Shown here: positions 1-64,000 of the stretch, one piece after another
How positions within the stretch are numbered: the stretch's first letter is position 1
Layout of the letters: every line of letters starts with the position of its first letter
Made by a program: the position numbers and the translations under genes
NCBI RefSeq assembly: GCF_022026395.1
Contig: NZ_CP041767.1
Location: 4,000,501 to 4,064,500, forward strand
Origin: Brevibacillus brevis
GTDB taxonomy: Bacteria > Bacillota > Bacilli > Brevibacillales > Brevibacillaceae
DNA: 64,000 bases
Reading direction: 5' to 3'
The notes under the pieces: model-generated
Databases searched by the model: none
What the model was told of the DNA's origin: nothing
The model's input: the letters and a program-made list of their open reading frames with translations, nothing else

Positions 1-1
1 C

Positions 2-910
2 CCCCTCTATCAAGCTCAACTACATACAGCACGTATTGCTGCAAAATCGCTATCGAATACGTTATTGCTCGGAGAAACAGGCTGTGGCAAAGAAGTCCTG
101 GCACGTGCCATCCACTCCTCCAGTTCGAGAAAAGACGGCCCTTTTCTTGCGGTCAATATCGCAGCACTTCCACGCGAACTGATCGCCAGTGAGCTATTTG
201 GATATACAGAAGGAGCTTTTACGGGAGCAAAAAAAGGAGGACAACCAGGAAAATTCGAAGCAGCAAATGGAGGAACGCTATTTCTCGATGAAATCGGGGA
301 AATGAGTTTGGAGCTTCAAGTGCTTTTGCTACGCGTCCTCGAAGAGCGCAAAGTGACGAGATTGGGCTCTCATGAAGAAAAGCCATTGGACATTCGGATT
401 ATCGCAGCCACCAATCGTTCTATAGAAGAACAGGTACAAAATGGGCAGTTTCGCGCAGACCTTTACTACAGGCTCAATGTCCTGCAAATACGCATCCCTC
501 CTCTGCGCGAACGCAAGGAAGACATTGCAACCTTGGCTCACGAGTTCCTCCAGCAGCTACATACCCAATATGCTGGCGGTCCGACCGATATCTGTGAATC
601 TGCCCTGGCGATCTTAAAGCAGCATTCATGGCCCGGAAATATTCGTGAGCTGCGCAATATCGTGGAACGGGCATTTTTACATGCGTTTGGTGATTCGTGG
701 GTCACCTCTCACCATCTCCCGAGCGAATGGCAGCAGCAGTATGGGCTGCAAGAAGCATCCGGGGAACCTTTGCCATTATTGCGCGAATTAGAGCGACAGA
801 CGATCCAGCAAGCCATCACACAAGCTCCGTCCATCAGCGCCGCTGCCAAAAAGCTAGGTATTGCGCGAAGCACCCTTTATCGAAAAATGGAAGAGTTAGG
901 AATCGGATAA
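2..910 (+). CDS. Sigma-54-dependent transcriptional activator, 5'-truncated by window edge
   Basis: Enhancer-binding activator that hydrolyses ATP to open promoters held by sigma-54 RNA polymerase. The frame is open to the left edge, so the N-terminal sensor domain lies outside the window. Visible: AAA+ Walker A GETGCGKE, the sigma-54 contact loop GAFTGA, Walker B-like [10 protein letters not shown], and the R-finger region [18 protein letters not shown]. The last ~45 residues form a Fis-type helix-turn-helix ([19 protein letters not shown]). The effector cannot be told because the sensor domain is missing. A strong hairpin follows the stop codon. The family call is certain; the target is unknown. 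Confidence 0.93.
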
Positions 911-913
911 GAA

Positions 914-950
914 ATTCGGGGGATGATCCTTAGCAGCTTGTCCCCCGAAT
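914..950. terminator. Hairpin between convergent genes
   Basis: Ten-base stem ATTCGGGGGA / TCCCCCGAAT with a 17-base loop. It lies just after the stop of the sigma-54 activator and just before the 3' end of the convergent phosphotransferase gene. The T-tract is short on both strands, so it may serve both genes as a weak bidirectional terminator. Confidence 0.6.
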
Positions 951-965
951 CATTTTACAGATACC

Positions 966-1883
966 CTATTCGCCAGCGAGTGCTCGCCGTATCGTCATTC
1001 TTGCTTCCTCTGCTACTATCTCATCATTGTGATCAATGGCTTGCATCCAGAGCAGCATCGGAATGTACACCGCCATCATTCTCGCCAATATTTTTGTCTC
1101 TTCATCCACTTCTCCATACGTATGGAAAAACGATTGACGGGCTTGTGGCGGTAAAAAACTGTACGCCACATTTACATCCGCTCCTGGGTGACCTACATTG
1201 AGATCACCCCAGTCAATGATGCCTGATATCTGCCCGGCTTCATCTACCAGCATATTTTTAACATGCAAGTCTCCGTGCAGCAGCACTTCACGTGGACTTA
1301 ATCGGTCGATCACGACTTGTCCTAAATAATTCGCGATCACATCCCGATCCTCTGCAGGAATATGTACAGCTAAGGTAGACAAAAACGTCTGCATCTTTTC
1401 TTTTCTCTGTGCAATGTCCAGGAGGTTCCTGTGATCATGCTCGATGCCGTTCTCCCGGGCACACTGGGACGGAAATGCATGCAAGCGTTTTAAAAACGTT
1501 GCAAGTGCCACTGCTGATGAAGCACGCTGCTCGTCGGTCAAGCCTTTTGGAAACGTTCCAGGCACATACGTGTACCCCAAGAAAGGGAATGGATAGTCGT
1601 TGGTTGGTTCCCCATAAAAAACCGGCTTCGGATACGGGATCGTCAGGAATGCCGCAAGCATTGGCAGCAGCACCCCTTCCTTCTTGATCAACGCAACAGC
1701 GACATTCCGCCTCGGAAAACGGAAGACATATTCGTCCCCCACTCGAAAGACCACGTTATCCCACCCACAGCCAATCAGCTTAATGGGCATGGAAGATAGC
1801 CGCGGAAACTGACGGAAAATGAGTGCACGTGCCAATGGTTCGGATACGTCCCAGTCAGCATCCCATGGATTCGAGTTGGTCAT
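966..1883 (-). CDS. Aminoglycoside phosphotransferase (APH) family kinase-like protein
   Basis: 305-residue protein of the APH/choline-kinase fold, which transfers phosphate from a nucleotide to a small-molecule hydroxyl. It has the Brenner-type catalytic motif HGDLHVKN and the metal-binding motif IIDWGD followed by GHPGADV. The N-terminal lobe carries a Gly-rich loop region (LIGCGWDNVVFRV). The start is ATG after GGGAGGGG with good spacing. Such proteins include antibiotic-inactivating enzymes, but many chromosomal ones act on unknown metabolites; nothing here fixes the substrate. It is transcribed alone, downstream of the winged-helix regulator gene (60-bp gap), so co-transcription with that regulator is possible. 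Confidence 0.85.
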   Translation of the reverse strand: MTNSNPWDADWDVSEPLARALIFRQFPRLSSMPIKLIGCGWDNVVFRVGDEYVFRFPRRNVAVALIKKEGVLLPMLAAFLTIPYPKPVFYGEPTNDYPFPFLGYTYVPGTFPKGLTDEQRASSAVALATFLKRLHAFPSQCARENGIEHDHRNLLDIAQRKEKMQTFLSTLAVHIPAEDRDVIANYLGQVVIDRLSPREVLLHGDLHVKNMLVDEAGQISGIIDWGDLNVGHPGADVNVAYSFLPPQARQSFFHTYGEVDEETKILARMMAVYIPMLLWMQAIDHNDEIVAEEARMTIRRALAGE

Positions 1884-1942
1884 GATTTTCGTCCCCTCCC
1901 ATTTGTCCTTTCATCTGCCGTGATGGGTGCTTACAGCTACGA

Positions 1943-2572
1943 TTACGTAGATCGGATCTGATAGACACATCTCTTTCCGCCGATTGCCACGCATTCCGTC
2001 CGTTCTACGCTCGTCTGCAGTAACGCTCGGTAACAATTAAGCTCTCTTGCACAAATCATCTGATACCGATCTGCTACTTTAAAATAAGGACAATTGTGCT
2101 GCGTGATCACATATTCCTCATCACTGACCTGCTCCCATCTCGCCATAAATCCATTGTCATCTTGGATGCGCGCCATCTCTGCCACCTTTTCAGATAGCGC
2201 TTTTCCTTCCATCTGTCCCTCGTATTTCTGGATCATCTTTTCTTGTTGTCTTGCGAAAAATTGATCCACTCGGTCTTCCCCGTCTGCCAGCACGATATGC
2301 TCCATCAAATCCACGGCCAATTGCCCGTAATCATTCGGAAATTGTTCGTTGCCTTGCTGTGTCAACGAGTAGTAATGCATCGGTCTGCCTGCTTTTTGAC
2401 GACCTACTCTGCACACAACAAAACCGTCTTTTTCCAAGTAGATCATTTGCCTGCTGACAGCTACCTTTGTGAGTTCCAGCCTGTTTTGTAAATCCTTTGT
2501 GCTGAGTTCCCCTTCCCTTTTCAGCAACAATAGAATGTATTCACGTGTTGACAGGTGTTTATATCTCTCCAT
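1943..2572 (-). CDS. Winged-helix transcriptional regulator with Cys-rich C-terminus (SufR/DeoR-like)
   Basis: 209 residues. The N-terminal ~85 residues form a winged helix: STREYILLLLKREGELSTK, then LTKVAVSRQMIYLEKDGFV, then the GRPMHYYSLTQQG wing. The C-terminal 60 residues hold five cysteines in the pattern C-x12-C-x5-C-x13-C-x7-C (HNCPYF, MICARELNC, TECVAIGGKRC). In the related SufR group (COG2345-type), C-terminal cysteines bind a [4Fe-4S] cluster; cluster binding here is inferred. The gene is divergent from murB and an A-type Fe-S carrier gene, which fits an iron-sulfur sensing role. Its own promoter faces away from murB and a palindrome lies between them. Confidence 0.8.
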   Translation of the reverse strand: MERYKHLSTREYILLLLKREGELSTKDLQNRLELTKVAVSRQMIYLEKDGFVVCRVGRQKAGRPMHYYSLTQQGNEQFPNDYGQLAVDLMEHIVLADGEDRVDQFFARQQEKMIQKYEGQMEGKALSEKVAEMARIQDDNGFMARWEQVSDEEYVITQHNCPYFKVADRYQMICARELNCYRALLQTSVERTECVAIGGKRCVYQIRST

Positions 2573-2613
2573 TTTCTCTTCGCCCCTTTATTGGAAAAGA
2601 ACGATACGCTCAC

Positions 2614-2642
2614 AGTATATGTCCTTTGTATAACTAATTCAA
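2614..2642 (-). promoter_or_regulatory. Sigma-A promoter of the winged-helix regulator gene
   Basis: On the minus strand -35 TTGAAT (2642-2637), a 17-base spacer, then -10 TATACT (2619-2614). The start codon lies about 42 bases downstream of the -10. The palindrome AAACATGTTT (2644-2653) lies immediately upstream of the -35 and could be an operator. Confidence 0.6.
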
Positions 2643-2643
2643 C

Positions 2644-2653
2644 AAACATGTTT
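2644..2653. promoter_or_regulatory. Palindrome AAACATGTTT, possible operator
   Basis: Perfect 10-bp palindrome between the two divergent promoters of the Cys-rich regulator gene and murB. It abuts the -35 of the regulator promoter. A role as the regulator's binding site is inferred from position only. Confidence 0.3.
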
Positions 2654-2715
2654 ATAAAGTGACCCTCTTTGTTCATCACAAAGGTTACGCAACTGCAATT
2701 TATTAAACATTTTAG

Positions 2716-2744
2716 TTGAATATATATAAATTAGTGCCTATACT
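2716..2744 (+). promoter_or_regulatory. Sigma-A promoter of murB
   Basis: -35 TTGAAT, 17-base spacer, -10 TATACT, on the plus strand, 49 bases before the murB start. The two hexamers are identical to those of the divergent regulator promoter. Confidence 0.65.
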
Positions 2745-2792
2745 ATGATTGTAGTGCACGGTGTTTTTTTCCAAGAAGGATAGGTGAAAAGG

Positions 2793-3695
2793 ATGAAAGC
2801 TGTATTCTCCCTTCTCCGTGAACGACAGGTCGAAGTGACTTATCAGGAGCCTTTAGCGGCACATACTACCTGGAAAATTGGCGGACCTGCGGATTTACTG
2901 ATTATACCGAGCAGTAAATCTCAACTGATCATGGTCCTACAAATACTGAATGAACATCATGTCCCATGGATGGTGATGGGAAAGGGCTCCAACCTTTTGA
3001 TCACAGACAAGGGGTATCGTGGCGCGGTCATTAAATTAAACAAGGCCTTGGACTATGCCCGAATCGTGGGCAATCAGATTTACGCAGGGGCCGGCTACTC
3101 CTTAATCAAGCTTGCAGCATTGGCAAACAAGCACAGACTCAGTGGCTTGGAGTTCGCAGGTGGAATACCCGGGTCTGTCGGCGGAGCTGTGTATATGAAT
3201 GCAGGCGCCAACGGATCGGATATATCAGACATTTTCCATTCAGCTGAAGTGATCACACAAACCGGAGCCATTCGCTCCTTGCGTGCTGTAGATTTGGATT
3301 TTTCTTATCGCCACTCTTCCTTGCAAGATGCTAATGTAATCATCACGGAAGCGATTTTTGAACTGACTTTGCGCGATAGCGAAAGCATCAAGCTCCAATG
3401 GAACCAATATAAAGAAAAACGTTTAAAAACACAGCCTCTGCCGTTCGACTGTGCGGGCAGTGTATTCAGAAATCCACCGGGCCATTTTGCGGCAAAGCTC
3501 ATCGAAGATGCTGGCCTAAAAGGTATGCGGTACGGAGGCGCGGAAGTATCGAGCAAACACGCCAATTTTATTATGAATACCGGCAATGCCACTGCATTTG
3601 ATGTATGGACACTCATGAGACAGATTCAGGAAAAAGTTCACAGCCAATCTGGCATTCAGCTTGTTCCTGAAGTTGTAATCGTAGGTGAACTGTAA
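2793..3695 (+). CDS. murB: UDP-N-acetylenolpyruvoylglucosamine reductase MurB
   Basis: FAD- and NADPH-dependent cytoplasmic enzyme that reduces UDP-GlcNAc-enolpyruvate to UDP-MurNAc in peptidoglycan synthesis. About 300 residues. Visible motifs: TWKIGGPAD, the FAD-binding GKGSNLL, GIPGSVGGAVYMNAGA, the Tyr-Arg-His motif SYRHSS, GSVFRNP with the catalytic-region serine, and the C-terminal LVPEVVIVG. The ATG at 2793 is preferred over an in-frame GTG at 2784 because AGGTGA sits five bases before the ATG. Sigma-A promoter upstream; a HesB/IscA-type gene follows after a 23-base gap, probably co-transcribed. Confidence 0.95.
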   Translation: MKAVFSLLRERQVEVTYQEPLAAHTTWKIGGPADLLIIPSSKSQLIMVLQILNEHHVPWMVMGKGSNLLITDKGYRGAVIKLNKALDYARIVGNQIYAGAGYSLIKLAALANKHRLSGLEFAGGIPGSVGGAVYMNAGANGSDISDIFHSAEVITQTGAIRSLRAVDLDFSYRHSSLQDANVIITEAIFELTLRDSESIKLQWNQYKEKRLKTQPLPFDCAGSVFRNPPGHFAAKLIEDAGLKGMRYGGAEVSSKHANFIMNTGNATAFDVWTLMRQIQEKVHSQSGIQLVPEVVIVGEL

Positions 3696-3718
3696 ACATA
3701 AAAAAGGGAGGTCTCACG

Positions 3719-4072
3719 ATGATTCAAATCAGCCAAGCTGCTGTCACTCGCATTCAAAATATGCTTGTACAAGAAAGCTCTTCTCTCTTCATTCGTTTTG
3801 GCGTGAAGGACGGCGGGTGTTCCGGAATGACCTACGGGCTCGGTTTTGATGATACTTATCAAGAGGGCGACTCCACAATCGAAATGGATGGCGTGAAGTT
3901 GGTCGTCAATCCGGAAAGTTATCCGTATGTCGATGGCGTCGAAATCGATTATAAAGAGACAGGAATGATGGGTGGGTTTACGATCCAAAACCCGAATGCG
4001 ATTGCAACCTGCGGCTGTGGAAGCAGCTTCCGTACAGCCCTACATCGAGGACAAAGAGAAAAGTGTGAATAA
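3719..4072 (+). CDS. A-type iron-sulfur carrier (HesB/IscA/ErpA family)
   Basis: 117-residue Fe-S carrier or scaffold. The three conserved cysteines are present: GGCSGMTYGLGF and CGCGSSF. Family members are about 105-120 residues and pass nascent Fe-S clusters to apo-proteins. The start is ATG after AGGGAGGT. It follows murB closely. The last ~14 residues after the cysteine pair (LHRGQREKCE region) are longer than the usual C-terminus. Proximity to a Cys-rich winged-helix regulator 1.1 kb away suggests a shared Fe-S theme, which is inference. Confidence 0.92.
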   Translation: MIQISQAAVTRIQNMLVQESSSLFIRFGVKDGGCSGMTYGLGFDDTYQEGDSTIEMDGVKLVVNPESYPYVDGVEIDYKETGMMGGFTIQNPNAIATCGCGSSFRTALHRGQREKCE

Positions 4073-4259
4073 ATCACCAGACGAAAATGACTTGTCACCG
4101 ATTGCAAACGAATGCTATTCTAGTGAAAAATTTCCCCCTATTACTTATGTAAGGTGACAATATGCTTTCATTTTCCAGACTAATCAAATGTAAACCCCCA
4201 ATCCCGTAATCTCCCTCCTGCGCTGTTTGAGATTTTCGGAATGTAGGGGGAATGTACAA

Positions 4260-5450
4260 GTGAATACAAAAATCTCAACACCATCTTTGCTACTGTTGAT
4301 CATTCTGGTGGGTTTTCCGCAAATTAGTGAAACGATCTACACACCTTCGTTACCTGATATCGCCAATAGTCTTCATGCCAGTAACAATACGATCCAGCTG
4401 ACACTCAGTATTTACTTCCTCGGTTTTGCCTTTGGCGTGTTTTGTTGGGGAAGACTCTCTGACGCTATCGGCCGACGCCCTGCCATGCTCTGGGGAATTT
4501 TCGTTTACGGTCTGGGCAGCTTGGGTTGCTACCTCTCCGTTTCAGCTGACTGGTTGTTATGGAGCCGGTTCATTCAAGCTTTCGGTGCGAGTGCAGGATC
4601 GGTGGTAACCCAAACCATCTTACGAGAGAGTACCGATACCACCAAGCGTCATGCTGTTTTTGCTCAGATTTCAGCTGCTCTCGCTTTTACGCCTGCAATT
4701 GGCCCCTTAATCGGTGGTTGGGTGGATCAATCGTTTGGATACCAGGCTGTTTTCTTCACGCTAATTGCGATGAGCGTAGCGATTTTTGCTTACGCGTTTG
4801 TATCGTTGCCTGAGACCAAAACATTTACCGCTTCAAAGATAAACACGCTGGCTGTAGCCAAACGCCTTTTTACGGACAAAAGGATTTGGGCTTTTGGCTT
4901 CTTAATTGGGGCGACAAATGGCATGTTGTTCAGTTACTATGCCGAAGCGCCATTTATTTTCATTGCGTTTTTCGGCATGACGCCTGGTGTGTTTGGGTTC
5001 TTGGGGATTTTCGTAGCTTTGGCTTCTGTGATCGGGGCCATGCTCTCGAAAAAACAACTAACCAAATACCCCGCTGAGAACATTATCCTGATCGGCTCAC
5101 TGGTGACAACGTTAGGAGCAGTATGCCTCACAAGTTTCACTTTGTATGGAGTGAGCCCGTCCGTTGTTTCGATGGCGATCATGGTAATCTCTATCTTTAC
5201 CCTTTTGCTAGGGATTGGGATCATGATTCCAAACTGCCTGAGTTTAGCTCTTGTCCACTACAGCGATGTGCTCGGAACTGCTGGCGCTATTTTTGGTTTG
5301 ATTTACTACCTCATCGTCAGTCTCATCACGAGTGGCATGAGCTATTTTCATAACGGCTCGCTGGTCACCATGCCAATCTACTTCTTGCTATTGGCAATCA
5401 TGATGGTGCTTGTTAGTAAACAAATGACGGCCAGCCATACAACCAAATAG
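4260..5450 (+). CDS. MFS drug efflux transporter, Bcr/CflA type
   Basis: About 396-residue membrane transporter with 12 predicted helices. Family signs: the N-terminal IYTPSLPDIA, the MFS motif A region GRLSDAIGRRP, the antiporter-type motif ALAFTPAIGPLIGGW, and a second half with a CLSLALVHY segment. Bcr/CflA proteins export chloramphenicol, bicyclomycin and similar drugs by proton exchange; the substrate here is unknown. The GTG at 4260 is preferred because AGGGGGAA lies 8 bases upstream; an in-frame TTG at 4227 has no good ribosome site. Single-gene unit closed by a strong bidirectional terminator. Confidence 0.9.
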   Translation: MNTKISTPSLLLLIILVGFPQISETIYTPSLPDIANSLHASNNTIQLTLSIYFLGFAFGVFCWGRLSDAIGRRPAMLWGIFVYGLGSLGCYLSVSADWLLWSRFIQAFGASAGSVVTQTILRESTDTTKRHAVFAQISAALAFTPAIGPLIGGWVDQSFGYQAVFFTLIAMSVAIFAYAFVSLPETKTFTASKINTLAVAKRLFTDKRIWAFGFLIGATNGMLFSYYAEAPFIFIAFFGMTPGVFGFLGIFVALASVIGAMLSKKQLTKYPAENIILIGSLVTTLGAVCLTSFTLYGVSPSVVSMAIMVISIFTLLLGIGIMIPNCLSLALVHYSDVLGTAGAIFGLIYYLIVSLITSGMSYFHNGSLVTMPIYFLLLAIMMVLVSKQMTASHTTK

Positions 5451-5481
5451 CCGATTCGCTCTTTTCAGCAACTTCAACACC

Positions 5482-5517
5482 AAAAAGCCGATTCTCTCAT
5501 AGAGAAATCGGCTTTTT
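5482..5517. terminator. Bidirectional rho-independent terminator
   Basis: AAAAAGCCGATTCTCTC pairs with GAGAAATCGGCTTTTT around a short loop, with A/T tracts on both sides. It serves the MFS gene on the plus strand and the mutS2-like gene on the minus strand. Confidence 0.9.
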
Positions 5518-5528
5518 GCCTGTACTCG

Positions 5529-7544
5529 TCACTCCTCCCGCTTCGTCTCGATCGATAATCCTTCGACATGCTTGCGACTCATCATTTTACGTTTCTTTCG
5601 GTTCTCTTTTGTCTCAAAAACGATGTCCATGTCATAATCGGCCGGATACAGCTCTTTGCCCTCAATATGCAAGACGAGGCGCTTTTTGTTGATTTTATAT
5701 TTCTGATTTTGAATCATGACGCCAACGATACCTTTGGAGTCCTCCGCAGCAAACACGATGCCGGTTCTCCCCAAATAGGAGATGAATACACTATCGCCAA
5801 CAGCAAATGGTTTGTCACGCTTTGGCGTGGCTGGGGTATCTGCTGCTTTTTCGGAAATCTCCTGGGAAAGTTGCTCACGCGTTTCCTCTTCTACTGCCAC
5901 TACCACTTCTTCCGGCTTTTCTATTATCCGTGACTCCACATAGCCTGGAGCCTCATACTCTTCCTGCTCGACGTCTTGGTATTGTTCCAGCCTCTCATTA
6001 GCGGCAGTCGTAGTCATGAATCCATTCCGAGTAATTTCCCGAGAACGCTGAATCATCTCAGACGGGATACCCAGCTTCAGTGCGATCAGGAATGCGTAGC
6101 TCTGGCCAGCTTCTCCGATTCGCAAGCGATACAGTGGCTGCAAGGTCTCCTCGTCAAATTCCATTCGTGCATTTTGGAAACCGGCAGTTGCGGAGGCAAA
6201 ATTTTTGATTTCGTTAAAATGTGTATTCACGATTACTGTCGCGCCTCTTCGGTGCAGCTCCTCCAAAATCGCAATCGATAAAGCGACCCCTTCTCCTGGA
6301 TCTGTACCCGTAGCCATCTCATCAATTAGAACAAGGGTCGAGGCGTCGGTAATCTTCAAGATTTCCAAGACATTATGAATATGCGCCGAAAACGTGCTTA
6401 ACGCTTGCTCGATACTCTGCCCATCCCCAATATCTACAGCGATGTTGCGGAAAATGGAGAAACGACTGCCTTCCTGTACTGGTACTAGCAAACCTGACTG
6501 AACCATCATGGTTAACAGCCCAATGGTTTTTAGGGTCAATGTTTTCCCGCCTGTATTGGGACCTGTAATAATAAGCGATTTGTACTCTCGGCCAATTTTC
6601 AAATGCAGTGGCACCATTTTCGGACCGAGTAGCGGATGCCGTGCTTCCTTGACATCGAGGATTCCTTTTTCGTTTAGCTCGACGTTCGCGCCTCCGATTG
6701 CCAATGCGTACTTCGCTTTTGCGAAAAGGAAGTCATACATTCCAACGATCTCGACATTCGCGGTGAGTTCATGGGTATATTCTTCTGCGAACGCGGATAA
6801 TTGCATCAGTACTTTTGTTACCTCGCGTTCTTCCTCTGCCTTGAGTGCTGTCAGCTCAAACTGTACGGCGCTGATCTCCGTCGGTTCCATATAGACGGTT
6901 TGACCGCTCGCCGACTCATCTAAGACACTGCCTGCCACTTGCTTGCGATGTTCTTTTTTGATAGGGATGACATAGCGTCCATTGCGTGTACTAATCACAT
7001 TTTCTTGCATGATCGAACGATATTTGTTCATGATCGAATCCAATTGCCTTTTCAGGCGATCTTCAAATACGACAATTCGTTTGCGCACCTTCAACAAGTC
7101 TTTGCTGGCGGAATCGACAACTTGCCCATGACGGATGCACTGTTCGATTTCGTTCCTCAATTTTGTAGCGTCGTACATCGATGCTGCATAGGTGCTTACG
7201 CGTGGCGCCAATTGTGCTTTTGTTGCCATGTACTTCATGAGTTGTGAGCAACTCGTTAGGAACAAGTACAGATTCGTAAAATCGTTTACGCCAAATACAT
7301 ATCCCGTCCCTAGAAGAGAAAGGATCTTCTCCATCCCTTCCAGCGCGGGAATTGGTACACTAGCTCCATTTTGCAGGATGTTCTTGGCTTCAGCTGTTTC
7401 GTCCAGCTTACTACGCACTACTTTGACAGAGTCCATTGGCATCATTTGTTCTACATGCTTTTTCCCTGCGTACGATAAGGCGTATTCCATTACCTTTTCT
7501 TTGATCTTGTCGTATTCGAGACGCTGTAATGCTTTTTCATTCAT
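5529..7544 (-). CDS. MutS2-like DNA-binding ATPase without Smr domain
   Basis: About 671 residues. MutS-type ABC ATPase core: Walker A TGPNTGGKTLTLKT, Walker B TLVLIDEMATGTDPGEG, and STFSAHIHN in between. The N-terminal MutS2 coiled-coil core is present. After the ATPase there is an acidic linker and a KOW-like beta segment (VGDSVFISYLGRTGIV), but the protein ends in a basic tail with no Smr nuclease domain. Canonical MutS2 of Bacillus is about 785 residues and ends in Smr. Full MutS2 suppresses recombination and can split stalled ribosomes; the role of this short paralogue is unclear. The ATG at 7544 follows AAAGGAGAAA; the longer frame upstream lacks a ribosome site. A terminator-like hairpin lies in its leader. 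Confidence 0.88.
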   Translation of the reverse strand: MNEKALQRLEYDKIKEKVMEYALSYAGKKHVEQMMPMDSVKVVRSKLDETAEAKNILQNGASVPIPALEGMEKILSLLGTGYVFGVNDFTNLYLFLTSCSQLMKYMATKAQLAPRVSTYAASMYDATKLRNEIEQCIRHGQVVDSASKDLLKVRKRIVVFEDRLKRQLDSIMNKYRSIMQENVISTRNGRYVIPIKKEHRKQVAGSVLDESASGQTVYMEPTEISAVQFELTALKAEEEREVTKVLMQLSAFAEEYTHELTANVEIVGMYDFLFAKAKYALAIGGANVELNEKGILDVKEARHPLLGPKMVPLHLKIGREYKSLIITGPNTGGKTLTLKTIGLLTMMVQSGLLVPVQEGSRFSIFRNIAVDIGDGQSIEQALSTFSAHIHNVLEILKITDASTLVLIDEMATGTDPGEGVALSIAILEELHRRGATVIVNTHFNEIKNFASATAGFQNARMEFDEETLQPLYRLRIGEAGQSYAFLIALKLGIPSEMIQRSREITRNGFMTTTAANERLEQYQDVEQEEYEAPGYVESRIIEKPEEVVVAVEEETREQLSQEISEKAADTPATPKRDKPFAVGDSVFISYLGRTGIVFAAEDSKGIVGVMIQNQKYKINKKRLVLHIEGKELYPADYDMDIVFETKENRKKRKMMSRKHVEGLSIETKREE

Positions 7545-7570
7545 GACTGATTTCTCCTTTTTATGAAAAA

Positions 7571-7618
7571 TAAAAAAGGGCGAAGAATGAACAAATGTCA
7601 TTCTCCGCCCTTTTTTTG
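7571..7618 (-). terminator. Terminator-like hairpin in the mutS2-like leader
   Basis: AAAAAAGGGCGAAGAATGA pairs with TCATTCTCCGCCCTTTTTT with one mismatch. On the minus strand it ends in a T-tract about 15 bases before the ribosome binding site of the mutS2-like gene. It is either a second terminator for transcripts arriving from upstream or an attenuator for the mutS2-like gene. Confidence 0.7.
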
Positions 7619-7645
7619 GTATACCTAAACAAAACGCAACCAAAT

Positions 7646-7671
7646 AAAAAACCGCGCTGAACACAGCACGG
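7646..7671 (-). terminator. Rho-independent terminator of candidate small RNA
   Basis: On the minus strand CCGTGCTG-TGTT-CAGCGCGG (one G-U pair) followed by TTTTTTATTT. No open reading frame ends here, so it most likely ends a non-coding transcript that begins near 7873. Confidence 0.7.
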
Positions 7672-7873
7672 ATTTTGGGCGCAATGATAGGGTTTTCACC
7701 TAAGGCATTGTATGATATCCGTTGTTCTTAACTAATTCCAAGGCCGATTATCACCCAGCACAAAGAAACTTTGCTACAGGGCAAAATTTCGAATGGTGAA
7801 TCAAGACCTTTTGTATGGAATTGCTTTAGTTAAGAACGACCGCCGACATCAACATCTCTCCCTAGATATGGTT
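7646..7873 (-). ncRNA. Candidate structured small RNA (~228 nt), unknown family
   Basis: The 360-bp stretch between the macro-domain gene and the mutS2-like gene has no convincing reading frame. It has a sigma-A promoter, a hairpin terminator and strong internal pairing. GTTCTTAACTAA (7724-7735) pairs perfectly with TTAGTTAAGAAC (7826-7837). Inside it TTCCAAGG pairs with CCTT...TGGAA, then GATT-TCACC with GGTGAATC, then a small CAAAG/CTTTG hairpin. A second hairpin (CAATG...CATTG) follows towards the 3' end. I do not recognise the family; 6S RNA, RNase P, SRP RNA, tmRNA and common riboswitch cores were not matched. It could instead be a long leader of the mutS2-like gene. Confidence 0.45.
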
Positions 7874-7879
7874 CCTTTC

Positions 7880-7909
7880 ACTATAGCGCATGTGATCCTC
7901 TGCCGTCAA
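7880..7909 (-). promoter_or_regulatory. Sigma-A promoter of the candidate small RNA
   Basis: Minus strand -35 TTGACG (7909-7904), 18-base spacer, -10 TATAGT (7885-7880). The -35 overlaps the stop codon of the macro-domain gene. Predicted start near 7873. Confidence 0.6.
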
Positions 7910-8376
7910 TCCGCTTCGAATTTGTACAGCTTCACACCATAACCAGTAAAAATATCGTCAAGCTGTTTCCTCACCACATCCCAATCCCCGCCTGCTAATC
8001 CGCAGCCGATCCCGTATGGAATGGCGATGGTCAGATTTTCTTTTTTCGCGAGGGAGAGAACTTCTTCCAACCCTTTTTGCAGCATGTCATATTTCGTGTA
8101 GATTCCTTTTTTTCCATAACCGAGCTGTGCAAAAAGGTTGGCAATGTACTTCCCTTCCCCGACCTGGCAAAGTAGCACTTGTCCAAGGAGGTCGCCTCGT
8201 GCATCTGCATACTGCTCGCAATGACGCTTGTACTCCGTATAAACACTTGGATAGTTGGCCCTAATTTGCTTGGCAAGACCTGCCCCCATCACACCCATGC
8301 AGTTGACCTGCTGCACGATGATATTTTCTGTAGCTTCCAAAATATTTCCTGACACGACTTGTACCCATTCATTCAT
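7906..8376 (-). CDS. Macro-domain protein (ADP-ribose binding or hydrolase)
   Basis: 156-residue single macro domain. The N-terminal VVSGNILEA and QQVNCMGVMGAGLAKQI motifs are typical of macro domains that bind ADP-ribose, and the IPYGIGCGLAGGDWDVV loop matches the TARG1/ALC1-like group. Members remove ADP-ribose from acidic residues or bind its metabolites; activity here is inferred. The ATG at 8376 is preferred: AAGGAG lies 8 bases upstream, while the in-frame GTG at 8385 overlaps that site. The stop overlaps the -35 of the candidate small RNA promoter. Confidence 0.88.
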   Translation of the reverse strand: MNEWVQVVSGNILEATENIIVQQVNCMGVMGAGLAKQIRANYPSVYTEYKRHCEQYADARGDLLGQVLLCQVGEGKYIANLFAQLGYGKKGIYTKYDMLQKGLEEVLSLAKKENLTIAIPYGIGCGLAGGDWDVVRKQLDDIFTGYGVKLYKFEAD

Positions 8377-8394
8377 GGCACTCACTCCTTTTCC

Positions 8395-8781
8395 TTACGC
8401 TTCATGCAGGACTTTCTTTTTACGCCTAAAGAAGCGCAGACAAACAAAATAAAGCACAGATGCCGCTACGCCCAGGACATAAAACTTGAGAAGCAGCGTT
8501 AAGGTATGCATAACGATGAAAAAAAGCATCATCGTTGCGATGATTCCAGCTACGACGTACAGCATTGCTTCCAGTATGAGAAGGTGCCTTCTCTTGTTCA
8601 ATGGCATTCGCTTCATGACCCAATCAATGATGATAGATTGCGGAATCCCTAACATAAACACCGTCGGGAACGTAAGCATCGCGACGGGAAGAACCGAGAA
8701 TCGATCCTGAAAATACAGAAGGGCAGTTGCAAATGTAAATAAAAAACTCGCCACTATACCCGCCATAAACCTTTCAGCCAT
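8395..8781 (-). CDS. Small four-helix membrane protein, unknown function
   Basis: 128-residue hydrophobic protein with about four membrane segments (residues ~6-24, 30-50, 65-92, 95-117) separated by basic loops (VMKRMPLNKRRHL) and ending in FRRKKKVLHEA. No recognised motif. The ATG at 8781 overlaps the end of the preceding glycolipid-binding-type gene by 8 bases (ATGGCTGA), so translation is probably coupled to it. An earlier TTG at 8790 is in frame but less likely. Function unknown. Confidence 0.7.
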   Translation of the reverse strand: MAERFMAGIVASFLFTFATALLYFQDRFSVLPVAMLTFPTVFMLGIPQSIIIDWVMKRMPLNKRRHLLILEAMLYVVAGIIATMMLFFIVMHTLTLLLKFYVLGVAASVLYFVCLRFFRRKKKVLHEA

Positions 8782-9361
8782 GCAGAACAATCACTCCTTC
8801 TTCCTGCTCACGAATAAACAGGTCTGGATAGTTCAGGACCAACCCATTTGTATCAACAGTGATGTTCTCCACGAATGTTCCAGCCTGGTATCGATAGACA
8901 GAAGAGTCCCCATTGCTTTCTAACAGCGTATATTGCTGCTGCACTTGTCTATACGTCAGCTCATGGGCCAAGAAATAGACTACTTGAATAGACTGTGGTT
9001 CCCATGGAGAATACGATAAACGGCGGATTGGCAGTGTATTTGTGAAAGGTGTACAAGAAATATCGATATCGATACAGCCAAAGAGCTCAGGAATGGGCTC
9101 ACCCACCTCATTCGTCCAGTTTCCCTTGCCATCCGATGAGAGATGCAAAGCTCCTTCTTCGCCCATGATTGCCAGTGAAACCTCACGTGTGACCCAATTT
9201 GAATCCAGGACCATTTCATATTGGATTCTGGTTATACTAGCGTCATCCAGCCTTCCGATCACCATGCTATTTACGTGGATTCTGTTCGAGCCCTCCCGTA
9301 TGCTCAAATGCTCATATCCTACACCTGTGGTTGGTTTCTAGATAACATTCGTTGGTAACAT
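8774..9361 (-). pseudogene. Glycolipid-binding-domain protein with in-frame TAG at codon 8
   Basis: The reading frame clearly belongs to the putative glycolipid-binding family (PF06475 type): HLSSDGKGNW, ELFGCIDIDISCTPFTNTLP and IRRLSY are hallmarks. The natural start is ATG at 9361, seven bases after GGAGGGG. Codon 8 (9340-9338) is TAG, after MLPTNVI; the sequence then continues in the same frame through a typical GYEHLSI segment. The family usually has Trp near here, so TGG to TAG is the simplest explanation. An in-frame TTG at 9307 could restart translation and give 177 residues, but has no clear ribosome site. It may be broken, read through, or a sequencing error. Confidence 0.65.
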
Positions 9362-9515
9362 GCGAACCCCTCCGATCATTTGTTCCCCTTTTCTCATCCT
9401 ATCATTTCTTGGATGAAAATGGTAGAGTCCTGTATAACCGGCTTGCACAACGCATACCTGAGTCATCTATGGAATAGGATCATAGTACCGGAAAATAATG
9501 GAAAGGAGACAATCG

Positions 9516-10976
9516 ATGGATAATCCCTCCCTCTCCTTAACACAACCTGACATGCTGTCCATTATTCGCAATGGTCTCCCCAAAACCCACTCCCCCCTCC
9601 ATATCATCATCGTCGGGGCTGGGATGGCTGGTCTTGTTTCTGCCTCGTTGCTAAAAGCAGCGGGACACAACGTAACGATTTTGGAAGCAGCAAACCGGAT
9701 AGGGGGCAGAGTGTACACATTGCGCTCTCCATTTACCCATGGCCATTATCTGGATGCCGGGGCCATGCGTATTCCTCACACGCACGAACTTACCCTGGCA
9801 TACGTGACGAAATTCGCTCTGCCCCTTCATCCGTTTATCAACAACTCTCCCAACGATATCCTCTCCGTAAATGGCATCAAAACAAGACGCTGGATCTATG
9901 AACGCAATCCTGACATCCTCCGGTTCCCTGTAGCCCCACATGAAAAAGGCCGTACTTTCAATGAATTAGCCGGGCAAGCCATTAAGCCTGTCATCGACTT
10001 CATCAATCTCAATCCAGCAACGAACTGGCCCATCATCGTCAAAAAATACGATCGATTTTCCATGGACCAGTTCTTGCGCTTCAATCCTGTTGGTCCTTCC
10101 TTATCCTCCCCCGCTATCGATATGATCAAGGTCATGACTGGCTTCGAGGGTTTCCCTGAGCTCGCCTTTCCCGAAATTTTACGAGACTTCATCCTGTTCG
10201 ATCCTTCTACACGCTTTTACGAAATAGCAGGGGGATTTGATCAGCTACCACAGGCATTTCTCCCACAATTACAAGACAATATATATCTCCGGCATAAAAT
10301 GACGCGAATCGTCAAGACGGGGAATCAAATGACCATTTCTGGCGTTCGTACCGACACAGACGAAATGTTTCAGATGACCGGCGATATCGCGATTATTACC
10401 ATCCCTTTTACTGTCTTGCAGTTTGTTCAGGTCGAACCGTACGACCTGTTTTCCTATCAAAAATGGAAAGCCATTCGTCAACTCCACTATGTTTCTTCAT
10501 CCAAAATAGGCGTTCAGTTTTCTCAGCGCTTCTGGGAAGCACAAGGAATAAGGAGCGGACAAACAGTAACGGATTCACCTATTCGCCTCTCCTACTTCCC
10601 CAATCACGGATTTGATCGGCCCGGGGGTGTCGTATTGGTCAGTTACACATGGGAAGATGACGACCTTCCTTGGCTCAGCATGCCGAAAGAAGTTCAAGTG
10701 ATGCAAGCAGTAAAGCATCTGGCTGATATTCATGGAGAGCAGGTGTACAATACATTCGTTACGGGGGTCGCACATAATTGGGCATTGCAGCCCCATGCTG
10801 CTGGTGCCTTTGCCTTGTTCAAACCGTTGCAGGAGACGGAATTTGCTTCCCACATTGGTGCGCCTGAAGGAAAAATTTATTTTGCGGGGGAGCATATCTC
10901 GAATGAATATCACGGCTGGATTCAGGGGGCGATTGAGTCTGCTGTGCGCGTGGCTGTAGAGGTGGGCAGAAAATAA
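9516..10976 (+). CDS. Flavin-containing amine oxidase (monoamine / L-amino acid oxidase family)
   Basis: 486-residue FAD-dependent amine oxidase that oxidises amines or L-amino acids with O2. FAD-binding: IIIVGAGMAGLVSASLLKA, the second nucleotide contact ILEAANRIGGRVYT, and the C-terminal FAD motif KIYFAGEHISNEYHGWIQGA. A middle segment RFYEIAGGFDQLPQAF is typical of the family. No signal peptide, so it is cytoplasmic. The ATG at 9516 follows GGAAAGGAG with seven bases spacing; an ATG at 9498 overlaps that site and is rejected. Single-gene unit with a hairpin after the stop. Substrate unknown. Confidence 0.9.
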   Translation: MDNPSLSLTQPDMLSIIRNGLPKTHSPLHIIIVGAGMAGLVSASLLKAAGHNVTILEAANRIGGRVYTLRSPFTHGHYLDAGAMRIPHTHELTLAYVTKFALPLHPFINNSPNDILSVNGIKTRRWIYERNPDILRFPVAPHEKGRTFNELAGQAIKPVIDFINLNPATNWPIIVKKYDRFSMDQFLRFNPVGPSLSSPAIDMIKVMTGFEGFPELAFPEILRDFILFDPSTRFYEIAGGFDQLPQAFLPQLQDNIYLRHKMTRIVKTGNQMTISGVRTDTDEMFQMTGDIAIITIPFTVLQFVQVEPYDLFSYQKWKAIRQLHYVSSSKIGVQFSQRFWEAQGIRSGQTVTDSPIRLSYFPNHGFDRPGGVVLVSYTWEDDDLPWLSMPKEVQVMQAVKHLADIHGEQVYNTFVTGVAHNWALQPHAAGAFALFKPLQETEFASHIGAPEGKIYFAGEHISNEYHGWIQGAIESAVRVAVEVGRK

Positions 10977-11016
10977 GCGGGGTTCTGTACGATAAAAGAT
11001 TCCGTACATTCCCCGC
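10977..11016 (+). terminator. Hairpin after the amine oxidase gene
   Basis: GCGGGG-TT-CTGTACG pairs with CGTACA-TT-CCCCGC. It starts directly after the stop codon. The T-tract is poor (GTTTG), so termination strength is uncertain. Confidence 0.6.
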
Positions 11017-11037
11017 CGTTTGTCGATTATGATTCTT

Positions 11038-11607
11038 TTACGAATTCCACTCATATTCTTTTCGAAGCAGCGCCAGCTTCACAAGATCAATGTACATCCC
11101 ATTTTCAAATTCCGTTTCTCGATGGATTCCTTCCACCTGAAAGCCAAATTTTTGGAGCAAATGGATAGATGCCGTATTTCGTGTATCTGCATCTGCTTCT
11201 ATTCTGTTTAGATGCATATGCGTAAACCCGTACGCGATAATGGGCCGCAGTGCTTCCGACATGATCCCCTTATTCCACCACGAAAAATTCAGATCATACC
11301 CAATCTCCGCTTTGTTATGTCCAGCATGATAATGTTTATAGCCGCAGCTACCAAGAAATTTTCCAGTGAAACGATCCGTGACCGCCCACCTGAGTCCCTG
11401 TTTTTGTTCAAATAAGTCTCGGTACCATCGAAGTTCATTTTCAGCATCTGCAATCGATTGAAATCTCGCTATTCCTACATATCTCGCCACATCTTCATGT
11501 GACAACACTTCAAAAATATCTTCTATGTCTTGTTGATCAGGTTGTCGCAGGATCAATCTGTCTGTTTCGATGACAGGGAATTGATCGAACATCGTCGAGC
11601 TACTCAC
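11038..11607 (-). CDS. GNAT N-acetyltransferase, RimJ/RimL type
   Basis: 189-residue acetyl-CoA-dependent N-acetyltransferase. Visible: IETDRLILRQPDQQD at the N-terminus, GSCGYKHYH (beta4), EIGYDLNFSWWNKGIMSEA (acetyl-CoA P-loop region) and LNRIEADADTRNTASIHLLQKFGF near the C-terminus. The family includes ribosomal-protein alanine acetyltransferases and antibiotic or spermidine acetylases. The GTG at 11607 is chosen because GAGGAGG lies eight bases upstream. Probably a single-gene unit; its 3' end faces the amine oxidase gene. Confidence 0.88.
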   Translation of the reverse strand: MSSSTMFDQFPVIETDRLILRQPDQQDIEDIFEVLSHEDVARYVGIARFQSIADAENELRWYRDLFEQKQGLRWAVTDRFTGKFLGSCGYKHYHAGHNKAEIGYDLNFSWWNKGIMSEALRPIIAYGFTHMHLNRIEADADTRNTASIHLLQKFGFQVEGIHRETEFENGMYIDLVKLALLRKEYEWNS

Positions 11608-11824
11608 GATAAGAACCTCCTCACAAACGTAGGACGGGACATTTTGGTTGCCTCATTCCCTTCCATAATCTAGTTCATGATATAGTTTATGATAGAAAGA
11701 AGCAATGTCTCGAATTGCTGAATCTGCTTGTGCGTTGCTCTTGTTGACGATGCCTTGATTCATATAGTTGTCGTGACAACTCTGTTCTACTCGTGGAGGA
11801 TAGCAGAGTGATAATGCGTTCGTA

Positions 11825-12412
11825 CTACAGCATCTTGCGAAAGTGATATTCCATCTCTCCAGCCATGGCTGCCGGAGTATCACCTGTTTCGCGGAAATCA
11901 TGGGTATGAATCGTTTCAAACGGTCCAAAATCCGCTTGCTTATAAAACTCAAAACAAGGGAAGCCATCATGCGCTCCTTCGATCTGTACAAGACCATCCC
12001 TTTTCGCCGTAACTGATAATAAGTAGTCAACCGGAGGCGCATGCTCATTCAGGGGATTGCTCGCACTTGCGCTCATTTCAAAGCTCACTTCATCATCCGA
12101 TTTCCATATCATATTCCTGCACAAAATGCCGTCCGTACTCGCTTTTCCCTTTCTCAGCTGAATCGAGCCATCAGGATTCGTGATCTTCTCTGTTGTGATT
12201 CCCGTGTTCTGATAGGTGAAAATTTCTTTTTTCATAAAGTCTACGACAACCTCTTGCTCCACTCTGGAACGCATGGCGTTAACTGCATGCGGGGTAAATT
12301 CACGCGAATCGCCTTCGAATTGAATGATTTTTCCTGTTTGCGAATCAGTTCTTGGTTCCGTCCATGACAGGGGGATAAATACACTCGCCCTGATTTTGAT
12401 CAGGTTCACCAT
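11825..12412 (-). CDS. DUF3238-type protein, unknown function
   Basis: 195 residues. The opening IKIRASVFIPLSWTEP, followed by FEGDSREF, resembles the DUF3238 family of Bacillales; this is a recognition by pattern, not a search. The protein looks soluble and rich in beta strands, with no signal peptide and no obvious catalytic motif; the C-terminal half has HDGFPCFEFYK and HTHDFRET. The start ATG follows GGAGGTGCCAAGGT. The 216 bases after its stop hold no convincing gene. Function unknown. Confidence 0.75.
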   Translation of the reverse strand: MVNLIKIRASVFIPLSWTEPRTDSQTGKIIQFEGDSREFTPHAVNAMRSRVEQEVVVDFMKKEIFTYQNTGITTEKITNPDGSIQLRKGKASTDGILCRNMIWKSDDEVSFEMSASASNPLNEHAPPVDYLLSVTAKRDGLVQIEGAHDGFPCFEFYKQADFGPFETIHTHDFRETGDTPAAMAGEMEYHFRKML

Positions 12413-12576
12413 ACCTTGGCACCTCCATGTGTCATTGTTCTTCTAAGACAAATATGTTATGTTTTGGTAAAAAAAGAACACCATGCAGATATCATCATTT
12501 CGTTGTCAACGCTGCTTATCATTACTTTCCGTGCAAAAAAATAGGATCTATCCTGATAAAGTAAGGTGGGATAAAG

Positions 12577-13167
12577 ATGTTGCAAGAGAATGCCAATCTT
12601 CATGTTCCAGACAGATGTATCTTTCTCGTTACCGGGGTTATGGCTTCTGGAAAATCAACGGTAGCTCAGTTACTTGCTGAAAAGCTGAATCGAGGCGTCC
12701 ATCTGCGTGGTGATTCGTTCCGACGAATGATTGTAAATGGCAGAGAGGAGTACATGCCTGAACCGTCAGAAGAAGCCATTCGACAGTTGCGGTTGCGCTA
12801 CAAAATAGCAGCCTCTACAGCAGACACTTTTTTTGAAGCAGGATTTAATGTCGTTGTACAGGATGTTGTGATCGGCCCCTTTTTGGGCGAATTTGTTGAA
12901 ATGATTCGGAACCGTCCGTTGTATGTTGTAGTACTCTCGCCAAGCGAAAAAGCAATTGAAGAGAGAGAAGCTTCCCGTTCCAAAACAGGGTATGGTGCTT
13001 GGACGATTTCCCACCTCAATAAAATCTTGCAAACCGAGACACCAAAGCTCGGCATGTGGATCGATTCTTCCGAGCAGGCACCTCAGGAAACGGTGGAGGA
13101 AATCTTACTCTCCATGAAAAAGCCTGAGTTCAGTGACATGCCGAACTCAGGCAACCAAATCGTCTAA
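12577..13167 (+). CDS. P-loop ATP-binding kinase-like protein (AAA_33 / phosphotransferase type)
   Basis: 196-residue soluble P-loop protein. Walker A GVMASGKSTVAQ lies near residue 20, followed by LRGDSFRRMI and a Walker B-like strand FNVVVQDVVIGPFL. A lid-like arginine segment REASRSKTGYG is present. This arrangement matches small-molecule kinases of the chloramphenicol phosphotransferase / gluconate-kinase-like group; substrate unknown. The ATG at 12577 follows AAGGTGG. Its last codons contain the hairpin that terminates the convergent FAD oxidoreductase gene. Confidence 0.82.
   Translation: MLQENANLHVPDRCIFLVTGVMASGKSTVAQLLAEKLNRGVHLRGDSFRRMIVNGREEYMPEPSEEAIRQLRLRYKIAASTADTFFEAGFNVVVQDVVIGPFLGEFVEMIRNRPLYVVVLSPSEKAIEEREASRSKTGYGAWTISHLNKILQTETPKLGMWIDSSEQAPQETVEEILLSMKKPEFSDMPNSGNQIV
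13117..13152 (-). terminator. Terminator of the FAD oxidoreductase gene, inside the convergent kinase gene
   Basis: GCCTGAGTTC (13122-13131) pairs perfectly with GAACTCAGGC (13143-13152), and on the minus strand TTTTT follows. It lies inside the last 17 codons of the plus-strand kinase gene, so coding sequence doubles as terminator. Confidence 0.8.
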
Positions 13168-13171
13168 CTTC

Positions 13172-14746
13172 TTACACTGCGTACATCGTTGGCCAGAAGT
13201 ACTCTACGCCTTCCGCGTACAAGAACGCTTGGAACTTTTTCAGCTCATCAGGAGTGTTTCGAACAGCGCGAGGAGTCAAGCCATATTGCAAGCAATAAGC
13301 TGTCAAATAACCAGCTACTTCACCAACGTTCCACTCTACTGGGTGGAGACGGAAGCATCCATTTGTAATATGCGTAACCCCAAGATTTTTGCCCGCTGGC
13401 AGCAGGTTATTTACACGCACAGGGATTAAGCTGCCCAACGGAATTTGGAACGGATAGGTAGACACATCGACGTAATTGCGGTTCGCTGTACTCGGATGTA
13501 GATCGATTCGGTAACTACCGACTCCAACGGAATCTTCGAAAGCCTCTGCTTTGCCTGTTTTGCGGACAAATGCACTCACATGCTGCTCCAATACGGTGAA
13601 TTCGGCTTTGATCCGGCGGGATTCACGAATATACGGATACATCGCCAGCCCATCCTCTGTTCCTACTACATCCTTGCGCAGTCGCAGGCCTGGATACCCT
13701 TGTCCACCATCTGGGCGAGGAGCCTCTGTTTGCATCCAATACAGAAGGGAGAGACTCAGCTGTTTACCACCGTAAAGGTGACGCTGACGCTCTTCCTCTG
13801 GCACATCGATGATCGAGCCCAACCAGTAATCATTTTGCGGCCAGTTAACGAGCGATACACCACTCTTGTACAAACCGGTTTGGAAGTTTTTCGGATCAGC
13901 AACCTGACGATACGTAAAGAGCGGAAAATATTTAGTACCCGGGAACAGCTCATATCTTACAGATTCAGCAGTATTTCGCGGGTTGGAACCTGTCCAGCTG
14001 AGCAGCTTGTCCGGCCAAAAATCTGCTTTGTAGTTTCTCCAGAAGTCATACGTTTCCGGTTTGGCAATTGTATGATCTTCTCCCTCCAAATAGTCCATGG
14101 CAAAGACATACGTAAACGCCTGAATATCATTTGGCTGCGGCGGTCCGACAACAGCATTTGGCTCTCCCGTTTGATCAACTGATTCAGCGCCAAGCACATA
14201 TTCGACGCCGGCTTGCGGGAGAACATCTCCACATTCTGTCGCGTCCAAGAAATAAGGTGCTACCAATTCATGAAAATCATGATGCTTCTTATCTTCGACC
14301 GTGATCGACAAGACATTATCGCCATCCATGCGAACGGCATGCAGCTTATGATTAGTCAGAATAGTAAGTCTACCACTGTTAATGTACGGAGCAAGCATCT
14401 GATAAAAAACAGCCAGTGCTACTTTTGGTTCGTGGCAAAGGCGACTTACGGAACCGTTACCAGGGTCAAGATTCGGAATGACGCGTGCTTCTGCCGTCAT
14501 TGGGTAATGGTTGCGATAATAGTCACGCACGCTGTCACGGAATGTGCGATAGCTGCGCGTGCAACCAAACTGTTCGATCCATGGATGCTCATCTGGAGGT
14601 ACCGCCTGACTCGTAAATTGACCGCCAATCCAATCGGTTTCCTCCGTCATAATGACTGATTTTCCTGATTTCGCTGCTGCCAGTGCTGCTGCGCAGCCAC
14701 CAGTGCCTCCCCCAATAATCACCACATCAGCATGAAGTTCTCTCAT
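13172..14746 (-). CDS. FAD-dependent oxidoreductase (FAD_oxidored family)
   Basis: About 524 residues. The N-terminal Rossmann motif DVVIIGGGTGGCAAALAAA and the following TEETDWIGGQFTSQAVPPDE are typical of the FAD_oxidored (PF12831) family, often named after xanthan-lyase-associated or hypothetical sugar-linked oxidoreductases. DATECGDVLP and the late FAD contact LPAGKNLGVTHITNGCFRLH are also present. No signal peptide. The ATG at 14746 follows GGAGGG; an in-frame GTG at 14761 overlaps that site. The 440-base stretch upstream carries a promoter with a LexA-like box. The reaction is not known. Confidence 0.85.
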   Translation of the reverse strand: MRELHADVVIIGGGTGGCAAALAAAKSGKSVIMTEETDWIGGQFTSQAVPPDEHPWIEQFGCTRSYRTFRDSVRDYYRNHYPMTAEARVIPNLDPGNGSVSRLCHEPKVALAVFYQMLAPYINSGRLTILTNHKLHAVRMDGDNVLSITVEDKKHHDFHELVAPYFLDATECGDVLPQAGVEYVLGAESVDQTGEPNAVVGPPQPNDIQAFTYVFAMDYLEGEDHTIAKPETYDFWRNYKADFWPDKLLSWTGSNPRNTAESVRYELFPGTKYFPLFTYRQVADPKNFQTGLYKSGVSLVNWPQNDYWLGSIIDVPEEERQRHLYGGKQLSLSLLYWMQTEAPRPDGGQGYPGLRLRKDVVGTEDGLAMYPYIRESRRIKAEFTVLEQHVSAFVRKTGKAEAFEDSVGVGSYRIDLHPSTANRNYVDVSTYPFQIPLGSLIPVRVNNLLPAGKNLGVTHITNGCFRLHPVEWNVGEVAGYLTAYCLQYGLTPRAVRNTPDELKKFQAFLYAEGVEYFWPTMYAV

Positions 14747-15013
14747 TCTACTTCCCTCCACATTTTCTGATTTTTGGTTGTTTCTGTCAGTTAATACGCA
14801 AAAAATGACAATACGTTACAATTTTCGCAAAAAACACTAAATATTTTTTATCAGCTTCTACTTGTGCAAACTTTGTTTCTGGATCTATGCCCCTAATTTC
14901 CCCTCAGAGTGATGACCCTTTTCATCCCCTTCCAGCTGTCTCTTACCAAGCCTGAATTCCCCATCTCCACGCCAAACTTGTGTATTGAAGTGGAATCGTC
15001 TAAGCAAAAACAA

Positions 15014-15025
15014 GAACGTGTGTTC
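15014..15025. promoter_or_regulatory. LexA/DinR-like box
   Basis: GAACGTGTGTTC fits the core of the Bacillus SOS box (CGAACRNRYGTTYG), differing only at the outer positions (A and T flanks). It lies just downstream of the -10 of a leftward promoter, over the predicted start point. Two more GTTCG half-sites lie in the promoter spacer. Confidence 0.4.
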
Positions 15026-15034
15026 TTATACAAA

Positions 15035-15062
15035 TATATACGAACAGGATGCGAACAGTCAA
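15035..15062 (-). promoter_or_regulatory. Leftward sigma-A-like promoter upstream of the FAD oxidoreductase gene
   Basis: -35 TTGACT (15062-15057), 16-base spacer containing GTTCG twice, -10 TATATA (15040-15035). The first good gene downstream is the FAD oxidoreductase. Confidence 0.45.
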
Positions 15063-15136
15063 GAAATTACTCCCTTTTCTTTCTATTTTTTGTAAAAATA
15101 CAAGCGACAGAAAGCACCGCAAAGTGAAGATAAGCA

Positions 15137-15180
15137 CAAAAAATCCCTTCAGCGTGACTATCTCAGCATGAAGGGATTTT
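15137..15180 (-). terminator. Rho-independent terminator of the hutG-gltS unit
   Basis: AAAATCCCTTCA (15140-15151) pairs with TGAAGGGATTTT (15169-15180); on the minus strand a T-tract follows. It lies ten bases past the gltS stop codon. Confidence 0.85.
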
Positions 15181-15189
15181 AAATCGTCT

Positions 15190-16377
15190 TTATTTAAACA
15201 AATTAATCGTGGTAATAATGATCGGCATCGCGAACACATCAATCAGGAAGGCACCAACGATCGGAACGACCAAGTATGCTTTTCGCGAAGGACCAAATCT
15301 TCCCGTTACGGCCGCCATATTCGCCATTGCGTTTGGAGTAGCGCCCAGACCATGGCCTGTAAAGCCTGCGACCATAACTGCGGCATCGTAGTTTTTGCCA
15401 AGCAAACGGAACAGGACGAAAATCCCGAACAAAACGATGAATACTACTTGAACAAATACGATCACGAGCATTGGAAGCGCTAGGTCGGCAACTTCCCACA
15501 GCTTGATGCTCATCAGTGCCATGGACAGGAAGATTCCGAGCGTCACATCACTGATCAGGTTGATGCTCTTCATGTCGATTGCTTTTGGATTGAGCTTATC
15601 TACGATGTTACGGACAATCACCGCTACAAACATCGCTCCCACATAACCCGGCAGAACAAATCCGGTTGCAGTCGAGAACAGCTCTCCCAAATACGTTCCC
15701 AATGCCATACAGAATGTAATCAGCAGGACTTGGATGAAGAAGGTATTCGAGTGAATCGGTTGTCCTTTTTCTTCTACTGTCTCTACTACTTCTTCCGTTT
15801 CCGTCGGCTTCAGATCGTATTTGGCAATTAAATATTTCACAGTCGGTCCGCCAACCAAGCCCCCTGCTACGAGACCAAAGGTAGCTGCTGCGATCCCAAT
15901 CGCCAACGCAGATTGAATGCCCATGTCCTCAAGCGTTTGTCCAAAAGCACCAGCTGCTCCATGTCCACCTTCCATGGAGACAGCTCCTGCCATCATCCCG
16001 ATCAATGGATGAATACCGAACACGGAAGCTAGTGACACACCGATTACGTTTTGTGCCAGAGCCAGAAATCCACAGGCGATCCAGTAAATAACGAGCAGCT
16101 TCCCGCCAAGCTTGATCAGCTTAAAGCTCGCTCCCAATCCAACAGTAGTAAAAAACGTAAGCATGAACAAGCTTTGCAAGGAAGTATCCAATGTAATTTG
16201 TAAAATTCCGGTCGCTTTCAAAGCTGTTGCAATAATAGCGAACAACAAGCCCCCAACCACTGGTGCCGGGATGCAAAACTTTTGCAAGAAACTAGCCTTT
16301 TTTACGAGGAAAGTACCTAATACGAGAAGTGCTACTGCGAGAAAAATCGTCGTTACTTGATTAAGTGCTAACGTCAT
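15190..16377 (-). CDS. gltS: Sodium/glutamate symporter GltS
   Basis: 395-residue inner-membrane carrier importing glutamate with sodium. About ten to twelve hydrophobic helices in two repeats. GltS-type signatures: IPAPVVGGLLFA near residue 35, GAVSMEGGHGAAGAFG with its Gly-rich re-entrant loop, AAATFGLVAGGLVGGP, and the second-repeat counterpart AGFTGHGLGATPNAMANM. The start ATG follows AAGGGGAG. It is 12 bases downstream of hutG, so both are co-transcribed; the pair links release of glutamate from histidine breakdown with glutamate uptake. Confidence 0.93.
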   Translation of the reverse strand: MTLALNQVTTIFLAVALLVLGTFLVKKASFLQKFCIPAPVVGGLLFAIIATALKATGILQITLDTSLQSLFMLTFFTTVGLGASFKLIKLGGKLLVIYWIACGFLALAQNVIGVSLASVFGIHPLIGMMAGAVSMEGGHGAAGAFGQTLEDMGIQSALAIGIAAATFGLVAGGLVGGPTVKYLIAKYDLKPTETEEVVETVEEKGQPIHSNTFFIQVLLITFCMALGTYLGELFSTATGFVLPGYVGAMFVAVIVRNIVDKLNPKAIDMKSINLISDVTLGIFLSMALMSIKLWEVADLALPMLVIVFVQVVFIVLFGIFVLFRLLGKNYDAAVMVAGFTGHGLGATPNAMANMAAVTGRFGPSRKAYLVVPIVGAFLIDVFAMPIIITTINLFK

Positions 16378-16389
16378 AGTTGTCTCCCC

Positions 16390-17358
16390 TTAGTTGTTCT
16401 CTAGTAATCCCATGATGGCTTCATTCGTCAAGTAAGCACCTAGCTTTACGGTTCTTCCGTTTTCATCTAAAACCGGATTCACTTCACAAATATCAAAAGA
16501 AAGCGTTTTCTTATGAGTGGCAACGGCACGGATCAAAGTGCGAACAACCATTGGTGTTAAGCCGAAAGGAGATGGCGCACTTACTCCCGGTGCAAAGGCT
16601 GCGTTTAAAACATCTGTACATAGCGTCAGCATGACATGATCGTGTTTTTCAATGAATTCGCTTACAGATAAACTAATTTCATCCATTCGCGCGTCTGTCA
16701 TCTCTTCTTCATACACATAGCTCACACCGAGCTCATCTGCTTTATCAAATAGCTCTTGCGTATTGCCATAGCGCTGAATCCCCAACACAAAATAGCTGCT
16801 ATTTTTGTCATGCTCTAGTATTTGCCGAAACATCGTCCCAGATGAAGGCTGAACTTCATAGGAACGCAAATCGAAATGAGCGTCAATATTGATAATGCCC
16901 AGGGAAGCCTCTTTTCCAATATGCTTGCGGACACCGGCGTAATGTCCATACAATGTCTCATGGCCTCCGCCTAAAATAATGGGCGTCATGGCTTTGGAAA
17001 AGATTGCAGAGACGGCGTTCCCCAATTCTTCCTGAGCTGCTTCCAGCTCTTCGTTTGGACAAACAACATTCCCCACATCTACAATACGTTTCCCTTCCTC
17101 CACCTTCCAAGGAAGGCTTGCAAGCGCTTGCCGAATTGCGTTTGGAGCCTTGGCTGCACCTAATCTTCCTTGATTGCGCCTCACTCCCTCTTCACATTCA
17201 AACCCAATGATAGCGACTGTGCGATCCTCGGCAGCTTGCAATGTATCCAAGTCCGTTATTTCTACAATCTGATGGTAGCGAAAACTGCTTCTTCTCTCCG
17301 TATGGTCAGTCCGGCCGGTCCACAAATCTGCTGATACATTCTTTGGCAAGCTATTCAT
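16390..17358 (-). CDS. hutG: Formimidoylglutamase HutG (ureohydrolase family)
   Basis: 322-residue binuclear manganese hydrolase that converts N-formimidoyl-L-glutamate to glutamate plus formamide, the last step of one histidine-degradation route. The metal sites are visible: GGGHETLYGHY, NIDAHFDLR with the paired Asp and His, LTLCTDVLNAAFAPG, and FDICEVNP. No other hut genes are adjacent. The start ATG is preceded by a poorly spaced AGAAAGG. It is divergent from a LysR-type regulator gene across 100 bp that contains a T-N11-A box. Arginase or agmatinase is a less likely alternative. Confidence 0.85.
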   Translation of the reverse strand: MNSLPKNVSADLWTGRTDHTERRSSFRYHQIVEITDLDTLQAAEDRTVAIIGFECEEGVRRNQGRLGAAKAPNAIRQALASLPWKVEEGKRIVDVGNVVCPNEELEAAQEELGNAVSAIFSKAMTPIILGGGHETLYGHYAGVRKHIGKEASLGIINIDAHFDLRSYEVQPSSGTMFRQILEHDKNSSYFVLGIQRYGNTQELFDKADELGVSYVYEEEMTDARMDEISLSVSEFIEKHDHVMLTLCTDVLNAAFAPGVSAPSPFGLTPMVVRTLIRAVATHKKTLSFDICEVNPVLDENGRTVKLGAYLTNEAIMGLLENN

Positions 17359-17432
17359 CCTTTCTGAACCTTTTGTTTATTGATTATATAATGACAAACT
17401 TATTATTTCTAATATATAATTCAAATAAATTG

Positions 17433-17447
17433 ATAGCTTTATGCTAT
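17433..17447. promoter_or_regulatory. LysR-type T-N11-A operator (ATAGC-N5-GCTAT)
   Basis: Perfect inverted repeat ATAGC TTTAT GCTAT just upstream of the LysR-type gene, in the divergent hutG/lysR intergenic space. It matches the T-N11-A architecture of LysR regulator sites. Confidence 0.6.
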
Positions 17448-17468
17448 AAATAAGGGTAGGTGCCCCAG

Positions 17469-18359
17469 TTGGATATCAAACATTTGCACTATTTTGTGAC
17501 AGTTTGTGATCAGTTGAGCTACTCCAAAGCCGCACAAAAACTGCATATTTCGCAGCCTTCCTTAAGTAACGCGATCAAAAATCTGGAGCAAGAAGTCGGC
17601 TCTCCACTGCTCGAGAGAAACACGAGAAAAATGGAATTGACGGATGCTGGTAAAATCTTGTACCAGAAAGCATTGCTGCTTCTTTCCCAAATGAACATGC
17701 TAAAAAAAGAGATGGAAGAAGTAAAGCTAACCGGGAGCGGCGATCTTATCATCGGCATCATAGAGTCCGTAAAGCATTGGATTCCAAAAGTCATTCGCGG
17801 ATATCAGGGGCGTTTTCCCTCGATTAACATCAAGCTAATCGAGGTTCTGAGCGGGAAAGCTGTAAAGGAATCACTGCGGAAGTATCATACGCATTTGCTC
17901 ATAACCAACCAATTCATCAATGAAGAAGATATTGAATCCATTGCTCTGTATGATGAGCGCTTAATGCTGGTGCTGCACAAGGATCATGCGCTGGCAGAAA
18001 AGGAATCCGTTCGATTAAAAGACTTGGCTAATGAGCCATTCATCATTAGTACAGAGGGATTTCAGACAAGGGAGGATATTTTAACGGCCTTTTCGTTTGA
18101 ACAAGTCGACCCGCAAATCAAATTTGAGATTGAGCGCTTTGAAACTGCATTGACGTTAGTGAGGGAGAATTTGGGGGTAACGATTATTCCTGAGAACTAT
18201 TTGTCTGGATCAACAGATGCTTCACTCGTTCGGAAAACGATTGATTCGCCTGCGTTGGAGCGGACGGTTTATTTGGCGTACTTGAAAAATCGTTATTTGG
18301 CCCCGGCTGTGCAGGCTTTTCTGGAGGAGGTTCGGGGAAAGTTTCCTTCCAAAACATAG
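17469..18359 (+). CDS. LysR-family transcriptional regulator
   Basis: About 296 residues. The N-terminal winged helix-turn-helix is canonical: DIKHLHYFVTVCDQLSYS, KAAQKLHISQPSLSNAIKNL, LLERNTRKMELTDAG. A periplasmic-binding-like effector domain follows. The TTG at 17469 fits both the family start (MDIKHL) and an AGGTG six bases upstream; a GTG at 17460 is nine bases earlier. It faces away from hutG-gltS and has a T-N11-A box directly upstream, so it probably regulates itself and the hutG-gltS unit. The effector could be glutamate or formimidoylglutamate; that is inference. Confidence 0.9.
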   Translation: MDIKHLHYFVTVCDQLSYSKAAQKLHISQPSLSNAIKNLEQEVGSPLLERNTRKMELTDAGKILYQKALLLLSQMNMLKKEMEEVKLTGSGDLIIGIIESVKHWIPKVIRGYQGRFPSINIKLIEVLSGKAVKESLRKYHTHLLITNQFINEEDIESIALYDERLMLVLHKDHALAEKESVRLKDLANEPFIISTEGFQTREDILTAFSFEQVDPQIKFEIERFETALTLVRENLGVTIIPENYLSGSTDASLVRKTIDSPALERTVYLAYLKNRYLAPAVQAFLEEVRGKFPSKT

Positions 18360-18557
18360 CGAATACTCTCTCCTCGCTTGCATACAGCTTCTGCTCCATC
18401 TTGTCCTTGGATATGTAGAGGGATCAAAAAGATGATAGAAATACTTCATGCCATCTTTTCCAAATACTTTTACATGGTGAGTCAAACCATTACACAATTC
18501 CCACTTCTTTATATATAATTGGGAAAGTCTTGTAAATATTCAAAAGCAGGTGATCCT

Positions 18558-18782
18558 TTGATTCAAGTAGGCGATGCTTCATCAACCTTTTTTGTGTTCC
18601 TCCCGATCCTTCTCATCTTATTTTTAAACGTGATTAATATCGTCATCAGTATTTGGGCATACCGTGATGCGAGGAGACGTGGGAATAGCAAGGAGTTCTC
18701 CATCATCGTGCTGATTGCATTATTGTTTTTTCCCATTATCGGGTTGATCGTTTATTTGGTGATTCGGAAAGATAAGTTTTGA
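18558..18782 (+). CDS. Small membrane protein with PLDc_N-like (phospholipase D N-terminal) motif
   Basis: 74 residues with two membrane helices (about 10-32 and 46-66) joined by the loop AYRDARRRGNSKEF and ended by LVIRKDKF. The Y-x-x-A-R-R-x-G loop and FPIIGLIVYLVIR second helix are typical of the PLDc_N family of small bacterial membrane proteins, also found in front of cardiolipin synthases. The TTG at 18558 follows AGGTGA; longer frames have no ribosome site. Function unknown. Confidence 0.7.
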   Translation: MIQVGDASSTFFVFLPILLILFLNVINIVISIWAYRDARRRGNSKEFSIIVLIALLFFPIIGLIVYLVIRKDKF

Positions 18783-18853
18783 AAAGTAAGGAATTCTCTT
18801 TTCCTTCCTTTTTTATTTTGTCTTCGTATAACCTCTCTCTCATTTCCCGAAAT

Positions 18854-18898
18854 AAAAAAAGCAGTCAAACAGGAATAACCTTCCTGCTCAACTGCTTG
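18854..18898 (-). terminator. Terminator at the end of the biosynthetic locus
   Basis: AAGCAGT and ACTGCTT arms enclose a CAGGAA/TTCCTG inner stem; on the minus strand TTTTTTT follows. It lies 15 bases past the stop of the P450 gene and marks the 3' end of the natural-product operon. Confidence 0.85.
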
Positions 18899-18912
18899 AT
18901 CAGAAAATATGA

Positions 18913-20079
18913 TTAGGCTCTCGTCACATTGAGGATCAGATCGTTCTCAAATCCACCGATTGAGATGTCAGAATAGCACTTGAGCATTTCTGTTAGCATC
19001 ACCTTTGCTTCCAGTCTGGATAGTGGTGCTCCCAAGCAGAAATGGCAGCCTTTTCCGAAGGTTAAGTGCTTGTTGCTATTAGGTCGATGGATATCGAATT
19101 GATCTCCCTGTGCAAAGGTATGTTCATCACGATTGGCAGAACCGAGCCATGCCATGACGATCTCGCCTTTTTTCATCAGACTTCCAAACATATCCGTGTC
19201 TTCTTGAACCTTGCGCATCAAAACCTGTGCTGGCGGACGGAAGCGCAATACTTCCTCGATCGCTTGATCTACCAGTTGCGGATTCTCCCTTAATTCACGA
19301 TAAACGCCTGGTCGATCCAGTAAAAAGCAGTAGAAAACACTGAACAAGAGCGTACTTGTCGTTACATTTCCGGCAAGCAGCAAACTGATTGCAATATCAA
19401 TAATCTCAGGGTCAGATAGCTTTTGGCCTTTATATTCTGTTTGCGTTAAGTCGGAAAGGAAATCTTTTGTCGGGTTCTCTCTTTTTTCTTGAATGATCGG
19501 AGAGAGATAAACAGCCATTTCCTTCATGATTTCTTCCTTTTTGAGGTTAATATCCTCATACGTTTCGCGTGTCCCGGAAGCGATGAGAACATCTGACCAT
19601 TGTTTGAACAGCATCCAATCGCTAGACGGTACACCGAGCAAATCGGCAATGACAATCACTGGCATCGGGGTTGCGAGATCACCTAAAATTCTGATGCTTT
19701 GCTTTTCTTTTACTTCCTCTAATAGATGACGTGAAATTTCTTGAATGCGCGGCTCCCACTCCTGAAGTGTTCGGGTTGAAAAGGCTTTTGTATAGAGAGC
19801 TCTCCTTTTTCCATGATCAGGCGGGTCCATCTCTGTGATGCCCTTTTCTTTCAATGCGAGGGAACCAGCAATTCGTTTGCCTGTATCGCTTGAAAAGAGG
19901 TGATAATCGGTCAGCACGCGCTCGACATCCGCATACAGAAATACGTTCCAAACCTGTTGCTTTTCATCATAATGTACCGGGCTATTTTTTCTCATTTCTG
20001 CATACCAGCCATAGGGTTCAAACTGTTGTTGCAGATTCTCCGCACCTGATATTTCATTGGGGAATACTACTTTATTCAT
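18913..20079 (-). CDS. Cytochrome P450 tailoring enzyme
   Basis: About 388-residue soluble bacterial P450, last gene of the polyketide locus, likely hydroxylating or epoxidising the product. Heme site FGKGCHFCLGAPLSRLEA with the ligand cysteine; ExxR motif in EVLRFRPP; the PDH segment MDPPDHGKRR. The I-helix reads LLLAGNVTTST: the usual acidic residue before the threonine is valine, which may alter proton delivery. The C-terminus is slightly short. The ATG at 20079 follows AAGGAG by eight bases; the GTG at 20088 overlaps that site. A P450 (PksS) ends the bacillaene cluster of Bacillus subtilis too, but orthology is not claimed. Needs separate ferredoxin partners. Confidence 0.92.
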   Translation of the reverse strand: MNKVVFPNEISGAENLQQQFEPYGWYAEMRKNSPVHYDEKQQVWNVFLYADVERVLTDYHLFSSDTGKRIAGSLALKEKGITEMDPPDHGKRRALYTKAFSTRTLQEWEPRIQEISRHLLEEVKEKQSIRILGDLATPMPVIVIADLLGVPSSDWMLFKQWSDVLIASGTRETYEDINLKKEEIMKEMAVYLSPIIQEKRENPTKDFLSDLTQTEYKGQKLSDPEIIDIAISLLLAGNVTTSTLLFSVFYCFLLDRPGVYRELRENPQLVDQAIEEVLRFRPPAQVLMRKVQEDTDMFGSLMKKGEIVMAWLGSANRDEHTFAQGDQFDIHRPNSNKHLTFGKGCHFCLGAPLSRLEAKVMLTEMLKCYSDISIGGFENDLILNVTRA

Positions 20080-20125
20080 TTCATTCACTCCTTATTTATA
20101 TGGATGGGTATGTGCTGCAAGCTGG

Positions 20126-21442
20126 CTACTGTCTGTATGATTTGATATCCTCTATCATGGTATCGAGGAGTTTTTCTATTAGCCCAACGTCTGTGTTCGA
20201 TTCAAAGAAGGAAATATTGAGGGTTATGCAATCTTGATAGGTACTGACTCCAAGCATCAGTCCTGGTGCGTAATAGGCTGGTGATACGATATATGCACCT
20301 GCGACTTTCACATCATCGAATGATAGCTGACTCATACTAATCATACCAAAATTTGATAGTATTGGTGTACTATTACCATCTGCTACAAGTTGTTTTCTTA
20401 CATCCTGTATGATCTTCAAGGTGTGATGGAACTCTAAATTTTCCACAAAGGCAAACGTGTTTACCGCATCGTGCAGAATGTCTTTATTATCACGTTGACT
20501 CTTCATGAATTCCGCCACTTCTTCTACCTTATCTGCAAATGTCCCTGTTGCTTGATTCATTGTGGCATGAACAACTCCAGACAAGTTGTAAATAGCGTCT
20601 ACCTTGCCCTTGGGTAAGAATTTTCTTACATTTACAGTCACCATGACTTTGACCTGCTCATCCGGAACATTTTCCATCTGTTGATATAAAGCTCGCATGT
20701 AGGCAGCCAGTACCACATCATTTACCGTGAACCCTTTTTGTTTAAATCCTTGCGCCAGCTCCAGCCACTCTTCGCCCGGTATTCTGCGAATGGCTTGTCT
20801 CCTTTTCGCTGGTTCTCCAGGCGTAAAAGGAAGTGTTGGCCCCTGCGGTTCGGGAGCTTGCGGCGTCCCGCCATTTGGGATACCCATTTCCTTGAACAAA
20901 CGGCTCTGATCCCTCCCCTCAAGGTTTGGCTTGGGAACGTAGCGCGGGTCTTTGGCTAGCTCACTATAAAGCGAAGCTAACAAGTGAACATATTCGATCA
21001 ACCCTGCACCATCACTGCATAGATGATTCAGTTTGATGCAAACGATATCTTTGGTCGAGGTCCGCAGAATGCGAATTTTGACCATCGCATCAGCATCGAT
21101 GTCTATTGGGCTCGACAGCCACTCCTGTATGGCTTTCTCTGCGGAATCGGACTCACCGAGAAGTTGCAAGGAACACCAACCGCTTGACGCCAAATCGCTG
21201 CGTCGCTCCCAATAAGGGCGGACTGAATCTTTTATAAAGCGGCAACCAATGATAGGTTCCGCAATGGTGCTTGCCTCCATCGCTTGAAGCAATCGCTGTT
21301 GATTCACCTGTCCGTCCATTTCCAACACCATTTGAAGCTGGCAATCGGAAAGATAGCTGACCATGTAATTAAACCTGTCACTTCCGTTTGCAGGCAGTCG
21401 GTTTGGGATTGCCATGTTCTGATTTACCTCACTGACATTCAT
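20126..21442 (-). CDS. Condensation-superfamily acyltransferase (PapA/WES-like)
   Basis: 438-residue stand-alone member of the CoA-dependent acyltransferase / NRPS condensation fold. The active-site motif is NHLCSDG (HHxxxDG with the first His replaced and the catalytic second His and the Asp-Gly kept). Later segments TVNDVVLAAYMRAL and ILSNFGMISMSQL are typical of the structural core, NFGM replacing the DFGWG latch. Such enzymes make esters or amides between a carrier- or CoA-bound acyl group and a hydroxyl or amine. It probably acylates the finished polyketide, or releases it. ATG after AAAGGGGTG. A terminator-like hairpin lies between it and asnB upstream, while the P450 gene follows after 46 bases. 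Confidence 0.8.
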   Translation of the reverse strand: MNVSEVNQNMAIPNRLPANGSDRFNYMVSYLSDCQLQMVLEMDGQVNQQRLLQAMEASTIAEPIIGCRFIKDSVRPYWERRSDLASSGWCSLQLLGESDSAEKAIQEWLSSPIDIDADAMVKIRILRTSTKDIVCIKLNHLCSDGAGLIEYVHLLASLYSELAKDPRYVPKPNLEGRDQSRLFKEMGIPNGGTPQAPEPQGPTLPFTPGEPAKRRQAIRRIPGEEWLELAQGFKQKGFTVNDVVLAAYMRALYQQMENVPDEQVKVMVTVNVRKFLPKGKVDAIYNLSGVVHATMNQATGTFADKVEEVAEFMKSQRDNKDILHDAVNTFAFVENLEFHHTLKIIQDVRKQLVADGNSTPILSNFGMISMSQLSFDDVKVAGAYIVSPAYYAPGLMLGVSTYQDCITLNISFFESNTDVGLIEKLLDTMIEDIKSYRQ

Positions 21443-21477
21443 TTACGAAACACCCCTTTACCTACAATTTTTGAAAG

Positions 21478-21509
21478 AAAAACAGTCAGGAAAAAATATC
21501 CTGACTGTC
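21478..21509 (-). terminator. Hairpin between the amidotransferase and acyltransferase genes
   Basis: ACAGTCAGGA (21482-21491) pairs with TCCTGACTGT (21499-21508); on the minus strand TTTTTC follows. It could end or attenuate the main biosynthetic transcript, leaving the acyltransferase and P450 genes at a lower level. Confidence 0.75.
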
Positions 21510-21535
21510 CTTTTTATCAGCAAATCCCAGAGATT

Positions 21536-23353
21536 CTATCGAATTGATACCTTGTATTCCTCTAACCACATGTTTATCTGGACGAGATATTCGATCAGCT
21601 TCGTTGATTGAGCGAGATTCATAGGTGCTTTTCCATCCAGTACAAATTGGATTACAGACTTATTAATTAAAGGTAATAGAGGCGAATTAGGATTGGCTAG
21701 AATTTGTTTCATATGGTCCAGAATCGCATGGTAATACTCCGGATGATAGGTCATCGGATATGCGCTTTTGTTGCGATACAATACTTCCTGCGGCAAATAT
21801 CCTTTGTACGCTCTGCGAAGCAAGCCTTTTTCGATTTGATCAATATTTTTTACTTTCCATGGGACATTCCACAAATATTCAACCAGACGGTAATCACAAT
21901 AGGGAACACGTACTTCAAACCCCGTATACATGCTCATTCGATCCTTGCGATCCAATAGCAACGGAAGAAAACGCGTGATAAAGAGGTACGACATTTTGCG
22001 CTGTTGAGCTTCCAAAGCTGTCTCCCCTTCCAAAGGGTGTACCTCTGCAATCCCTTCTTCGTACCGCCTGCGAAGATATTCTTGTGGGCGAATCTTTTCG
22101 ATGGCTTCTTCATTTAAAAATGAGCTCCACCCGTCATGCTCCATCCAAGGGAATTTCCCTGAGTTCAAGAATTTCTCCTTCTGAAACCAAGGGTACCCGT
22201 TAAATACTTCGTCTGCCGATTCACCTGATAGCGAGACGGTCGCTTTTTTCTTCATTTCCCGGCAGAACAAATAGAGCGAGGTATCCGTCTCCCCTAATCC
22301 TGGGAGATCACGCGCTCTCAACGGCATATGAAAATGAGTAATCAGATCTTGGGCGTTGAAGGTAATCTCTTGATGCTTGGTTTGTACATGCTCTGAGACT
22401 GATTTTGCCCATGGCGCGTCCAAACTAATGTGAAGCAAACCTTCTTCAAAATGCTGATCATTGTCAACAAAATCTACCGAATAGGTTTGCAACGTTTTCC
22501 CTTTTTTACGGAGCTCCTCAGCGGCTAAAGCAACCAAGCCACTAGAGTCCAAGCCCCCAGACAGCATACTAACCAATGGCAGGTCAGAGATTAACTGACG
22601 TTTTACCGTGTCTTGTAACAGACCGCGTATCGTTTCTGTCGTTGTCTCCATATCATCGGTATGCACCTTGCTCGCCAGTTTCCAGTATGGCCTTGTTCTG
22701 ATTTGATCCTTCGTGACTGTTACACAATGTCCAGCTCGCACCTCCCTTACATTGCGGAAAATGCCAAATCCAGGCGTTCTCGCCGGACCGAGTCCGATAA
22801 TATCCGCTAACCCATCCGCTTCTACCTCAGGCTTTACTTTTGGATGGGCGAGCAAGGCTTTCAGTTCAGAACCGAACAAGAACGAGCTCCCTCGTTGACA
22901 ATAAAATAATGGTTTTACACCCAAGTGATCACGTGCTAAAAACAAGCGATGATTTTTTTCGTCCCAAATGGCGAATGCAAAAATTCCATTGAGATGACGG
23001 ACACATTCCTCTCTCCATTCCAAAAAAGCGTGCAGTAATACTTCCGTGTCAGAATTGGTTTGAAAGGAGTGCCCAAGCAGCTCTAACTGGCGGCGCAGGT
23101 CCAAGTAATTATAGATTTCGCCATTAAACGATAAGACACACGTCTGATCTCCTTCTCGGTAGATCATGGGTTGCTTGCCGCCTTCCGGGTCGATCACGAT
23201 CAGGCGCCGATGCGCAATCGCTGCCCGAGGAGACAACCAATACCCCTCTTCATCTGGCCCACGATGTTGGATCGCTTGAGCCATTTTGTGCAAAATAGCA
23301 TGCTGGGATGTCAAATCGTCATCCCAATCAAGCCATCCCACAATTCCACACAT
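21536..23353 (-). CDS. asnB: AsnB-type glutamine-dependent amidotransferase in the polyketide locus
   Basis: About 605 residues, complete class-II amidotransferase of the asparagine synthetase B family. The glutaminase half starts with the nucleophile in MCGIVGWLD and has AHRRLIVID, SFNGEIYNY and SDTEVLLHA. The synthetase half has the ATP-pyrophosphatase motif SMLSGGLDSSGL and SGESADEVFNGYPWF. All catalytic residues are intact. The ATG at 23353 puts the cysteine at position 2 and follows GAGGAGAGG. Within trans-AT clusters such enzymes convert an acyl carboxylate to a primary amide (glutarimide polyketides are the known case), so a product amidation is likely, though housekeeping asparagine synthesis cannot be excluded. 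It starts 26 bases after the NRPS stop. Confidence 0.85.
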   Translation of the reverse strand: MCGIVGWLDWDDDLTSQHAILHKMAQAIQHRGPDEEGYWLSPRAAIAHRRLIVIDPEGGKQPMIYREGDQTCVLSFNGEIYNYLDLRRQLELLGHSFQTNSDTEVLLHAFLEWREECVRHLNGIFAFAIWDEKNHRLFLARDHLGVKPLFYCQRGSSFLFGSELKALLAHPKVKPEVEADGLADIIGLGPARTPGFGIFRNVREVRAGHCVTVTKDQIRTRPYWKLASKVHTDDMETTTETIRGLLQDTVKRQLISDLPLVSMLSGGLDSSGLVALAAEELRKKGKTLQTYSVDFVDNDQHFEEGLLHISLDAPWAKSVSEHVQTKHQEITFNAQDLITHFHMPLRARDLPGLGETDTSLYLFCREMKKKATVSLSGESADEVFNGYPWFQKEKFLNSGKFPWMEHDGWSSFLNEEAIEKIRPQEYLRRRYEEGIAEVHPLEGETALEAQQRKMSYLFITRFLPLLLDRKDRMSMYTGFEVRVPYCDYRLVEYLWNVPWKVKNIDQIEKGLLRRAYKGYLPQEVLYRNKSAYPMTYHPEYYHAILDHMKQILANPNSPLLPLINKSVIQFVLDGKAPMNLAQSTKLIEYLVQINMWLEEYKVSIR

Positions 23354-23379
23354 AGTAACCTCTCCTCTTGTTCGCAAAT

Positions 23380-26300
23380 TTAGTGTTGGGGATGATGCGT
23401 TATCGCATTGACTAACTCATTTACCTTTTGCTCTGGGTTTGCTACCAATCCTTCTAAAAGAGCATTCAAGTGCTGCAGCATCCTGCTAATTTCCTTATCG
23501 TTGAAGAAACGTCGATAGTAGTTGATATGCAGAACCAAAACTTGTTCATAGAAAAGGATTTCCACTCGTAATGGATGCTCCGTCTGCGCAACCGAATCAT
23601 AGATGGTAGCGCCGAGGACATCATTAAATCCTCTAAAGACAGAAGAGAAATCAGGAAGCTGTTCGCTTACCAGATAGCTGTCAAATAAAAGCCGATCTCG
23701 TGGAATATCGCACCACTCGTATATTTTTTTCAGCGGAGTGTACTCGTATTGACTCGTCTCTACCACTTTCGACTGCATGTTTTGTAGCCAAGACAAGAAC
23801 CTCATGTTTTGCTCAACGCTCACGCGAATGGGCAAAATATTGAAGAAAAGTCCGACAGAATGTTCGACCTCCATCATCGCTATGCTGCGACCGGAGAAGA
23901 TCGTACCAAATACAACGTCTTCCTTGCCGCTGTAATGATGGAGCAGCAATGCCCAAGCCCCCTGTACCAATGTATATGGCGTCAGATGATACTTCTTGGA
24001 CAAGGATAACAGCGCCGAGGAGACTTCTGGCGATACAATGAACCTTTCTTGAGAATAGGGAGGCTCCTCAGCAGACATATTCTTCTTACTCGCTTGTGCC
24101 CATTCAAGCGTGGAGCTGGTCATTCCTTTCAGATTCTTCTTCCAAAACAGCTCCGCATCCGTTAAGTCCTGCTGTTTTTGTAGCGCAACATAATCCCGAT
24201 ACGGATATACAGGCACAATATCAATCGCCTTCCCTTGGGAAAACGCTTGATAATATTCGAATAGTCTTTTAACGATCAACGTATAGCTCCAACCATCCTG
24301 CAACATCAGATTGAAGACATAAATAAAGTAGTAGACATCCTCTCCTACTTGAATAAGAGCAAGATGCGCATGTGGTGCTTTGCCCATCTCAAATCCTTTT
24401 TGTCTTAGCTTTTGAATATAGGATTGCAATTTTTCGTGTTGATTTTCTTCCGGAATGTCCCGCCAATCTTCCTGCTTGATGTGGATATCCACTTTCTCAT
24501 GAACGATCTGCATCGGTTCATCCAGCTCTTCCCAGATGAAGGAGGTTCGCAAGGCAGGGAATTGTTGGATGAGATGCTGCCATGCATGCTCAAAAGCAGC
24601 TACATGGAAAGGGCCGCCCTCTATGCGAAAAGCATGATGAACCACATTCAAACCGGGTTCTGGATGATGCTTGTATCGATAGAGCATATTTTCTTGCATG
24701 ATCGTCAGCGGATAAACATCCTCCATGTATGGGTTGTCTGCTTTTATCCGATCCAACTGATGCTTATCAAGAGTGGGTAACTCTACTGCTGTTGCCGTTC
24801 GCTTCGCACTTTGAGTGGAACCCCCACCTACAACCTCTGCCAGTTCGGCTATGGTTTGGAATTGGAAAATCTGCTGTGGAGTCATTTCCAAACCGAGTTG
24901 TTTTGCTCTCGCAACCACTCGAATGGTATGAATGGAGTCCCCGCCCAATCCGAAGAAGTTATTATGTATGCCAACCTTATCCAAGCCCAATATTTCAGCC
25001 CAGACATCGGCAAGAATTTTTTCCGTCTCCGTCGTTGGCGGTTCAAAATCCCCTTCCATTTCTGGCACTTCCATAAGCGGCGCAGGAAGCGCTTTGCGGT
25101 CCAATTTACCATTCATGTTCACGGGCATTTCCTTGATAAACTCAAAGATAGACGGAACCATGTAATCTGGCAGCTTATCCCGTAAATAACTGCGCAGCTC
25201 TGGAATGAACTGGCGAGCAACTCTGTCTGTCAAAGGATCGTTCGCATACGTTTCGATCGGTTGGTAGTTTCTCGCTGGACGATGCCACGCGGTGACCACT
25301 GTGTTACGCTGTCTTTTTTCTAGTAAATGCTCAGGTCGGAGCACAGCTTCATAGCTGCCATCCCCGCAATCGCCCATCCAAGCGATATCTACACGGTATC
25401 GAAGCTCAGCACCCAACCTCCAAAGCTCCTCCGGGTCTATTCCAGTGCTAGGATGGTTCTGATCTGTTCTCAGCTCTTCCACCGTTTTGAGAGCATCTGG
25501 GTCAGCAAGTAATGACTGGTATCGATTCGCCCTGTCCAACCGCGAATTCGGGATTTTCGTAAGTCCTAAGATTTGCGGTTTATATTTGGTCATGATTTGA
25601 CGAAGTCCATCAATATTTCGGAATCCCTCCTCATGCCAATCCAGCCATGCAAAGTCTTCGATTGTCTGCACTTTTTTGCCGAGATGAAGAATCACATCAT
25701 AGCGATAGCGAGTTAATTCATTATGATGACTTCCGCGCTTCAGCTTGATTTCTACATGGCTGATTTGATGCAACTGATCTTGAAGCGCATAGAAAAAGGC
25801 AGGATCGATAACCAGCTCCTGCTCTTGTCTCATTCGCTTTTGTACGCGGCGTTTCAATTGATCGGTGGTCAATGTCGCCGGTGACTTTTCCATCTCAACC
25901 TCAGTGAGGAAGGTTTGCAGTAAAGAAAGATTACGAACATCACCGACAAAGATTGCTCCTTTGTCATTCATGGCATGTATGGCCTTTTTCAGCACATCCA
26001 ACAGGTAGTTCGCATCCGGGAAATACTGCACGACAGAGTTGAGCACGATCACATCGAACTTCTGTCCCTTTAGTCCACTAAAATCATCCGCATAGCTCTT
26101 ACGCAGTGTGACATTGGATAAATCCTCTCTTTGGTTGATCAGATTCGCAGTAATATAATCCAAAGCCATCGAAGAAAAATCCGTACCCCAATACTGTTCA
26201 CAATGAGGCGCAATTCGAGATAGCAACAGCCCTGTACCGCACCCGATCTCGAGTACCTTTTTCGGTTGCAAGGCAAGGATACGATCCACCGTCGAATGGA

Positions 26301-29300
26301 CCCATTCACGCATTTCTTCCGCTAAAAGGGGTTGACCCGTATAACTGCTGTTCCAGCTGGTAATGTTGAAATCGGCTTCATATTTATTTTCATCATCATA
26401 GGCTTTATCAAAGACATCCTGCCATTCAGATACCTGTTCCGCAGGAAGTGCTTCTTCTGTTGCCACTTTCAATTTTTCCTTGGACTGAGAATCTGGCACG
26501 ATATAAGATACCAACTGCTTATGCCCTGGTCGCTGCTCGGATTCATGAACGATCACTGCCGCTTTTTGTACATGTGGATGTTCATCTAGTACAGCTTCAA
26601 TCTCACCCAGCTCGATACGGAACCCTCTTAGTTTGACCATAAAATCAATGCGCCCCAGATACTCGATCGTTCCATCCGGCATGTAACGGGCCAAGTCACC
26701 TGTTTTATAAAGGCGCGCTCCCTCTATTTTGCTGAACGGATCAGGGATGAATTTCTCTTCTGTCAGCTCAGGGCGGTTATAGTATCCGCGAGCCAGTTGC
26801 ACGCCACCAATGTGCAGCTCACCGGCAACACCGACGGGAACAGGATTCAGGTGCTCGTCTAACAGATAGATTTGGGTGTTTGCCACAGGGCGTCCAATCG
26901 GCACTGATCTAAGCTTGCTTCCTTTTTGACACGCCCAGTACGTGACATCAATCGCCGCTTCTGTAGGACCATACAGGTTGTGCAACTCCGCATCGAGACA
27001 TTCGAAAAAGCGCTCCTGCGTTGAATAAGATAAGGCTTCCCCACTGCAAATGACTCGTCGTAGCGTATCGCAGCCGCTAATTTCCGACTCCTCAAGGAAC
27101 ACTTGCAGCATCGAAGGGACAAAGTGCATGGTGGTAATTTTCTCTTTTTTGATCAGTCGTGCCAGGTAGGTCGTATCTTTGTGACCTTCTGGACGAGCTA
27201 CTACCATGCAGGCGCCCGTCATTAATGGCCAGAAAAATTCCCATACCGACACATCAAAGCTGAAAGGCGTCTTTTGCATGACCCGGTCGGTTTCATTTAG
27301 CTGATATTGTTCCTGCATCCACAAAAGTCGGTTGACGATACCGCGATGAGTGTTCATCGCACCTTTTGGCTTGCCTGTAGAGCCTGAGGTGTAAATCATG
27401 TACGCCAAATTGTCGCTGTTGACTTCGATTTCGGGCGCCACATGGTTCTCCAGGTTGATTGTCTCCCAATCTGAATCGAGGCAAATGAGTTGTCCACCGT
27501 ATTCAGGCAGCGTGTTCTTCAGCCCTTCCGCGGTCAAGAGGAAGGAAGGATTCGCATCCGTGATCATAAAAGCCACCCGATCTTGCGGATAGCTCGGATC
27601 TAGGGGAACGTAGGCACCGCCTGCTTTGAGGATACCTAACAGCCCAATAACCATTTCAAAGGAGCGCTCCATATAAATGCCCACAAGCGTTTCCGCTCGT
27701 ACACCCTGTTTCTGGAGATAGTTCGCCAGTTGATTCGCCCGTTGATCCAATTCACGGTAAGTGAGTTGCTCCTCTTCAAAAATAACGGCTGGCGCATCTG
27801 GAGTTTTGACAGCCTGCGCTTCGATTATTTCATGAAGACACATATGTTGCTCTGGGTAGTACGTCTTCGTATCGTTCCATTCAACCAACAACTTTTGCTC
27901 TTCAGCCGCGGTCAAAATCGGCAGATCAGCAATCGGCTGGTTCGGATTCGCGACAATACCTGCCAGTACGATTGTAAAGCTCTCCAGTAGACGACTAATT
28001 GTCGATTCATTAAAAATATCGGAATTGAACTCAACGTCGAGGTCAAGGATATCTCCTTTTTCTACAACTTGAATCCAGAGATCAAACTTGGAAGTGTTGT
28101 TACGGAACTCTTCAAATTTGACCAAGGAAAAGCCTAATGCAGACATGTCCGATTTTTTCGGCATAGGAAAGTTCTGCAACACAAAGCAGACTTCAAATAG
28201 TGGATTTTGACTCATATTACGCTCAGGCTGTAATTCATCCACCAATCGTTCAAACGGTACATCTTGATGTCTGTATGCGCTGTTCGCCGTATCTCTCACA
28301 CGTGACAGCAGTTCTCTAAAGCTTTGATTGCCGGAAACATCCGTTTTGAGAACCAACGTATTTACAAAAAAGCCGACCAAATTCTCTATTTCCACTCGGT
28401 TACGGTTCGCTACGGGCACTCCCACCCGGATATCATTTTGCCCGCTGTAACGGTGCAACAATATCTTTAACGCGGTGATCATGACCATATACAGCGTGGC
28501 ATTTTCTTGCTCGCTCAGCGCTTTTATGGCATGGGAAAGGGAAGAGGGAATCTGTAGTTTTAGGCTTCCTCCTTGAAACGTTTGGATGGGAGGTCGTGTA
28601 CGGTCTACTGGCAGCTCTAACGCGCTGCTTTCTTTTCCAAGGGTTTCTCTCCAGTAAGAAAGCTGTTTCTCCAGCACTTCTCCTTGAAGCCACTCCCGTT
28701 GCCAGATGGAAAAATCCGCATACTGGATCGGAAGCTCAGGCAATGGGGAAGGCTTGCCCGCGAGATATGCCTGATAAAGCAAAACCATCTCTCTGAAGAA
28801 AACCCCGACTGACCATCCGTCTATGATGATATGGTGAACGTTCAAAAGTAAGATATTCAAATCCTCGCCGAGTTTGAATAAAGTAACACGCAGCAAGGGT
28901 CCTTTGGTTAGATCGAAAACATACATGCTTTCCTCTTTCGCGAGTCGGCGAAACTCATCTTCTCTCTCCGCCTCGGGATATCCAGTAAGATCGACAAGGG
29001 GAAAAGGAATTTGCAAGGCAGGAGCAATGAGCTGATACGGCTCTCCGTTTGCGACTTGAAAGGTGGTTCGCAGTGCTTCATGGCGCTTCACAATCTCATT
29101 AACGCACCGCTCCATGATGTCTGTGTGAAGCTCACCCGACAGATGGAAGGCCGCAACCACATTATAGGCAGGACTGTTTGGTACCAACTGGTCTAAAAAC
29201 CATAGTCTCTGCTGGGCAAAAGAGAGGGGCACGAAGCCCTCTCTTGAACGGCGCGGAATTCCCGTCTTTTTCGTCTCCAGTTTTGAGCCTTTCAGCTTTT

Positions 29301-29391
29301 CCAGCAAGGCCAGTTTCTTCTCGGAAAGCTTTGACCTGCTCTCGGCAAGTATCTCATCTCTTGATTTAGCTGATTCCTTATCATTAATCAT
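23380..29391 (-). CDS. NRPS: C-A(Ser)-NMT-PCP-C, terminal module of the assembly line
   Basis: 2003 residues. Order: condensation (~50-480, HHIIIDGWS intact), adenylation (~520-1470, YTSGSTGKPKG, LYGPTEAAID, YKTGDLARY, NGKLDRKAL), a SAM N-methyltransferase inserted in the adenylation domain after the A8 motif (~970-1350, VLEIGCGTGLL, TSWNSSYTG), carrier (FGLGGDSIHT, ~1484), and a second condensation domain (~1540-1990). Specificity residues read D V W H I S L I D K, closest to the serine code DVWHFSLVDK, so N-methylserine is predicted. The last condensation domain has NLMLQDG in place of HHxxxDG and is probably not a normal peptide-bond former. No thioesterase or reductase follows. ATG after AGGAAGGAG. 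It accepts the beta-ketoacyl chain from the preceding PKS protein. Confidence 0.93.
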   Translation of the reverse strand: MINDKESAKSRDEILAESRSKLSEKKLALLEKLKGSKLETKKTGIPRRSREGFVPLSFAQQRLWFLDQLVPNSPAYNVVAAFHLSGELHTDIMERCVNEIVKRHEALRTTFQVANGEPYQLIAPALQIPFPLVDLTGYPEAEREDEFRRLAKEESMYVFDLTKGPLLRVTLFKLGEDLNILLLNVHHIIIDGWSVGVFFREMVLLYQAYLAGKPSPLPELPIQYADFSIWQREWLQGEVLEKQLSYWRETLGKESSALELPVDRTRPPIQTFQGGSLKLQIPSSLSHAIKALSEQENATLYMVMITALKILLHRYSGQNDIRVGVPVANRNRVEIENLVGFFVNTLVLKTDVSGNQSFRELLSRVRDTANSAYRHQDVPFERLVDELQPERNMSQNPLFEVCFVLQNFPMPKKSDMSALGFSLVKFEEFRNNTSKFDLWIQVVEKGDILDLDVEFNSDIFNESTISRLLESFTIVLAGIVANPNQPIADLPILTAAEEQKLLVEWNDTKTYYPEQHMCLHEIIEAQAVKTPDAPAVIFEEEQLTYRELDQRANQLANYLQKQGVRAETLVGIYMERSFEMVIGLLGILKAGGAYVPLDPSYPQDRVAFMITDANPSFLLTAEGLKNTLPEYGGQLICLDSDWETINLENHVAPEIEVNSDNLAYMIYTSGSTGKPKGAMNTHRGIVNRLLWMQEQYQLNETDRVMQKTPFSFDVSVWEFFWPLMTGACMVVARPEGHKDTTYLARLIKKEKITTMHFVPSMLQVFLEESEISGCDTLRRVICSGEALSYSTQERFFECLDAELHNLYGPTEAAIDVTYWACQKGSKLRSVPIGRPVANTQIYLLDEHLNPVPVGVAGELHIGGVQLARGYYNRPELTEEKFIPDPFSKIEGARLYKTGDLARYMPDGTIEYLGRIDFMVKLRGFRIELGEIEAVLDEHPHVQKAAVIVHESEQRPGHKQLVSYIVPDSQSKEKLKVATEEALPAEQVSEWQDVFDKAYDDENKYEADFNITSWNSSYTGQPLLAEEMREWVHSTVDRILALQPKKVLEIGCGTGLLLSRIAPHCEQYWGTDFSSMALDYITANLINQREDLSNVTLRKSYADDFSGLKGQKFDVIVLNSVVQYFPDANYLLDVLKKAIHAMNDKGAIFVGDVRNLSLLQTFLTEVEMEKSPATLTTDQLKRRVQKRMRQEQELVIDPAFFYALQDQLHQISHVEIKLKRGSHHNELTRYRYDVILHLGKKVQTIEDFAWLDWHEEGFRNIDGLRQIMTKYKPQILGLTKIPNSRLDRANRYQSLLADPDALKTVEELRTDQNHPSTGIDPEELWRLGAELRYRVDIAWMGDCGDGSYEAVLRPEHLLEKRQRNTVVTAWHRPARNYQPIETYANDPLTDRVARQFIPELRSYLRDKLPDYMVPSIFEFIKEMPVNMNGKLDRKALPAPLMEVPEMEGDFEPPTTETEKILADVWAEILGLDKVGIHNNFFGLGGDSIHTIRVVARAKQLGLEMTPQQIFQFQTIAELAEVVGGGSTQSAKRTATAVELPTLDKHQLDRIKADNPYMEDVYPLTIMQENMLYRYKHHPEPGLNVVHHAFRIEGGPFHVAAFEHAWQHLIQQFPALRTSFIWEELDEPMQIVHEKVDIHIKQEDWRDIPEENQHEKLQSYIQKLRQKGFEMGKAPHAHLALIQVGEDVYYFIYVFNLMLQDGWSYTLIVKRLFEYYQAFSQGKAIDIVPVYPYRDYVALQKQQDLTDAELFWKKNLKGMTSSTLEWAQASKKNMSAEEPPYSQERFIVSPEVSSALLSLSKKYHLTPYTLVQGAWALLLHHYSGKEDVVFGTIFSGRSIAMMEVEHSVGLFFNILPIRVSVEQNMRFLSWLQNMQSKVVETSQYEYTPLKKIYEWCDIPRDRLLFDSYLVSEQLPDFSSVFRGFNDVLGATIYDSVAQTEHPLRVEILFYEQVLVLHINYYRRFFNDKEISRMLQHLNALLEGLVANPEQKVNELVNAITHHPQH

Positions 29392-29446
29392 CGGATTGCT
29401 CCTTCCTACCTGTTGATTCTGCTGCCGTACTTACGAGATGAATTCA

Positions 29447-32400
29447 TCAGCTTAATAGCTCCAAAATTGCCTCTTCTGGAAGTTCATCAATAACAGCAAT
29501 CAGTTCCTCTTCAATTAGCTCCGCCATTCCTGCAACAGTTGGCGCCGAAAAGAGATTGTCCAGATTCAAATCTACCGGGAAGCTATTTTTCAATCTGGAA
29601 ATAATCTGAGTGGCCATGATTGAATCGCCGCCGAGGTCTTGGAAGTTTTTGTGGATGTCAACCTTTTTCACGCCAAGTACCTCTTCCCAAGCTGCAGCAA
29701 TTTTTCTCACAAGTTCGTTACGTGGTGTATCGTCATCTTCAGCATGTATGACATCATGATGGATACCCGAGTTTTGGATTTCTGCCTCCCTCCCATCAGC
29801 TTCTTCCGCTTGAACACGAGTTACCTCAGTTGAGTTGGCTAAGTCTGCTGCTCTGTGTTCGTGTTTTTCTGCTGTCAGTTCGGAGGTGGCAGCAGCTTCT
29901 TGATGGGTTCGATTTCCTACGACAACTTTGGGTAAACGATAGCGTTCCTTGGTAAAAGGATAGCTCGGAAGACCTGATAGACGGCTCACCATTCCTTTTG
30001 GATAGAGCGCTTCCCACTCTATTTCATTACCATGAACCCATAGCTCCGCCAGCTTTTTGATTTTCTTGTTCAGAGCAAGATTGCGGATAAAATCCCTTCC
30101 CTCTTCTGTATCGCCGATCTTGATTCCACCCGTTTTGTTTATTTCTCCGATAAACAGATCAGCCGTTTTTGTCCCATTCCCTTGTATGAATTGCTCCAGC
30201 AGCGCAATGAGCTGATCTTTGCTGTGAACTACGATTGCTACTCGATGTGCCATGGATTCCCTTGCAGTCTGATAGGTATAAAGGAAATCCGCCAGTTTCA
30301 CCTCAGGATGCTTCTCTACAAATACCTTTGTTTTCTTGGCATAGGCCACTAATTGCTCACGTGATTCAGCTGACAGCACGAAGACTCCCGTCGCTATCTC
30401 TTGACCTTCAACAGGAGCAACGGATCTTACCTTTGATCGATCAAACTCTTCAATTACCAGATGAGCATTGGTGCCGCTGAAGCCAAAAGAGCTGACCGCA
30501 GCCAATCGAGAGCCTTTGGAATTGGTCTGCCAGTCTTGCAGCTTGGTATTCACATAAACAGGGCTGTTTTCAAAATCAATGTGTTCATTCTCTTTGACAA
30601 AATGGATGGAAGGGGCCATCTTCCTGTTTTTCATGCTGAGTAAAACCTTGATGACACTCAACACCCCAGCCGCCGCTGTGGTATGACCGATATTGGCTTT
30701 CAAAGAACCAATTGCGCAGAATCGTTTCTTTGGCGTGAAGTGGCGGAATGATTCACTCAGTGCATGAATCTCTACAGGGTCCCCTAATTTTGTCGCCGTT
30801 CCGTGTGCCTCGATATATTGAATGTCTTCCACATCAATCTGTTTTTTCGCGTAAATGGATTTTTGCAGGTCGCTTTGTGCTTGGAAGCTAGGTACGGTAA
30901 TGCCCAATGTCCGTCCATCCTGATTGGTTCCACTGCCACGGATGACACCATAGATGCTGTCGTTATCCCGTAATGCATCTTGCAATCTTTTTAAGATCAC
31001 GACGCCAACGCCATCCCCAACGACAATCCCATTCGCACCATTGTCAAACGGGCGGCACTCCCCTGTAGGAGAAAGCATTCTTGCGTTACTCATCGAGATA
31101 AACGGAGCAGGGTGGGAGTAAATCGTAATTCCCCCTGCGATAGCCAGATTGACTTCTTCCGTCTTTAGCTTTTGGCAAGCAATATCGATCGCAACCAATG
31201 AGGATGAGCAAGCAGTATTCACAGCCAATGCTGGTCCTTTCAGGTCAAGGAAATAGGCGATGCGCGAAGCAAGTATACTCGTATCCGATCCGAGCATGCC
31301 AAAATGAGAGAAATCTTGTTCTACTGTCATTCCCGCCATCGCGCCAATGATAGTTCCAACGGGTTGTCCTCTCAGCATGGACGGGGTGTAACCTGCGTCC
31401 TCTAACGCTTTATAGCTTTCTTGCAAAAGGATGCGCTGCGTGACATCCATCGATTGGGCTTCGGTAGGAGAAATTTTGAAAAACGCCGGATCAAAATATT
31501 CAATATCCTCCATCGCCCCGTATTTAATCGGAATATCAACGAGCCCATTTTCTTTGAAAAAGGCGCGCCAGTCTGGGTTGGTCACTTCTTTGATGCAATC
31601 TTTGCCGTGACTGACGAGCTCCCAGAATTCATCCTGCCCCTGAGCACCTGCTGTGCGGCAGGAAATCCCAATGATCGCAATATCATTGGAAGCTGCTTTA
31701 GCCGGCTCGAAGGCAATATTTCGGGTTGGGACTCTCTTTGTATATACAGGCTTCTCTTCAAAATGTCTGATTGTCTGCGCTGATTGGTGCTCTGGTAAAT
31801 GCGTCGCGATGTAGCTCGCCAATGCTTCCAGGGTATTATGTTCAAACACAACACTGGTCGGTAGTTTCAGATGAAACTGGCTATTGATAGCTTCGGATAA
31901 TTGAACGGCATTGAGAGAGCCGATCCCCAAATCCTTTAGAGTTTCCACTTCTTCCAGCTCTTCTTGTCTCAAGCCTAAAACGGCAGAAAAAGCCTCAATC
32001 AGGCCCGTCTTGATTTTTGTCCGATCTGGAATAGACTGATCTGCCGACAAATTATGTTTTGATTCAGAATAATCAGATGAATCTGATTGATTTTGAGCAT
32101 CCGACGCGAATGGTTTACTTGAACGGAGCTGGCTAGGCTCGCCTTGCTGTAAATGACTAGCAATATAGCCTGCCAATGAATCTAATGTATCGTGTTCAAA
32201 CACAACGCTGGTCGGTAATTTCAGATTAAATTTGCTATTAATCATTTCGGATAAGGCAACGGCGTTAAGAGAGCCAATTCCCATATCCTTCAAGGTTACT
32301 ACTTCATCCAATTCTTCAGATTGAAGTCCTAAAACGGTGGCAAAAGCCTCCACCAAGGATTCTTTGATGGTTTCTCTATTCCAAGGAAAGCTGTGATCAT

Positions 32401-35400
32401 ACTGATTCGGATTCGGGAGAGTTCTCGTTTGCTGTTTCGGATAAGGAATATAACCGCTGTTTACCATTTCCGCTAATGCTTCTGGATACGGTCTTTTCTT
32501 CGATATTTTGCTGGCATTCCATTCACAACGCTTCGGGTACGCAAGATGCGGAGCCTTTTTCAGCTTAAACAAACAATAGCTGATCCACCCTCGTTCGAGA
32601 GAGATGGATTGATTTACTGTGTTGATATACAAATCTTGAACGGCTTTAGGCAGATGCTTGATGTACTGTTCCACGTCAGGATCATGCAAGGCGTTAGCAA
32701 TCTGCGGTGATACGTCGATGATTTCATCGATCACTAACTGATGCTCCGCCAAAAGCTCAATCCATTCCTGCACGGTGGGAATGCTGACTTCTACGTTCTG
32801 GTCTACGATCGGTCCTCGCGTATTGGCTATGTAATCGATCAACAGAACGGTTCCCTCTTCGTTGAGTGCAGAAGAGATATTGTGAAATAGTCCCTGTTTA
32901 TTTCGAATATGGAAGCTCACTTCAATCCCGACGATAATATCGTAAAGGTCGGGAAAGGCATCCTTGGAGCTGTCTTTGTTGAAAATTTTCGCACGAGCCC
33001 CCAGATTCTTCTGCGCGATTCGTTGATTGCCAAGCTCTGCTTGCGCCTTGGTAATCGTAAATCCGTGGGTTTCGATATGTGGATAAAGCTCTGCTATTTG
33101 AATCACATCTGTCCCGTGACCGCATCCGAAGTCCAATACTTTTTTCACACGAGAGAAATTTTCTTTGCAAAAAAGTACCTGGCGCATCTCTACTTGCTTC
33201 TCTCTCACCATTTCTCTTTCCAACGGGTATTTTTCCGGGTTCAAAATGACACGGCTCATTGAAAAGCCTGGAATCTTCCTTTCAAATGGACATACGGTCA
33301 GGTAATCCTCCGAAAACTCCGCTTCGCTGCTGTTGGCGCTATATGTGTAAATTTCAACGGCTTTGTTTTCGAATTCTGGATGAGCGGATGTCATGCTCGT
33401 CTCCCTCCTAGTACGATTCGTTTGATTGCGTTCTATCCAGCACGTTCTCCTCTTAAATGGATAGGTTGGGAGCTTAGCTACTCGGGATAACGCCTTCCCT
33501 TCATGCAGCTTCTGCCAAGGGATGGGATTGCCTAGAACCCATAATGTTGCCAGTTCCCCTACATCTTTTGATTCGATTGCCAGCGTAACCCGGTCTGCCA
33601 TCAATTCTTTGTTTTCCTTGAGATCGCCAAAAAAGCAATGTTCCGTCTCTTCTTGGTGTTCCAACCAGCGTTCCAGTTGCTTTAAAAGCACTGTTTGATT
33701 ATGGGTGATAACTGCCAAACGGCAAGGCATTTCTTCTCTTCCGATTTGAAGAGTATAGGCTGTATTCGCAACATCCATATGCCTGTTCTTATGTAAATAA
33801 GCAATCCAGCGATGAATGTAAGCTTGCAATCTCTCTTTATTCTTGGCCGAAAAGACAAACAGCGCAGGTTCTGAATCGTTTACTCTCCTTGATGATGGAG
33901 TGCGGTTGTATTCCTCCACGATAAGATGGGCATTCACTCCACCGCCGCCAAAGCTGGTAATGCCTGCTCGTCGGGGGACTGTTTGCCCATCTACTGTGAT
34001 CTGCTTCCATTCTGATACCTCTCGCTGCAATTGAAAGGGGAGTTGATCAAAATGAATATTCGGATTCAATTCGTCAGGAATCAGGGTTGGAACCAGCGTC
34101 TGATGCTGCAAGGACAAAATCACTTTCATTAGCTGCGACATGCCGGAAGCCGATTCACAATGCCCGATATTCGGCTTGACCGAACCGAGTCGATAGTCCC
34201 CTTCTGCTCCTTGACGGTTGTGATAAGCTTTCGTCACTGCTGTCATTTCGACGGCATCGACTATGTCTGATCCATAGGCGGAAGCTTCCAGATAACTAAT
34301 GGATCGAGGGTCCAGTCCGCTTTCTTCCAACGCCTCTTCCATCACATCTGCAATAGGATTGGGGCTTGGTGTCATATAGCTATTGGCTTTGCCCTTATGG
34401 TTGACAGCGGTTCCGCGTATCACCGCATAAATATGGTCCAGGTCCCGCACAGCCTGATCGTAATCCTTGAGAACAACAGCACCTACTCCCTCGCCTGGCA
34501 CAAAACCTATTCCACCTTTCCCAAAGGCAGCACTGTCAGAAGTATGCGAAATGAGCTGTCCCACAGTCAGACCGAAGTAGGTAAGCGGATGGGTGTACAG
34601 ATTCACTCCACCAGCAATCGCCATGCTTCCCTTCCCGTTTCGGATGTATTCACATGCTTCATGAATCGCTACGAGAGCTGAGGAACACATCGTATCGATC
34701 GGCATACTCGGCCCCTGTAAGTTTAGGTAGTACGAAACCCGATTTACCATCGACGAATACGAGGTTGTCGGAAAGTGCTGGGTGGTTTCCGTGCTATACA
34801 AATGAAATCCTTGTTTCGTAATGCCACCAAAAACCCCTGTTCGCTTCCGCAGCTCCGCAGACATCTTCGACGAGGCATAGCCTGCATCTTCTAATGCCTT
34901 CCAACACTCTTCTAAATAAAGGCGCTCCTGGGGGTCTATATTTTCTGCTTCTCGCGGAGTCATATGAAAAAATAACGGATCGAACTGATCAAATTCCTCT
35001 AAGAAGGCACCCCATTTGCTATAGCTTTTTCCTTGGGAAATGGCATCCTCCCGATTTGGATGATAATACGCTGTCCAATCCCAACGCTTAGCTGGAATTT
35101 CTGAGATAGACTTTTTACCCTGAATTAAGTTCTCCCAAAACTCTTCCAGGTTGTTAGCTTGAGCAAAACGCCCACTCATGCCGATAATCGCTATTTTACC
35201 GGAGGACGCAGGCTTGGACGCCGTCCTTTGCGAACGAACAGCTGGCGCAAAGGATCTTGTTTTTCTAGGGTTTCGTTTCTCTCCGGTTTTCGGCAATGGG
35301 GCAAGCTCAACCTGATCTTCCGTTTGATTTGGCTCCTGCTTGTAATCATCTAATTCTGTGAGCGAAATCAGTGCTTCTCTTTGTGTCTCGAGTAAATGCT

Positions 35401-36793
35401 CGACTAAGTCATCTACTGTCTGATATTCAAAAAACAAAGTACCGCTGATGGTTTCGCCGAAAATTTTCCGAAATTGATTGATCAGTTGAACAGATAAAAT
35501 GGAATCCATACCGTACGCCTCTAAAGGCTCAGAAGCATCCATTCGGTTACTCGGCATCTTCAGTGTTTCAGCGATCAGCTGTTTGATGTATTCCGTACTT
35601 TTTTCGCGCAGGACATCTTTGCTTGCCCTTCCTTCAGGAGCGAAAGGTATTTCCACTCTCTTGGCTTTTGGCTGTTCAGCATTTACGCTCGTCTTAGGTT
35701 TAGGCGGTTGTTTTATTTGCTGTTGGCGGATCACGCCGTCACTTTCGGTCACAATAATCTGCTGTCCCATCGCGTGCGCCTCTTCTGTTGGGAAAAAGAC
35801 CGACTGAAATCCTTCTTCCTCCAATACTCTCTGCCACGTTGCCGAAGATAACCCAGGGCAGCCTGAAAGGCGCAGCTCTGGGTCTTCGTACAGCCACCAG
35901 CCCTCCAGCAAACCAAAGGTAAGATGGAGGAAGAGGGTGTTTTTACTCATTTCATTTAGCAAAAGCAAGCCGTTCTTCTTTAGAACGGCTTTCGCGTTAC
36001 GCACGGTTTGGCGAATGTTTTTGGTGGCGTGCAGGACATTTGCGGCAATGACGATATCATATCCGCCCAAATCAATTCCTTGTCCAGTCACAGCGTCTTC
36101 TACGTTAAAAATCTGATAGGTCAAATACGGATTGCTTGGGCCATACTCTTTTTCTGCATGCATGAAAAAGGCTTTGGAGAGGTCTGTATAGCAATATTCC
36201 TGGATATGCTTTTCATACGCCTTTACCTTTTGGAAAACGACGGCACTGGTTCCTCCCGTACCTGCACCAATCTCAAGAATGCGAATTCGGGCCGCAGAAT
36301 CCTGGTTGAGCCGTTCCTCTACAAAAGCAACCACTGTATCCGCGAGCACTTCATTGAAGTAGTCGGAAACTTTGTTATTTTTGTATACCTTTTCGACTAA
36401 TTCCATCGATGAATTGGGAAAGATGACCTCTGTAGCCCTCACTTTTCCAGTGAGAATTTGCGGTAAAACACGCATGGTTGCTTCGACTAACTTGACTTGC
36501 GCATGCGTATCCGAATTTTTTAGCCAGACTCCTTTTTCTTGTTCCCATTCCTGCCAAACAGCCGTACTGGAAATGGGCGCAGTATCGATCACGGTAGATG
36601 TTTCGCTATCGTAAACGAGATAATCATTCCGGGCTAAAACAGAAGCCGTTTCTTCGAGCCACATGTCATATAAGTCAAGCAGGCCGCTTTTTCTTTTGAG
36701 ATCGCTGAGCGTCTGATTCTTTTCTGCAAAGCAGCCAAGCGACTGCATTTGACCCCACAGTAACTTTAAGAGAAGCTCGTCCATTTTGTTCAT
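29447..36793 (-). CDS. Trans-AT PKS: CMT-ACP-KS0-OMT-ACP-ACP-KS-PCP
   Basis: 2448 residues, no AT domain. Order: C-methyltransferase (~90-370, RILEIGAGTGGTSA); ACP (YGMDSILSV, ~429); KS0 (~530-950), with active cysteine DTMCSS but EASAYGS in place of EAHGTGT, hence non-elongating; a second SAM methyltransferase of the O-methyl type (~1140-1400, VLDFGCGHGTD, HGFTITKAQAE); tandem ACPs (GIGSLNAVALS ~1507, GIGSLNAVQLS ~1624); a complete KS (~1700-2130, NTACSSS, EAHGTAT, NIGHTTA); and a terminal peptidyl-carrier-like domain (LGGDSIMATQ, ~2390). No KR follows the last KS, so a beta-keto unit is passed to the NRPS. KS0-OMT modules in this class O-methylate the preceding hydroxyl. ATG at 36793 follows AAGGAG; the gene starts 18 bases past the previous stop. 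Confidence 0.93.
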   Translation of the reverse strand: MNKMDELLLKLLWGQMQSLGCFAEKNQTLSDLKRKSGLLDLYDMWLEETASVLARNDYLVYDSETSTVIDTAPISSTAVWQEWEQEKGVWLKNSDTHAQVKLVEATMRVLPQILTGKVRATEVIFPNSSMELVEKVYKNNKVSDYFNEVLADTVVAFVEERLNQDSAARIRILEIGAGTGGTSAVVFQKVKAYEKHIQEYCYTDLSKAFFMHAEKEYGPSNPYLTYQIFNVEDAVTGQGIDLGGYDIVIAANVLHATKNIRQTVRNAKAVLKKNGLLLLNEMSKNTLFLHLTFGLLEGWWLYEDPELRLSGCPGLSSATWQRVLEEEGFQSVFFPTEEAHAMGQQIIVTESDGVIRQQQIKQPPKPKTSVNAEQPKAKRVEIPFAPEGRASKDVLREKSTEYIKQLIAETLKMPSNRMDASEPLEAYGMDSILSVQLINQFRKIFGETISGTLFFEYQTVDDLVEHLLETQREALISLTELDDYKQEPNQTEDQVELAPLPKTGEKRNPRKTRSFAPAVRSQRTASKPASSGKIAIIGMSGRFAQANNLEEFWENLIQGKKSISEIPAKRWDWTAYYHPNREDAISQGKSYSKWGAFLEEFDQFDPLFFHMTPREAENIDPQERLYLEECWKALEDAGYASSKMSAELRKRTGVFGGITKQGFHLYSTETTQHFPTTSYSSMVNRVSYYLNLQGPSMPIDTMCSSALVAIHEACEYIRNGKGSMAIAGGVNLYTHPLTYFGLTVGQLISHTSDSAAFGKGGIGFVPGEGVGAVVLKDYDQAVRDLDHIYAVIRGTAVNHKGKANSYMTPSPNPIADVMEEALEESGLDPRSISYLEASAYGSDIVDAVEMTAVTKAYHNRQGAEGDYRLGSVKPNIGHCESASGMSQLMKVILSLQHQTLVPTLIPDELNPNIHFDQLPFQLQREVSEWKQITVDGQTVPRRAGITSFGGGGVNAHLIVEEYNRTPSSRRVNDSEPALFVFSAKNKERLQAYIHRWIAYLHKNRHMDVANTAYTLQIGREEMPCRLAVITHNQTVLLKQLERWLEHQEETEHCFFGDLKENKELMADRVTLAIESKDVGELATLWVLGNPIPWQKLHEGKALSRVAKLPTYPFKRRTCWIERNQTNRTRRETSMTSAHPEFENKAVEIYTYSANSSEAEFSEDYLTVCPFERKIPGFSMSRVILNPEKYPLEREMVREKQVEMRQVLFCKENFSRVKKVLDFGCGHGTDVIQIAELYPHIETHGFTITKAQAELGNQRIAQKNLGARAKIFNKDSSKDAFPDLYDIIVGIEVSFHIRNKQGLFHNISSALNEEGTVLLIDYIANTRGPIVDQNVEVSIPTVQEWIELLAEHQLVIDEIIDVSPQIANALHDPDVEQYIKHLPKAVQDLYINTVNQSISLERGWISYCLFKLKKAPHLAYPKRCEWNASKISKKRPYPEALAEMVNSGYIPYPKQQTRTLPNPNQYDHSFPWNRETIKESLVEAFATVLGLQSEELDEVVTLKDMGIGSLNAVALSEMINSKFNLKLPTSVVFEHDTLDSLAGYIASHLQQGEPSQLRSSKPFASDAQNQSDSSDYSESKHNLSADQSIPDRTKIKTGLIEAFSAVLGLRQEELEEVETLKDLGIGSLNAVQLSEAINSQFHLKLPTSVVFEHNTLEALASYIATHLPEHQSAQTIRHFEEKPVYTKRVPTRNIAFEPAKAASNDIAIIGISCRTAGAQGQDEFWELVSHGKDCIKEVTNPDWRAFFKENGLVDIPIKYGAMEDIEYFDPAFFKISPTEAQSMDVTQRILLQESYKALEDAGYTPSMLRGQPVGTIIGAMAGMTVEQDFSHFGMLGSDTSILASRIAYFLDLKGPALAVNTACSSSLVAIDIACQKLKTEEVNLAIAGGITIYSHPAPFISMSNARMLSPTGECRPFDNGANGIVVGDGVGVVILKRLQDALRDNDSIYGVIRGSGTNQDGRTLGITVPSFQAQSDLQKSIYAKKQIDVEDIQYIEAHGTATKLGDPVEIHALSESFRHFTPKKRFCAIGSLKANIGHTTAAAGVLSVIKVLLSMKNRKMAPSIHFVKENEHIDFENSPVYVNTKLQDWQTNSKGSRLAAVSSFGFSGTNAHLVIEEFDRSKVRSVAPVEGQEIATGVFVLSAESREQLVAYAKKTKVFVEKHPEVKLADFLYTYQTARESMAHRVAIVVHSKDQLIALLEQFIQGNGTKTADLFIGEINKTGGIKIGDTEEGRDFIRNLALNKKIKKLAELWVHGNEIEWEALYPKGMVSRLSGLPSYPFTKERYRLPKVVVGNRTHQEAAATSELTAEKHEHRAADLANSTEVTRVQAEEADGREAEIQNSGIHHDVIHAEDDDTPRNELVRKIAAAWEEVLGVKKVDIHKNFQDLGGDSIMATQIISRLKNSFPVDLNLDNLFSAPTVAGMAELIEEELIAVIDELPEEAILELLS
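31790..32300 (-). repeat. Tandem duplicated ACP coding units
   Basis: Two ACP-coding blocks about 360 bp apart (around 31800-31960 and 32160-32320) share long near-identical stretches around the serine motif, for example ACAAC(A/G)CTGGTCGGTA. This looks like a recent internal duplication in the PKS gene. Confidence 0.7.
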
Positions 36794-36811
36794 ACTAGGC
36801 ACTCCTTCGGC

Positions 36812-39800
36812 TTACACGTATAGAACCGGTTTGTCCTGTTCTCTTGCTGGTTGAGATTTCTGAGTGGCATTGACTAGAAATTCAGTAATGTGTTTAAGCG
36901 TTGGATAGTCCATCATCGCAGCAGGTGTCAGTTCAAGCTTGTACGTCTGATTGATTTTGGTAGAAAACTCGGTGAGCTTGATTGGGTCGAATCCGTATTC
37001 TTTTAGTTCACTATCCGTATCGATTTCTTCGCTCTCTACCTTCAGAATTTGAGAGGCGAGCTGAATGATCGTTGCTTGTACGTTCTCAAACAAGCTGTCC
37101 GTGCCCGTACCTGCTTCTGATGCAAAATAGGCTGCTTTGGGCATCTCTTTTACTTTTAACTTGTTTTTAATGCTTGCCATGCTGGAGGAAATTTTGGTTG
37201 AAACGACTGCAACCGATTCCTGTGTATTGATTCCTTCCATCTCGAGTGGCTTGGTCGTTTTCATCAGCGCCAATTGATTCATGGGGCCTGTTAGCAAGGC
37301 TTCCAATGCTTCCATCCCTTCTGAAGGTTCAATCGAGCCAATGCCGATCTGTTCCATTCGTTCCTGATAGCCCTTGGACGCAACGATTCCAACACTGCCC
37401 CAGTATCCCCAGTTCATTACTTTCACCGCGCATGTCCATTCCTTGGCAAGCTGATGAGCGAAAGCATCTTTGAAGGCGCAGCCGGCAGCATAATTGCTTT
37501 GTCCAGGCGATTTCGTAAACGAGTTAATCGAGGAGAAAAACAGGACGAAATCCAATGGATCCTCGCCAAACACTTGGCTCATCCGCACACTTACCTCTAC
37601 TTTTGGTACCAGTCCGGCTCGGAAGGTCGTCTCGTCCATATTCGCCAGACTTCTATCCAGGAGGACAATGGCTGAATGAATCACCCCGTTAATCTTGCCA
37701 TGTTGCTTTTTGATCTCCTCATAAGCAGATTGCAGCGACTCGCGATCCGTAGCATCAGCTTCGATGTAGAGTGGTGCAGGTCCCAAGGCAGCAAGTTGAT
37801 TTATTTTGTTCTGAATCGACTCATCTTTCATGCGACGACCGATCCAAATCACCTGGGCTTGATAGGTTCGGATCATGTATTCGCTCCACGCCTGTCCAAT
37901 ACCGCCCGCGCCCCCAATCACAACATAGACGCCATGTTGCCGGTAGACGGTTTGCTTCGTGAAAGGTCTCTGCACCGGCATCAACTGTTGGCGATACCAC
38001 GTGTGTCCATGGTATGCCCAAGCGTTTCCATGAGCATCGGCAGGCAAAGTAAAAATATCACGGAGCGGCCACTCGGCATGCGCCTCCAAATCGACGAGTC
38101 TTACCTTCCAGTTCGGATATTCCTTCGCCATCGACCCGATCAATCCGTGGATGCTGGCATGCGTTGGATGGACTTTCTCTTTTTGGTAGATAGCCTGTGC
38201 CTGGACAGTAATGATCGTCCAGCCCAAGTCTCTCGTCTGATACCCCAGCGCAAGCAAAGCCTTGATCAAGCGGAAAACTTGAATAACGCCCCGCTCCTGC
38301 TCGTTCATCACGGACTCCTCTTTTACGGATTTCACACAGCTATCGGGAGCAACCCACATGATGTGATCGACCACACCCTGCTCTTCCAGCTTACTTGCGA
38401 TGACCTCAATAGAATCATCTGACTGAAGCGGTAAAACAGTAGCTTGAGGGTAATGATGTTGAAGGAGACTTCTGTCCTTTTCTTCGGCGCAAACGATGAC
38501 TACTTGATCACTCATTGATGGAATGACTTCCCCATTTTCTACAGACACGGCGTTCCATACTGGAGTGAGCATCGTGGTTCCCATCAGTGCGGGAGCGGAA
38601 GTCACTGTTTCCTGAGTCACGGTTTCCTGAGTCTCCCTCACCGTCGCACCTCGTTTTTCACTCCCCATTGAAAAGCCTCTCATCCTCACGCCTATTCTGC
38701 CTGCCTCATCACATAGATCGATATCGATTTTCTTATTCTCCGCTTGGGTATCTTCACTGTATCGAATCAGAGCATACAGCACAGCAGGATGATTCTCGTA
38801 AATCTCCAGCTCTTCAAGGACAAAAGAACCATCAGGTCGGATGAAGCTGATGCTGTCAGATGATGCAGCCTCCGTAATGAGATAACGAGATGACTGCAAC
38901 AGAGACTCTAGCAGGCTAGGATGGAGAACGAATTGTCCTGCTGTTTCCATGGCAATCGAGGGCAAGGAGAGTTTTACCAGAACTTGTTCCCGCGCCCTGT
39001 ATACCTCTTCAATCCCTTCAAAACTCAGATGATCAGCCATTCCACGTTCTTTTAACAGCTCGCAGCATTGTCTGGCAGTAAGCATCTCACTGCTCTCGGC
39101 TTGCAAGGCAGGTAGATCCAAAATTGGTGCTTCAACGAACGAAGTGAATTCGACCATACCTTGGCTGTGTACCACAGACTCGGTATCATCTTCATTCGAT
39201 TTGCTGTAGATTTCATAGGAAAGCTCTCCAGTATCCTCTGGATGGATCCCCAGGTGTACCTGAACCAAATCGTCGCCCACCAATAGCGGTTGGTCTGTGA
39301 CAATATGAGACATTCGGATTCCAGATAAAGTCCCCTCTCTATCTCCCGCTGCCTGCTTCACTGCCGCCCGTGCCATTTCCAAATAAGCAGTGAGTGGAAA
39401 GAAGCGCTGCCCGTTTCCAAGATGGTCAGCCAAGAACGGCTCCTGCCCTGTGAAGATGGAACTATATCTCAGCTCATAGAGGTCAGAAGTGTTCTTGTGA
39501 AGCAATGGATGGAGGATATCCCCTCTAACCGAAGATGATTCGTTCATACCTGCTGCCTTTGGCTTCTCAACGTCTATCCAATAACGCTCCCTGGCAAAAG
39601 GATAAGTAGGCAAGCTGACGCGCCGCGGTTTATCTTCGCTATATAGCTTATTCCAATCAAAAGAGACGCCCTTGACCCAAAGGTTCATCAGTTTTGCAAA
39701 TTTCCCTTTGGCAATCCATGTCTCCACTGTTTGTTTCATATCTTCATCAGCAAAAAGAGCTACTGTGTCATGGTTGCGTTTCACTCGCCCACGATACAGC

Positions 39801-42800
39801 TCGGCAATGTTCTCTTCACCTTCTGCAAAATGCGTTAGTTTTTCCGCAAGCTCATCAACTGATCTGACGAGGACAGCCAAGCGTTCCTCCAGCGCTTCCC
39901 GTCCTACCTGAAGCGTAAAAGCGATATCAGCCAAATGGGCATCAGTGAATGATTCTTCCTTGATGGCCTTCAATAATCGATTCACTTGAGCCAACAGTCT
40001 CTCTTCGTTTTTTGCAGAGAGCACGATCACTTTTGGATGCTGTGGCTGCGAGCTATTCTCTGGCTGTCTATCTTTTTCGCGATACTCTTCGATGACAATA
40101 TGGACATTGGCTCCTCCCGCCCCAAACGACGATAGCCCAGCGATTCTCGGATATTCCTTGGTTACTCCGTTGATTTCAATGATTGGTCTTTGCCACTCTG
40201 CCAGCTTTTGCTGAACCGCAAATGGTGTATCACTGAAATCAATGTTTGGATTCATGACCTCAGCGTGCAAGGATGGTGCGATTTGACCGTACTTCATTTG
40301 AAGCAATATTTTGGTCAATCCCGCAATTCCTGCGGCACTCTCCGTATGTCCGATGTTTGACTTGGCCGAGCCAATCGCGCAGAATTGCTTGTCTTTCGTG
40401 TGTTGTCCGAATGCACGAGTCAGTCCCGCAATCTCGATTGGGTCGCCCAAAGCGGTACCTGTACCGTGCGCTTCGATGTAGCTGACGGCACGAGCATCCA
40501 CTCCCGCTCGCTGTAATGCCTCGTGGATTACCTGCGACTGTGCGATGGGGTTGGGAACGGTGTATCCATTCGTTTTGCCGCCTGCATTGAGCATGCTTCC
40601 CTTGATGACGCCGTATATGTGGTCTCCGTCGGCAATCGCCTTTTGCAGAGGCTTCAATACGATAGCTCCCACACCTTCTCCATCTACAAAACCGTCCGCT
40701 TGATCGCCAAACGACTTGCAGCGGTCACCAGCAGATAGCATCGTCGCTCCAGACAGTCGGATATAGTGAAACGGATCGACAATTAAATTGACCCCGCCAG
40801 CGATGGCACATTCACTTGTACCGCTGTACAAGCTTTCCAATGCCAAATGAATCGCCGTCAAAGAAGAGGAGCACGCCGTATCCACTGCTAGACTCGGTCC
40901 TTGGAAATTGAACAGGTAGGAAACTCGATTCGCAATCGACCAGTAGCTCGTTCCTGCTGGGTAATTTCCATTCATGACACCAACAAACACACCAATTTTT
41001 CTGCTTTCTCCCAAAGTGGCAGGAGTGTAGCCCGCATCTTCCATACTGGCGTATGCCGTTTGTAAAAATAGGCGCTCCTGCGGGTCCATCTGCTCTGCTT
41101 CGTTAGGCGAAATTTGGAAAAAGAGCGGGTCGAATTTATCGATATCCTCGATGAAACCGCCCCATTTGGTGTACATGTATCCTCTTTTCCCTTTTTCTTC
41201 GCTGAAAAATTCTTGCCAATTCCAACGATCCTTCGGCACTTCCGTGATGCAATTCTTCCCTTCTTTCAGCCGAGTCCAAAACTCCCAGACATCCCCCGCT
41301 TGCGGATAACGTCCTGCAAGACCAATGATCGCCACATCCTGTCTGGACGGCGCTGTTGTTTTTTCCGCTTCTGGATCAGGAACATGCAGGAATCGGCGAG
41401 ACTTTGCCTTTCGAAATGTCGAGCCAGCTTGCTCTTGGGTTGTCTTTCCAGAAGCTGCTGAGTTGGTTAGTTGCATTTGAACAGGTTCTTGTTCTTCCAT
41501 TCCTACTAATGCTAGTAAATCATCCGCTTGTGTTGTCATGAAATGCTCGACCAGCGCATCAATCGTTTGATATTCAAAAAAGAGGGTCGTGCTGATCTGA
41601 TGCATTTTTTTCCGTAGGACATTTGTCATTTGCACAATCATAATCGAATCAATGCCATACTCCTCCAGGGCGGCAGAAGAATCGATCTGGTCAAATGGAA
41701 TTTTCAGTGTTTCTCCGACCAATTGCTTGAAATAGGCTACGCTTTTCTCCCGAAGCATTGCCTCCGTGCTTGTTCCTCTGTCTGCATTTGAAGGAGTTGG
41801 TAAAGAAGAGGCTGAGGTCCCCATTGATTTCTGCTGTTGTTTGGACTTGCGGACAACGCCGTCACTTTCCGCAATTATCAACTGTGGATAGGAGACAACT
41901 CGGTAGCCCTCATCTCTCAATCCTTTCTGCCAACCTTCCAGAGGTAGTGTAAGACCTTCTGTGAGGTCTTTACGTACGTTTTCCTCCATCATCTCTTTTA
42001 CTAGAAGCAGACCATTCCTTTTTAAGAGATTCTTGCAGTTACGCAGGGTTTGGCGAATTTGTTGAGCGGTGTGCAGGTTATTCGCTGTGATAATCAGGTC
42101 GTACTCACCAGCATCCAATCCTTGTTCACTTAACGCCGCTTCTGGATCAAAAGCTTCGAAGCTCACAAAAGATTGATAGGCATGTAATTTTTGTGAAAGG
42201 AAGGAACTCGTAGACTCTGTACCTGCTCCAAGTTCGAGAATCCGTATTCCCGCTGATTGGTCATGCTTCACTCTCTCCTTGATAAAGGCAGCCACTACAT
42301 CAGCAAGCCCCTCATTTTCATGGGCAGACAGCTGTAGCGTGGACGGGTATATTGCAGAGTGAACATCCACCCATTCCTCTACCTTCATCCCTTCAATGAC
42401 AACAGGCTTCGTGATCTTCATGAAAGCAATTTGATCCATGGCTCCTGCGAGAAGTGTCTCTATGGCTTGCATTGCTTCTTGCGGCTGAATCAGCCCAATG
42501 CCGATTTGCTCCAAACGACGATAGGTTTCTACCATCTCCTGATGAGTATCTTCTACTTGCCCACTGCTCCAATATCCCCAATTGATCAGTTTCACCGCAT
42601 ATGGCCATGCTTGAGTCAATTGATGAGCATAGGCATCTTTAAAGGTACAACCAGCCGCGTAGTTGCTTTGCTTCGGAGCTTTCGTAACTGCCATGAGTGA
42701 TGAAAAGAACAAGACAAAATCCAACGGCTCCTTCTCAAACACCAAAGCGATGTTCACACTCACATCCACCTTAGACGAAAGCACTGCTCGGAAACCTTCC

Positions 42801-45800
42801 TCTTGCATGTTTTCCAAGCTTTCCTCCACCAAGACCATGGCAGAATGAACAACTCCGTCAATCCGTTGATACGTTTGCTTGATCTGTTCATAAGCTTGTT
42901 GCAAAGCGTCCTGCTGCGTTGCATCCGCTGCTATATAGTCTGGTGCTGGTCCAAAAGCGGCAAGTCTATCTATCTTGGCTTGAATCTCTTCATTTTTTTG
43001 ACGGCGACCAATCCATATGATCTGAGCTTGATAGGTACGTATCATATATTCGGTCCATGCTTCGCCGATGCCACCAGCACCGCCAATCACCACATAAATA
43101 CCACTCTGCTTCAATCGTGTCTGATCAATCGGAGGATGATCGACGGTGAGCAACTGCTGACGATACCATTCACCTTGACGATAAACCCACGGACGACCCT
43201 GACGATCTCTTGGCAGCCTCAACATATCATCCAGCGGCCATTCAGATTCGGCCTCTACATCCATGAGTCGAATCTTCCAGTTTGGATATTCCTTCGCCAT
43301 CGAACCAATTAATCCATGAATACTGGCGTGGCAAGGATTCACAACATCTGTATGGCATATAGGCTGGGCTTGAACCGTGATGACACTCCACCCCAACTCC
43401 TTACTTCCATATCCCAAGTGAAGCAAGGCTTTAATCGTTCGGAAGCATAGAATCACTCCCTGATCTTGCCCCGCGATTAATCGATGATCCGCCAAGGAGT
43501 CTATCGCATCAAAAGGAGCGATCCACACCAGATGATCGATGGAACCAAGCTCTTCCAGTCGGTATACGATTTCCTCCATCGTATTCTCAGCCTGAATGGA
43601 CAATACTTTTGCTCGTGGATAGTATTGTTGAATGGCGATCCTATTCTCTTCATTTCCGCCCACAATGACAACCTGCTCATCAGCAGTGGGGAAAAGCTGT
43701 CCCTTCTCAACAGGAGTCACATCCCACACAGCAGACAGCATGAGATTCCCCACAGGAGGCTCCAGAGAAGTTGCGGAAGAAGCGCTTTTCGAAGAAACAT
43801 GGCTCGCTTGCTTCCCGTCCTCCAGCACTCGCATGGAATATCCCTTTATTCGTACACAAACCGTTCCTTTTTCATCGCATAAATCAATATCCAGCTTCTG
43901 CACTTTGTCGTCTGCGCTGCTGATGGCACTGTAACGAACGTACGCCCACATCGAGGATGTGCACTTGCCGTAGATTTCCACTTCCTCCATGGCAAAAGGC
44001 AAGGACGGCTTTCGGCTCGAATGACCATCCGCTGATGGGGTCTCTTCCCCAACCATCATGAGCCCGATCGATGCCTGCAAAGCCGAATCCATTAAGCTTG
44101 GATGCAGGACAAAAGGGTTTTCCATCTCGGAGACGGTGGCTGGCAAGGATAACTTGGCTAAAACTTGACCCTCCCCTACATACAAGGCGTCAATTCCTTG
44201 ATGAGCCGAACCATAATCCATCCCTATTGCATGAAAAATGCTGTAGCATTGTTCGGATGAAAACGCTCGTTGATTGCACTCTGCTTGTAAGGATGGCAAA
44301 TTCAACGCATGTTTCTCAGCAACAACATGAAGCATGACGCTGCCCTGACTGTGTACGACGGGTTCTGCATCCATCGCCTCCAACTCGCTATAGATTTCAA
44401 AAGTAATCTCACCATTCTCTTCGGGAACAAGACCGATATGTATCTGTGCAGGTTGGTCACCCACAACAATTGGCCGTGTCCAAACCACGTTTTTGAGTTG
44501 AATCTGGGCTGGTTCTTCAGTCAAGGCAGCCGTTGCTTGCTCTGCTGCTGCTCTCGCCATTTCCAGATAGGCGACTCCCGGCAAAATTCTCTGATTCTTC
44601 ACGACATGATCTGATAAGAAAAACTCCTGACCTGTAAAGGTGGAACTGAACCTTTGTTCAGAAAAATCAGAAGTATTCCGCTGCAAAAGTGGATGAATGG
44701 CAGTTTCGCTCATAAATGGAGCTGCTGTCTTGCGGCTCACCGATTTACTTTTGCTCTCTGGAATCCAATAACGATTCTTTGCAAATGGGTACGTCGGTAA
44801 GGGCACACGTCTTGGTTTGTTATTCTGGTATAGCTGTTCCCAGTCCATTTCATTGCCTGTCACCCAACATTCAGCTATTTTTCTGATGTCGCCTTCTGCA
44901 ATCCAGCTTTGGATAAGCTGTTGAGAGTCTTGGTCGTTGTTCGACTTCAAGCTCCCTATCCAACAATGATCGATCGTATTCTCGCCTCGCGAAAAAGCTT
45001 CCAATTTTCCGATCAGCTCGGGTATATCCTCGACGACAAAGGCTACTCGTTCTTTCATCGCTTCTCGTCCAACTTGCAAGGTATACGCCACATTTTCCAG
45101 ATCGATTTGCGTTTCTCGATCAGCAAAAGACTGAATTTCCACTTCTATCTCGTCTCGATGGCTATCCATGAGAGAAGCGATGACAGAAGCAATGGAGCTG
45201 CCTTGATCGAATTCCTTGAAATCAAGCTGAATATGCAGCTCCTCTTGCAGTTTTTGCTTGAGCTGTGTGATTTGAACGAGGTCTACTCCGTATTCATGCC
45301 ACTCTTGTTCGAACTCAATGCTGCTTTCTGCCACATGAATAATAGTGGATAACATTCTGCGAAGCTTCTTCTCCAGCATTTCTTGAAGCTGTTTTTGCTT
45401 CTCTTCCTCACTTGGTTGAGGGTGATTGCCAGATGATGCCCTTTTTAGAAAGTCCGCTACTTTTTGCGCATAGACTAGCAATCGTTCCTTATTCTTGGCA
45501 GATAGCGGAATCATCACTGGGTGATTTTTATGGGCAATGGCTTGCGCTTTCGGCTTTGTTTCAACTGGGATGTACTCTTCCAAAATTAGATGGGCATTGG
45601 ACCCCGAAGCGCCAAACGAGCTTACCCCTGCACGTCTCGGAACGGACACTTCTTGACCATTTTCCATGATCACTGATTTCCATTCTTCTGTCCGCTGCTG
45701 TACATAAAAAGGAGATTGCGCAAAATGAATAAACGGATTCACTTCCTTGGCATGTAAGGAAGCAACGAGCGTTTTATGGTAGAGCTGAAGAACAGCTTTT

Positions 45801-48172
45801 TGCAAACCGCTGATACCTGCGGCAGATTCAGCGTGTCCGATATTTGACTTCACTGAGCCTATGGAACAAAACTGCTGATCCTCTGTATATTGACGAAACG
45901 CTTTCACCAATCCTTGAATTTCAATCGGATCGCCTAAAGAGGTTCCGGTCCCGTGCGCTTCCACATAACTGATCGTTCTCGCGTCTACACCGCTCTTTTC
46001 CAGGCATGCTGTAATGACTTCTGCCTGAGCAACAGGGCTTGGCACAGAAGGCCCGCTCACCGAACCGACGTGGTTTACACTGCTTCCTTTTACCACGGCA
46101 TAAATATGATCGCCATCCTCAATCGCTTTGCGCAATGGCTTTAATACGACCGTACCGACGCCTTCTCCAGAAACATACCCGTCGCCATCCTTGCCAAAGG
46201 TATGACAATGACCATCACTCGAATGCATATCCATCATGCCGTATGACAAGTATTTGCCGGGATGCAAGGATAAATTGACCCCACCCGCCAATGCTACCTC
46301 ACATTCTCCTCGCTTGATGCTCTCCAGCGCCAAATGCACAGCCGTCAGCGAGGAGGAACAAACGGTGTCAATCGCCATACTCGGACCATGAAAATTACAA
46401 AAATAAGAAACGCGATTGGCAATCGGCGCATAGTTCAAGGACAACGGGAACATTTCGCCCCGCGACATCGCTTCCGCTCCGATGAGGGAATAATCCTTGT
46501 GCATCACGCCAACAAAGACACCAACCTGCCGCCTGTTACTGCTCCCCCGAGGCGGAACAATCGTCTTCGGCGTATAGCCTGCATCTTCCATCGCTTCCCA
46601 GCATGTTTCCAAAAACAAACGCTCCTGGGGGTCCATCGTTTCTGCTTCCCGCGGCGATATTCTGAAAAAGGGAGAATCAAAGCAATCGGGGTCTTCAATA
46701 AACCCTCCCCATTTGGACATTTGCTTCCCAGAAGGGGATTTGAGTTCTCCAAACTGCTGCCAATCCCAGCGAGATTTCGGGACTTCTTTGATGCAGTCTT
46801 TGCCTTCTTTTAAATTCATCCAGAATTCATGGAGATTTCTTGCCTCTGGATAGCGACCTGCCATCCCGATGATCGCAATTTCTTCATTGGGAATCGCTGC
46901 GTGATTCTCAGAGGTTGCTGATGAAGCTCCAACTTTTGCAGGTTGCGGCAACTCTTGCCTGCCTTCCTGTTTCGTCAAATCAAGCCCACTGAATACGGAA
47001 GCATGATTCTCGGCCAGATAGGCGGCCAACTCAGCGATATTCGTATACTCAAACAATAAAGTAGGAGCCAAAGACACTCCTACTTTCGCTTCGACAGCCT
47101 TCACCACTTCCAACAAGCCTGGTGAGTTCAACCCCATTTCATAGTAACCAATCTGCGTATCAATCAACGCAGCCGGAACTTGTAATCGCTCTGCCAGCAG
47201 TTGTTGTAAAAAAGTTTGTGCTTTACTTACGACGACAGATTGCGATTCATTCGCCTCATGAACGGGTCCTTTCGAAAGAGACACCGGTTGCTTCGATGGT
47301 TGGAAATCGGCTCGAAGCGGAGGTACTTCGTTTTTATTGGAATGGATCAGGCCAGGATCACGAACGAGCTTGCCTGCAAAATTTTGCAAATGCGCAATTT
47401 TTTTGCCTGAACGATCAAAGAACTCCATCGTCATATACATCAGTTCATTTTTTCTTTGGATGGATGAAGTTTGTACTCTGGCAAAGCAATGCTGCTGCAA
47501 TAGGGCGGAAGCACGAAAAGATTCATAAAAAAGCGGCAAAAATAGCCGTTGCTCTCCTTGTATAACCGAAGTGAACAATACCATCGAGCCGATCGCAGAC
47601 CCATCGATCAAGGTCGGGTGAAACATGAACCCTTCCGCACTGGGAAGGGCATGTTTACCGAGTGAAATATCCATTACCGCCGTAGAATCTGTTTCGTAAA
47701 TCGTTCCTTCTGCCTTCATAAAACCTGTATGGACCAATTCCTGACGACGGCATTGCTCATATACGTCATGAAGATTGATCTTTTTGTTTGCCGCTTGCTC
47801 TAGCATGGGAAGATCCAGCGTCTCATCGAACTGCGCAGAGGCACTTTGATGCATTTCAGCAGTGACATACAGCTTTTTCTCCAAGTCTAAAATGCCGTTA
47901 CGCTGTGTCTGACCCTCCATCCGAATCTGCCACTGCCCTGTTTTGCCTTGCGTGCACTGAATGCTCAGCATGACATCATAATCTTGTCCCACCATGATCG
48001 GATGATAGATCGTTAGATTGCGAAGCTCAAGCTCGCGGTAATCATGACCATTTTCCCGAAACATTTGATACAACAGATCAATATGGGCTAATCCGGGCAA
48101 CAGTTCCTGACCGTGCGCTTTATGATTTTTGAGGATTGGATGGTTGATCGTTAAGAGAAACTGATCATGCAC
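36812..48172 (-). CDS. Trans-AT PKS: DH-ACP-KS-DH-KR-ACP-KS-DH-KR-ACP*
   Basis: 3786 residues, no AT domain. Order: DH-fold domain (~1-280, HKAHGQELLPG; second motif HPTLIDGSAI has Asp but not the usual Gln); ACP (GLNSPGLL, ~346); KS (~430-870, DTVCSSS, EAHGTGT); an ACP-like insert without the serine (EYGVDLVQI, ~961); DH (~1157-1470, DSALQ present); KR (~1690-1900, VIGGAGGIG, SNYAAG); remnant C-methyltransferase (~1950-2110); ACP (YGIDSIMIV, ~2172); KS (~2277-2720, DTACSSS); DH (~2890-3200, HLGNGQRFFP but ESLLQ for DSALQ); KR (~3410-3640); ACP-like domain with GFDP instead of GFDS (~3728). GTG at 48172 follows GGAGGG that overlaps the previous stop, so translation is coupled. The N-terminal DH-ACP completes a module begun by the KS0 of the preceding protein. 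Confidence 0.93.
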   Translation of the reverse strand: MHDQFLLTINHPILKNHKAHGQELLPGLAHIDLLYQMFRENGHDYRELELRNLTIYHPIMVGQDYDVMLSIQCTQGKTGQWQIRMEGQTQRNGILDLEKKLYVTAEMHQSASAQFDETLDLPMLEQAANKKINLHDVYEQCRRQELVHTGFMKAEGTIYETDSTAVMDISLGKHALPSAEGFMFHPTLIDGSAIGSMVLFTSVIQGEQRLFLPLFYESFRASALLQQHCFARVQTSSIQRKNELMYMTMEFFDRSGKKIAHLQNFAGKLVRDPGLIHSNKNEVPPLRADFQPSKQPVSLSKGPVHEANESQSVVVSKAQTFLQQLLAERLQVPAALIDTQIGYYEMGLNSPGLLEVVKAVEAKVGVSLAPTLLFEYTNIAELAAYLAENHASVFSGLDLTKQEGRQELPQPAKVGASSATSENHAAIPNEEIAIIGMAGRYPEARNLHEFWMNLKEGKDCIKEVPKSRWDWQQFGELKSPSGKQMSKWGGFIEDPDCFDSPFFRISPREAETMDPQERLFLETCWEAMEDAGYTPKTIVPPRGSSNRRQVGVFVGVMHKDYSLIGAEAMSRGEMFPLSLNYAPIANRVSYFCNFHGPSMAIDTVCSSSLTAVHLALESIKRGECEVALAGGVNLSLHPGKYLSYGMMDMHSSDGHCHTFGKDGDGYVSGEGVGTVVLKPLRKAIEDGDHIYAVVKGSSVNHVGSVSGPSVPSPVAQAEVITACLEKSGVDARTISYVEAHGTGTSLGDPIEIQGLVKAFRQYTEDQQFCSIGSVKSNIGHAESAAGISGLQKAVLQLYHKTLVASLHAKEVNPFIHFAQSPFYVQQRTEEWKSVIMENGQEVSVPRRAGVSSFGASGSNAHLILEEYIPVETKPKAQAIAHKNHPVMIPLSAKNKERLLVYAQKVADFLKRASSGNHPQPSEEEKQKQLQEMLEKKLRRMLSTIIHVAESSIEFEQEWHEYGVDLVQITQLKQKLQEELHIQLDFKEFDQGSSIASVIASLMDSHRDEIEVEIQSFADRETQIDLENVAYTLQVGREAMKERVAFVVEDIPELIGKLEAFSRGENTIDHCWIGSLKSNNDQDSQQLIQSWIAEGDIRKIAECWVTGNEMDWEQLYQNNKPRRVPLPTYPFAKNRYWIPESKSKSVSRKTAAPFMSETAIHPLLQRNTSDFSEQRFSSTFTGQEFFLSDHVVKNQRILPGVAYLEMARAAAEQATAALTEEPAQIQLKNVVWTRPIVVGDQPAQIHIGLVPEENGEITFEIYSELEAMDAEPVVHSQGSVMLHVVAEKHALNLPSLQAECNQRAFSSEQCYSIFHAIGMDYGSAHQGIDALYVGEGQVLAKLSLPATVSEMENPFVLHPSLMDSALQASIGLMMVGEETPSADGHSSRKPSLPFAMEEVEIYGKCTSSMWAYVRYSAISSADDKVQKLDIDLCDEKGTVCVRIKGYSMRVLEDGKQASHVSSKSASSATSLEPPVGNLMLSAVWDVTPVEKGQLFPTADEQVVIVGGNEENRIAIQQYYPRAKVLSIQAENTMEEIVYRLEELGSIDHLVWIAPFDAIDSLADHRLIAGQDQGVILCFRTIKALLHLGYGSKELGWSVITVQAQPICHTDVVNPCHASIHGLIGSMAKEYPNWKIRLMDVEAESEWPLDDMLRLPRDRQGRPWVYRQGEWYRQQLLTVDHPPIDQTRLKQSGIYVVIGGAGGIGEAWTEYMIRTYQAQIIWIGRRQKNEEIQAKIDRLAAFGPAPDYIAADATQQDALQQAYEQIKQTYQRIDGVVHSAMVLVEESLENMQEEGFRAVLSSKVDVSVNIALVFEKEPLDFVLFFSSLMAVTKAPKQSNYAAGCTFKDAYAHQLTQAWPYAVKLINWGYWSSGQVEDTHQEMVETYRRLEQIGIGLIQPQEAMQAIETLLAGAMDQIAFMKITKPVVIEGMKVEEWVDVHSAIYPSTLQLSAHENEGLADVVAAFIKERVKHDQSAGIRILELGAGTESTSSFLSQKLHAYQSFVSFEAFDPEAALSEQGLDAGEYDLIITANNLHTAQQIRQTLRNCKNLLKRNGLLLVKEMMEENVRKDLTEGLTLPLEGWQKGLRDEGYRVVSYPQLIIAESDGVVRKSKQQQKSMGTSASSLPTPSNADRGTSTEAMLREKSVAYFKQLVGETLKIPFDQIDSSAALEEYGIDSIMIVQMTNVLRKKMHQISTTLFFEYQTIDALVEHFMTTQADDLLALVGMEEQEPVQMQLTNSAASGKTTQEQAGSTFRKAKSRRFLHVPDPEAEKTTAPSRQDVAIIGLAGRYPQAGDVWEFWTRLKEGKNCITEVPKDRWNWQEFFSEEKGKRGYMYTKWGGFIEDIDKFDPLFFQISPNEAEQMDPQERLFLQTAYASMEDAGYTPATLGESRKIGVFVGVMNGNYPAGTSYWSIANRVSYLFNFQGPSLAVDTACSSSLTAIHLALESLYSGTSECAIAGGVNLIVDPFHYIRLSGATMLSAGDRCKSFGDQADGFVDGEGVGAIVLKPLQKAIADGDHIYGVIKGSMLNAGGKTNGYTVPNPIAQSQVIHEALQRAGVDARAVSYIEAHGTGTALGDPIEIAGLTRAFGQHTKDKQFCAIGSAKSNIGHTESAAGIAGLTKILLQMKYGQIAPSLHAEVMNPNIDFSDTPFAVQQKLAEWQRPIIEINGVTKEYPRIAGLSSFGAGGANVHIVIEEYREKDRQPENSSQPQHPKVIVLSAKNEERLLAQVNRLLKAIKEESFTDAHLADIAFTLQVGREALEERLAVLVRSVDELAEKLTHFAEGEENIAELYRGRVKRNHDTVALFADEDMKQTVETWIAKGKFAKLMNLWVKGVSFDWNKLYSEDKPRRVSLPTYPFARERYWIDVEKPKAAGMNESSSVRGDILHPLLHKNTSDLYELRYSSIFTGQEPFLADHLGNGQRFFPLTAYLEMARAAVKQAAGDREGTLSGIRMSHIVTDQPLLVGDDLVQVHLGIHPEDTGELSYEIYSKSNEDDTESVVHSQGMVEFTSFVEAPILDLPALQAESSEMLTARQCCELLKERGMADHLSFEGIEEVYRAREQVLVKLSLPSIAMETAGQFVLHPSLLESLLQSSRYLITEAASSDSISFIRPDGSFVLEELEIYENHPAVLYALIRYSEDTQAENKKIDIDLCDEAGRIGVRMRGFSMGSEKRGATVRETQETVTQETVTSAPALMGTTMLTPVWNAVSVENGEVIPSMSDQVVIVCAEEKDRSLLQHHYPQATVLPLQSDDSIEVIASKLEEQGVVDHIMWVAPDSCVKSVKEESVMNEQERGVIQVFRLIKALLALGYQTRDLGWTIITVQAQAIYQKEKVHPTHASIHGLIGSMAKEYPNWKVRLVDLEAHAEWPLRDIFTLPADAHGNAWAYHGHTWYRQQLMPVQRPFTKQTVYRQHGVYVVIGGAGGIGQAWSEYMIRTYQAQVIWIGRRMKDESIQNKINQLAALGPAPLYIEADATDRESLQSAYEEIKKQHGKINGVIHSAIVLLDRSLANMDETTFRAGLVPKVEVSVRMSQVFGEDPLDFVLFFSSINSFTKSPGQSNYAAGCAFKDAFAHQLAKEWTCAVKVMNWGYWGSVGIVASKGYQERMEQIGIGSIEPSEGMEALEALLTGPMNQLALMKTTKPLEMEGINTQESVAVVSTKISSSMASIKNKLKVKEMPKAAYFASEAGTGTDSLFENVQATIIQLASQILKVESEEIDTDSELKEYGFDPIKLTEFSTKINQTYKLELTPAAMMDYPTLKHITEFLVNATQKSQPAREQDKPVLYV

Positions 48173-48174
48173 GT

Positions 48175-51100
48175 TTATCCCTCCACTATTTGTCGCTTCC
48201 AAATACTGGTCGTATGGTTGGGTTTCTGACTCACATATGTCAGTGTTTTTGTTGGACGCCCTGCCTCTTCACGGTAAACGTCAAATCGGTTTAACGTCGG
48301 AGGTGCAATCGAATGTCGTTTGTTCGGACGTGAGACTGCCTCCTCCCAGGATTGTAAAACGACGTTGGCGTTCGTTCCCCCATCCGCAAAACAATTAATC
48401 GCTGCTATTCTGGGTGAATCGTTCCATTCAGAAAGCTGTCGTTGAAAATAAAACGGCGTTGACTCCATATGGAAATGGGTCATCGGCTCTTGCCCTGACA
48501 AGAACGGAACCAATTGTTGGTGTTTGAGCATCAGCACGACTTTTATCAAGCTGGCAATCCCTTCTGCACATAATGGATGACCGATGTTTGGCTTGATCGA
48601 TCCTAATCCGCAAGCGGCCATACGAGATGAGCGATAGACAGACTGAATGGCTTTGAGTTCAAGTAAATCTGTAACCTCTGAACCAGAACCATTCGCTTCT
48701 ATATAGCTGATTTGTTCTGGATTCACGCCAGCTTTCGCCAGTGCCGACTGCATAACTTCTTTTTGGGCTTGCAAATTCGGGGTGGCAGGACCTGCCGTTC
48801 GTCCATCATTGTTGACCGCTACTCCCTTGATGACGGCATGTATTTCATCACCATCAGCCAGTGCTTGCTCCACGGTCTTCAATAGAACCATTCCTACGCC
48901 TTCTCCCAATACGAGGCCGCCCGCACGCCTATCAAAAATATGGAAGACTGGCTCTTCGCTTAAAATCCCTCTTTGGTGGAACATCCGATGCGCTTCATCA
49001 CCGTTTAATACGTTTACCCCGCCGACGATAGCAGCCTCAATCTCTCCACTGCGAAGGGAATGAATCGCCATATTCATCCCGACCAGCGCCGAAGAGCATG
49101 CGGTATCGATGACCATACTCGGTCCTCTAAGATCGAAGTACTGGGAAATATTTGTGGCCAAATAGTTTTGTCCCACAGTCATAATCGGATTTTGCGTTTG
49201 ATGAAGACGCTCTTCACTTGGGCGGTGATTACTTCTTGCTCCGATGTAGACGCCTACCGCCCTTCCCTTGATGTCGTTCGATGTGTATCCTGCCTGATGC
49301 CATAGGTGAAGACTTTCCTCCAATACCAATAAGGCTTGCGGGTCCATGGCCTTGGCATCTTCTTTTGCAATCAGGAAGTAAGCAGGATCAAAAGCAGTTA
49401 TGTTGTCCAGAAGTCCTGCATGATAGGAATTTTCATACCCCCAGCGTTCCTTTGGCACAGCCCCAATGGCTGAACGGCCCTCCGCTAACAACTTCCAATA
49501 TTCATCCACGTTACGAGCACCCGGAAAACGGCAAGAGAGCCCCACTACCGCGATGTCAGACGGATTTGCCTGATTATATGGGGGAGCCTGACTACTCACC
49601 ATCTGGCTTTTCTTAGTTTCCCTGCGGATAGGCTGACTCTTCGGATGGTCGCTCATTTCAGGAGAAGTCAGCGTCAGTTCGTCAGAGATGGAATCGCCGT
49701 GATTGCTGGTTAGCCATTCTGCAAGTGTTTCGATGGTGGGATATTCATATAAAATCGTCGGGTCCAAGTCCTTGCCCAACCATTTACTGATCTCATTCAT
49801 CACTTGAGCCAGTAACACCGAATCGATCCCGTAGTCTGGAAACTCTTTGTCTATTTCCAATCTGGCAGGATCTATTTTCAGTTCCTTCGCAAACAGCTCA
49901 ATCAGTCTTTTTTGTGCTGTCTTCTCAAGACCCACTGAGCTTTGCGTCGGCTTGCCTGCTGGTGGACGATGAGGCGACAGGTTCACAACAGGAGCTTCTT
50001 GCTTTTTGTGTTGCATCAATTGCTGGGGTTCCCACAGTTCCTCGTTAATGGCTGCCGGGAACACTACAGGACCAATTTTTTTCAAAAGAATATGATCCAG
50101 TAATCGCAGTCCTTGCTCGTCAGTGATGTGTACGAGTCCTGTTTGTTGATAGGCTTTGGTCGTAACTGCACCGATCCCGGTTTCCTTCCAGCTCGGCCAC
50201 TGAATGCTGACGATCGGGCAAAAATCCGCATGTGCCGCTGCAAAAAAATCCATATAGGCATTGGCTAACGCGTAATCACTCTGCCCCGCTGCTAAGGACG
50301 GAATGATTGCCGAAACAGATGAAAAGAGAACGAAGAACTGTAAAGGCTCGTCCTTGCAGAGTTCGTATAGCGCATGCAGCCCTGCCACTTTCGGTTGTAA
50401 TACCTGCTGAATTCCATCCGTCGTTTTCCGAATAAACGCCGGATTTTGATCATCGCTAAAACCAGCGCAATGAATCACCCCGCCAATCGGCCCCATCGTC
50501 TGTTTCAACTCGCGCAAATGCTGTTGCCAAGCCTCTTCATCGGTTAAGGATACAGAGAGGACTTCAACCTGTACGTCTTGCTTTTCCAAAGCTTGTACCG
50601 CCCGAATTTTCTTTGCTGCGGAAGTGCTTTGCGTCTCATAGGCTCCCCATTGCTCGCGTGGCGGCAGACTTTCTCTCCCTGTGAGCACCAGTTTTTTGAC
50701 ACCATGACGCTCTACAAAATGTTTGGCGCATAGATATCCAAGCCCTCGGGTGCCGCCTGTGATCAACAGAACATGGTTCTCAGGGAAAACAAACGCTGGT
50801 TCCTGACTGTCTGCTACCCTCTCTTCCTGAAGATAAGCCCTATAACGCTCACCCGCTCGATAGCAAACCTCTGTTTCCTGAGCATCGATAAGAAACTCTG
50901 CTGCAATCTGTTGCGCAAGTTCTTCTCCATCAGCCAATGGCTCCAAATCCACATGACGTGATTGCAGATGCTTGTATTCACTTTGCAGCATGCGGTATAC
51001 CCCAACACGTGAGGCCCCCGTCAAATTGACAGAGTCATTCTGGAAGGATTCCAAGCCTTTTGTCACACCCAATAGCGTCAAGCCTTCCTTATGACCATTC

Positions 51101-54100
51101 TCAATGAGTTGTTGCAGCCATGGAATCCAAGCCAGCGAATCGGGATGCTGACGCCCACAACCGATCAAATCGATAATGCCATCATAGTTTTTCCACTCCG
51201 TCTCATCCTGGTGGAATCGTGATTCGAGCTCGTTCAGTTCCAGAATTTCACACTTGGCGAAATGGTTGGACAGTTGAATCGCCAAATGCTTCGTTTCATC
51301 CGTTGTGAAAATACCAATCGTTCGATGAGCTGCTTTGGTTGGCATCGCTGGGCAGGCCTTCCATTGCTTTTTCAAAATGCGCATGTCTGGCTGAACCGCA
51401 ATCTGCTCATATGTGGATCGGGATGCTGCACCTGTAAATGACGTATGTCCACCAGGCACCCAATAAGCTTCTCGGCTAAACGGATAGGTTGGAAGACTAA
51501 TCCGCCGAGGCTTTCTCTCCCCATACAAGCTGCTCCAGTCAATGTTTAGCCCTTTCACCCAAACGTCCAGCAATTTGCTGTATTTTCCTTTGTTCATCCA
51601 GGAATCAATCATTTGCGGCATATCATCATCGGCTGCAAAGATTGCCAAGGTGTCTTTATGACGTTTTACCTGTCCGTGGTACAGGTCTTCAATGTCCTTC
51701 TGTCTTCCTATGAATTGCTTCAATTTCTCTTCAAGCTCCATCATCGAGCCCGCAATCACAGCCAAACGTTCCTCCATCGGTTCTCGTCCCACTTGAAGGG
51801 TATAGGCCATTTCAGCTAAATCCGCATCAGACAATCCCTGTTCTGCAATGTATTCGAGCAGTCGTTGTACCCGTTGTTGAAGCTGATCTTCATTCTTGGC
51901 CGACAGGAGAATCAAGGCAGGATTTTGCGGACTTGCCATTATGGTAGCCTGCTCTTGCATTTTTGGAATGTATTCTTCAATCACGACATGGGCATTCGAT
52001 CCGCCCGCACCAAAACTGCTCACACCAGCGCGGCGTGGAACTTCCCGTCCGTCAATGACAGGGCGTTTCCACTCCGCCAGCTCTTGCTGAACAACAAACG
52101 GCGTCACGCTGAAATCTATATTCGGGTTGAGTACTTCAGCATGCAGGGATGGTGCTAATTGTCCATGCTTAAGTTGCAATAAGACCTTCGTCACCCCAGC
52201 GATTCCCGCCGCACTCTCACAATGCCCGATGTTGGACTTCGCCGATCCAATGGCACAAAACTGTTTGTCATTTGTGTACACTTGGAAAGCCTTCGTTAGG
52301 CCCGTAATTTCAATTGGATCACCCAGAGAGGTACCCGTACCATGTGCTTCCAGATAGCTGATCGTCCGTGGATCGATTCCGGCTTTTTGAAAAGCACGTC
52401 CAATAACCCGAGCTTGGGCATTCGGGCTAGGCACATTGTATCCATTCGTTTTTCCTCCGTGGTTAACGGCGGTTCCTTTTATCACACCATAAATTTGATC
52501 TCCATCGGCAATCGCTTTCGCCAGAGGTTTAAGCAGGACTGCTCCCACCCCCTCGCCAGGTACATACCCGTCGCCGCCGATTCCAAAGCTTTCGCATCGT
52601 CCCTTGCTGGATGCGAATTTGCCTTGTCCAAGCATCAAGTATTTGTTGGGGTGAATGGAAATGTTGACACCACCTGCGATAGCAGCCTCACATTCCCCTT
52701 GCTGTAGGCTTTGGCAAGCCAAATGAATGGTTGTCAGGGAAGAGGAACACATCGTATCGACCGCCATGCTAGGTCCATGGAAGTTGCAGAAATAAGAAAC
52801 CCGATTCGCAATGGAGGCTGGACTTCCTGCCAGCGCCATCGGTCTACCGAGCATCGTTTCCTGGGCTCCATAGAGCTGGTATTCTTCGTACATGACTCCG
52901 ACGTAAACCCCGACATTACCGCCTAGACCCATGCCAGGTGTCGCGCCGAGCGATTCACGCGTATACCCTGCATCCTCTAACGTTTCATAGACGCACTCCA
53001 GGAACAAACGCTCTTGGGGGTCCATGATTTCAGCCTCTCTTGGTGTGATATTGAAAAATAACGGGTCAAATTGATCAACACCGTCCAGGAAACCTCCCCA
53101 CTTGCTGTAGGTTTTTCCTTGCTTTTTCTTATCTGCATCAAAGAACAGGCTGTGATCCCAGCGCTCTTCGGGAATTTCTGTGACACAATCCTTGCCATCG
53201 CGCAGGTTACGCCAGAACTCGCTCATATTTCTAGCTTTCGGATAACGACCGGAGACCCCAATAATCGCAATGTCTAAGGCGTCATTTGCTGGTTTGGTTT
53301 CACTCGTCGTTTCCTTCAACACGTTTCCCCTGCTCCTGCGATTGTGGATGATCGGTTTTGCCGTTGCAGCAACCATCGTCTGAGCAACGCTCGACCTTTT
53401 CACAGGGGATGCCGTCGGTGCTTCTTTCTCATCCATCCCAAGGATACTCATCATTTGATCCCCGTGCGCTGCCAGGAAGTATTTTGCAATTTCTTCGATG
53501 GTTTGATATTCGAAAAAGAGTGTTTTCGACAACGAACCAAACGTTTTTTCTAATTCGTTTGTTAATTGCATGACCATAATCGAGTCAATTCCGTACTTTT
53601 CCAACAAGGCATCTGCTTCGATGCGGTCTATTGGCAGCTTGATCACGGAAGAGACCAGCTTTTTGAAGTAATAGATCGCTTTTTCCTTTGGCAAATGATG
53701 ACTCGCTGGTTGTATGACGGTTGAAGCTTTGACTTCTTGTTCTGTTGTCTTCTGTCTTCCCACCACCGCTGCGTGGAGGCGTTGTAAATCTCCTTCCATG
53801 ACCATCACCTGATCTTTTCGAGAAGCTACGGCTTCATAAAAAGCGCGAATGCCCGTCGCGGTGTGCAAGGCGATCATTCCGAGCCTTTGTTTCACCATCT
53901 CCTCAACTGCTTCATCTACTTGCATCCCGCCCTCTTTCCAGAGCGGCCAGTTGATAGAGACTGTTTGACCCTGACGTTGCTTTGCCTGCACCCGTTCATT
54001 CCGATCTTTCGCATAGCCGTCCATAAAGGCATTCGCGCAAGCATAGTCTGCCTGACCACTATTTCCTGCACTTCCTGCTATCGAAGAAAAGAGGACGAAG

Positions 54101-57100
54101 AAATCGAGAGGCTGATCTTTACTTGCCTCATCCAAATTTGTAAGACCGGCCACTTTTGGCGCTATCACTTGGTCCCATTCTTCTGTCGTTTTCTTGAGGA
54201 TGAAGTTGTCTCGAACGACACCCGCGCTATGGATGATGCCGTGAAGACCTCCGAATTCCTGTTGAATACTTTGGATGAGCTGGATTACTTCCTGCTTGTC
54301 CGTCACATCAACTTGACGGTAGACAACCCTTGCACCTGATTTTTCCCATTCATGAAGCATCGCTTGTTTATCTTCACGCAGAGGAGAACGTCCTGTGAGA
54401 ATTAAGGTTGCCCGTTTCGCTTGATTCGCGATTTCCCTTGCAAAAATCACCCCTAAACCGCCTGCTCCACCCGTAATCAAATAGGTTCCTTGATCTTTCC
54501 ACGGAATAGTGACCTCATCATGCAATGGCTTGGTTTCACACCAGCCCAGTACATAACGTTTCCCCTCTTGATAGCGAATTCGGTCATCCATAGGATGGCA
54601 CGCATTCTCTTGCAGCTTGCTTGCGATTTCTGCCGCACGTTCACCTGGGTTTATTTCAATGAATTGGCCGATTAGATTAGGATTCTCCTGCTGCGCTGTT
54701 TTCAGCAAGCCAGAAAGTCCGCTTAGGTATGATTGTTCCGCTTTGTCGGGAACGACGACCTGCACTAACACTTTGCCAAGTATCTTTTGTTGGAAGAGGC
54801 TTTGGATTTCCAAAAATACTTGGGAAGCATAGGCCTCGAACCTGTCGGCAATGTCCTCCTGTTGGGATTGCAAAGGAATCAAGCGCACTTCGTTCATCTG
54901 TGCTGAAATACTTGCAAGCGACGCTGCAAAACCTTCCACCATCATCACGATATGCTGTGCATAGGCAGGAGTCTCCGTTTCCTGAAGAACTGCTTGTTCC
55001 TTCCAGCAAGGATGCACCATCAACATTCCTTGGCCCTCTGTAGCTTCGAAGTCTGCCGCTTTACCATCCAACTTGCGAGACGAAAAGCGCTTCATTCTGA
55101 CAAGAACATTTCCCTGCTCGTCACATAAGTCAATATCCAGCTTCTGTACATGATCAGAAGCGTTGCTGCCATCGCTGTAGCGAATATACGCCCACATCTG
55201 TCGCGTGCATGGACTGAAGATTTCCAGCTCATCCAGCGCAAAAGGCAAGATTGGCTTGAGCGTATCGAAATTGTTAGCGAGACTCTTGTCATCAGCCCCT
55301 ATAAATAAGCCAATCGCCGCCTGCAAAGCCGAATCCATCATACTGGGGTGCAGCACAAACTGTTCTTCTGTCCCCAAAACAGCGAAAGGTAAAGACAGCT
55401 TTGCCAACACCCGATCCGTGCCTTTGTGCACTTCCACAATTCCTTGCAGCGCTGGACCATACTGCATTCCCATTGCTTTATAAAATTCATAGCATTGGCT
55501 GCCACTCAAAATGCTATGGCTACACGCGTCTTGTAGCATAGCGAGATCAAGCGCGGGCGTCTCGGCAACCGTATGGAATACGGCACTTCCCTGACTGTGC
55601 ACAATCTCTTTTGCTTCATTTCCTGTATGCTCACTATAGATGCGATAGCCAATCTCTCCACTGTCTTCCAGTTGAAGACCAATGTGAACATCGACAGGCT
55701 GATCATCGACAGCAATTGGCTTGGCCCACACCATATTTTTGAGCGTCAAGCCATTCTGTCCCGCTTTTAGGGCTCCCGCTGACTGATCGATTGCCGCGCG
55801 TGCCATTTCGAGATAAGCAACACCCGGTAAGAGCTGCTGTCCATTCACTACATGATCTGCCAAGAAAAATTCCTGTCCACGGAAGGTAGAACTATACCGC
55901 TGTTCCAACAATTCAGACGTGTTTTTCTGGATCAATGGGTGAAGGAAGAGCGTCCCTTCTGATGTGGCTGCCACTTCGCGCGCAAATTGCGTATCCATCT
56001 GTGGAATCCAATAACGTTCTCTTGCAAACGGATACGTAGGCAAGCTAATGCGACGAGGTTTCTTCTCACCGTAGAGCTTATGCCAATCAACCACGCCTCC
56101 ACTGACCCACAGATCAAGCAGCTTGGCGTATTTTCTTTTGCTTATCCAGGCATCGATTGCCTTTTGCAAATCTTCATCCGCTTCAAACACGGCGATTGTC
56201 TTTTTGTTACCTTTTACCTGTCCTCGGAATACATCTGTGATGCTTTCCTGTCCATCTACAAATTGCGTCAGCTTTTCCTGAAGCTCTTGAATGGAGCCGG
56301 CCATCACAGCCAGGCGTTCTTCCATGGCTTCTCGCCCAATTTGAAGCGTGTAAGCAATATCTGCTAAGTCCAGGTCAGAAATGGACTGATCCTTGATCGC
56401 AGCTAACAATCGCTGTGCCTGTTCGTGGAGCTGGCTTTCGTTCTTTGCTGACAGGAGAATGATCGCTGGATTTGCGTGACTTACATGGATCGCTGGACGT
56501 TTCTCATGGTCTGGAATGTATTCTTCCAAAACGATATGAGCATTCGAGCCACCCGCCCCAAAGCTGCTCACACCGGAGCGTCTTGGAAACTCCTGACCGT
56601 CAATGACAGGACGTTTCCATTCCGCCAGCTCTTGCTGGACGACAAACGGAGTTGCGCTGAAATCAATATTCGGGTTTAGCACCTCCGCATGCAAGGATGG
56701 TGCTAGTTGTCCGTATTTGAGCTGCAGCAGGATCTTCGTGATCCCGGCAATTCCCGCTGCACTCTCACAATGCCCGATATTGGATTTCGCTGATCCGATG
56801 GAGCAAAACTGCTTGTCAGTTGTGTACGCCTGGAAGGCTTTGGTCAAACCTGCGATCTCTATTGGATCTCCTAAAGAAGTACCTGTACCGTGCGCTTCCA
56901 AATAACTAATCGTCCGTGGATCAATTCCTGCCTCCTTCAAGGCACGCCCAATTACACTCGCTTGTGCATTCGGATTAGGTACGGTATAGCCATTTGTTTT
57001 GCCGCCATGGTTAATGGCGCTTCCTTTTATCACACCGTAAATTTGATCTCCGTCGGCAATTGCTTTCGCCAAAGGCTTAAGCAGTACCGCTCCGACACCT

Positions 57101-60100
57101 TCTCCAGGCACATAGCCGTCGCCGCCAAGTCCAAAGCTTTCGCATCGTCCCTTGCTGGAAGCAAATTTTCCCTGTCCGAGCATCAAATATTTATTCGGGT
57201 GAATGGAAACATTGACACCACCCGCAATTGCAGCCTCGCATTCACCGCGCAGCAAGCTTTGGCAGGCAAAATGGATGCCCGTTAGCGAGGAGGAACACAT
57301 GGTATCAACAGCTACGCTAGGACCATGGAAATTAAAGAAATAAGAAACACGGTTCGCTACAGATGAGAAGCTTCCACCAAGGGCCATTGGTCTGCCCATC
57401 AAGGTTTCTTGTGCACCATACAGTTGATACTCTTCATACATGATGCCCACATAAACACCGACATTACCGCCAAGTCCGAACCCTTTAGACGATCCGAGAG
57501 ATTCGCGGGTATAGCCTGCATCCTCTAAGGTTTCATACACACACTCCAGGAATAAACGTTCCTGCGGGTCCATGATTTCTGCTTCCAGAGGCGAAATGTT
57601 GAAGAACAGCGGATCGAATTGATCAACACCATCGATGAATCCGCCCCATTTGCTATAGGTTTTCCCCCGTTTGTTCTTATCCTCATCAAAATACAAACTG
57701 TGGTTCCAGCGGTCTTTGGGGATCTCCGTAATGCAATCCTTGCCATCGCGCAAATTGTTCCAAAACTCTTGCGTATTCCGCGCTTTCGGATAACGTCCAG
57801 AAACCCCAATGATCGCAACATCCAAAGCTCCTTTGGCTGGTTGGGTTTCCTTCTGTGTCGAAATGAACCGCGAGCCTTTGCGACTGCTTCCGCGCTGGCT
57901 GTTCCTTTGCCTTTTCGACGTGTTCTCTTCTTTTGTCACGGATGCTGTTTCTCTGGTAACAACTGTTTCCTGCTGTTCTGTAAGGCCCAAGATTTCAATG
58001 AATTTGTCTCGATAGGAGTCCAAGAAATAACCAATTATTTCGTGAATCGTTTGATACTCAAAAAATAACGTTTTCGGCAGCGAGCCAAAGCTTTTCTCTA
58101 ATTGGTTGGTTAATTTCATGGATAGAATCGAATCAATTCCGTATGTCTCCATCGAGGCATCTTCTTCGATTCGATTCACAGGCAGTTGCAGCACCTCGGC
58201 AAATTCCTTTTTCACAAAATGAGTCGCTTTCTCGCGGAGCACATTTTGTTCTACAGTGGCGGTCGCTTGTTTTTCTTTTTTCTCTTCCCTGGTTGGTGTG
58301 ATCGATGCCACTGGCTGCATCTGTTTTACCAGCATCTCTTCAAATTCTTCAAGTAAATAGGACGCAAGCTGCTGTAGCGTCGGACACTCCACGAATACAT
58401 TAGGAATCAGCCCAATGTGATATTGCTGATTAAGCTTGTTGGCGAATTCAGTCAGTAGAACCTGATTAAATCCGAGTTCAGACAGCTCCACTCTGACATC
58501 AATATCCGTGGTAGGAACCTGTAGCAGATCCGACACGGTTTGCATCAAAGCAAATTCCACTTTTTGCAACAGATTGCTCGTATCCGCTGTTTCCGAAGCT
58601 TCCAATCGAACAGGAGCATGCTTCGATTGAGAACGGTTGACTGGTGTTTGCAAAACCAGTGTTTGCTTGAGCTTCGCCAGATCGCCTTCCATCACCATGA
58701 CCTGAGCTTTTCCAGAGGCTAAGCCTTGGTACATAGCTCCAATACCCGTCGAAGTCTGCATAGCGACTACTCCCCTGCTATGCTCCAGCATGTCACCGGC
58801 CTCTGCGCCAGCCTGCATTCCGCCCTCTTTCCACAATGGCCAGTTCATGGACAACGTCTGTCCGTGACGTTGCTGTAACGCAACCAAACCATTACGATAG
58901 TGGGCAAATCCGTCCATAAAGGCGTTGGCGCACGCATAGTCAGCTTGACCGATATTCCCCAAGCTGCCAGCCACCGAGGAAAACAGCACCAGGAAATCCA
59001 GTTCTACATCTTTGCTGGCTTCATCCAGATTGATGAGACCCGTAACCTTCGGATGGAGAACCGTTTGGACCTCCTCCCTGTTTTTTCTGAGGATATAGCT
59101 GTCACGAAGCACGCCAGCACTATGAATAATGCCATGTAGTCGACCATAGTCCTGTTGAATCGTGCGGATCAACTCTGCCATTTCCTGTTTCTGCGTCACA
59201 TCAACTTGGCGGTATTCAACACTTGCTCCCGATTCTTTCAATTCCTGAAGTTTGCCTTGCTTCTCTTGATCCAATGGGGAACGTCCTGTCAGAATCAAAT
59301 TCGCCTGTTGAACCTTCTGTACAATTTCGTTGGCAAAAAGATAACCCAGTCCGCCTGCCCCGCCAGTGATGAGATAAACCCCACCGTGTTTCCACGGAAT
59401 GCTCGTCTCTTGTGGAGCATCGAGTTCTACCCACTCAGCTACATATCGCTTTCCAGATTGATATCGAATCTGAACATCCAATGGGCAGCGTACATTCTCC
59501 TTTATTTTTTCAGCGATCCCGAATTCGTCGTCGCCCGATTCTATCTCGATTACCTGTCCAATCAGGCTGGGATTCTCCAAGTTTGCCGTTTTCAGCAAAC
59601 CAGAGAAAGCGGTGAAAGACGGTAGCTCCGCTTGCAAGGGAACGACAATCTGAACCAATACCTTGCCGCGTACTTTTTGCTTGAAAATCCCTTGAATTTC
59701 CTCAACTACCTGCGTCGTATAATCAATGAAACGCTCGGCAACGCCTTTTTGCGTGGATCGCAAAGGAATGCAATGAACGCCATTCAAGCTGGCCTGGAGA
59801 TTGTTCCAAGAATCGTGCTCCGGTTCTACCATCATCACGACTCGCTGTGTATAGTCAGGGGCTTCGGCCTTGCTCGCAACCGCTAGTTCCTTCCACTCTG
59901 GATGAACCAGCAGTGCTCCGAGCTTGCCTTTGGAATCCATCGTCGCTACTTCGCCTTCCAGCACTCGTGCCGAGAAGCCTTGCATACGTACGCAAACCGT
60001 TCCTTGATCGTCACACAAATCAATATCCACTTTCTGTACCTTGTCTCCCGAGCTATTGGCGCTAGCCTGTCGAATCCATACCCACATCCGTGAGGAAGTC

Positions 60101-63100
60101 TGGCTAAAAACGCTCAGCTTCTCCAGTGCAAAAGGCAGGATTGGCTTCAGATTCGCTGTATCGCCTGTGCCAAGCAATAATCCGATAGAGGATTGTAAGG
60201 CCGAATCCAGCATGCTCGGATGCAAGACGAATTCTCCTTGCGTCTCGGCAACTTTGGAAGGCATGGCTAGCTTGGCCAATACTTGCCCCTCTCCCACGTA
60301 CACATGCTCAATTCCTTGCTGAGCTGGCCCATAGACAAGTCCCATTGTTTGAAAGGCGTCATAACACTCACTTGCATGAAGCGTGCGATAACTGCATTGG
60401 GCTTTGATCGCATCGAGATTATGCGTGGGTGCAGCAGTGATCCCTGCAAACACCACACCCCCTTGACTGTGTACCACCGATTCGGCCTGTTCGTCCTGCG
60501 GTTCGCTGTATATTTCATAGCGAAGGTCGCCGTTATCCTCAGGATAGATGCCGATGTGTACCTCAACAGGCGTATCTTCCACCACAATCGGTTGCGCCCA
60601 TACTACATTTTTCAGCTCCATCACGTATTGCTCGTCTTCCAACGCTCCTGCTGCTAGATCCGCAGCAGCTCGAGCCATCTCAAGATAAGCAACCCCAGGC
60701 AGGATTCTCTTTCCTTTTACAACATGATCCGATAAAAAGAATTCCTGACCATCAAAAGTAGAGCTGAATCTTTGCTCACGGAGATCTGAAGTATTTTGAT
60801 GCAGCAAAGGATGCAGGGAAGCAGTCAGACCAGGCGCACCTTTTATGTGAGTGGACGGCTGTGTCTTCGGTTTGGGCAGCCAGTAATTCTCTCTGGCAAA
60901 AGGATAGGCAGGCAAGCTGATCCGACGAGGCTTGATTTCGTCATAGAGCTTATTCCAGTCCATATTCAAGCCCTTCACCCAGAAATCGAGAAGCTTGGAG
61001 AATTTTTTGCGTTGCATCCATTTCTCAATTGCTTCTTGTAATTCCTCATCGCCTGCGAAGATGTCTGTTGTTTCTCTGCTGCGCTTTACCTGACCACGAT
61101 AGAGGTCGGCAATGCTGTCATCACCTGCAAGAAAGCTTTGCAACTTCTCTACCATCTCTGAAAGCGAACTCGCCATCAGGGCTAGGCGTTCTTCCATCGC
61201 CTCGCGTCCCACTTGGAGCGTATACGCAATATCAGCAAGGTCCACATCTGTAAATGCTTGCTCCTCAATCGACGCTAACAGTCTCTGCACTTGTTCAACG
61301 AGACGCTCCTTATTCTTCGCCGACAGGACGATGATCGCCGGATTTTGCGGACTGACCGTGATCGTCGGGCGTTCCTTGACCGCAGGAATATATTCCTCAA
61401 TCACAACATGTGCATTGGACCCACCTGCACCAAAAGAAGAAATCCCGGCAATTCGCGGGAATTCTCTCTTTTCGCCGTTCACTTCAATAAGCGGCCGCTT
61501 CCATTCAGCCAAGTCCTGCTGAACGACAAAAGGTGTTTTCGAAAACGGAATATTCGGATTCAACTCTTGCGCATGCAGGCTTGGAACCAGCTGTTGATGC
61601 TTCATTTGCAGCAAAATTTTTGCCACTCCTGCGATTCCAGCCGCCGCTTCCAAGTGACCAATATTGGATTTAACGGAGCCAATCGCACAAAATCCTGTAT
61701 CCTGCGTATCCTTGCGGAAGGCCTGGATGAGACCCGTAATTTCAATCGGATCACCCAGCTCCGTGCCTGTTCCGTGCGCTTCGATATAGCTAACGGTTTT
61801 GGCATGAACACCTGCCTTATCCAGCGCCTGGCGAATCAGCTCTCCTTGAGCAGTTGGATTCGGTACGGTATAGCCATTGGTTTTTCCGCCGTGATTCACG
61901 CTGGTACCACGAATCAATCCGTAGATATGGTCGCCATCCGCAATTGCTTTTGACAGTGGTTTGAGCAGTACTGTACCTACTCCTTCTCCCGGTACAAAAC
62001 CGTTTCCGCCTTGCCCAAAGCTTTTGCATTGTCCATCTACGGAAAGCATATGCAGCGCTGACAAAAAGACATAGCTGGAAGGATGCAGATACAGGTTGAC
62101 TCCGCCGGCAATCGCCAGTTCACAATCCCCGTTATACAGATGCTCGCATGCTTCATGAATCGCCGTAAGCGAAGCGGAGCACATCGTATCAATCGGCATA
62201 CTCGGACCTTGGAGGTTGAGGAAATAGGAAACACGATTCGTCAGTGAGCTAAACGAGGTGTGCGGGTAAATCAATTCACCCTGCTTCCATAAATCAGGTC
62301 CATACAAGCTGAACCCTGTTTTGGTAATCCCTCCAAACACTCCAACCCGTCGATTGTACTTTTCCGCAAGCTGTTGTCTCGTATAGCCAGCATCCTCCAG
62401 CACTTCCCAGCAAGACTCCATAAATAACCGTTCTTGCGGATCGAAATGCATCGCTTCCCACGGAGACATATTGAAAAAGAGCGGGTCGAATTCAGCGAAT
62501 CCGTCTACAAAGCCGCCCCATTTGCCGTAGCTTTTTCCTTCTGCCACAGCTTTGTCTGGATCAGGCTCGAAAAAGTCATCCAGTGACCAGCGCTCTTCCG
62601 GAATTTCTGTAATGCAATCCTTTCCAGACTTCAGATTCTCCCAATACTCGTTCAGTGATCGCGCTTTTGGATAACGTCCGCTCATGCCGATAATGGCAAT
62701 CGGCTCCCGCGCTATCTGCTTTCCTGATTGCACGGCTGTACTGCGAATCGGTTCATGGCTGGCTGTATCACGTTCGTTACGCACCAGTGGTGTTGAAGTT
62801 CCGCGATTGGCCGCACCCTGACGATCAAGCCCCGTCCACTTCATGCATTCCTGCCTATGATCAGCGACGAGATAATCTGCAAGGGTGTCAAGAGTCTGAT
62901 ATTCATACAAAATGGTCTTGGACAATTCGCTAAAAACATCCCCCAGCTTTTTATTCAGCTGGATCACCATAATCGAATCGATTCCGTATGTCTCGAACGG
63001 TTCATCGACAGCGATTTTACCTGCTCCCAGTCTGGTCTCTTGTCCGAACATCACCTTTAGCTGATAGAGCGTTTTCTCTTTTAACACGCCTGCATCGACT

Positions 63101-63999
63101 GACAGCTTCGCATCGTGCACCGGTGTGGAATCGAGCTGTGACACGACAGAAGTACCAAGCAACTGATCCTTGAGTGTTGGCAGATTGCCTTCGATAACCA
63201 GCATCTGCACAGTGCCGGAAGCCACCCCTTGATACAGCGCCTGTATGCCGCTTGCAGTCGGCATCGCGATCATGCCCCTACCCTCCATGATCTTCTCTGT
63301 CGCTTCATCAACACGCATACCGCCCTCTTTCCACAGCGGCCAGTTGATGCAGAGTGTTTGACCTTGTCGTTCGCCTGCTTTCACCAAACCATGACGATAC
63401 TTGGCGTATTGATCCATAAAGGCATTGGCAGCAGCGTAATCAGCTTGCCCCGCATTACCAAAGCATCCCACGCCAGAGGAGAAGAGAATAAAGAAGTCAA
63501 GTGCCATATCCTTGCTTGCCTCATCGAGATGCATCAGTCCAGTAACTTTTGGCGCCAGCACTTGTTCCAGTTCATCCGCTGTTTTTCTCATGATAAAACT
63601 GTCGCGAATGACTCCCGCACTATGAATAATGCCTGTGAGACTGCCAAACTCTTGCTTGATGGCTTGGAATAAGTCTTCTACCGCCTGCTTTTGTGTGATA
63701 TCAGCCCGACGATATTGAATATTGGCTCCCAGTGTCTTCCATTCATTGCATAAGGCTGTCTTTTCTTCATCCAAAGAAGAACGACCCGTGATAATTACTG
63801 TCGCTCCCTTCGTTTGCTGGGTGATTTCCTTGGCAAAAATCAAGCCTAATCCGCCCGCACCGCCCGTAATCAGATAAACCCCATCATCTTTCCAGACATG
63901 CTCCGCTTGCCCAGAAGCTTTCATTTCTGTCCAGCCGCTCACCCATCGCTTGCCATCCTGATAACGAATGTGCTTACTTTTCTCATCGTTGCTGTTTTG
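48175..63999 (-). CDS. Trans-AT PKS, N-terminus cut by window edge: KR-ACP-KS-DH-KR-ACP*-ACP-KS-DH-KR-ACP-KS-KR-ACP-KS0
   Basis: At least 5270 residues in window; the frame is open to the right edge, where IRYQDGKRW matches internal repeats. No AT domain. Positions from 63942: KR (27-230, QADYAAANAF); ACP (YGIDSIMV, ~322); KS (414-850, DTMCSAS); DH (1042-1330, HVVKGKRILP, DSALQ); KR (~1524-1730); ACP-like with GFNQ, serine lost (~1824); ACP (YGIDSILS, ~1938); KS (2037-2480); DH (2668-2950); KR (~3157-3360); ACP (YGIDSIMV, ~3452); KS (3554-3997); KR (~4399-4620, TGGTRGLG); ACP (YGIDSVLL, ~4706); KS (4794-5200, DTACSSA but EANGSGS for EAHGTGT, so non-elongating). The last KS0 works with the DH-ACP of the next protein, a dehydrating bimodule. 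Confidence 0.94.
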   Translation of the reverse strand, partial: QNSNDEKSKHIRYQDGKRWVSGWTEMKASGQAEHVWKDDGVYLITGGAGGLGLIFAKEITQQTKGATVIITGRSSLDEEKTALCNEWKTLGANIQYRRADITQKQAVEDLFQAIKQEFGSLTGIIHSAGVIRDSFIMRKTADELEQVLAPKVTGLMHLDEASKDMALDFFILFSSGVGCFGNAGQADYAAANAFMDQYAKYRHGLVKAGERQGQTLCINWPLWKEGGMRVDEATEKIMEGRGMIAMPTASGIQALYQGVASGTVQMLVIEGNLPTLKDQLLGTSVVSQLDSTPVHDAKLSVDAGVLKEKTLYQLKVMFGQETRLGAGKIAVDEPFETYGIDSIMVIQLNKKLGDVFSELSKTILYEYQTLDTLADYLVADHRQECMKWTGLDRQGAANRGTSTPLVRNERDTASHEPIRSTAVQSGKQIAREPIAIIGMSGRYPKARSLNEYWENLKSGKDCITEIPEERWSLDDFFEPDPDKAVAEGKSYGKWGGFVDGFAEFDPLFFNMSPWEAMHFDPQERLFMESCWEVLEDAGYTRQQLAEKYNRRVGVFGGITKTGFSLYGPDLWKQGELIYPHTSFSSLTNRVSYFLNLQGPSMPIDTMCSASLTAIHEACEHLYNGDCELAIAGGVNLYLHPSSYVFLSALHMLSVDGQCKSFGQGGNGFVPGEGVGTVLLKPLSKAIADGDHIYGLIRGTSVNHGGKTNGYTVPNPTAQGELIRQALDKAGVHAKTVSYIEAHGTGTELGDPIEITGLIQAFRKDTQDTGFCAIGSVKSNIGHLEAAAGIAGVAKILLQMKHQQLVPSLHAQELNPNIPFSKTPFVVQQDLAEWKRPLIEVNGEKREFPRIAGISSFGAGGSNAHVVIEEYIPAVKERPTITVSPQNPAIIVLSAKNKERLVEQVQRLLASIEEQAFTDVDLADIAYTLQVGREAMEERLALMASSLSEMVEKLQSFLAGDDSIADLYRGQVKRSRETTDIFAGDEELQEAIEKWMQRKKFSKLLDFWVKGLNMDWNKLYDEIKPRRISLPAYPFARENYWLPKPKTQPSTHIKGAPGLTASLHPLLHQNTSDLREQRFSSTFDGQEFFLSDHVVKGKRILPGVAYLEMARAAADLAAGALEDEQYVMELKNVVWAQPIVVEDTPVEVHIGIYPEDNGDLRYEIYSEPQDEQAESVVHSQGGVVFAGITAAPTHNLDAIKAQCSYRTLHASECYDAFQTMGLVYGPAQQGIEHVYVGEGQVLAKLAMPSKVAETQGEFVLHPSMLDSALQSSIGLLLGTGDTANLKPILPFALEKLSVFSQTSSRMWVWIRQASANSSGDKVQKVDIDLCDDQGTVCVRMQGFSARVLEGEVATMDSKGKLGALLVHPEWKELAVASKAEAPDYTQRVVMMVEPEHDSWNNLQASLNGVHCIPLRSTQKGVAERFIDYTTQVVEEIQGIFKQKVRGKVLVQIVVPLQAELPSFTAFSGLLKTANLENPSLIGQVIEIESGDDEFGIAEKIKENVRCPLDVQIRYQSGKRYVAEWVELDAPQETSIPWKHGGVYLITGGAGGLGYLFANEIVQKVQQANLILTGRSPLDQEKQGKLQELKESGASVEYRQVDVTQKQEMAELIRTIQQDYGRLHGIIHSAGVLRDSYILRKNREEVQTVLHPKVTGLINLDEASKDVELDFLVLFSSVAGSLGNIGQADYACANAFMDGFAHYRNGLVALQQRHGQTLSMNWPLWKEGGMQAGAEAGDMLEHSRGVVAMQTSTGIGAMYQGLASGKAQVMVMEGDLAKLKQTLVLQTPVNRSQSKHAPVRLEASETADTSNLLQKVEFALMQTVSDLLQVPTTDIDVRVELSELGFNQVLLTEFANKLNQQYHIGLIPNVFVECPTLQQLASYLLEEFEEMLVKQMQPVASITPTREEKKEKQATATVEQNVLREKATHFVKKEFAEVLQLPVNRIEEDASMETYGIDSILSMKLTNQLEKSFGSLPKTLFFEYQTIHEIIGYFLDSYRDKFIEILGLTEQQETVVTRETASVTKEENTSKRQRNSQRGSSRKGSRFISTQKETQPAKGALDVAIIGVSGRYPKARNTQEFWNNLRDGKDCITEIPKDRWNHSLYFDEDKNKRGKTYSKWGGFIDGVDQFDPLFFNISPLEAEIMDPQERLFLECVYETLEDAGYTRESLGSSKGFGLGGNVGVYVGIMYEEYQLYGAQETLMGRPMALGGSFSSVANRVSYFFNFHGPSVAVDTMCSSSLTGIHFACQSLLRGECEAAIAGGVNVSIHPNKYLMLGQGKFASSKGRCESFGLGGDGYVPGEGVGAVLLKPLAKAIADGDQIYGVIKGSAINHGGKTNGYTVPNPNAQASVIGRALKEAGIDPRTISYLEAHGTGTSLGDPIEIAGLTKAFQAYTTDKQFCSIGSAKSNIGHCESAAGIAGITKILLQLKYGQLAPSLHAEVLNPNIDFSATPFVVQQELAEWKRPVIDGQEFPRRSGVSSFGAGGSNAHIVLEEYIPDHEKRPAIHVSHANPAIILLSAKNESQLHEQAQRLLAAIKDQSISDLDLADIAYTLQIGREAMEERLAVMAGSIQELQEKLTQFVDGQESITDVFRGQVKGNKKTIAVFEADEDLQKAIDAWISKRKYAKLLDLWVSGGVVDWHKLYGEKKPRRISLPTYPFARERYWIPQMDTQFAREVAATSEGTLFLHPLIQKNTSELLEQRYSSTFRGQEFFLADHVVNGQQLLPGVAYLEMARAAIDQSAGALKAGQNGLTLKNMVWAKPIAVDDQPVDVHIGLQLEDSGEIGYRIYSEHTGNEAKEIVHSQGSAVFHTVAETPALDLAMLQDACSHSILSGSQCYEFYKAMGMQYGPALQGIVEVHKGTDRVLAKLSLPFAVLGTEEQFVLHPSMMDSALQAAIGLFIGADDKSLANNFDTLKPILPFALDELEIFSPCTRQMWAYIRYSDGSNASDHVQKLDIDLCDEQGNVLVRMKRFSSRKLDGKAADFEATEGQGMLMVHPCWKEQAVLQETETPAYAQHIVMMVEGFAASLASISAQMNEVRLIPLQSQQEDIADRFEAYASQVFLEIQSLFQQKILGKVLVQVVVPDKAEQSYLSGLSGLLKTAQQENPNLIGQFIEINPGERAAEIASKLQENACHPMDDRIRYQEGKRYVLGWCETKPLHDEVTIPWKDQGTYLITGGAGGLGVIFAREIANQAKRATLILTGRSPLREDKQAMLHEWEKSGARVVYRQVDVTDKQEVIQLIQSIQQEFGGLHGIIHSAGVVRDNFILKKTTEEWDQVIAPKVAGLTNLDEASKDQPLDFFVLFSSIAGSAGNSGQADYACANAFMDGYAKDRNERVQAKQRQGQTVSINWPLWKEGGMQVDEAVEEMVKQRLGMIALHTATGIRAFYEAVASRKDQVMVMEGDLQRLHAAVVGRQKTTEQEVKASTVIQPASHHLPKEKAIYYFKKLVSSVIKLPIDRIEADALLEKYGIDSIMVMQLTNELEKTFGSLSKTLFFEYQTIEEIAKYFLAAHGDQMMSILGMDEKEAPTASPVKRSSVAQTMVAATAKPIIHNRRSRGNVLKETTSETKPANDALDIAIIGVSGRYPKARNMSEFWRNLRDGKDCVTEIPEERWDHSLFFDADKKKQGKTYSKWGGFLDGVDQFDPLFFNITPREAEIMDPQERLFLECVYETLEDAGYTRESLGATPGMGLGGNVGVYVGVMYEEYQLYGAQETMLGRPMALAGSPASIANRVSYFCNFHGPSMAVDTMCSSSLTTIHLACQSLQQGECEAAIAGGVNISIHPNKYLMLGQGKFASSKGRCESFGIGGDGYVPGEGVGAVLLKPLAKAIADGDQIYGVIKGTAVNHGGKTNGYNVPSPNAQARVIGRAFQKAGIDPRTISYLEAHGTGTSLGDPIEITGLTKAFQVYTNDKQFCAIGSAKSNIGHCESAAGIAGVTKVLLQLKHGQLAPSLHAEVLNPNIDFSVTPFVVQQELAEWKRPVIDGREVPRRAGVSSFGAGGSNAHVVIEEYIPKMQEQATIMASPQNPALILLSAKNEDQLQQRVQRLLEYIAEQGLSDADLAEMAYTLQVGREPMEERLAVIAGSMMELEEKLKQFIGRQKDIEDLYHGQVKRHKDTLAIFAADDDMPQMIDSWMNKGKYSKLLDVWVKGLNIDWSSLYGERKPRRISLPTYPFSREAYWVPGGHTSFTGAASRSTYEQIAVQPDMRILKKQWKACPAMPTKAAHRTIGIFTTDETKHLAIQLSNHFAKCEILELNELESRFHQDETEWKNYDGIIDLIGCGRQHPDSLAWIPWLQQLIENGHKEGLTLLGVTKGLESFQNDSVNLTGASRVGVYRMLQSEYKHLQSRHVDLEPLADGEELAQQIAAEFLIDAQETEVCYRAGERYRAYLQEERVADSQEPAFVFPENHVLLITGGTRGLGYLCAKHFVERHGVKKLVLTGRESLPPREQWGAYETQSTSAAKKIRAVQALEKQDVQVEVLSVSLTDEEAWQQHLRELKQTMGPIGGVIHCAGFSDDQNPAFIRKTTDGIQQVLQPKVAGLHALYELCKDEPLQFFVLFSSVSAIIPSLAAGQSDYALANAYMDFFAAAHADFCPIVSIQWPSWKETGIGAVTTKAYQQTGLVHITDEQGLRLLDHILLKKIGPVVFPAAINEELWEPQQLMQHKKQEAPVVNLSPHRPPAGKPTQSSVGLEKTAQKRLIELFAKELKIDPARLEIDKEFPDYGIDSVLLAQVMNEISKWLGKDLDPTILYEYPTIETLAEWLTSNHGDSISDELTLTSPEMSDHPKSQPIRRETKKSQMVSSQAPPYNQANPSDIAVVGLSCRFPGARNVDEYWKLLAEGRSAIGAVPKERWGYENSYHAGLLDNITAFDPAYFLIAKEDAKAMDPQALLVLEESLHLWHQAGYTSNDIKGRAVGVYIGARSNHRPSEERLHQTQNPIMTVGQNYLATNISQYFDLRGPSMVIDTACSSALVGMNMAIHSLRSGEIEAAIVGGVNVLNGDEAHRMFHQRGILSEEPVFHIFDRRAGGLVLGEGVGMVLLKTVEQALADGDEIHAVIKGVAVNNDGRTAGPATPNLQAQKEVMQSALAKAGVNPEQISYIEANGSGSEVTDLLELKAIQSVYRSSRMAACGLGSIKPNIGHPLCAEGIASLIKVVLMLKHQQLVPFLSGQEPMTHFHMESTPFYFQRQLSEWNDSPRIAAINCFADGGTNANVVLQSWEEAVSRPNKRHSIAPPTLNRFDVYREEAGRPTKTLTYVSQKPNHTTSIWKRQIVEG
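51950..53280 (-). repeat. KS-coding repeat, copy B (pair with 56480-57830)
   Basis: The two KS-coding blocks in the same gene are near-identical in protein and roughly 85% alike in the DNA compared by eye. They share a perfect 29-base run at 52583-52611 and 57131-57159. Both KS begin with the same GVSGRYPKARN and carry the insertion GLGGNVGVYVG. Confidence 0.75.
56480..57830 (-). repeat. KS-coding repeat, copy A
   Basis: Counterpart of 51950-53280, about 4.55 kb upstream in the gene. Suggests duplication of a KS-DH-KR-ACP unit, or gene conversion between modules. Confidence 0.75.
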
Positions 64000-64000
64000 T

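Follow-up and report, generated by a model that had tools for sequence, protein, structure and literature searches.

A 77-kb trans-AT PKS-NRPS cluster of Brevibacillus brevis with a proposed malonyl methyl ester start and N-methylserine end, a trans-ER having Asn for the catalytic His, and Ser-less carrier-like domains

The window analyzed here, a stretch of 64,000 nucleotides of Brevibacillus brevis DNA (bases 4000501-4064500 of a single 6.16-Mb contig; coordinates past 64000 are continued rightward), was found to hold the downstream half of a 77-kb trans-AT PKS-NRPS cluster of 13 genes. All genes lie on the minus strand, from a P450 gene (18913) to a PPTase gene (95666), and the cluster reads from right to left. 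From the genes, the domain order, the missing active-site residues and their conservation, which can be seen directly in the sequence, we infer the structure, release and tailoring of a product whose chain would start from a malonyl methyl ester, undergo eleven elongations, take up an amino acid inside a polyene, be O-methylated, gain a beta-keto unit and end in N-methylserine (probability about 0.6). For a cluster often listed but still unsolved, this is a specific structural hypothesis whose individual steps can be tested in laboratory strains of Brevibacillus. We regard three features as new: the trans-ER with Asn for His, a clade of Ser-less ACP-like domains common to other clusters, and a terminal C domain without HHxxxDG.

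To the right of the window lie the PPTase, an AT-AT-ER protein (1100 residues), genes for an alpha/beta hydrolase and for a methyltransferase, and those of PKS1 (2737 aa) and PKS2 (3984 aa). PKS3 (7166 aa) is cut by the window end, its first quarter lying beyond on the same contig. The left edge of the cluster was placed between 18359 and 18913, because orthologs of the left-most gene, a cytochrome P450 (18913..20088, minus strand; PF00067, E 6.9e-42), occur only in NRPS-bearing genomes, whereas the neighboring LysR gene is not so restricted, being 96% identical also in two genomes without the cluster. Of 26 genus genomes, seven carry the P450 ortholog (95-98% identity; next best 50%), and these are exactly the NRPS-bearing ones. 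The NRPS ortholog is 92-96% identical in 6 of the 25 other Brevibacillus genomes searched (92-95% for the species B. formosus, B. porteri and B. fortis). All 13 genes stand in the same order in the five other Brevibacillus genomes fetched; the full comparison covered these five of the six other clusters, G019 being omitted because its cluster is split over contigs. A stand-alone condensation-superfamily acyltransferase with the motif NHLCSDG (20126..21442, minus strand) gave a partial PF00668 match, a weak WS/DGAT match and no match at 0.01 in a PDB sequence search; its ortholog (87-92%) was seen only in the seven cluster genomes among the 25 genus genomes listed. The AsnB-type glutamine amidotransferase (21536..23377, minus strand; TIGR01536, 512.9 bits), whose true start is probably an internal ATG giving MCGIVGW, has 96-98% orthologs only in the seven cluster genomes, and a paralog of 48-53% is present in all 26. 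The amidotransferase, acyltransferase and P450 genes named in a preliminary description of this DNA were thus all recovered. Divergent to the cluster is a NusG/LoaP-like antiterminator gene (96013-96564), kept in all five other fetched clusters; an Rfam search for a leader element in the PPTase-LoaP region gave no hit at E values up to 1. Just past the LoaP-like gene stands an adjacent pair of class 3 lipase genes (L002:14304-16015), and an AgrB-like gene is found at L002:17022-17567. Within the window but outside the cluster, positions 5529-7664 encode a 711-aa protein whose sole Pfam match is MutS domain V.

The product class had been called unrecognized. This holds insofar as no named product of the cluster was found in the literature, in which the relevant papers were available in part or as listing entries; however, the cluster family is on record as 'aurantinin', and Brf335 has been assayed (accessible part of PMC8302727). 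Table 1 of PMC10753013 gives 'aurantinin' as region 1.1 in B. formosus NRRL NRS863 and as region 9.1 in B. porteri B-41110, entries which, read as contig.region, fit the contigs bearing the NRPS ortholog; its accessible text states that the product was undetected by mass spectrometry. A 'NRPS-PKS Trans-AT, Aurantinin 25%' cluster appears in Table 4 of PMC11705897 for another Brevibacillus, and the part of PMC12654256 at hand too lists an 'aurantinin' region in these species. Macrobrevin has an entry of its own in the survey tables. Further PKS KS domains lie elsewhere in the genome (G000:C1:3327045-3337760 and 3433176-3433919), perhaps belonging to the zwittermicin-like cluster that the surveys list and to one other.

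Domain searches of positions 18913-63999 gave eight KS domains, four in PKS3 (KS7-KS10; 48175-64000), two in PKS4 (36812-48202) and two in PKS5 (29447-36802), and six KR domains, four, two and none in the same proteins. The Pfam lists agree with these earlier reported counts, and an AT domain in the modules, which the preliminary description had named as evidence against its own reading, appears nowhere in the lists for PKS1-PKS5. The RhiE-like/CurL-like post-KS linkers of the PKS proteins also fit the trans-AT type. PKS1 reads ACP-ACP / KS1-cMT-ACP / KS2-DH-KR, and PKS2 reads cMT-ACP / KS3-DH-ACP / KS4-DH-KR-dACP-ACP / KS5(0)-ACP, where dACP denotes an ACP-like domain without the phosphopantetheine Ser. 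PKS3 starts with C-A-PCP, followed by KS6-KR-ACP; its C-terminal 5274 of 7166 residues (48175..64000, minus strand, the gene running on to 69675) show the order KR6-ACP6 / KS7-DH-KR-Ser-less ACP-ACP / KS8-DH-KR-ACP / KS9-KR-ACP / KS10(0). PKS4 (36812..48202, minus strand) consists of DH10-ACP10 / KS11[inserted Ser-less ACP]-DH11-KR11-MT11(degenerate)-ACP11 / KS12-DH12-KR12-Ser-less ACP, and PKS5 (29447..36802, minus strand) of cMT12-ACP12b / KS13(0)-MT13-ACP-ACP / KS14-ACP14. The 14 KS minus three KS0 give eleven elongations, and the whole cluster has two A and three C domains. In module 3 the DH is not accompanied by a KR, and a neighboring KR would have to act in its place.

Several domains lack residues expected of an active enzyme. 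KS10 (48310..49557, minus strand) is missing His1 (NGSGS) and forms the second half of a dehydrating bimodule, KS9-KR / KS10(0)-DH-ACP, split between PKS3 and PKS4. KS13 (33662..35197, minus strand), read as non-elongating, is missing the first active-site His (SAYGS) in 6/6 species, and the three KS0 changes are identical in 6/6 genomes. In DH12 (38666..39511, minus strand) the catalytic Asp is replaced by Glu (HPSLLES) in 6/6 genomes, with a dN/dS of 0.37; MT11 (41978..42286, minus strand) is eroded, with a 27-residue deletion in five of the six species and a dN/dS of 0.33. Domain order and motifs support the dehydrating bimodule, C-methyl, beta-keto and N-methylserine traits predicted earlier. 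Of the predicted O-methyl trait, the MT itself was found by domain search in the KS0-MT-ACP-ACP module (32756..33172, minus strand), while its reading as an O-methyltransferase would follow from the module type.

A KS tree was built from 103 KS of ten cluster segments in nine genomes, each KS being labeled by its upstream module. The nearest foreign KS had the same label for 60 of the 89 non-own KS, as compared with 16.5 on average and 29 at most over 500 shuffles; the labels therefore carry signal. Among our own KS, this was the case for 9 of 14, the nearest foreign KS having another label for KS2, KS4, KS10, KS13 and KS14; KS5 and KS13 are distant from all others, and KS14 has a single near neighbor. 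KS6 falls among amino-acyl KS, and KS10 groups with the KS0 of dehydrating bimodules, namely those after KR-ACP (support 1.00 for each), KS11 with KS after DH-ACP, and KS3 and KS12 with KS after DH-KR-MT. KS8 and KS9 are sisters (0.99) among KS after DH-KR, the deep nodes of the olefin-KS group being weak, and KS1 is sister to KS1 of G184 (1.00).

On these grounds we propose the following pathway. The AT of the AT-AT-ER protein would load malonate, which the stand-alone MT, acting on the tandem loading ACPs, would convert to the malonyl-ACP methyl ester. Extension by KS1-KS4 would give an alpha-methyl beta-keto unit, an alpha-methyl olefin and two olefins, after which KS5(0) would pass the chain to C-A-PCP for addition of one amino acid (code DVSNMAIIYK). 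A beta-hydroxyl is then predicted from KS6, and more polyene from KS7-KS9 together with KS10(0) and KS11; KS12, whose DH is probably inactive, should leave an alpha-methyl beta-hydroxyl. O-methylation by KS13(0)-MT would precede the beta-keto unit of KS14 and the N-methylserine added by the NRPS. Release may fall to the unusual C domain at the end of the NRPS or to a different closing reaction, the simplest product end being a 3-acyl-5-hydroxymethyl-N-methyl tetramate. The BioH-like hydrolase would free the starter carboxyl, which AsnB may amidate, and the acyltransferase and P450 would decorate the product.

Whether the polyene is fully unsaturated depends on the trans-ER. The AT-AT-ER protein (91513-94815 in continued coordinates, L002:9013-12315, minus strand), which supplies the separate AT of the cluster 27 kb beyond the right end of the window, has two AT domains (FabD model, 493.1 bits) and a PfaD-type ER, the sole one found in the genome. 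The motif of AT-2 is GHSLG and that of the first AT is GSSLG; G(A/S/V)SL is given as an acyl hydrolase pattern in the accessible part of PMC11775670. The ER passes TIGR02814 (678.7 bits against a cut-off of 449.25) and has GGNT where GGHT/I is the rule, that is, Asn for the catalytic His, in 7/7 orthologs; this motif is taken from PMC10921412 and stands as ADSGGH in PMC13311796, as far as these are accessible. By this residue the trans-ER of the cluster looks inactive, and the chain should consequently stay unsaturated.

A serious alternative, which we rate somewhat below even odds, is that the trans-ER is competent despite the Asn and that the product contains at least one saturated bond. MlnA, of solved structure (4z38), also has Asn at the ER His position, and macrolactin has a saturated stretch and is not fully unsaturated; Asn may therefore not mean a dead ER. 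The ER has a dN/dS of 0.067 over six genomes, as low as those of the two ATs to which it is fused (0.088-0.097), and it can be aligned over its full length with DfnA (4cw5), an ER of solved structure. Against competence stand the position of our KS8 and KS9 among KS after DH-KR and the H198V mutant of the gladiolin trans-ER GbnE, in which reduction was abolished and module iteration was still stopped in vitro (accessible part of PMC10921412). Besides an inactive ER and an unsaturated chain, which we prefer, we put forward tentatively, as a doubtful but testable idea, that the trans-ER is a natural non-catalytic clamp against module iteration, kept by selection, the His having been lost several times in Bacilli trans-AT clusters. 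In 30 ER loci, one per matching genome from 398 Bacilli genomes searched (7 further matches came without loci), the His was present in 17 and replaced in 13, by Asn in 7 (the cluster of interest), Pro in 3 and Tyr in 3. If the clamp idea were true, a whole class of trans-ERs would be chain-length regulators, not reductases, and the cluster would offer a natural test of whether trans-ER association, rather than reduction, controls iteration, for which an engineered mutant has served so far (PMC10921412, in the part at hand).

Ser-less carriers make up 4 of the 23 carriers of the cluster (GFDQ, GFNQ, GVDL and GFDP), the Ser being absent in all six genomes compared. They are an ACP-like domain of PKS2 (residues 2982-3045) and, on the minus strand, domain 7a (GFNQ; 58354..58548), a domain between KS11 and its post-KS linker (GVDL; 45167..45364) and domain 12a (GFDP; 36875..37069). 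Over the ten segments, 14 of 153 carriers are Ser-less, a set kept by a hand-written motif list after the rows of a regular expression were judged by eye to be mostly mis-hits on Ser-bearing carriers. They occur in six segments (our own, G184, G122, G002, G006 and G140), and none was seen in segments G182, G132, G345 and G122b. All 14 fall into one 33-tip clade (midpoint-rooted tree, support 0.97), whose other 19 tips are Ser-bearing ACPs, 18 of them preceded by a KR. Three of the 14 are insertions between a KS and its linker (our own, G002 and G140), each in a KS after a DH-ACP half-module, and these three make up a separate subclade (0.96). In the AlphaFold model of our own insert, the block at model residues 41-120 has a pLDDT of 71-87 (whole-model mean 66), and the 50 Foldseek matches listed are mostly ACPs with a TMt of about 0.8, the best E being 0.009 and none reaching 0.001.

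The dN/dS of the Ser-less carriers (0.19-0.38) is above most of the values of the 19 Ser-bearing ones (0.022-0.204) and similar to those of the relic domains DH12 and MT11, and the helix after the lost Ser hardly varies. A reading of these carriers as pure drift was rejected. A role as ER docking sites was rejected for now, since KS8, which follows a Ser-less carrier, and KS9, which does not, are sisters (0.99) among the DH-KR-following KS; the KS of G122 and G002 mix likewise with respect to such carriers, at weaker nodes. The likeliest explanation, though not proven, is that the Ser-less carriers are relics of module recombination with a possible spacer role. The clade may be a marker of trans-AT module recombination, and counting its Ser-less domains as working ACPs would misread clusters. 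Literature searches on Ser-less carriers and on ER recruitment yielded no account of these carriers, most matches being judged by their listing.

At the chain end, the NRPS described earlier as C-A-NMT-PCP-C was found at 23380..29391 (minus strand) by domain search, and the code of its A domain (DVWHISLIDK; 26428..27822, minus strand) points to Ser, DVWHLSLIDK being what we take to be a Ser code. The tyrocidine A domains of this genome served to check the column ruler for the A codes; the first NRPS module, the C-A-PCP of PKS3, gave DVSNMAIIYK, a code that led to no amino acid assignment. An N-methyltransferase core lies between A and PCP (25849..26304, minus strand). The terminal C-like domain (23413..24717, minus strand) has FNLMLQDG for HHxxxDG, conserved in 6/6, and the Pfam lists show no thioesterase or reductase domain in the cluster proteins; this makes release the least secure part of the model. 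Closure of a tetramate by a C-like domain that has no HHxxxDG is, to our knowledge, without precedent. An oxazolomycin-like end, in which the N-methylserine and beta-keto chain would close to a pyrrolidinone or spiro lactone and not to a plain tetramate, seems unlikely to us. The present cluster may resemble that of oxazolomycin, which has a formyl-glycine start and methoxymalonyl-ACP genes, in its internal amino acid within the polyene, an O-methyl near the terminus and a terminal NRPS of the C-A(Ser)-NMT-PCP-C type. However, no hydroxymalonyl/methoxymalonyl-ACP genes were recognized among the 13 cluster genes, PKS1 begins with ACP-ACP and has no formylglycine loading, and oxazolomycin takes up three glycines instead of serine (accessible part of PMC4979870).

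At the chain start, which looks like a malonyl methyl ester, the methyltransferase, a putative Art28-type enzyme, matched UbiE/BioC-like family models. Its identity to the MT of G012, a genome matching B. formosus, is 97%, and B. formosus NRRL NRS-863 and DSM 9885 are presumably the same type strain. In the accessible part of PMC8302727, Art28 methylates malonyl-ACP, as do five homologs in vitro, including Brf335 of B. formosus DSM 9885, whose trans-AT cluster most probably belongs to the same family as ours. The Brf335 assay and the 97% identity make the malonyl methyl ester start the best-supported chemical step. The adjoining hydrolase, a candidate Art9-type esterase, is an alpha/beta hydrolase with GHSMG and a weak BioH match, and could instead be a type II thioesterase. 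In the G184 cluster the gene order is the same, an MT of 67% standing next to a hydrolase of 43%, whereas no hydrolase homolog was seen near the MTs of G345 (64%) and G192 (61%) in the stretches read, so the pair is not universal. Art28-like MTs occur in 18 of 398 genomes (19 matches), six matches of 32-34% lying outside the loci read; a second match in G192 and those in G241 and G024 (35-39%) were rejected as relatives, their stretches having no multimodular PKS. The rightward search for AT, HMGS and starter genes suggested earlier thus yielded the AT-AT-ER protein, MT and hydrolase, but no HMGS (PF08540) match genome-wide, while the control search was positive in 4/14 genomes.

Glutarimide-type priming, in which AsnB would turn malonyl-ACP into a malonamyl starter by amidation, the methyl ester being a mere intermediate, is about as improbable, in our view, as the oxazolomycin-like end. 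AsnB is indeed a cluster gene, and the accessible part of PMC8302727 discusses on-line transamidation for both isomigrastatin and cycloheximide. Nevertheless, the malonyl-ACP O-MT homolog and BioH-like hydrolase stand at the PKS1 end and AsnB at the other end of the operon, and the best solved relative of AsnB is a hydroxyamidotransferase (7ylz). That the cluster is the aurantinin pathway of Brevibacillus, an identity unlikely from gene content, is very improbable, since in spite of the antiSMASH label (PMC10753013, Table 1), the 25% similarity (PMC11705897, Table 4), the Art28-like MT, the antiterminator gene beside the cluster and the use of KS0, aurantinin needs beta-branching (art7 and art18-21, four being necessary by deletion) and is made of joined polyketide chains, in the part of PMC8302727 at hand, against the absence of an HMGS match and the two A domains here.

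In comparison with known systems, two loci were rejected as relatives: the SAR324 locus (L017), in which C-A-MT-ACP-C stands inside longer NRPS proteins and not as the last module, and the Nostoc KVJ20 locus (L018), with no MT in the proteins read. Segment G182, which we take from its gene sizes to be the bacillaene cluster, shares KS0 dehydrating bimodules, C-A-PCP inside a PKS and a PksE-like AT-ER; unlike ours, its ER has GGHT, and no Ser-less carrier was seen. The art cluster of aurantinin, as described in the accessible part of PMC8302727, is likewise a trans-AT PKS with an antiterminator gene and KS0 modules, and its malonyl-ACP O-MT start and BioH-like esterase have putative counterparts here, whereas the present cluster has no HMGS match, two NRPS modules, a predicted N-methylserine end, AsnB, a P450 and an acyltransferase. 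The first AT, a candidate acyl hydrolase like PksD (PMC11775670, as far as accessible) by its GSSLG, which fits the G(A/S/V)SL pattern, is here fused to an AT and an ER. Gladiolin GbnE (PMC10921412, in the part at hand) was altered at the same His position of a FabK/PfaD-type ER, at which Asn occurs naturally here, in seven genomes.
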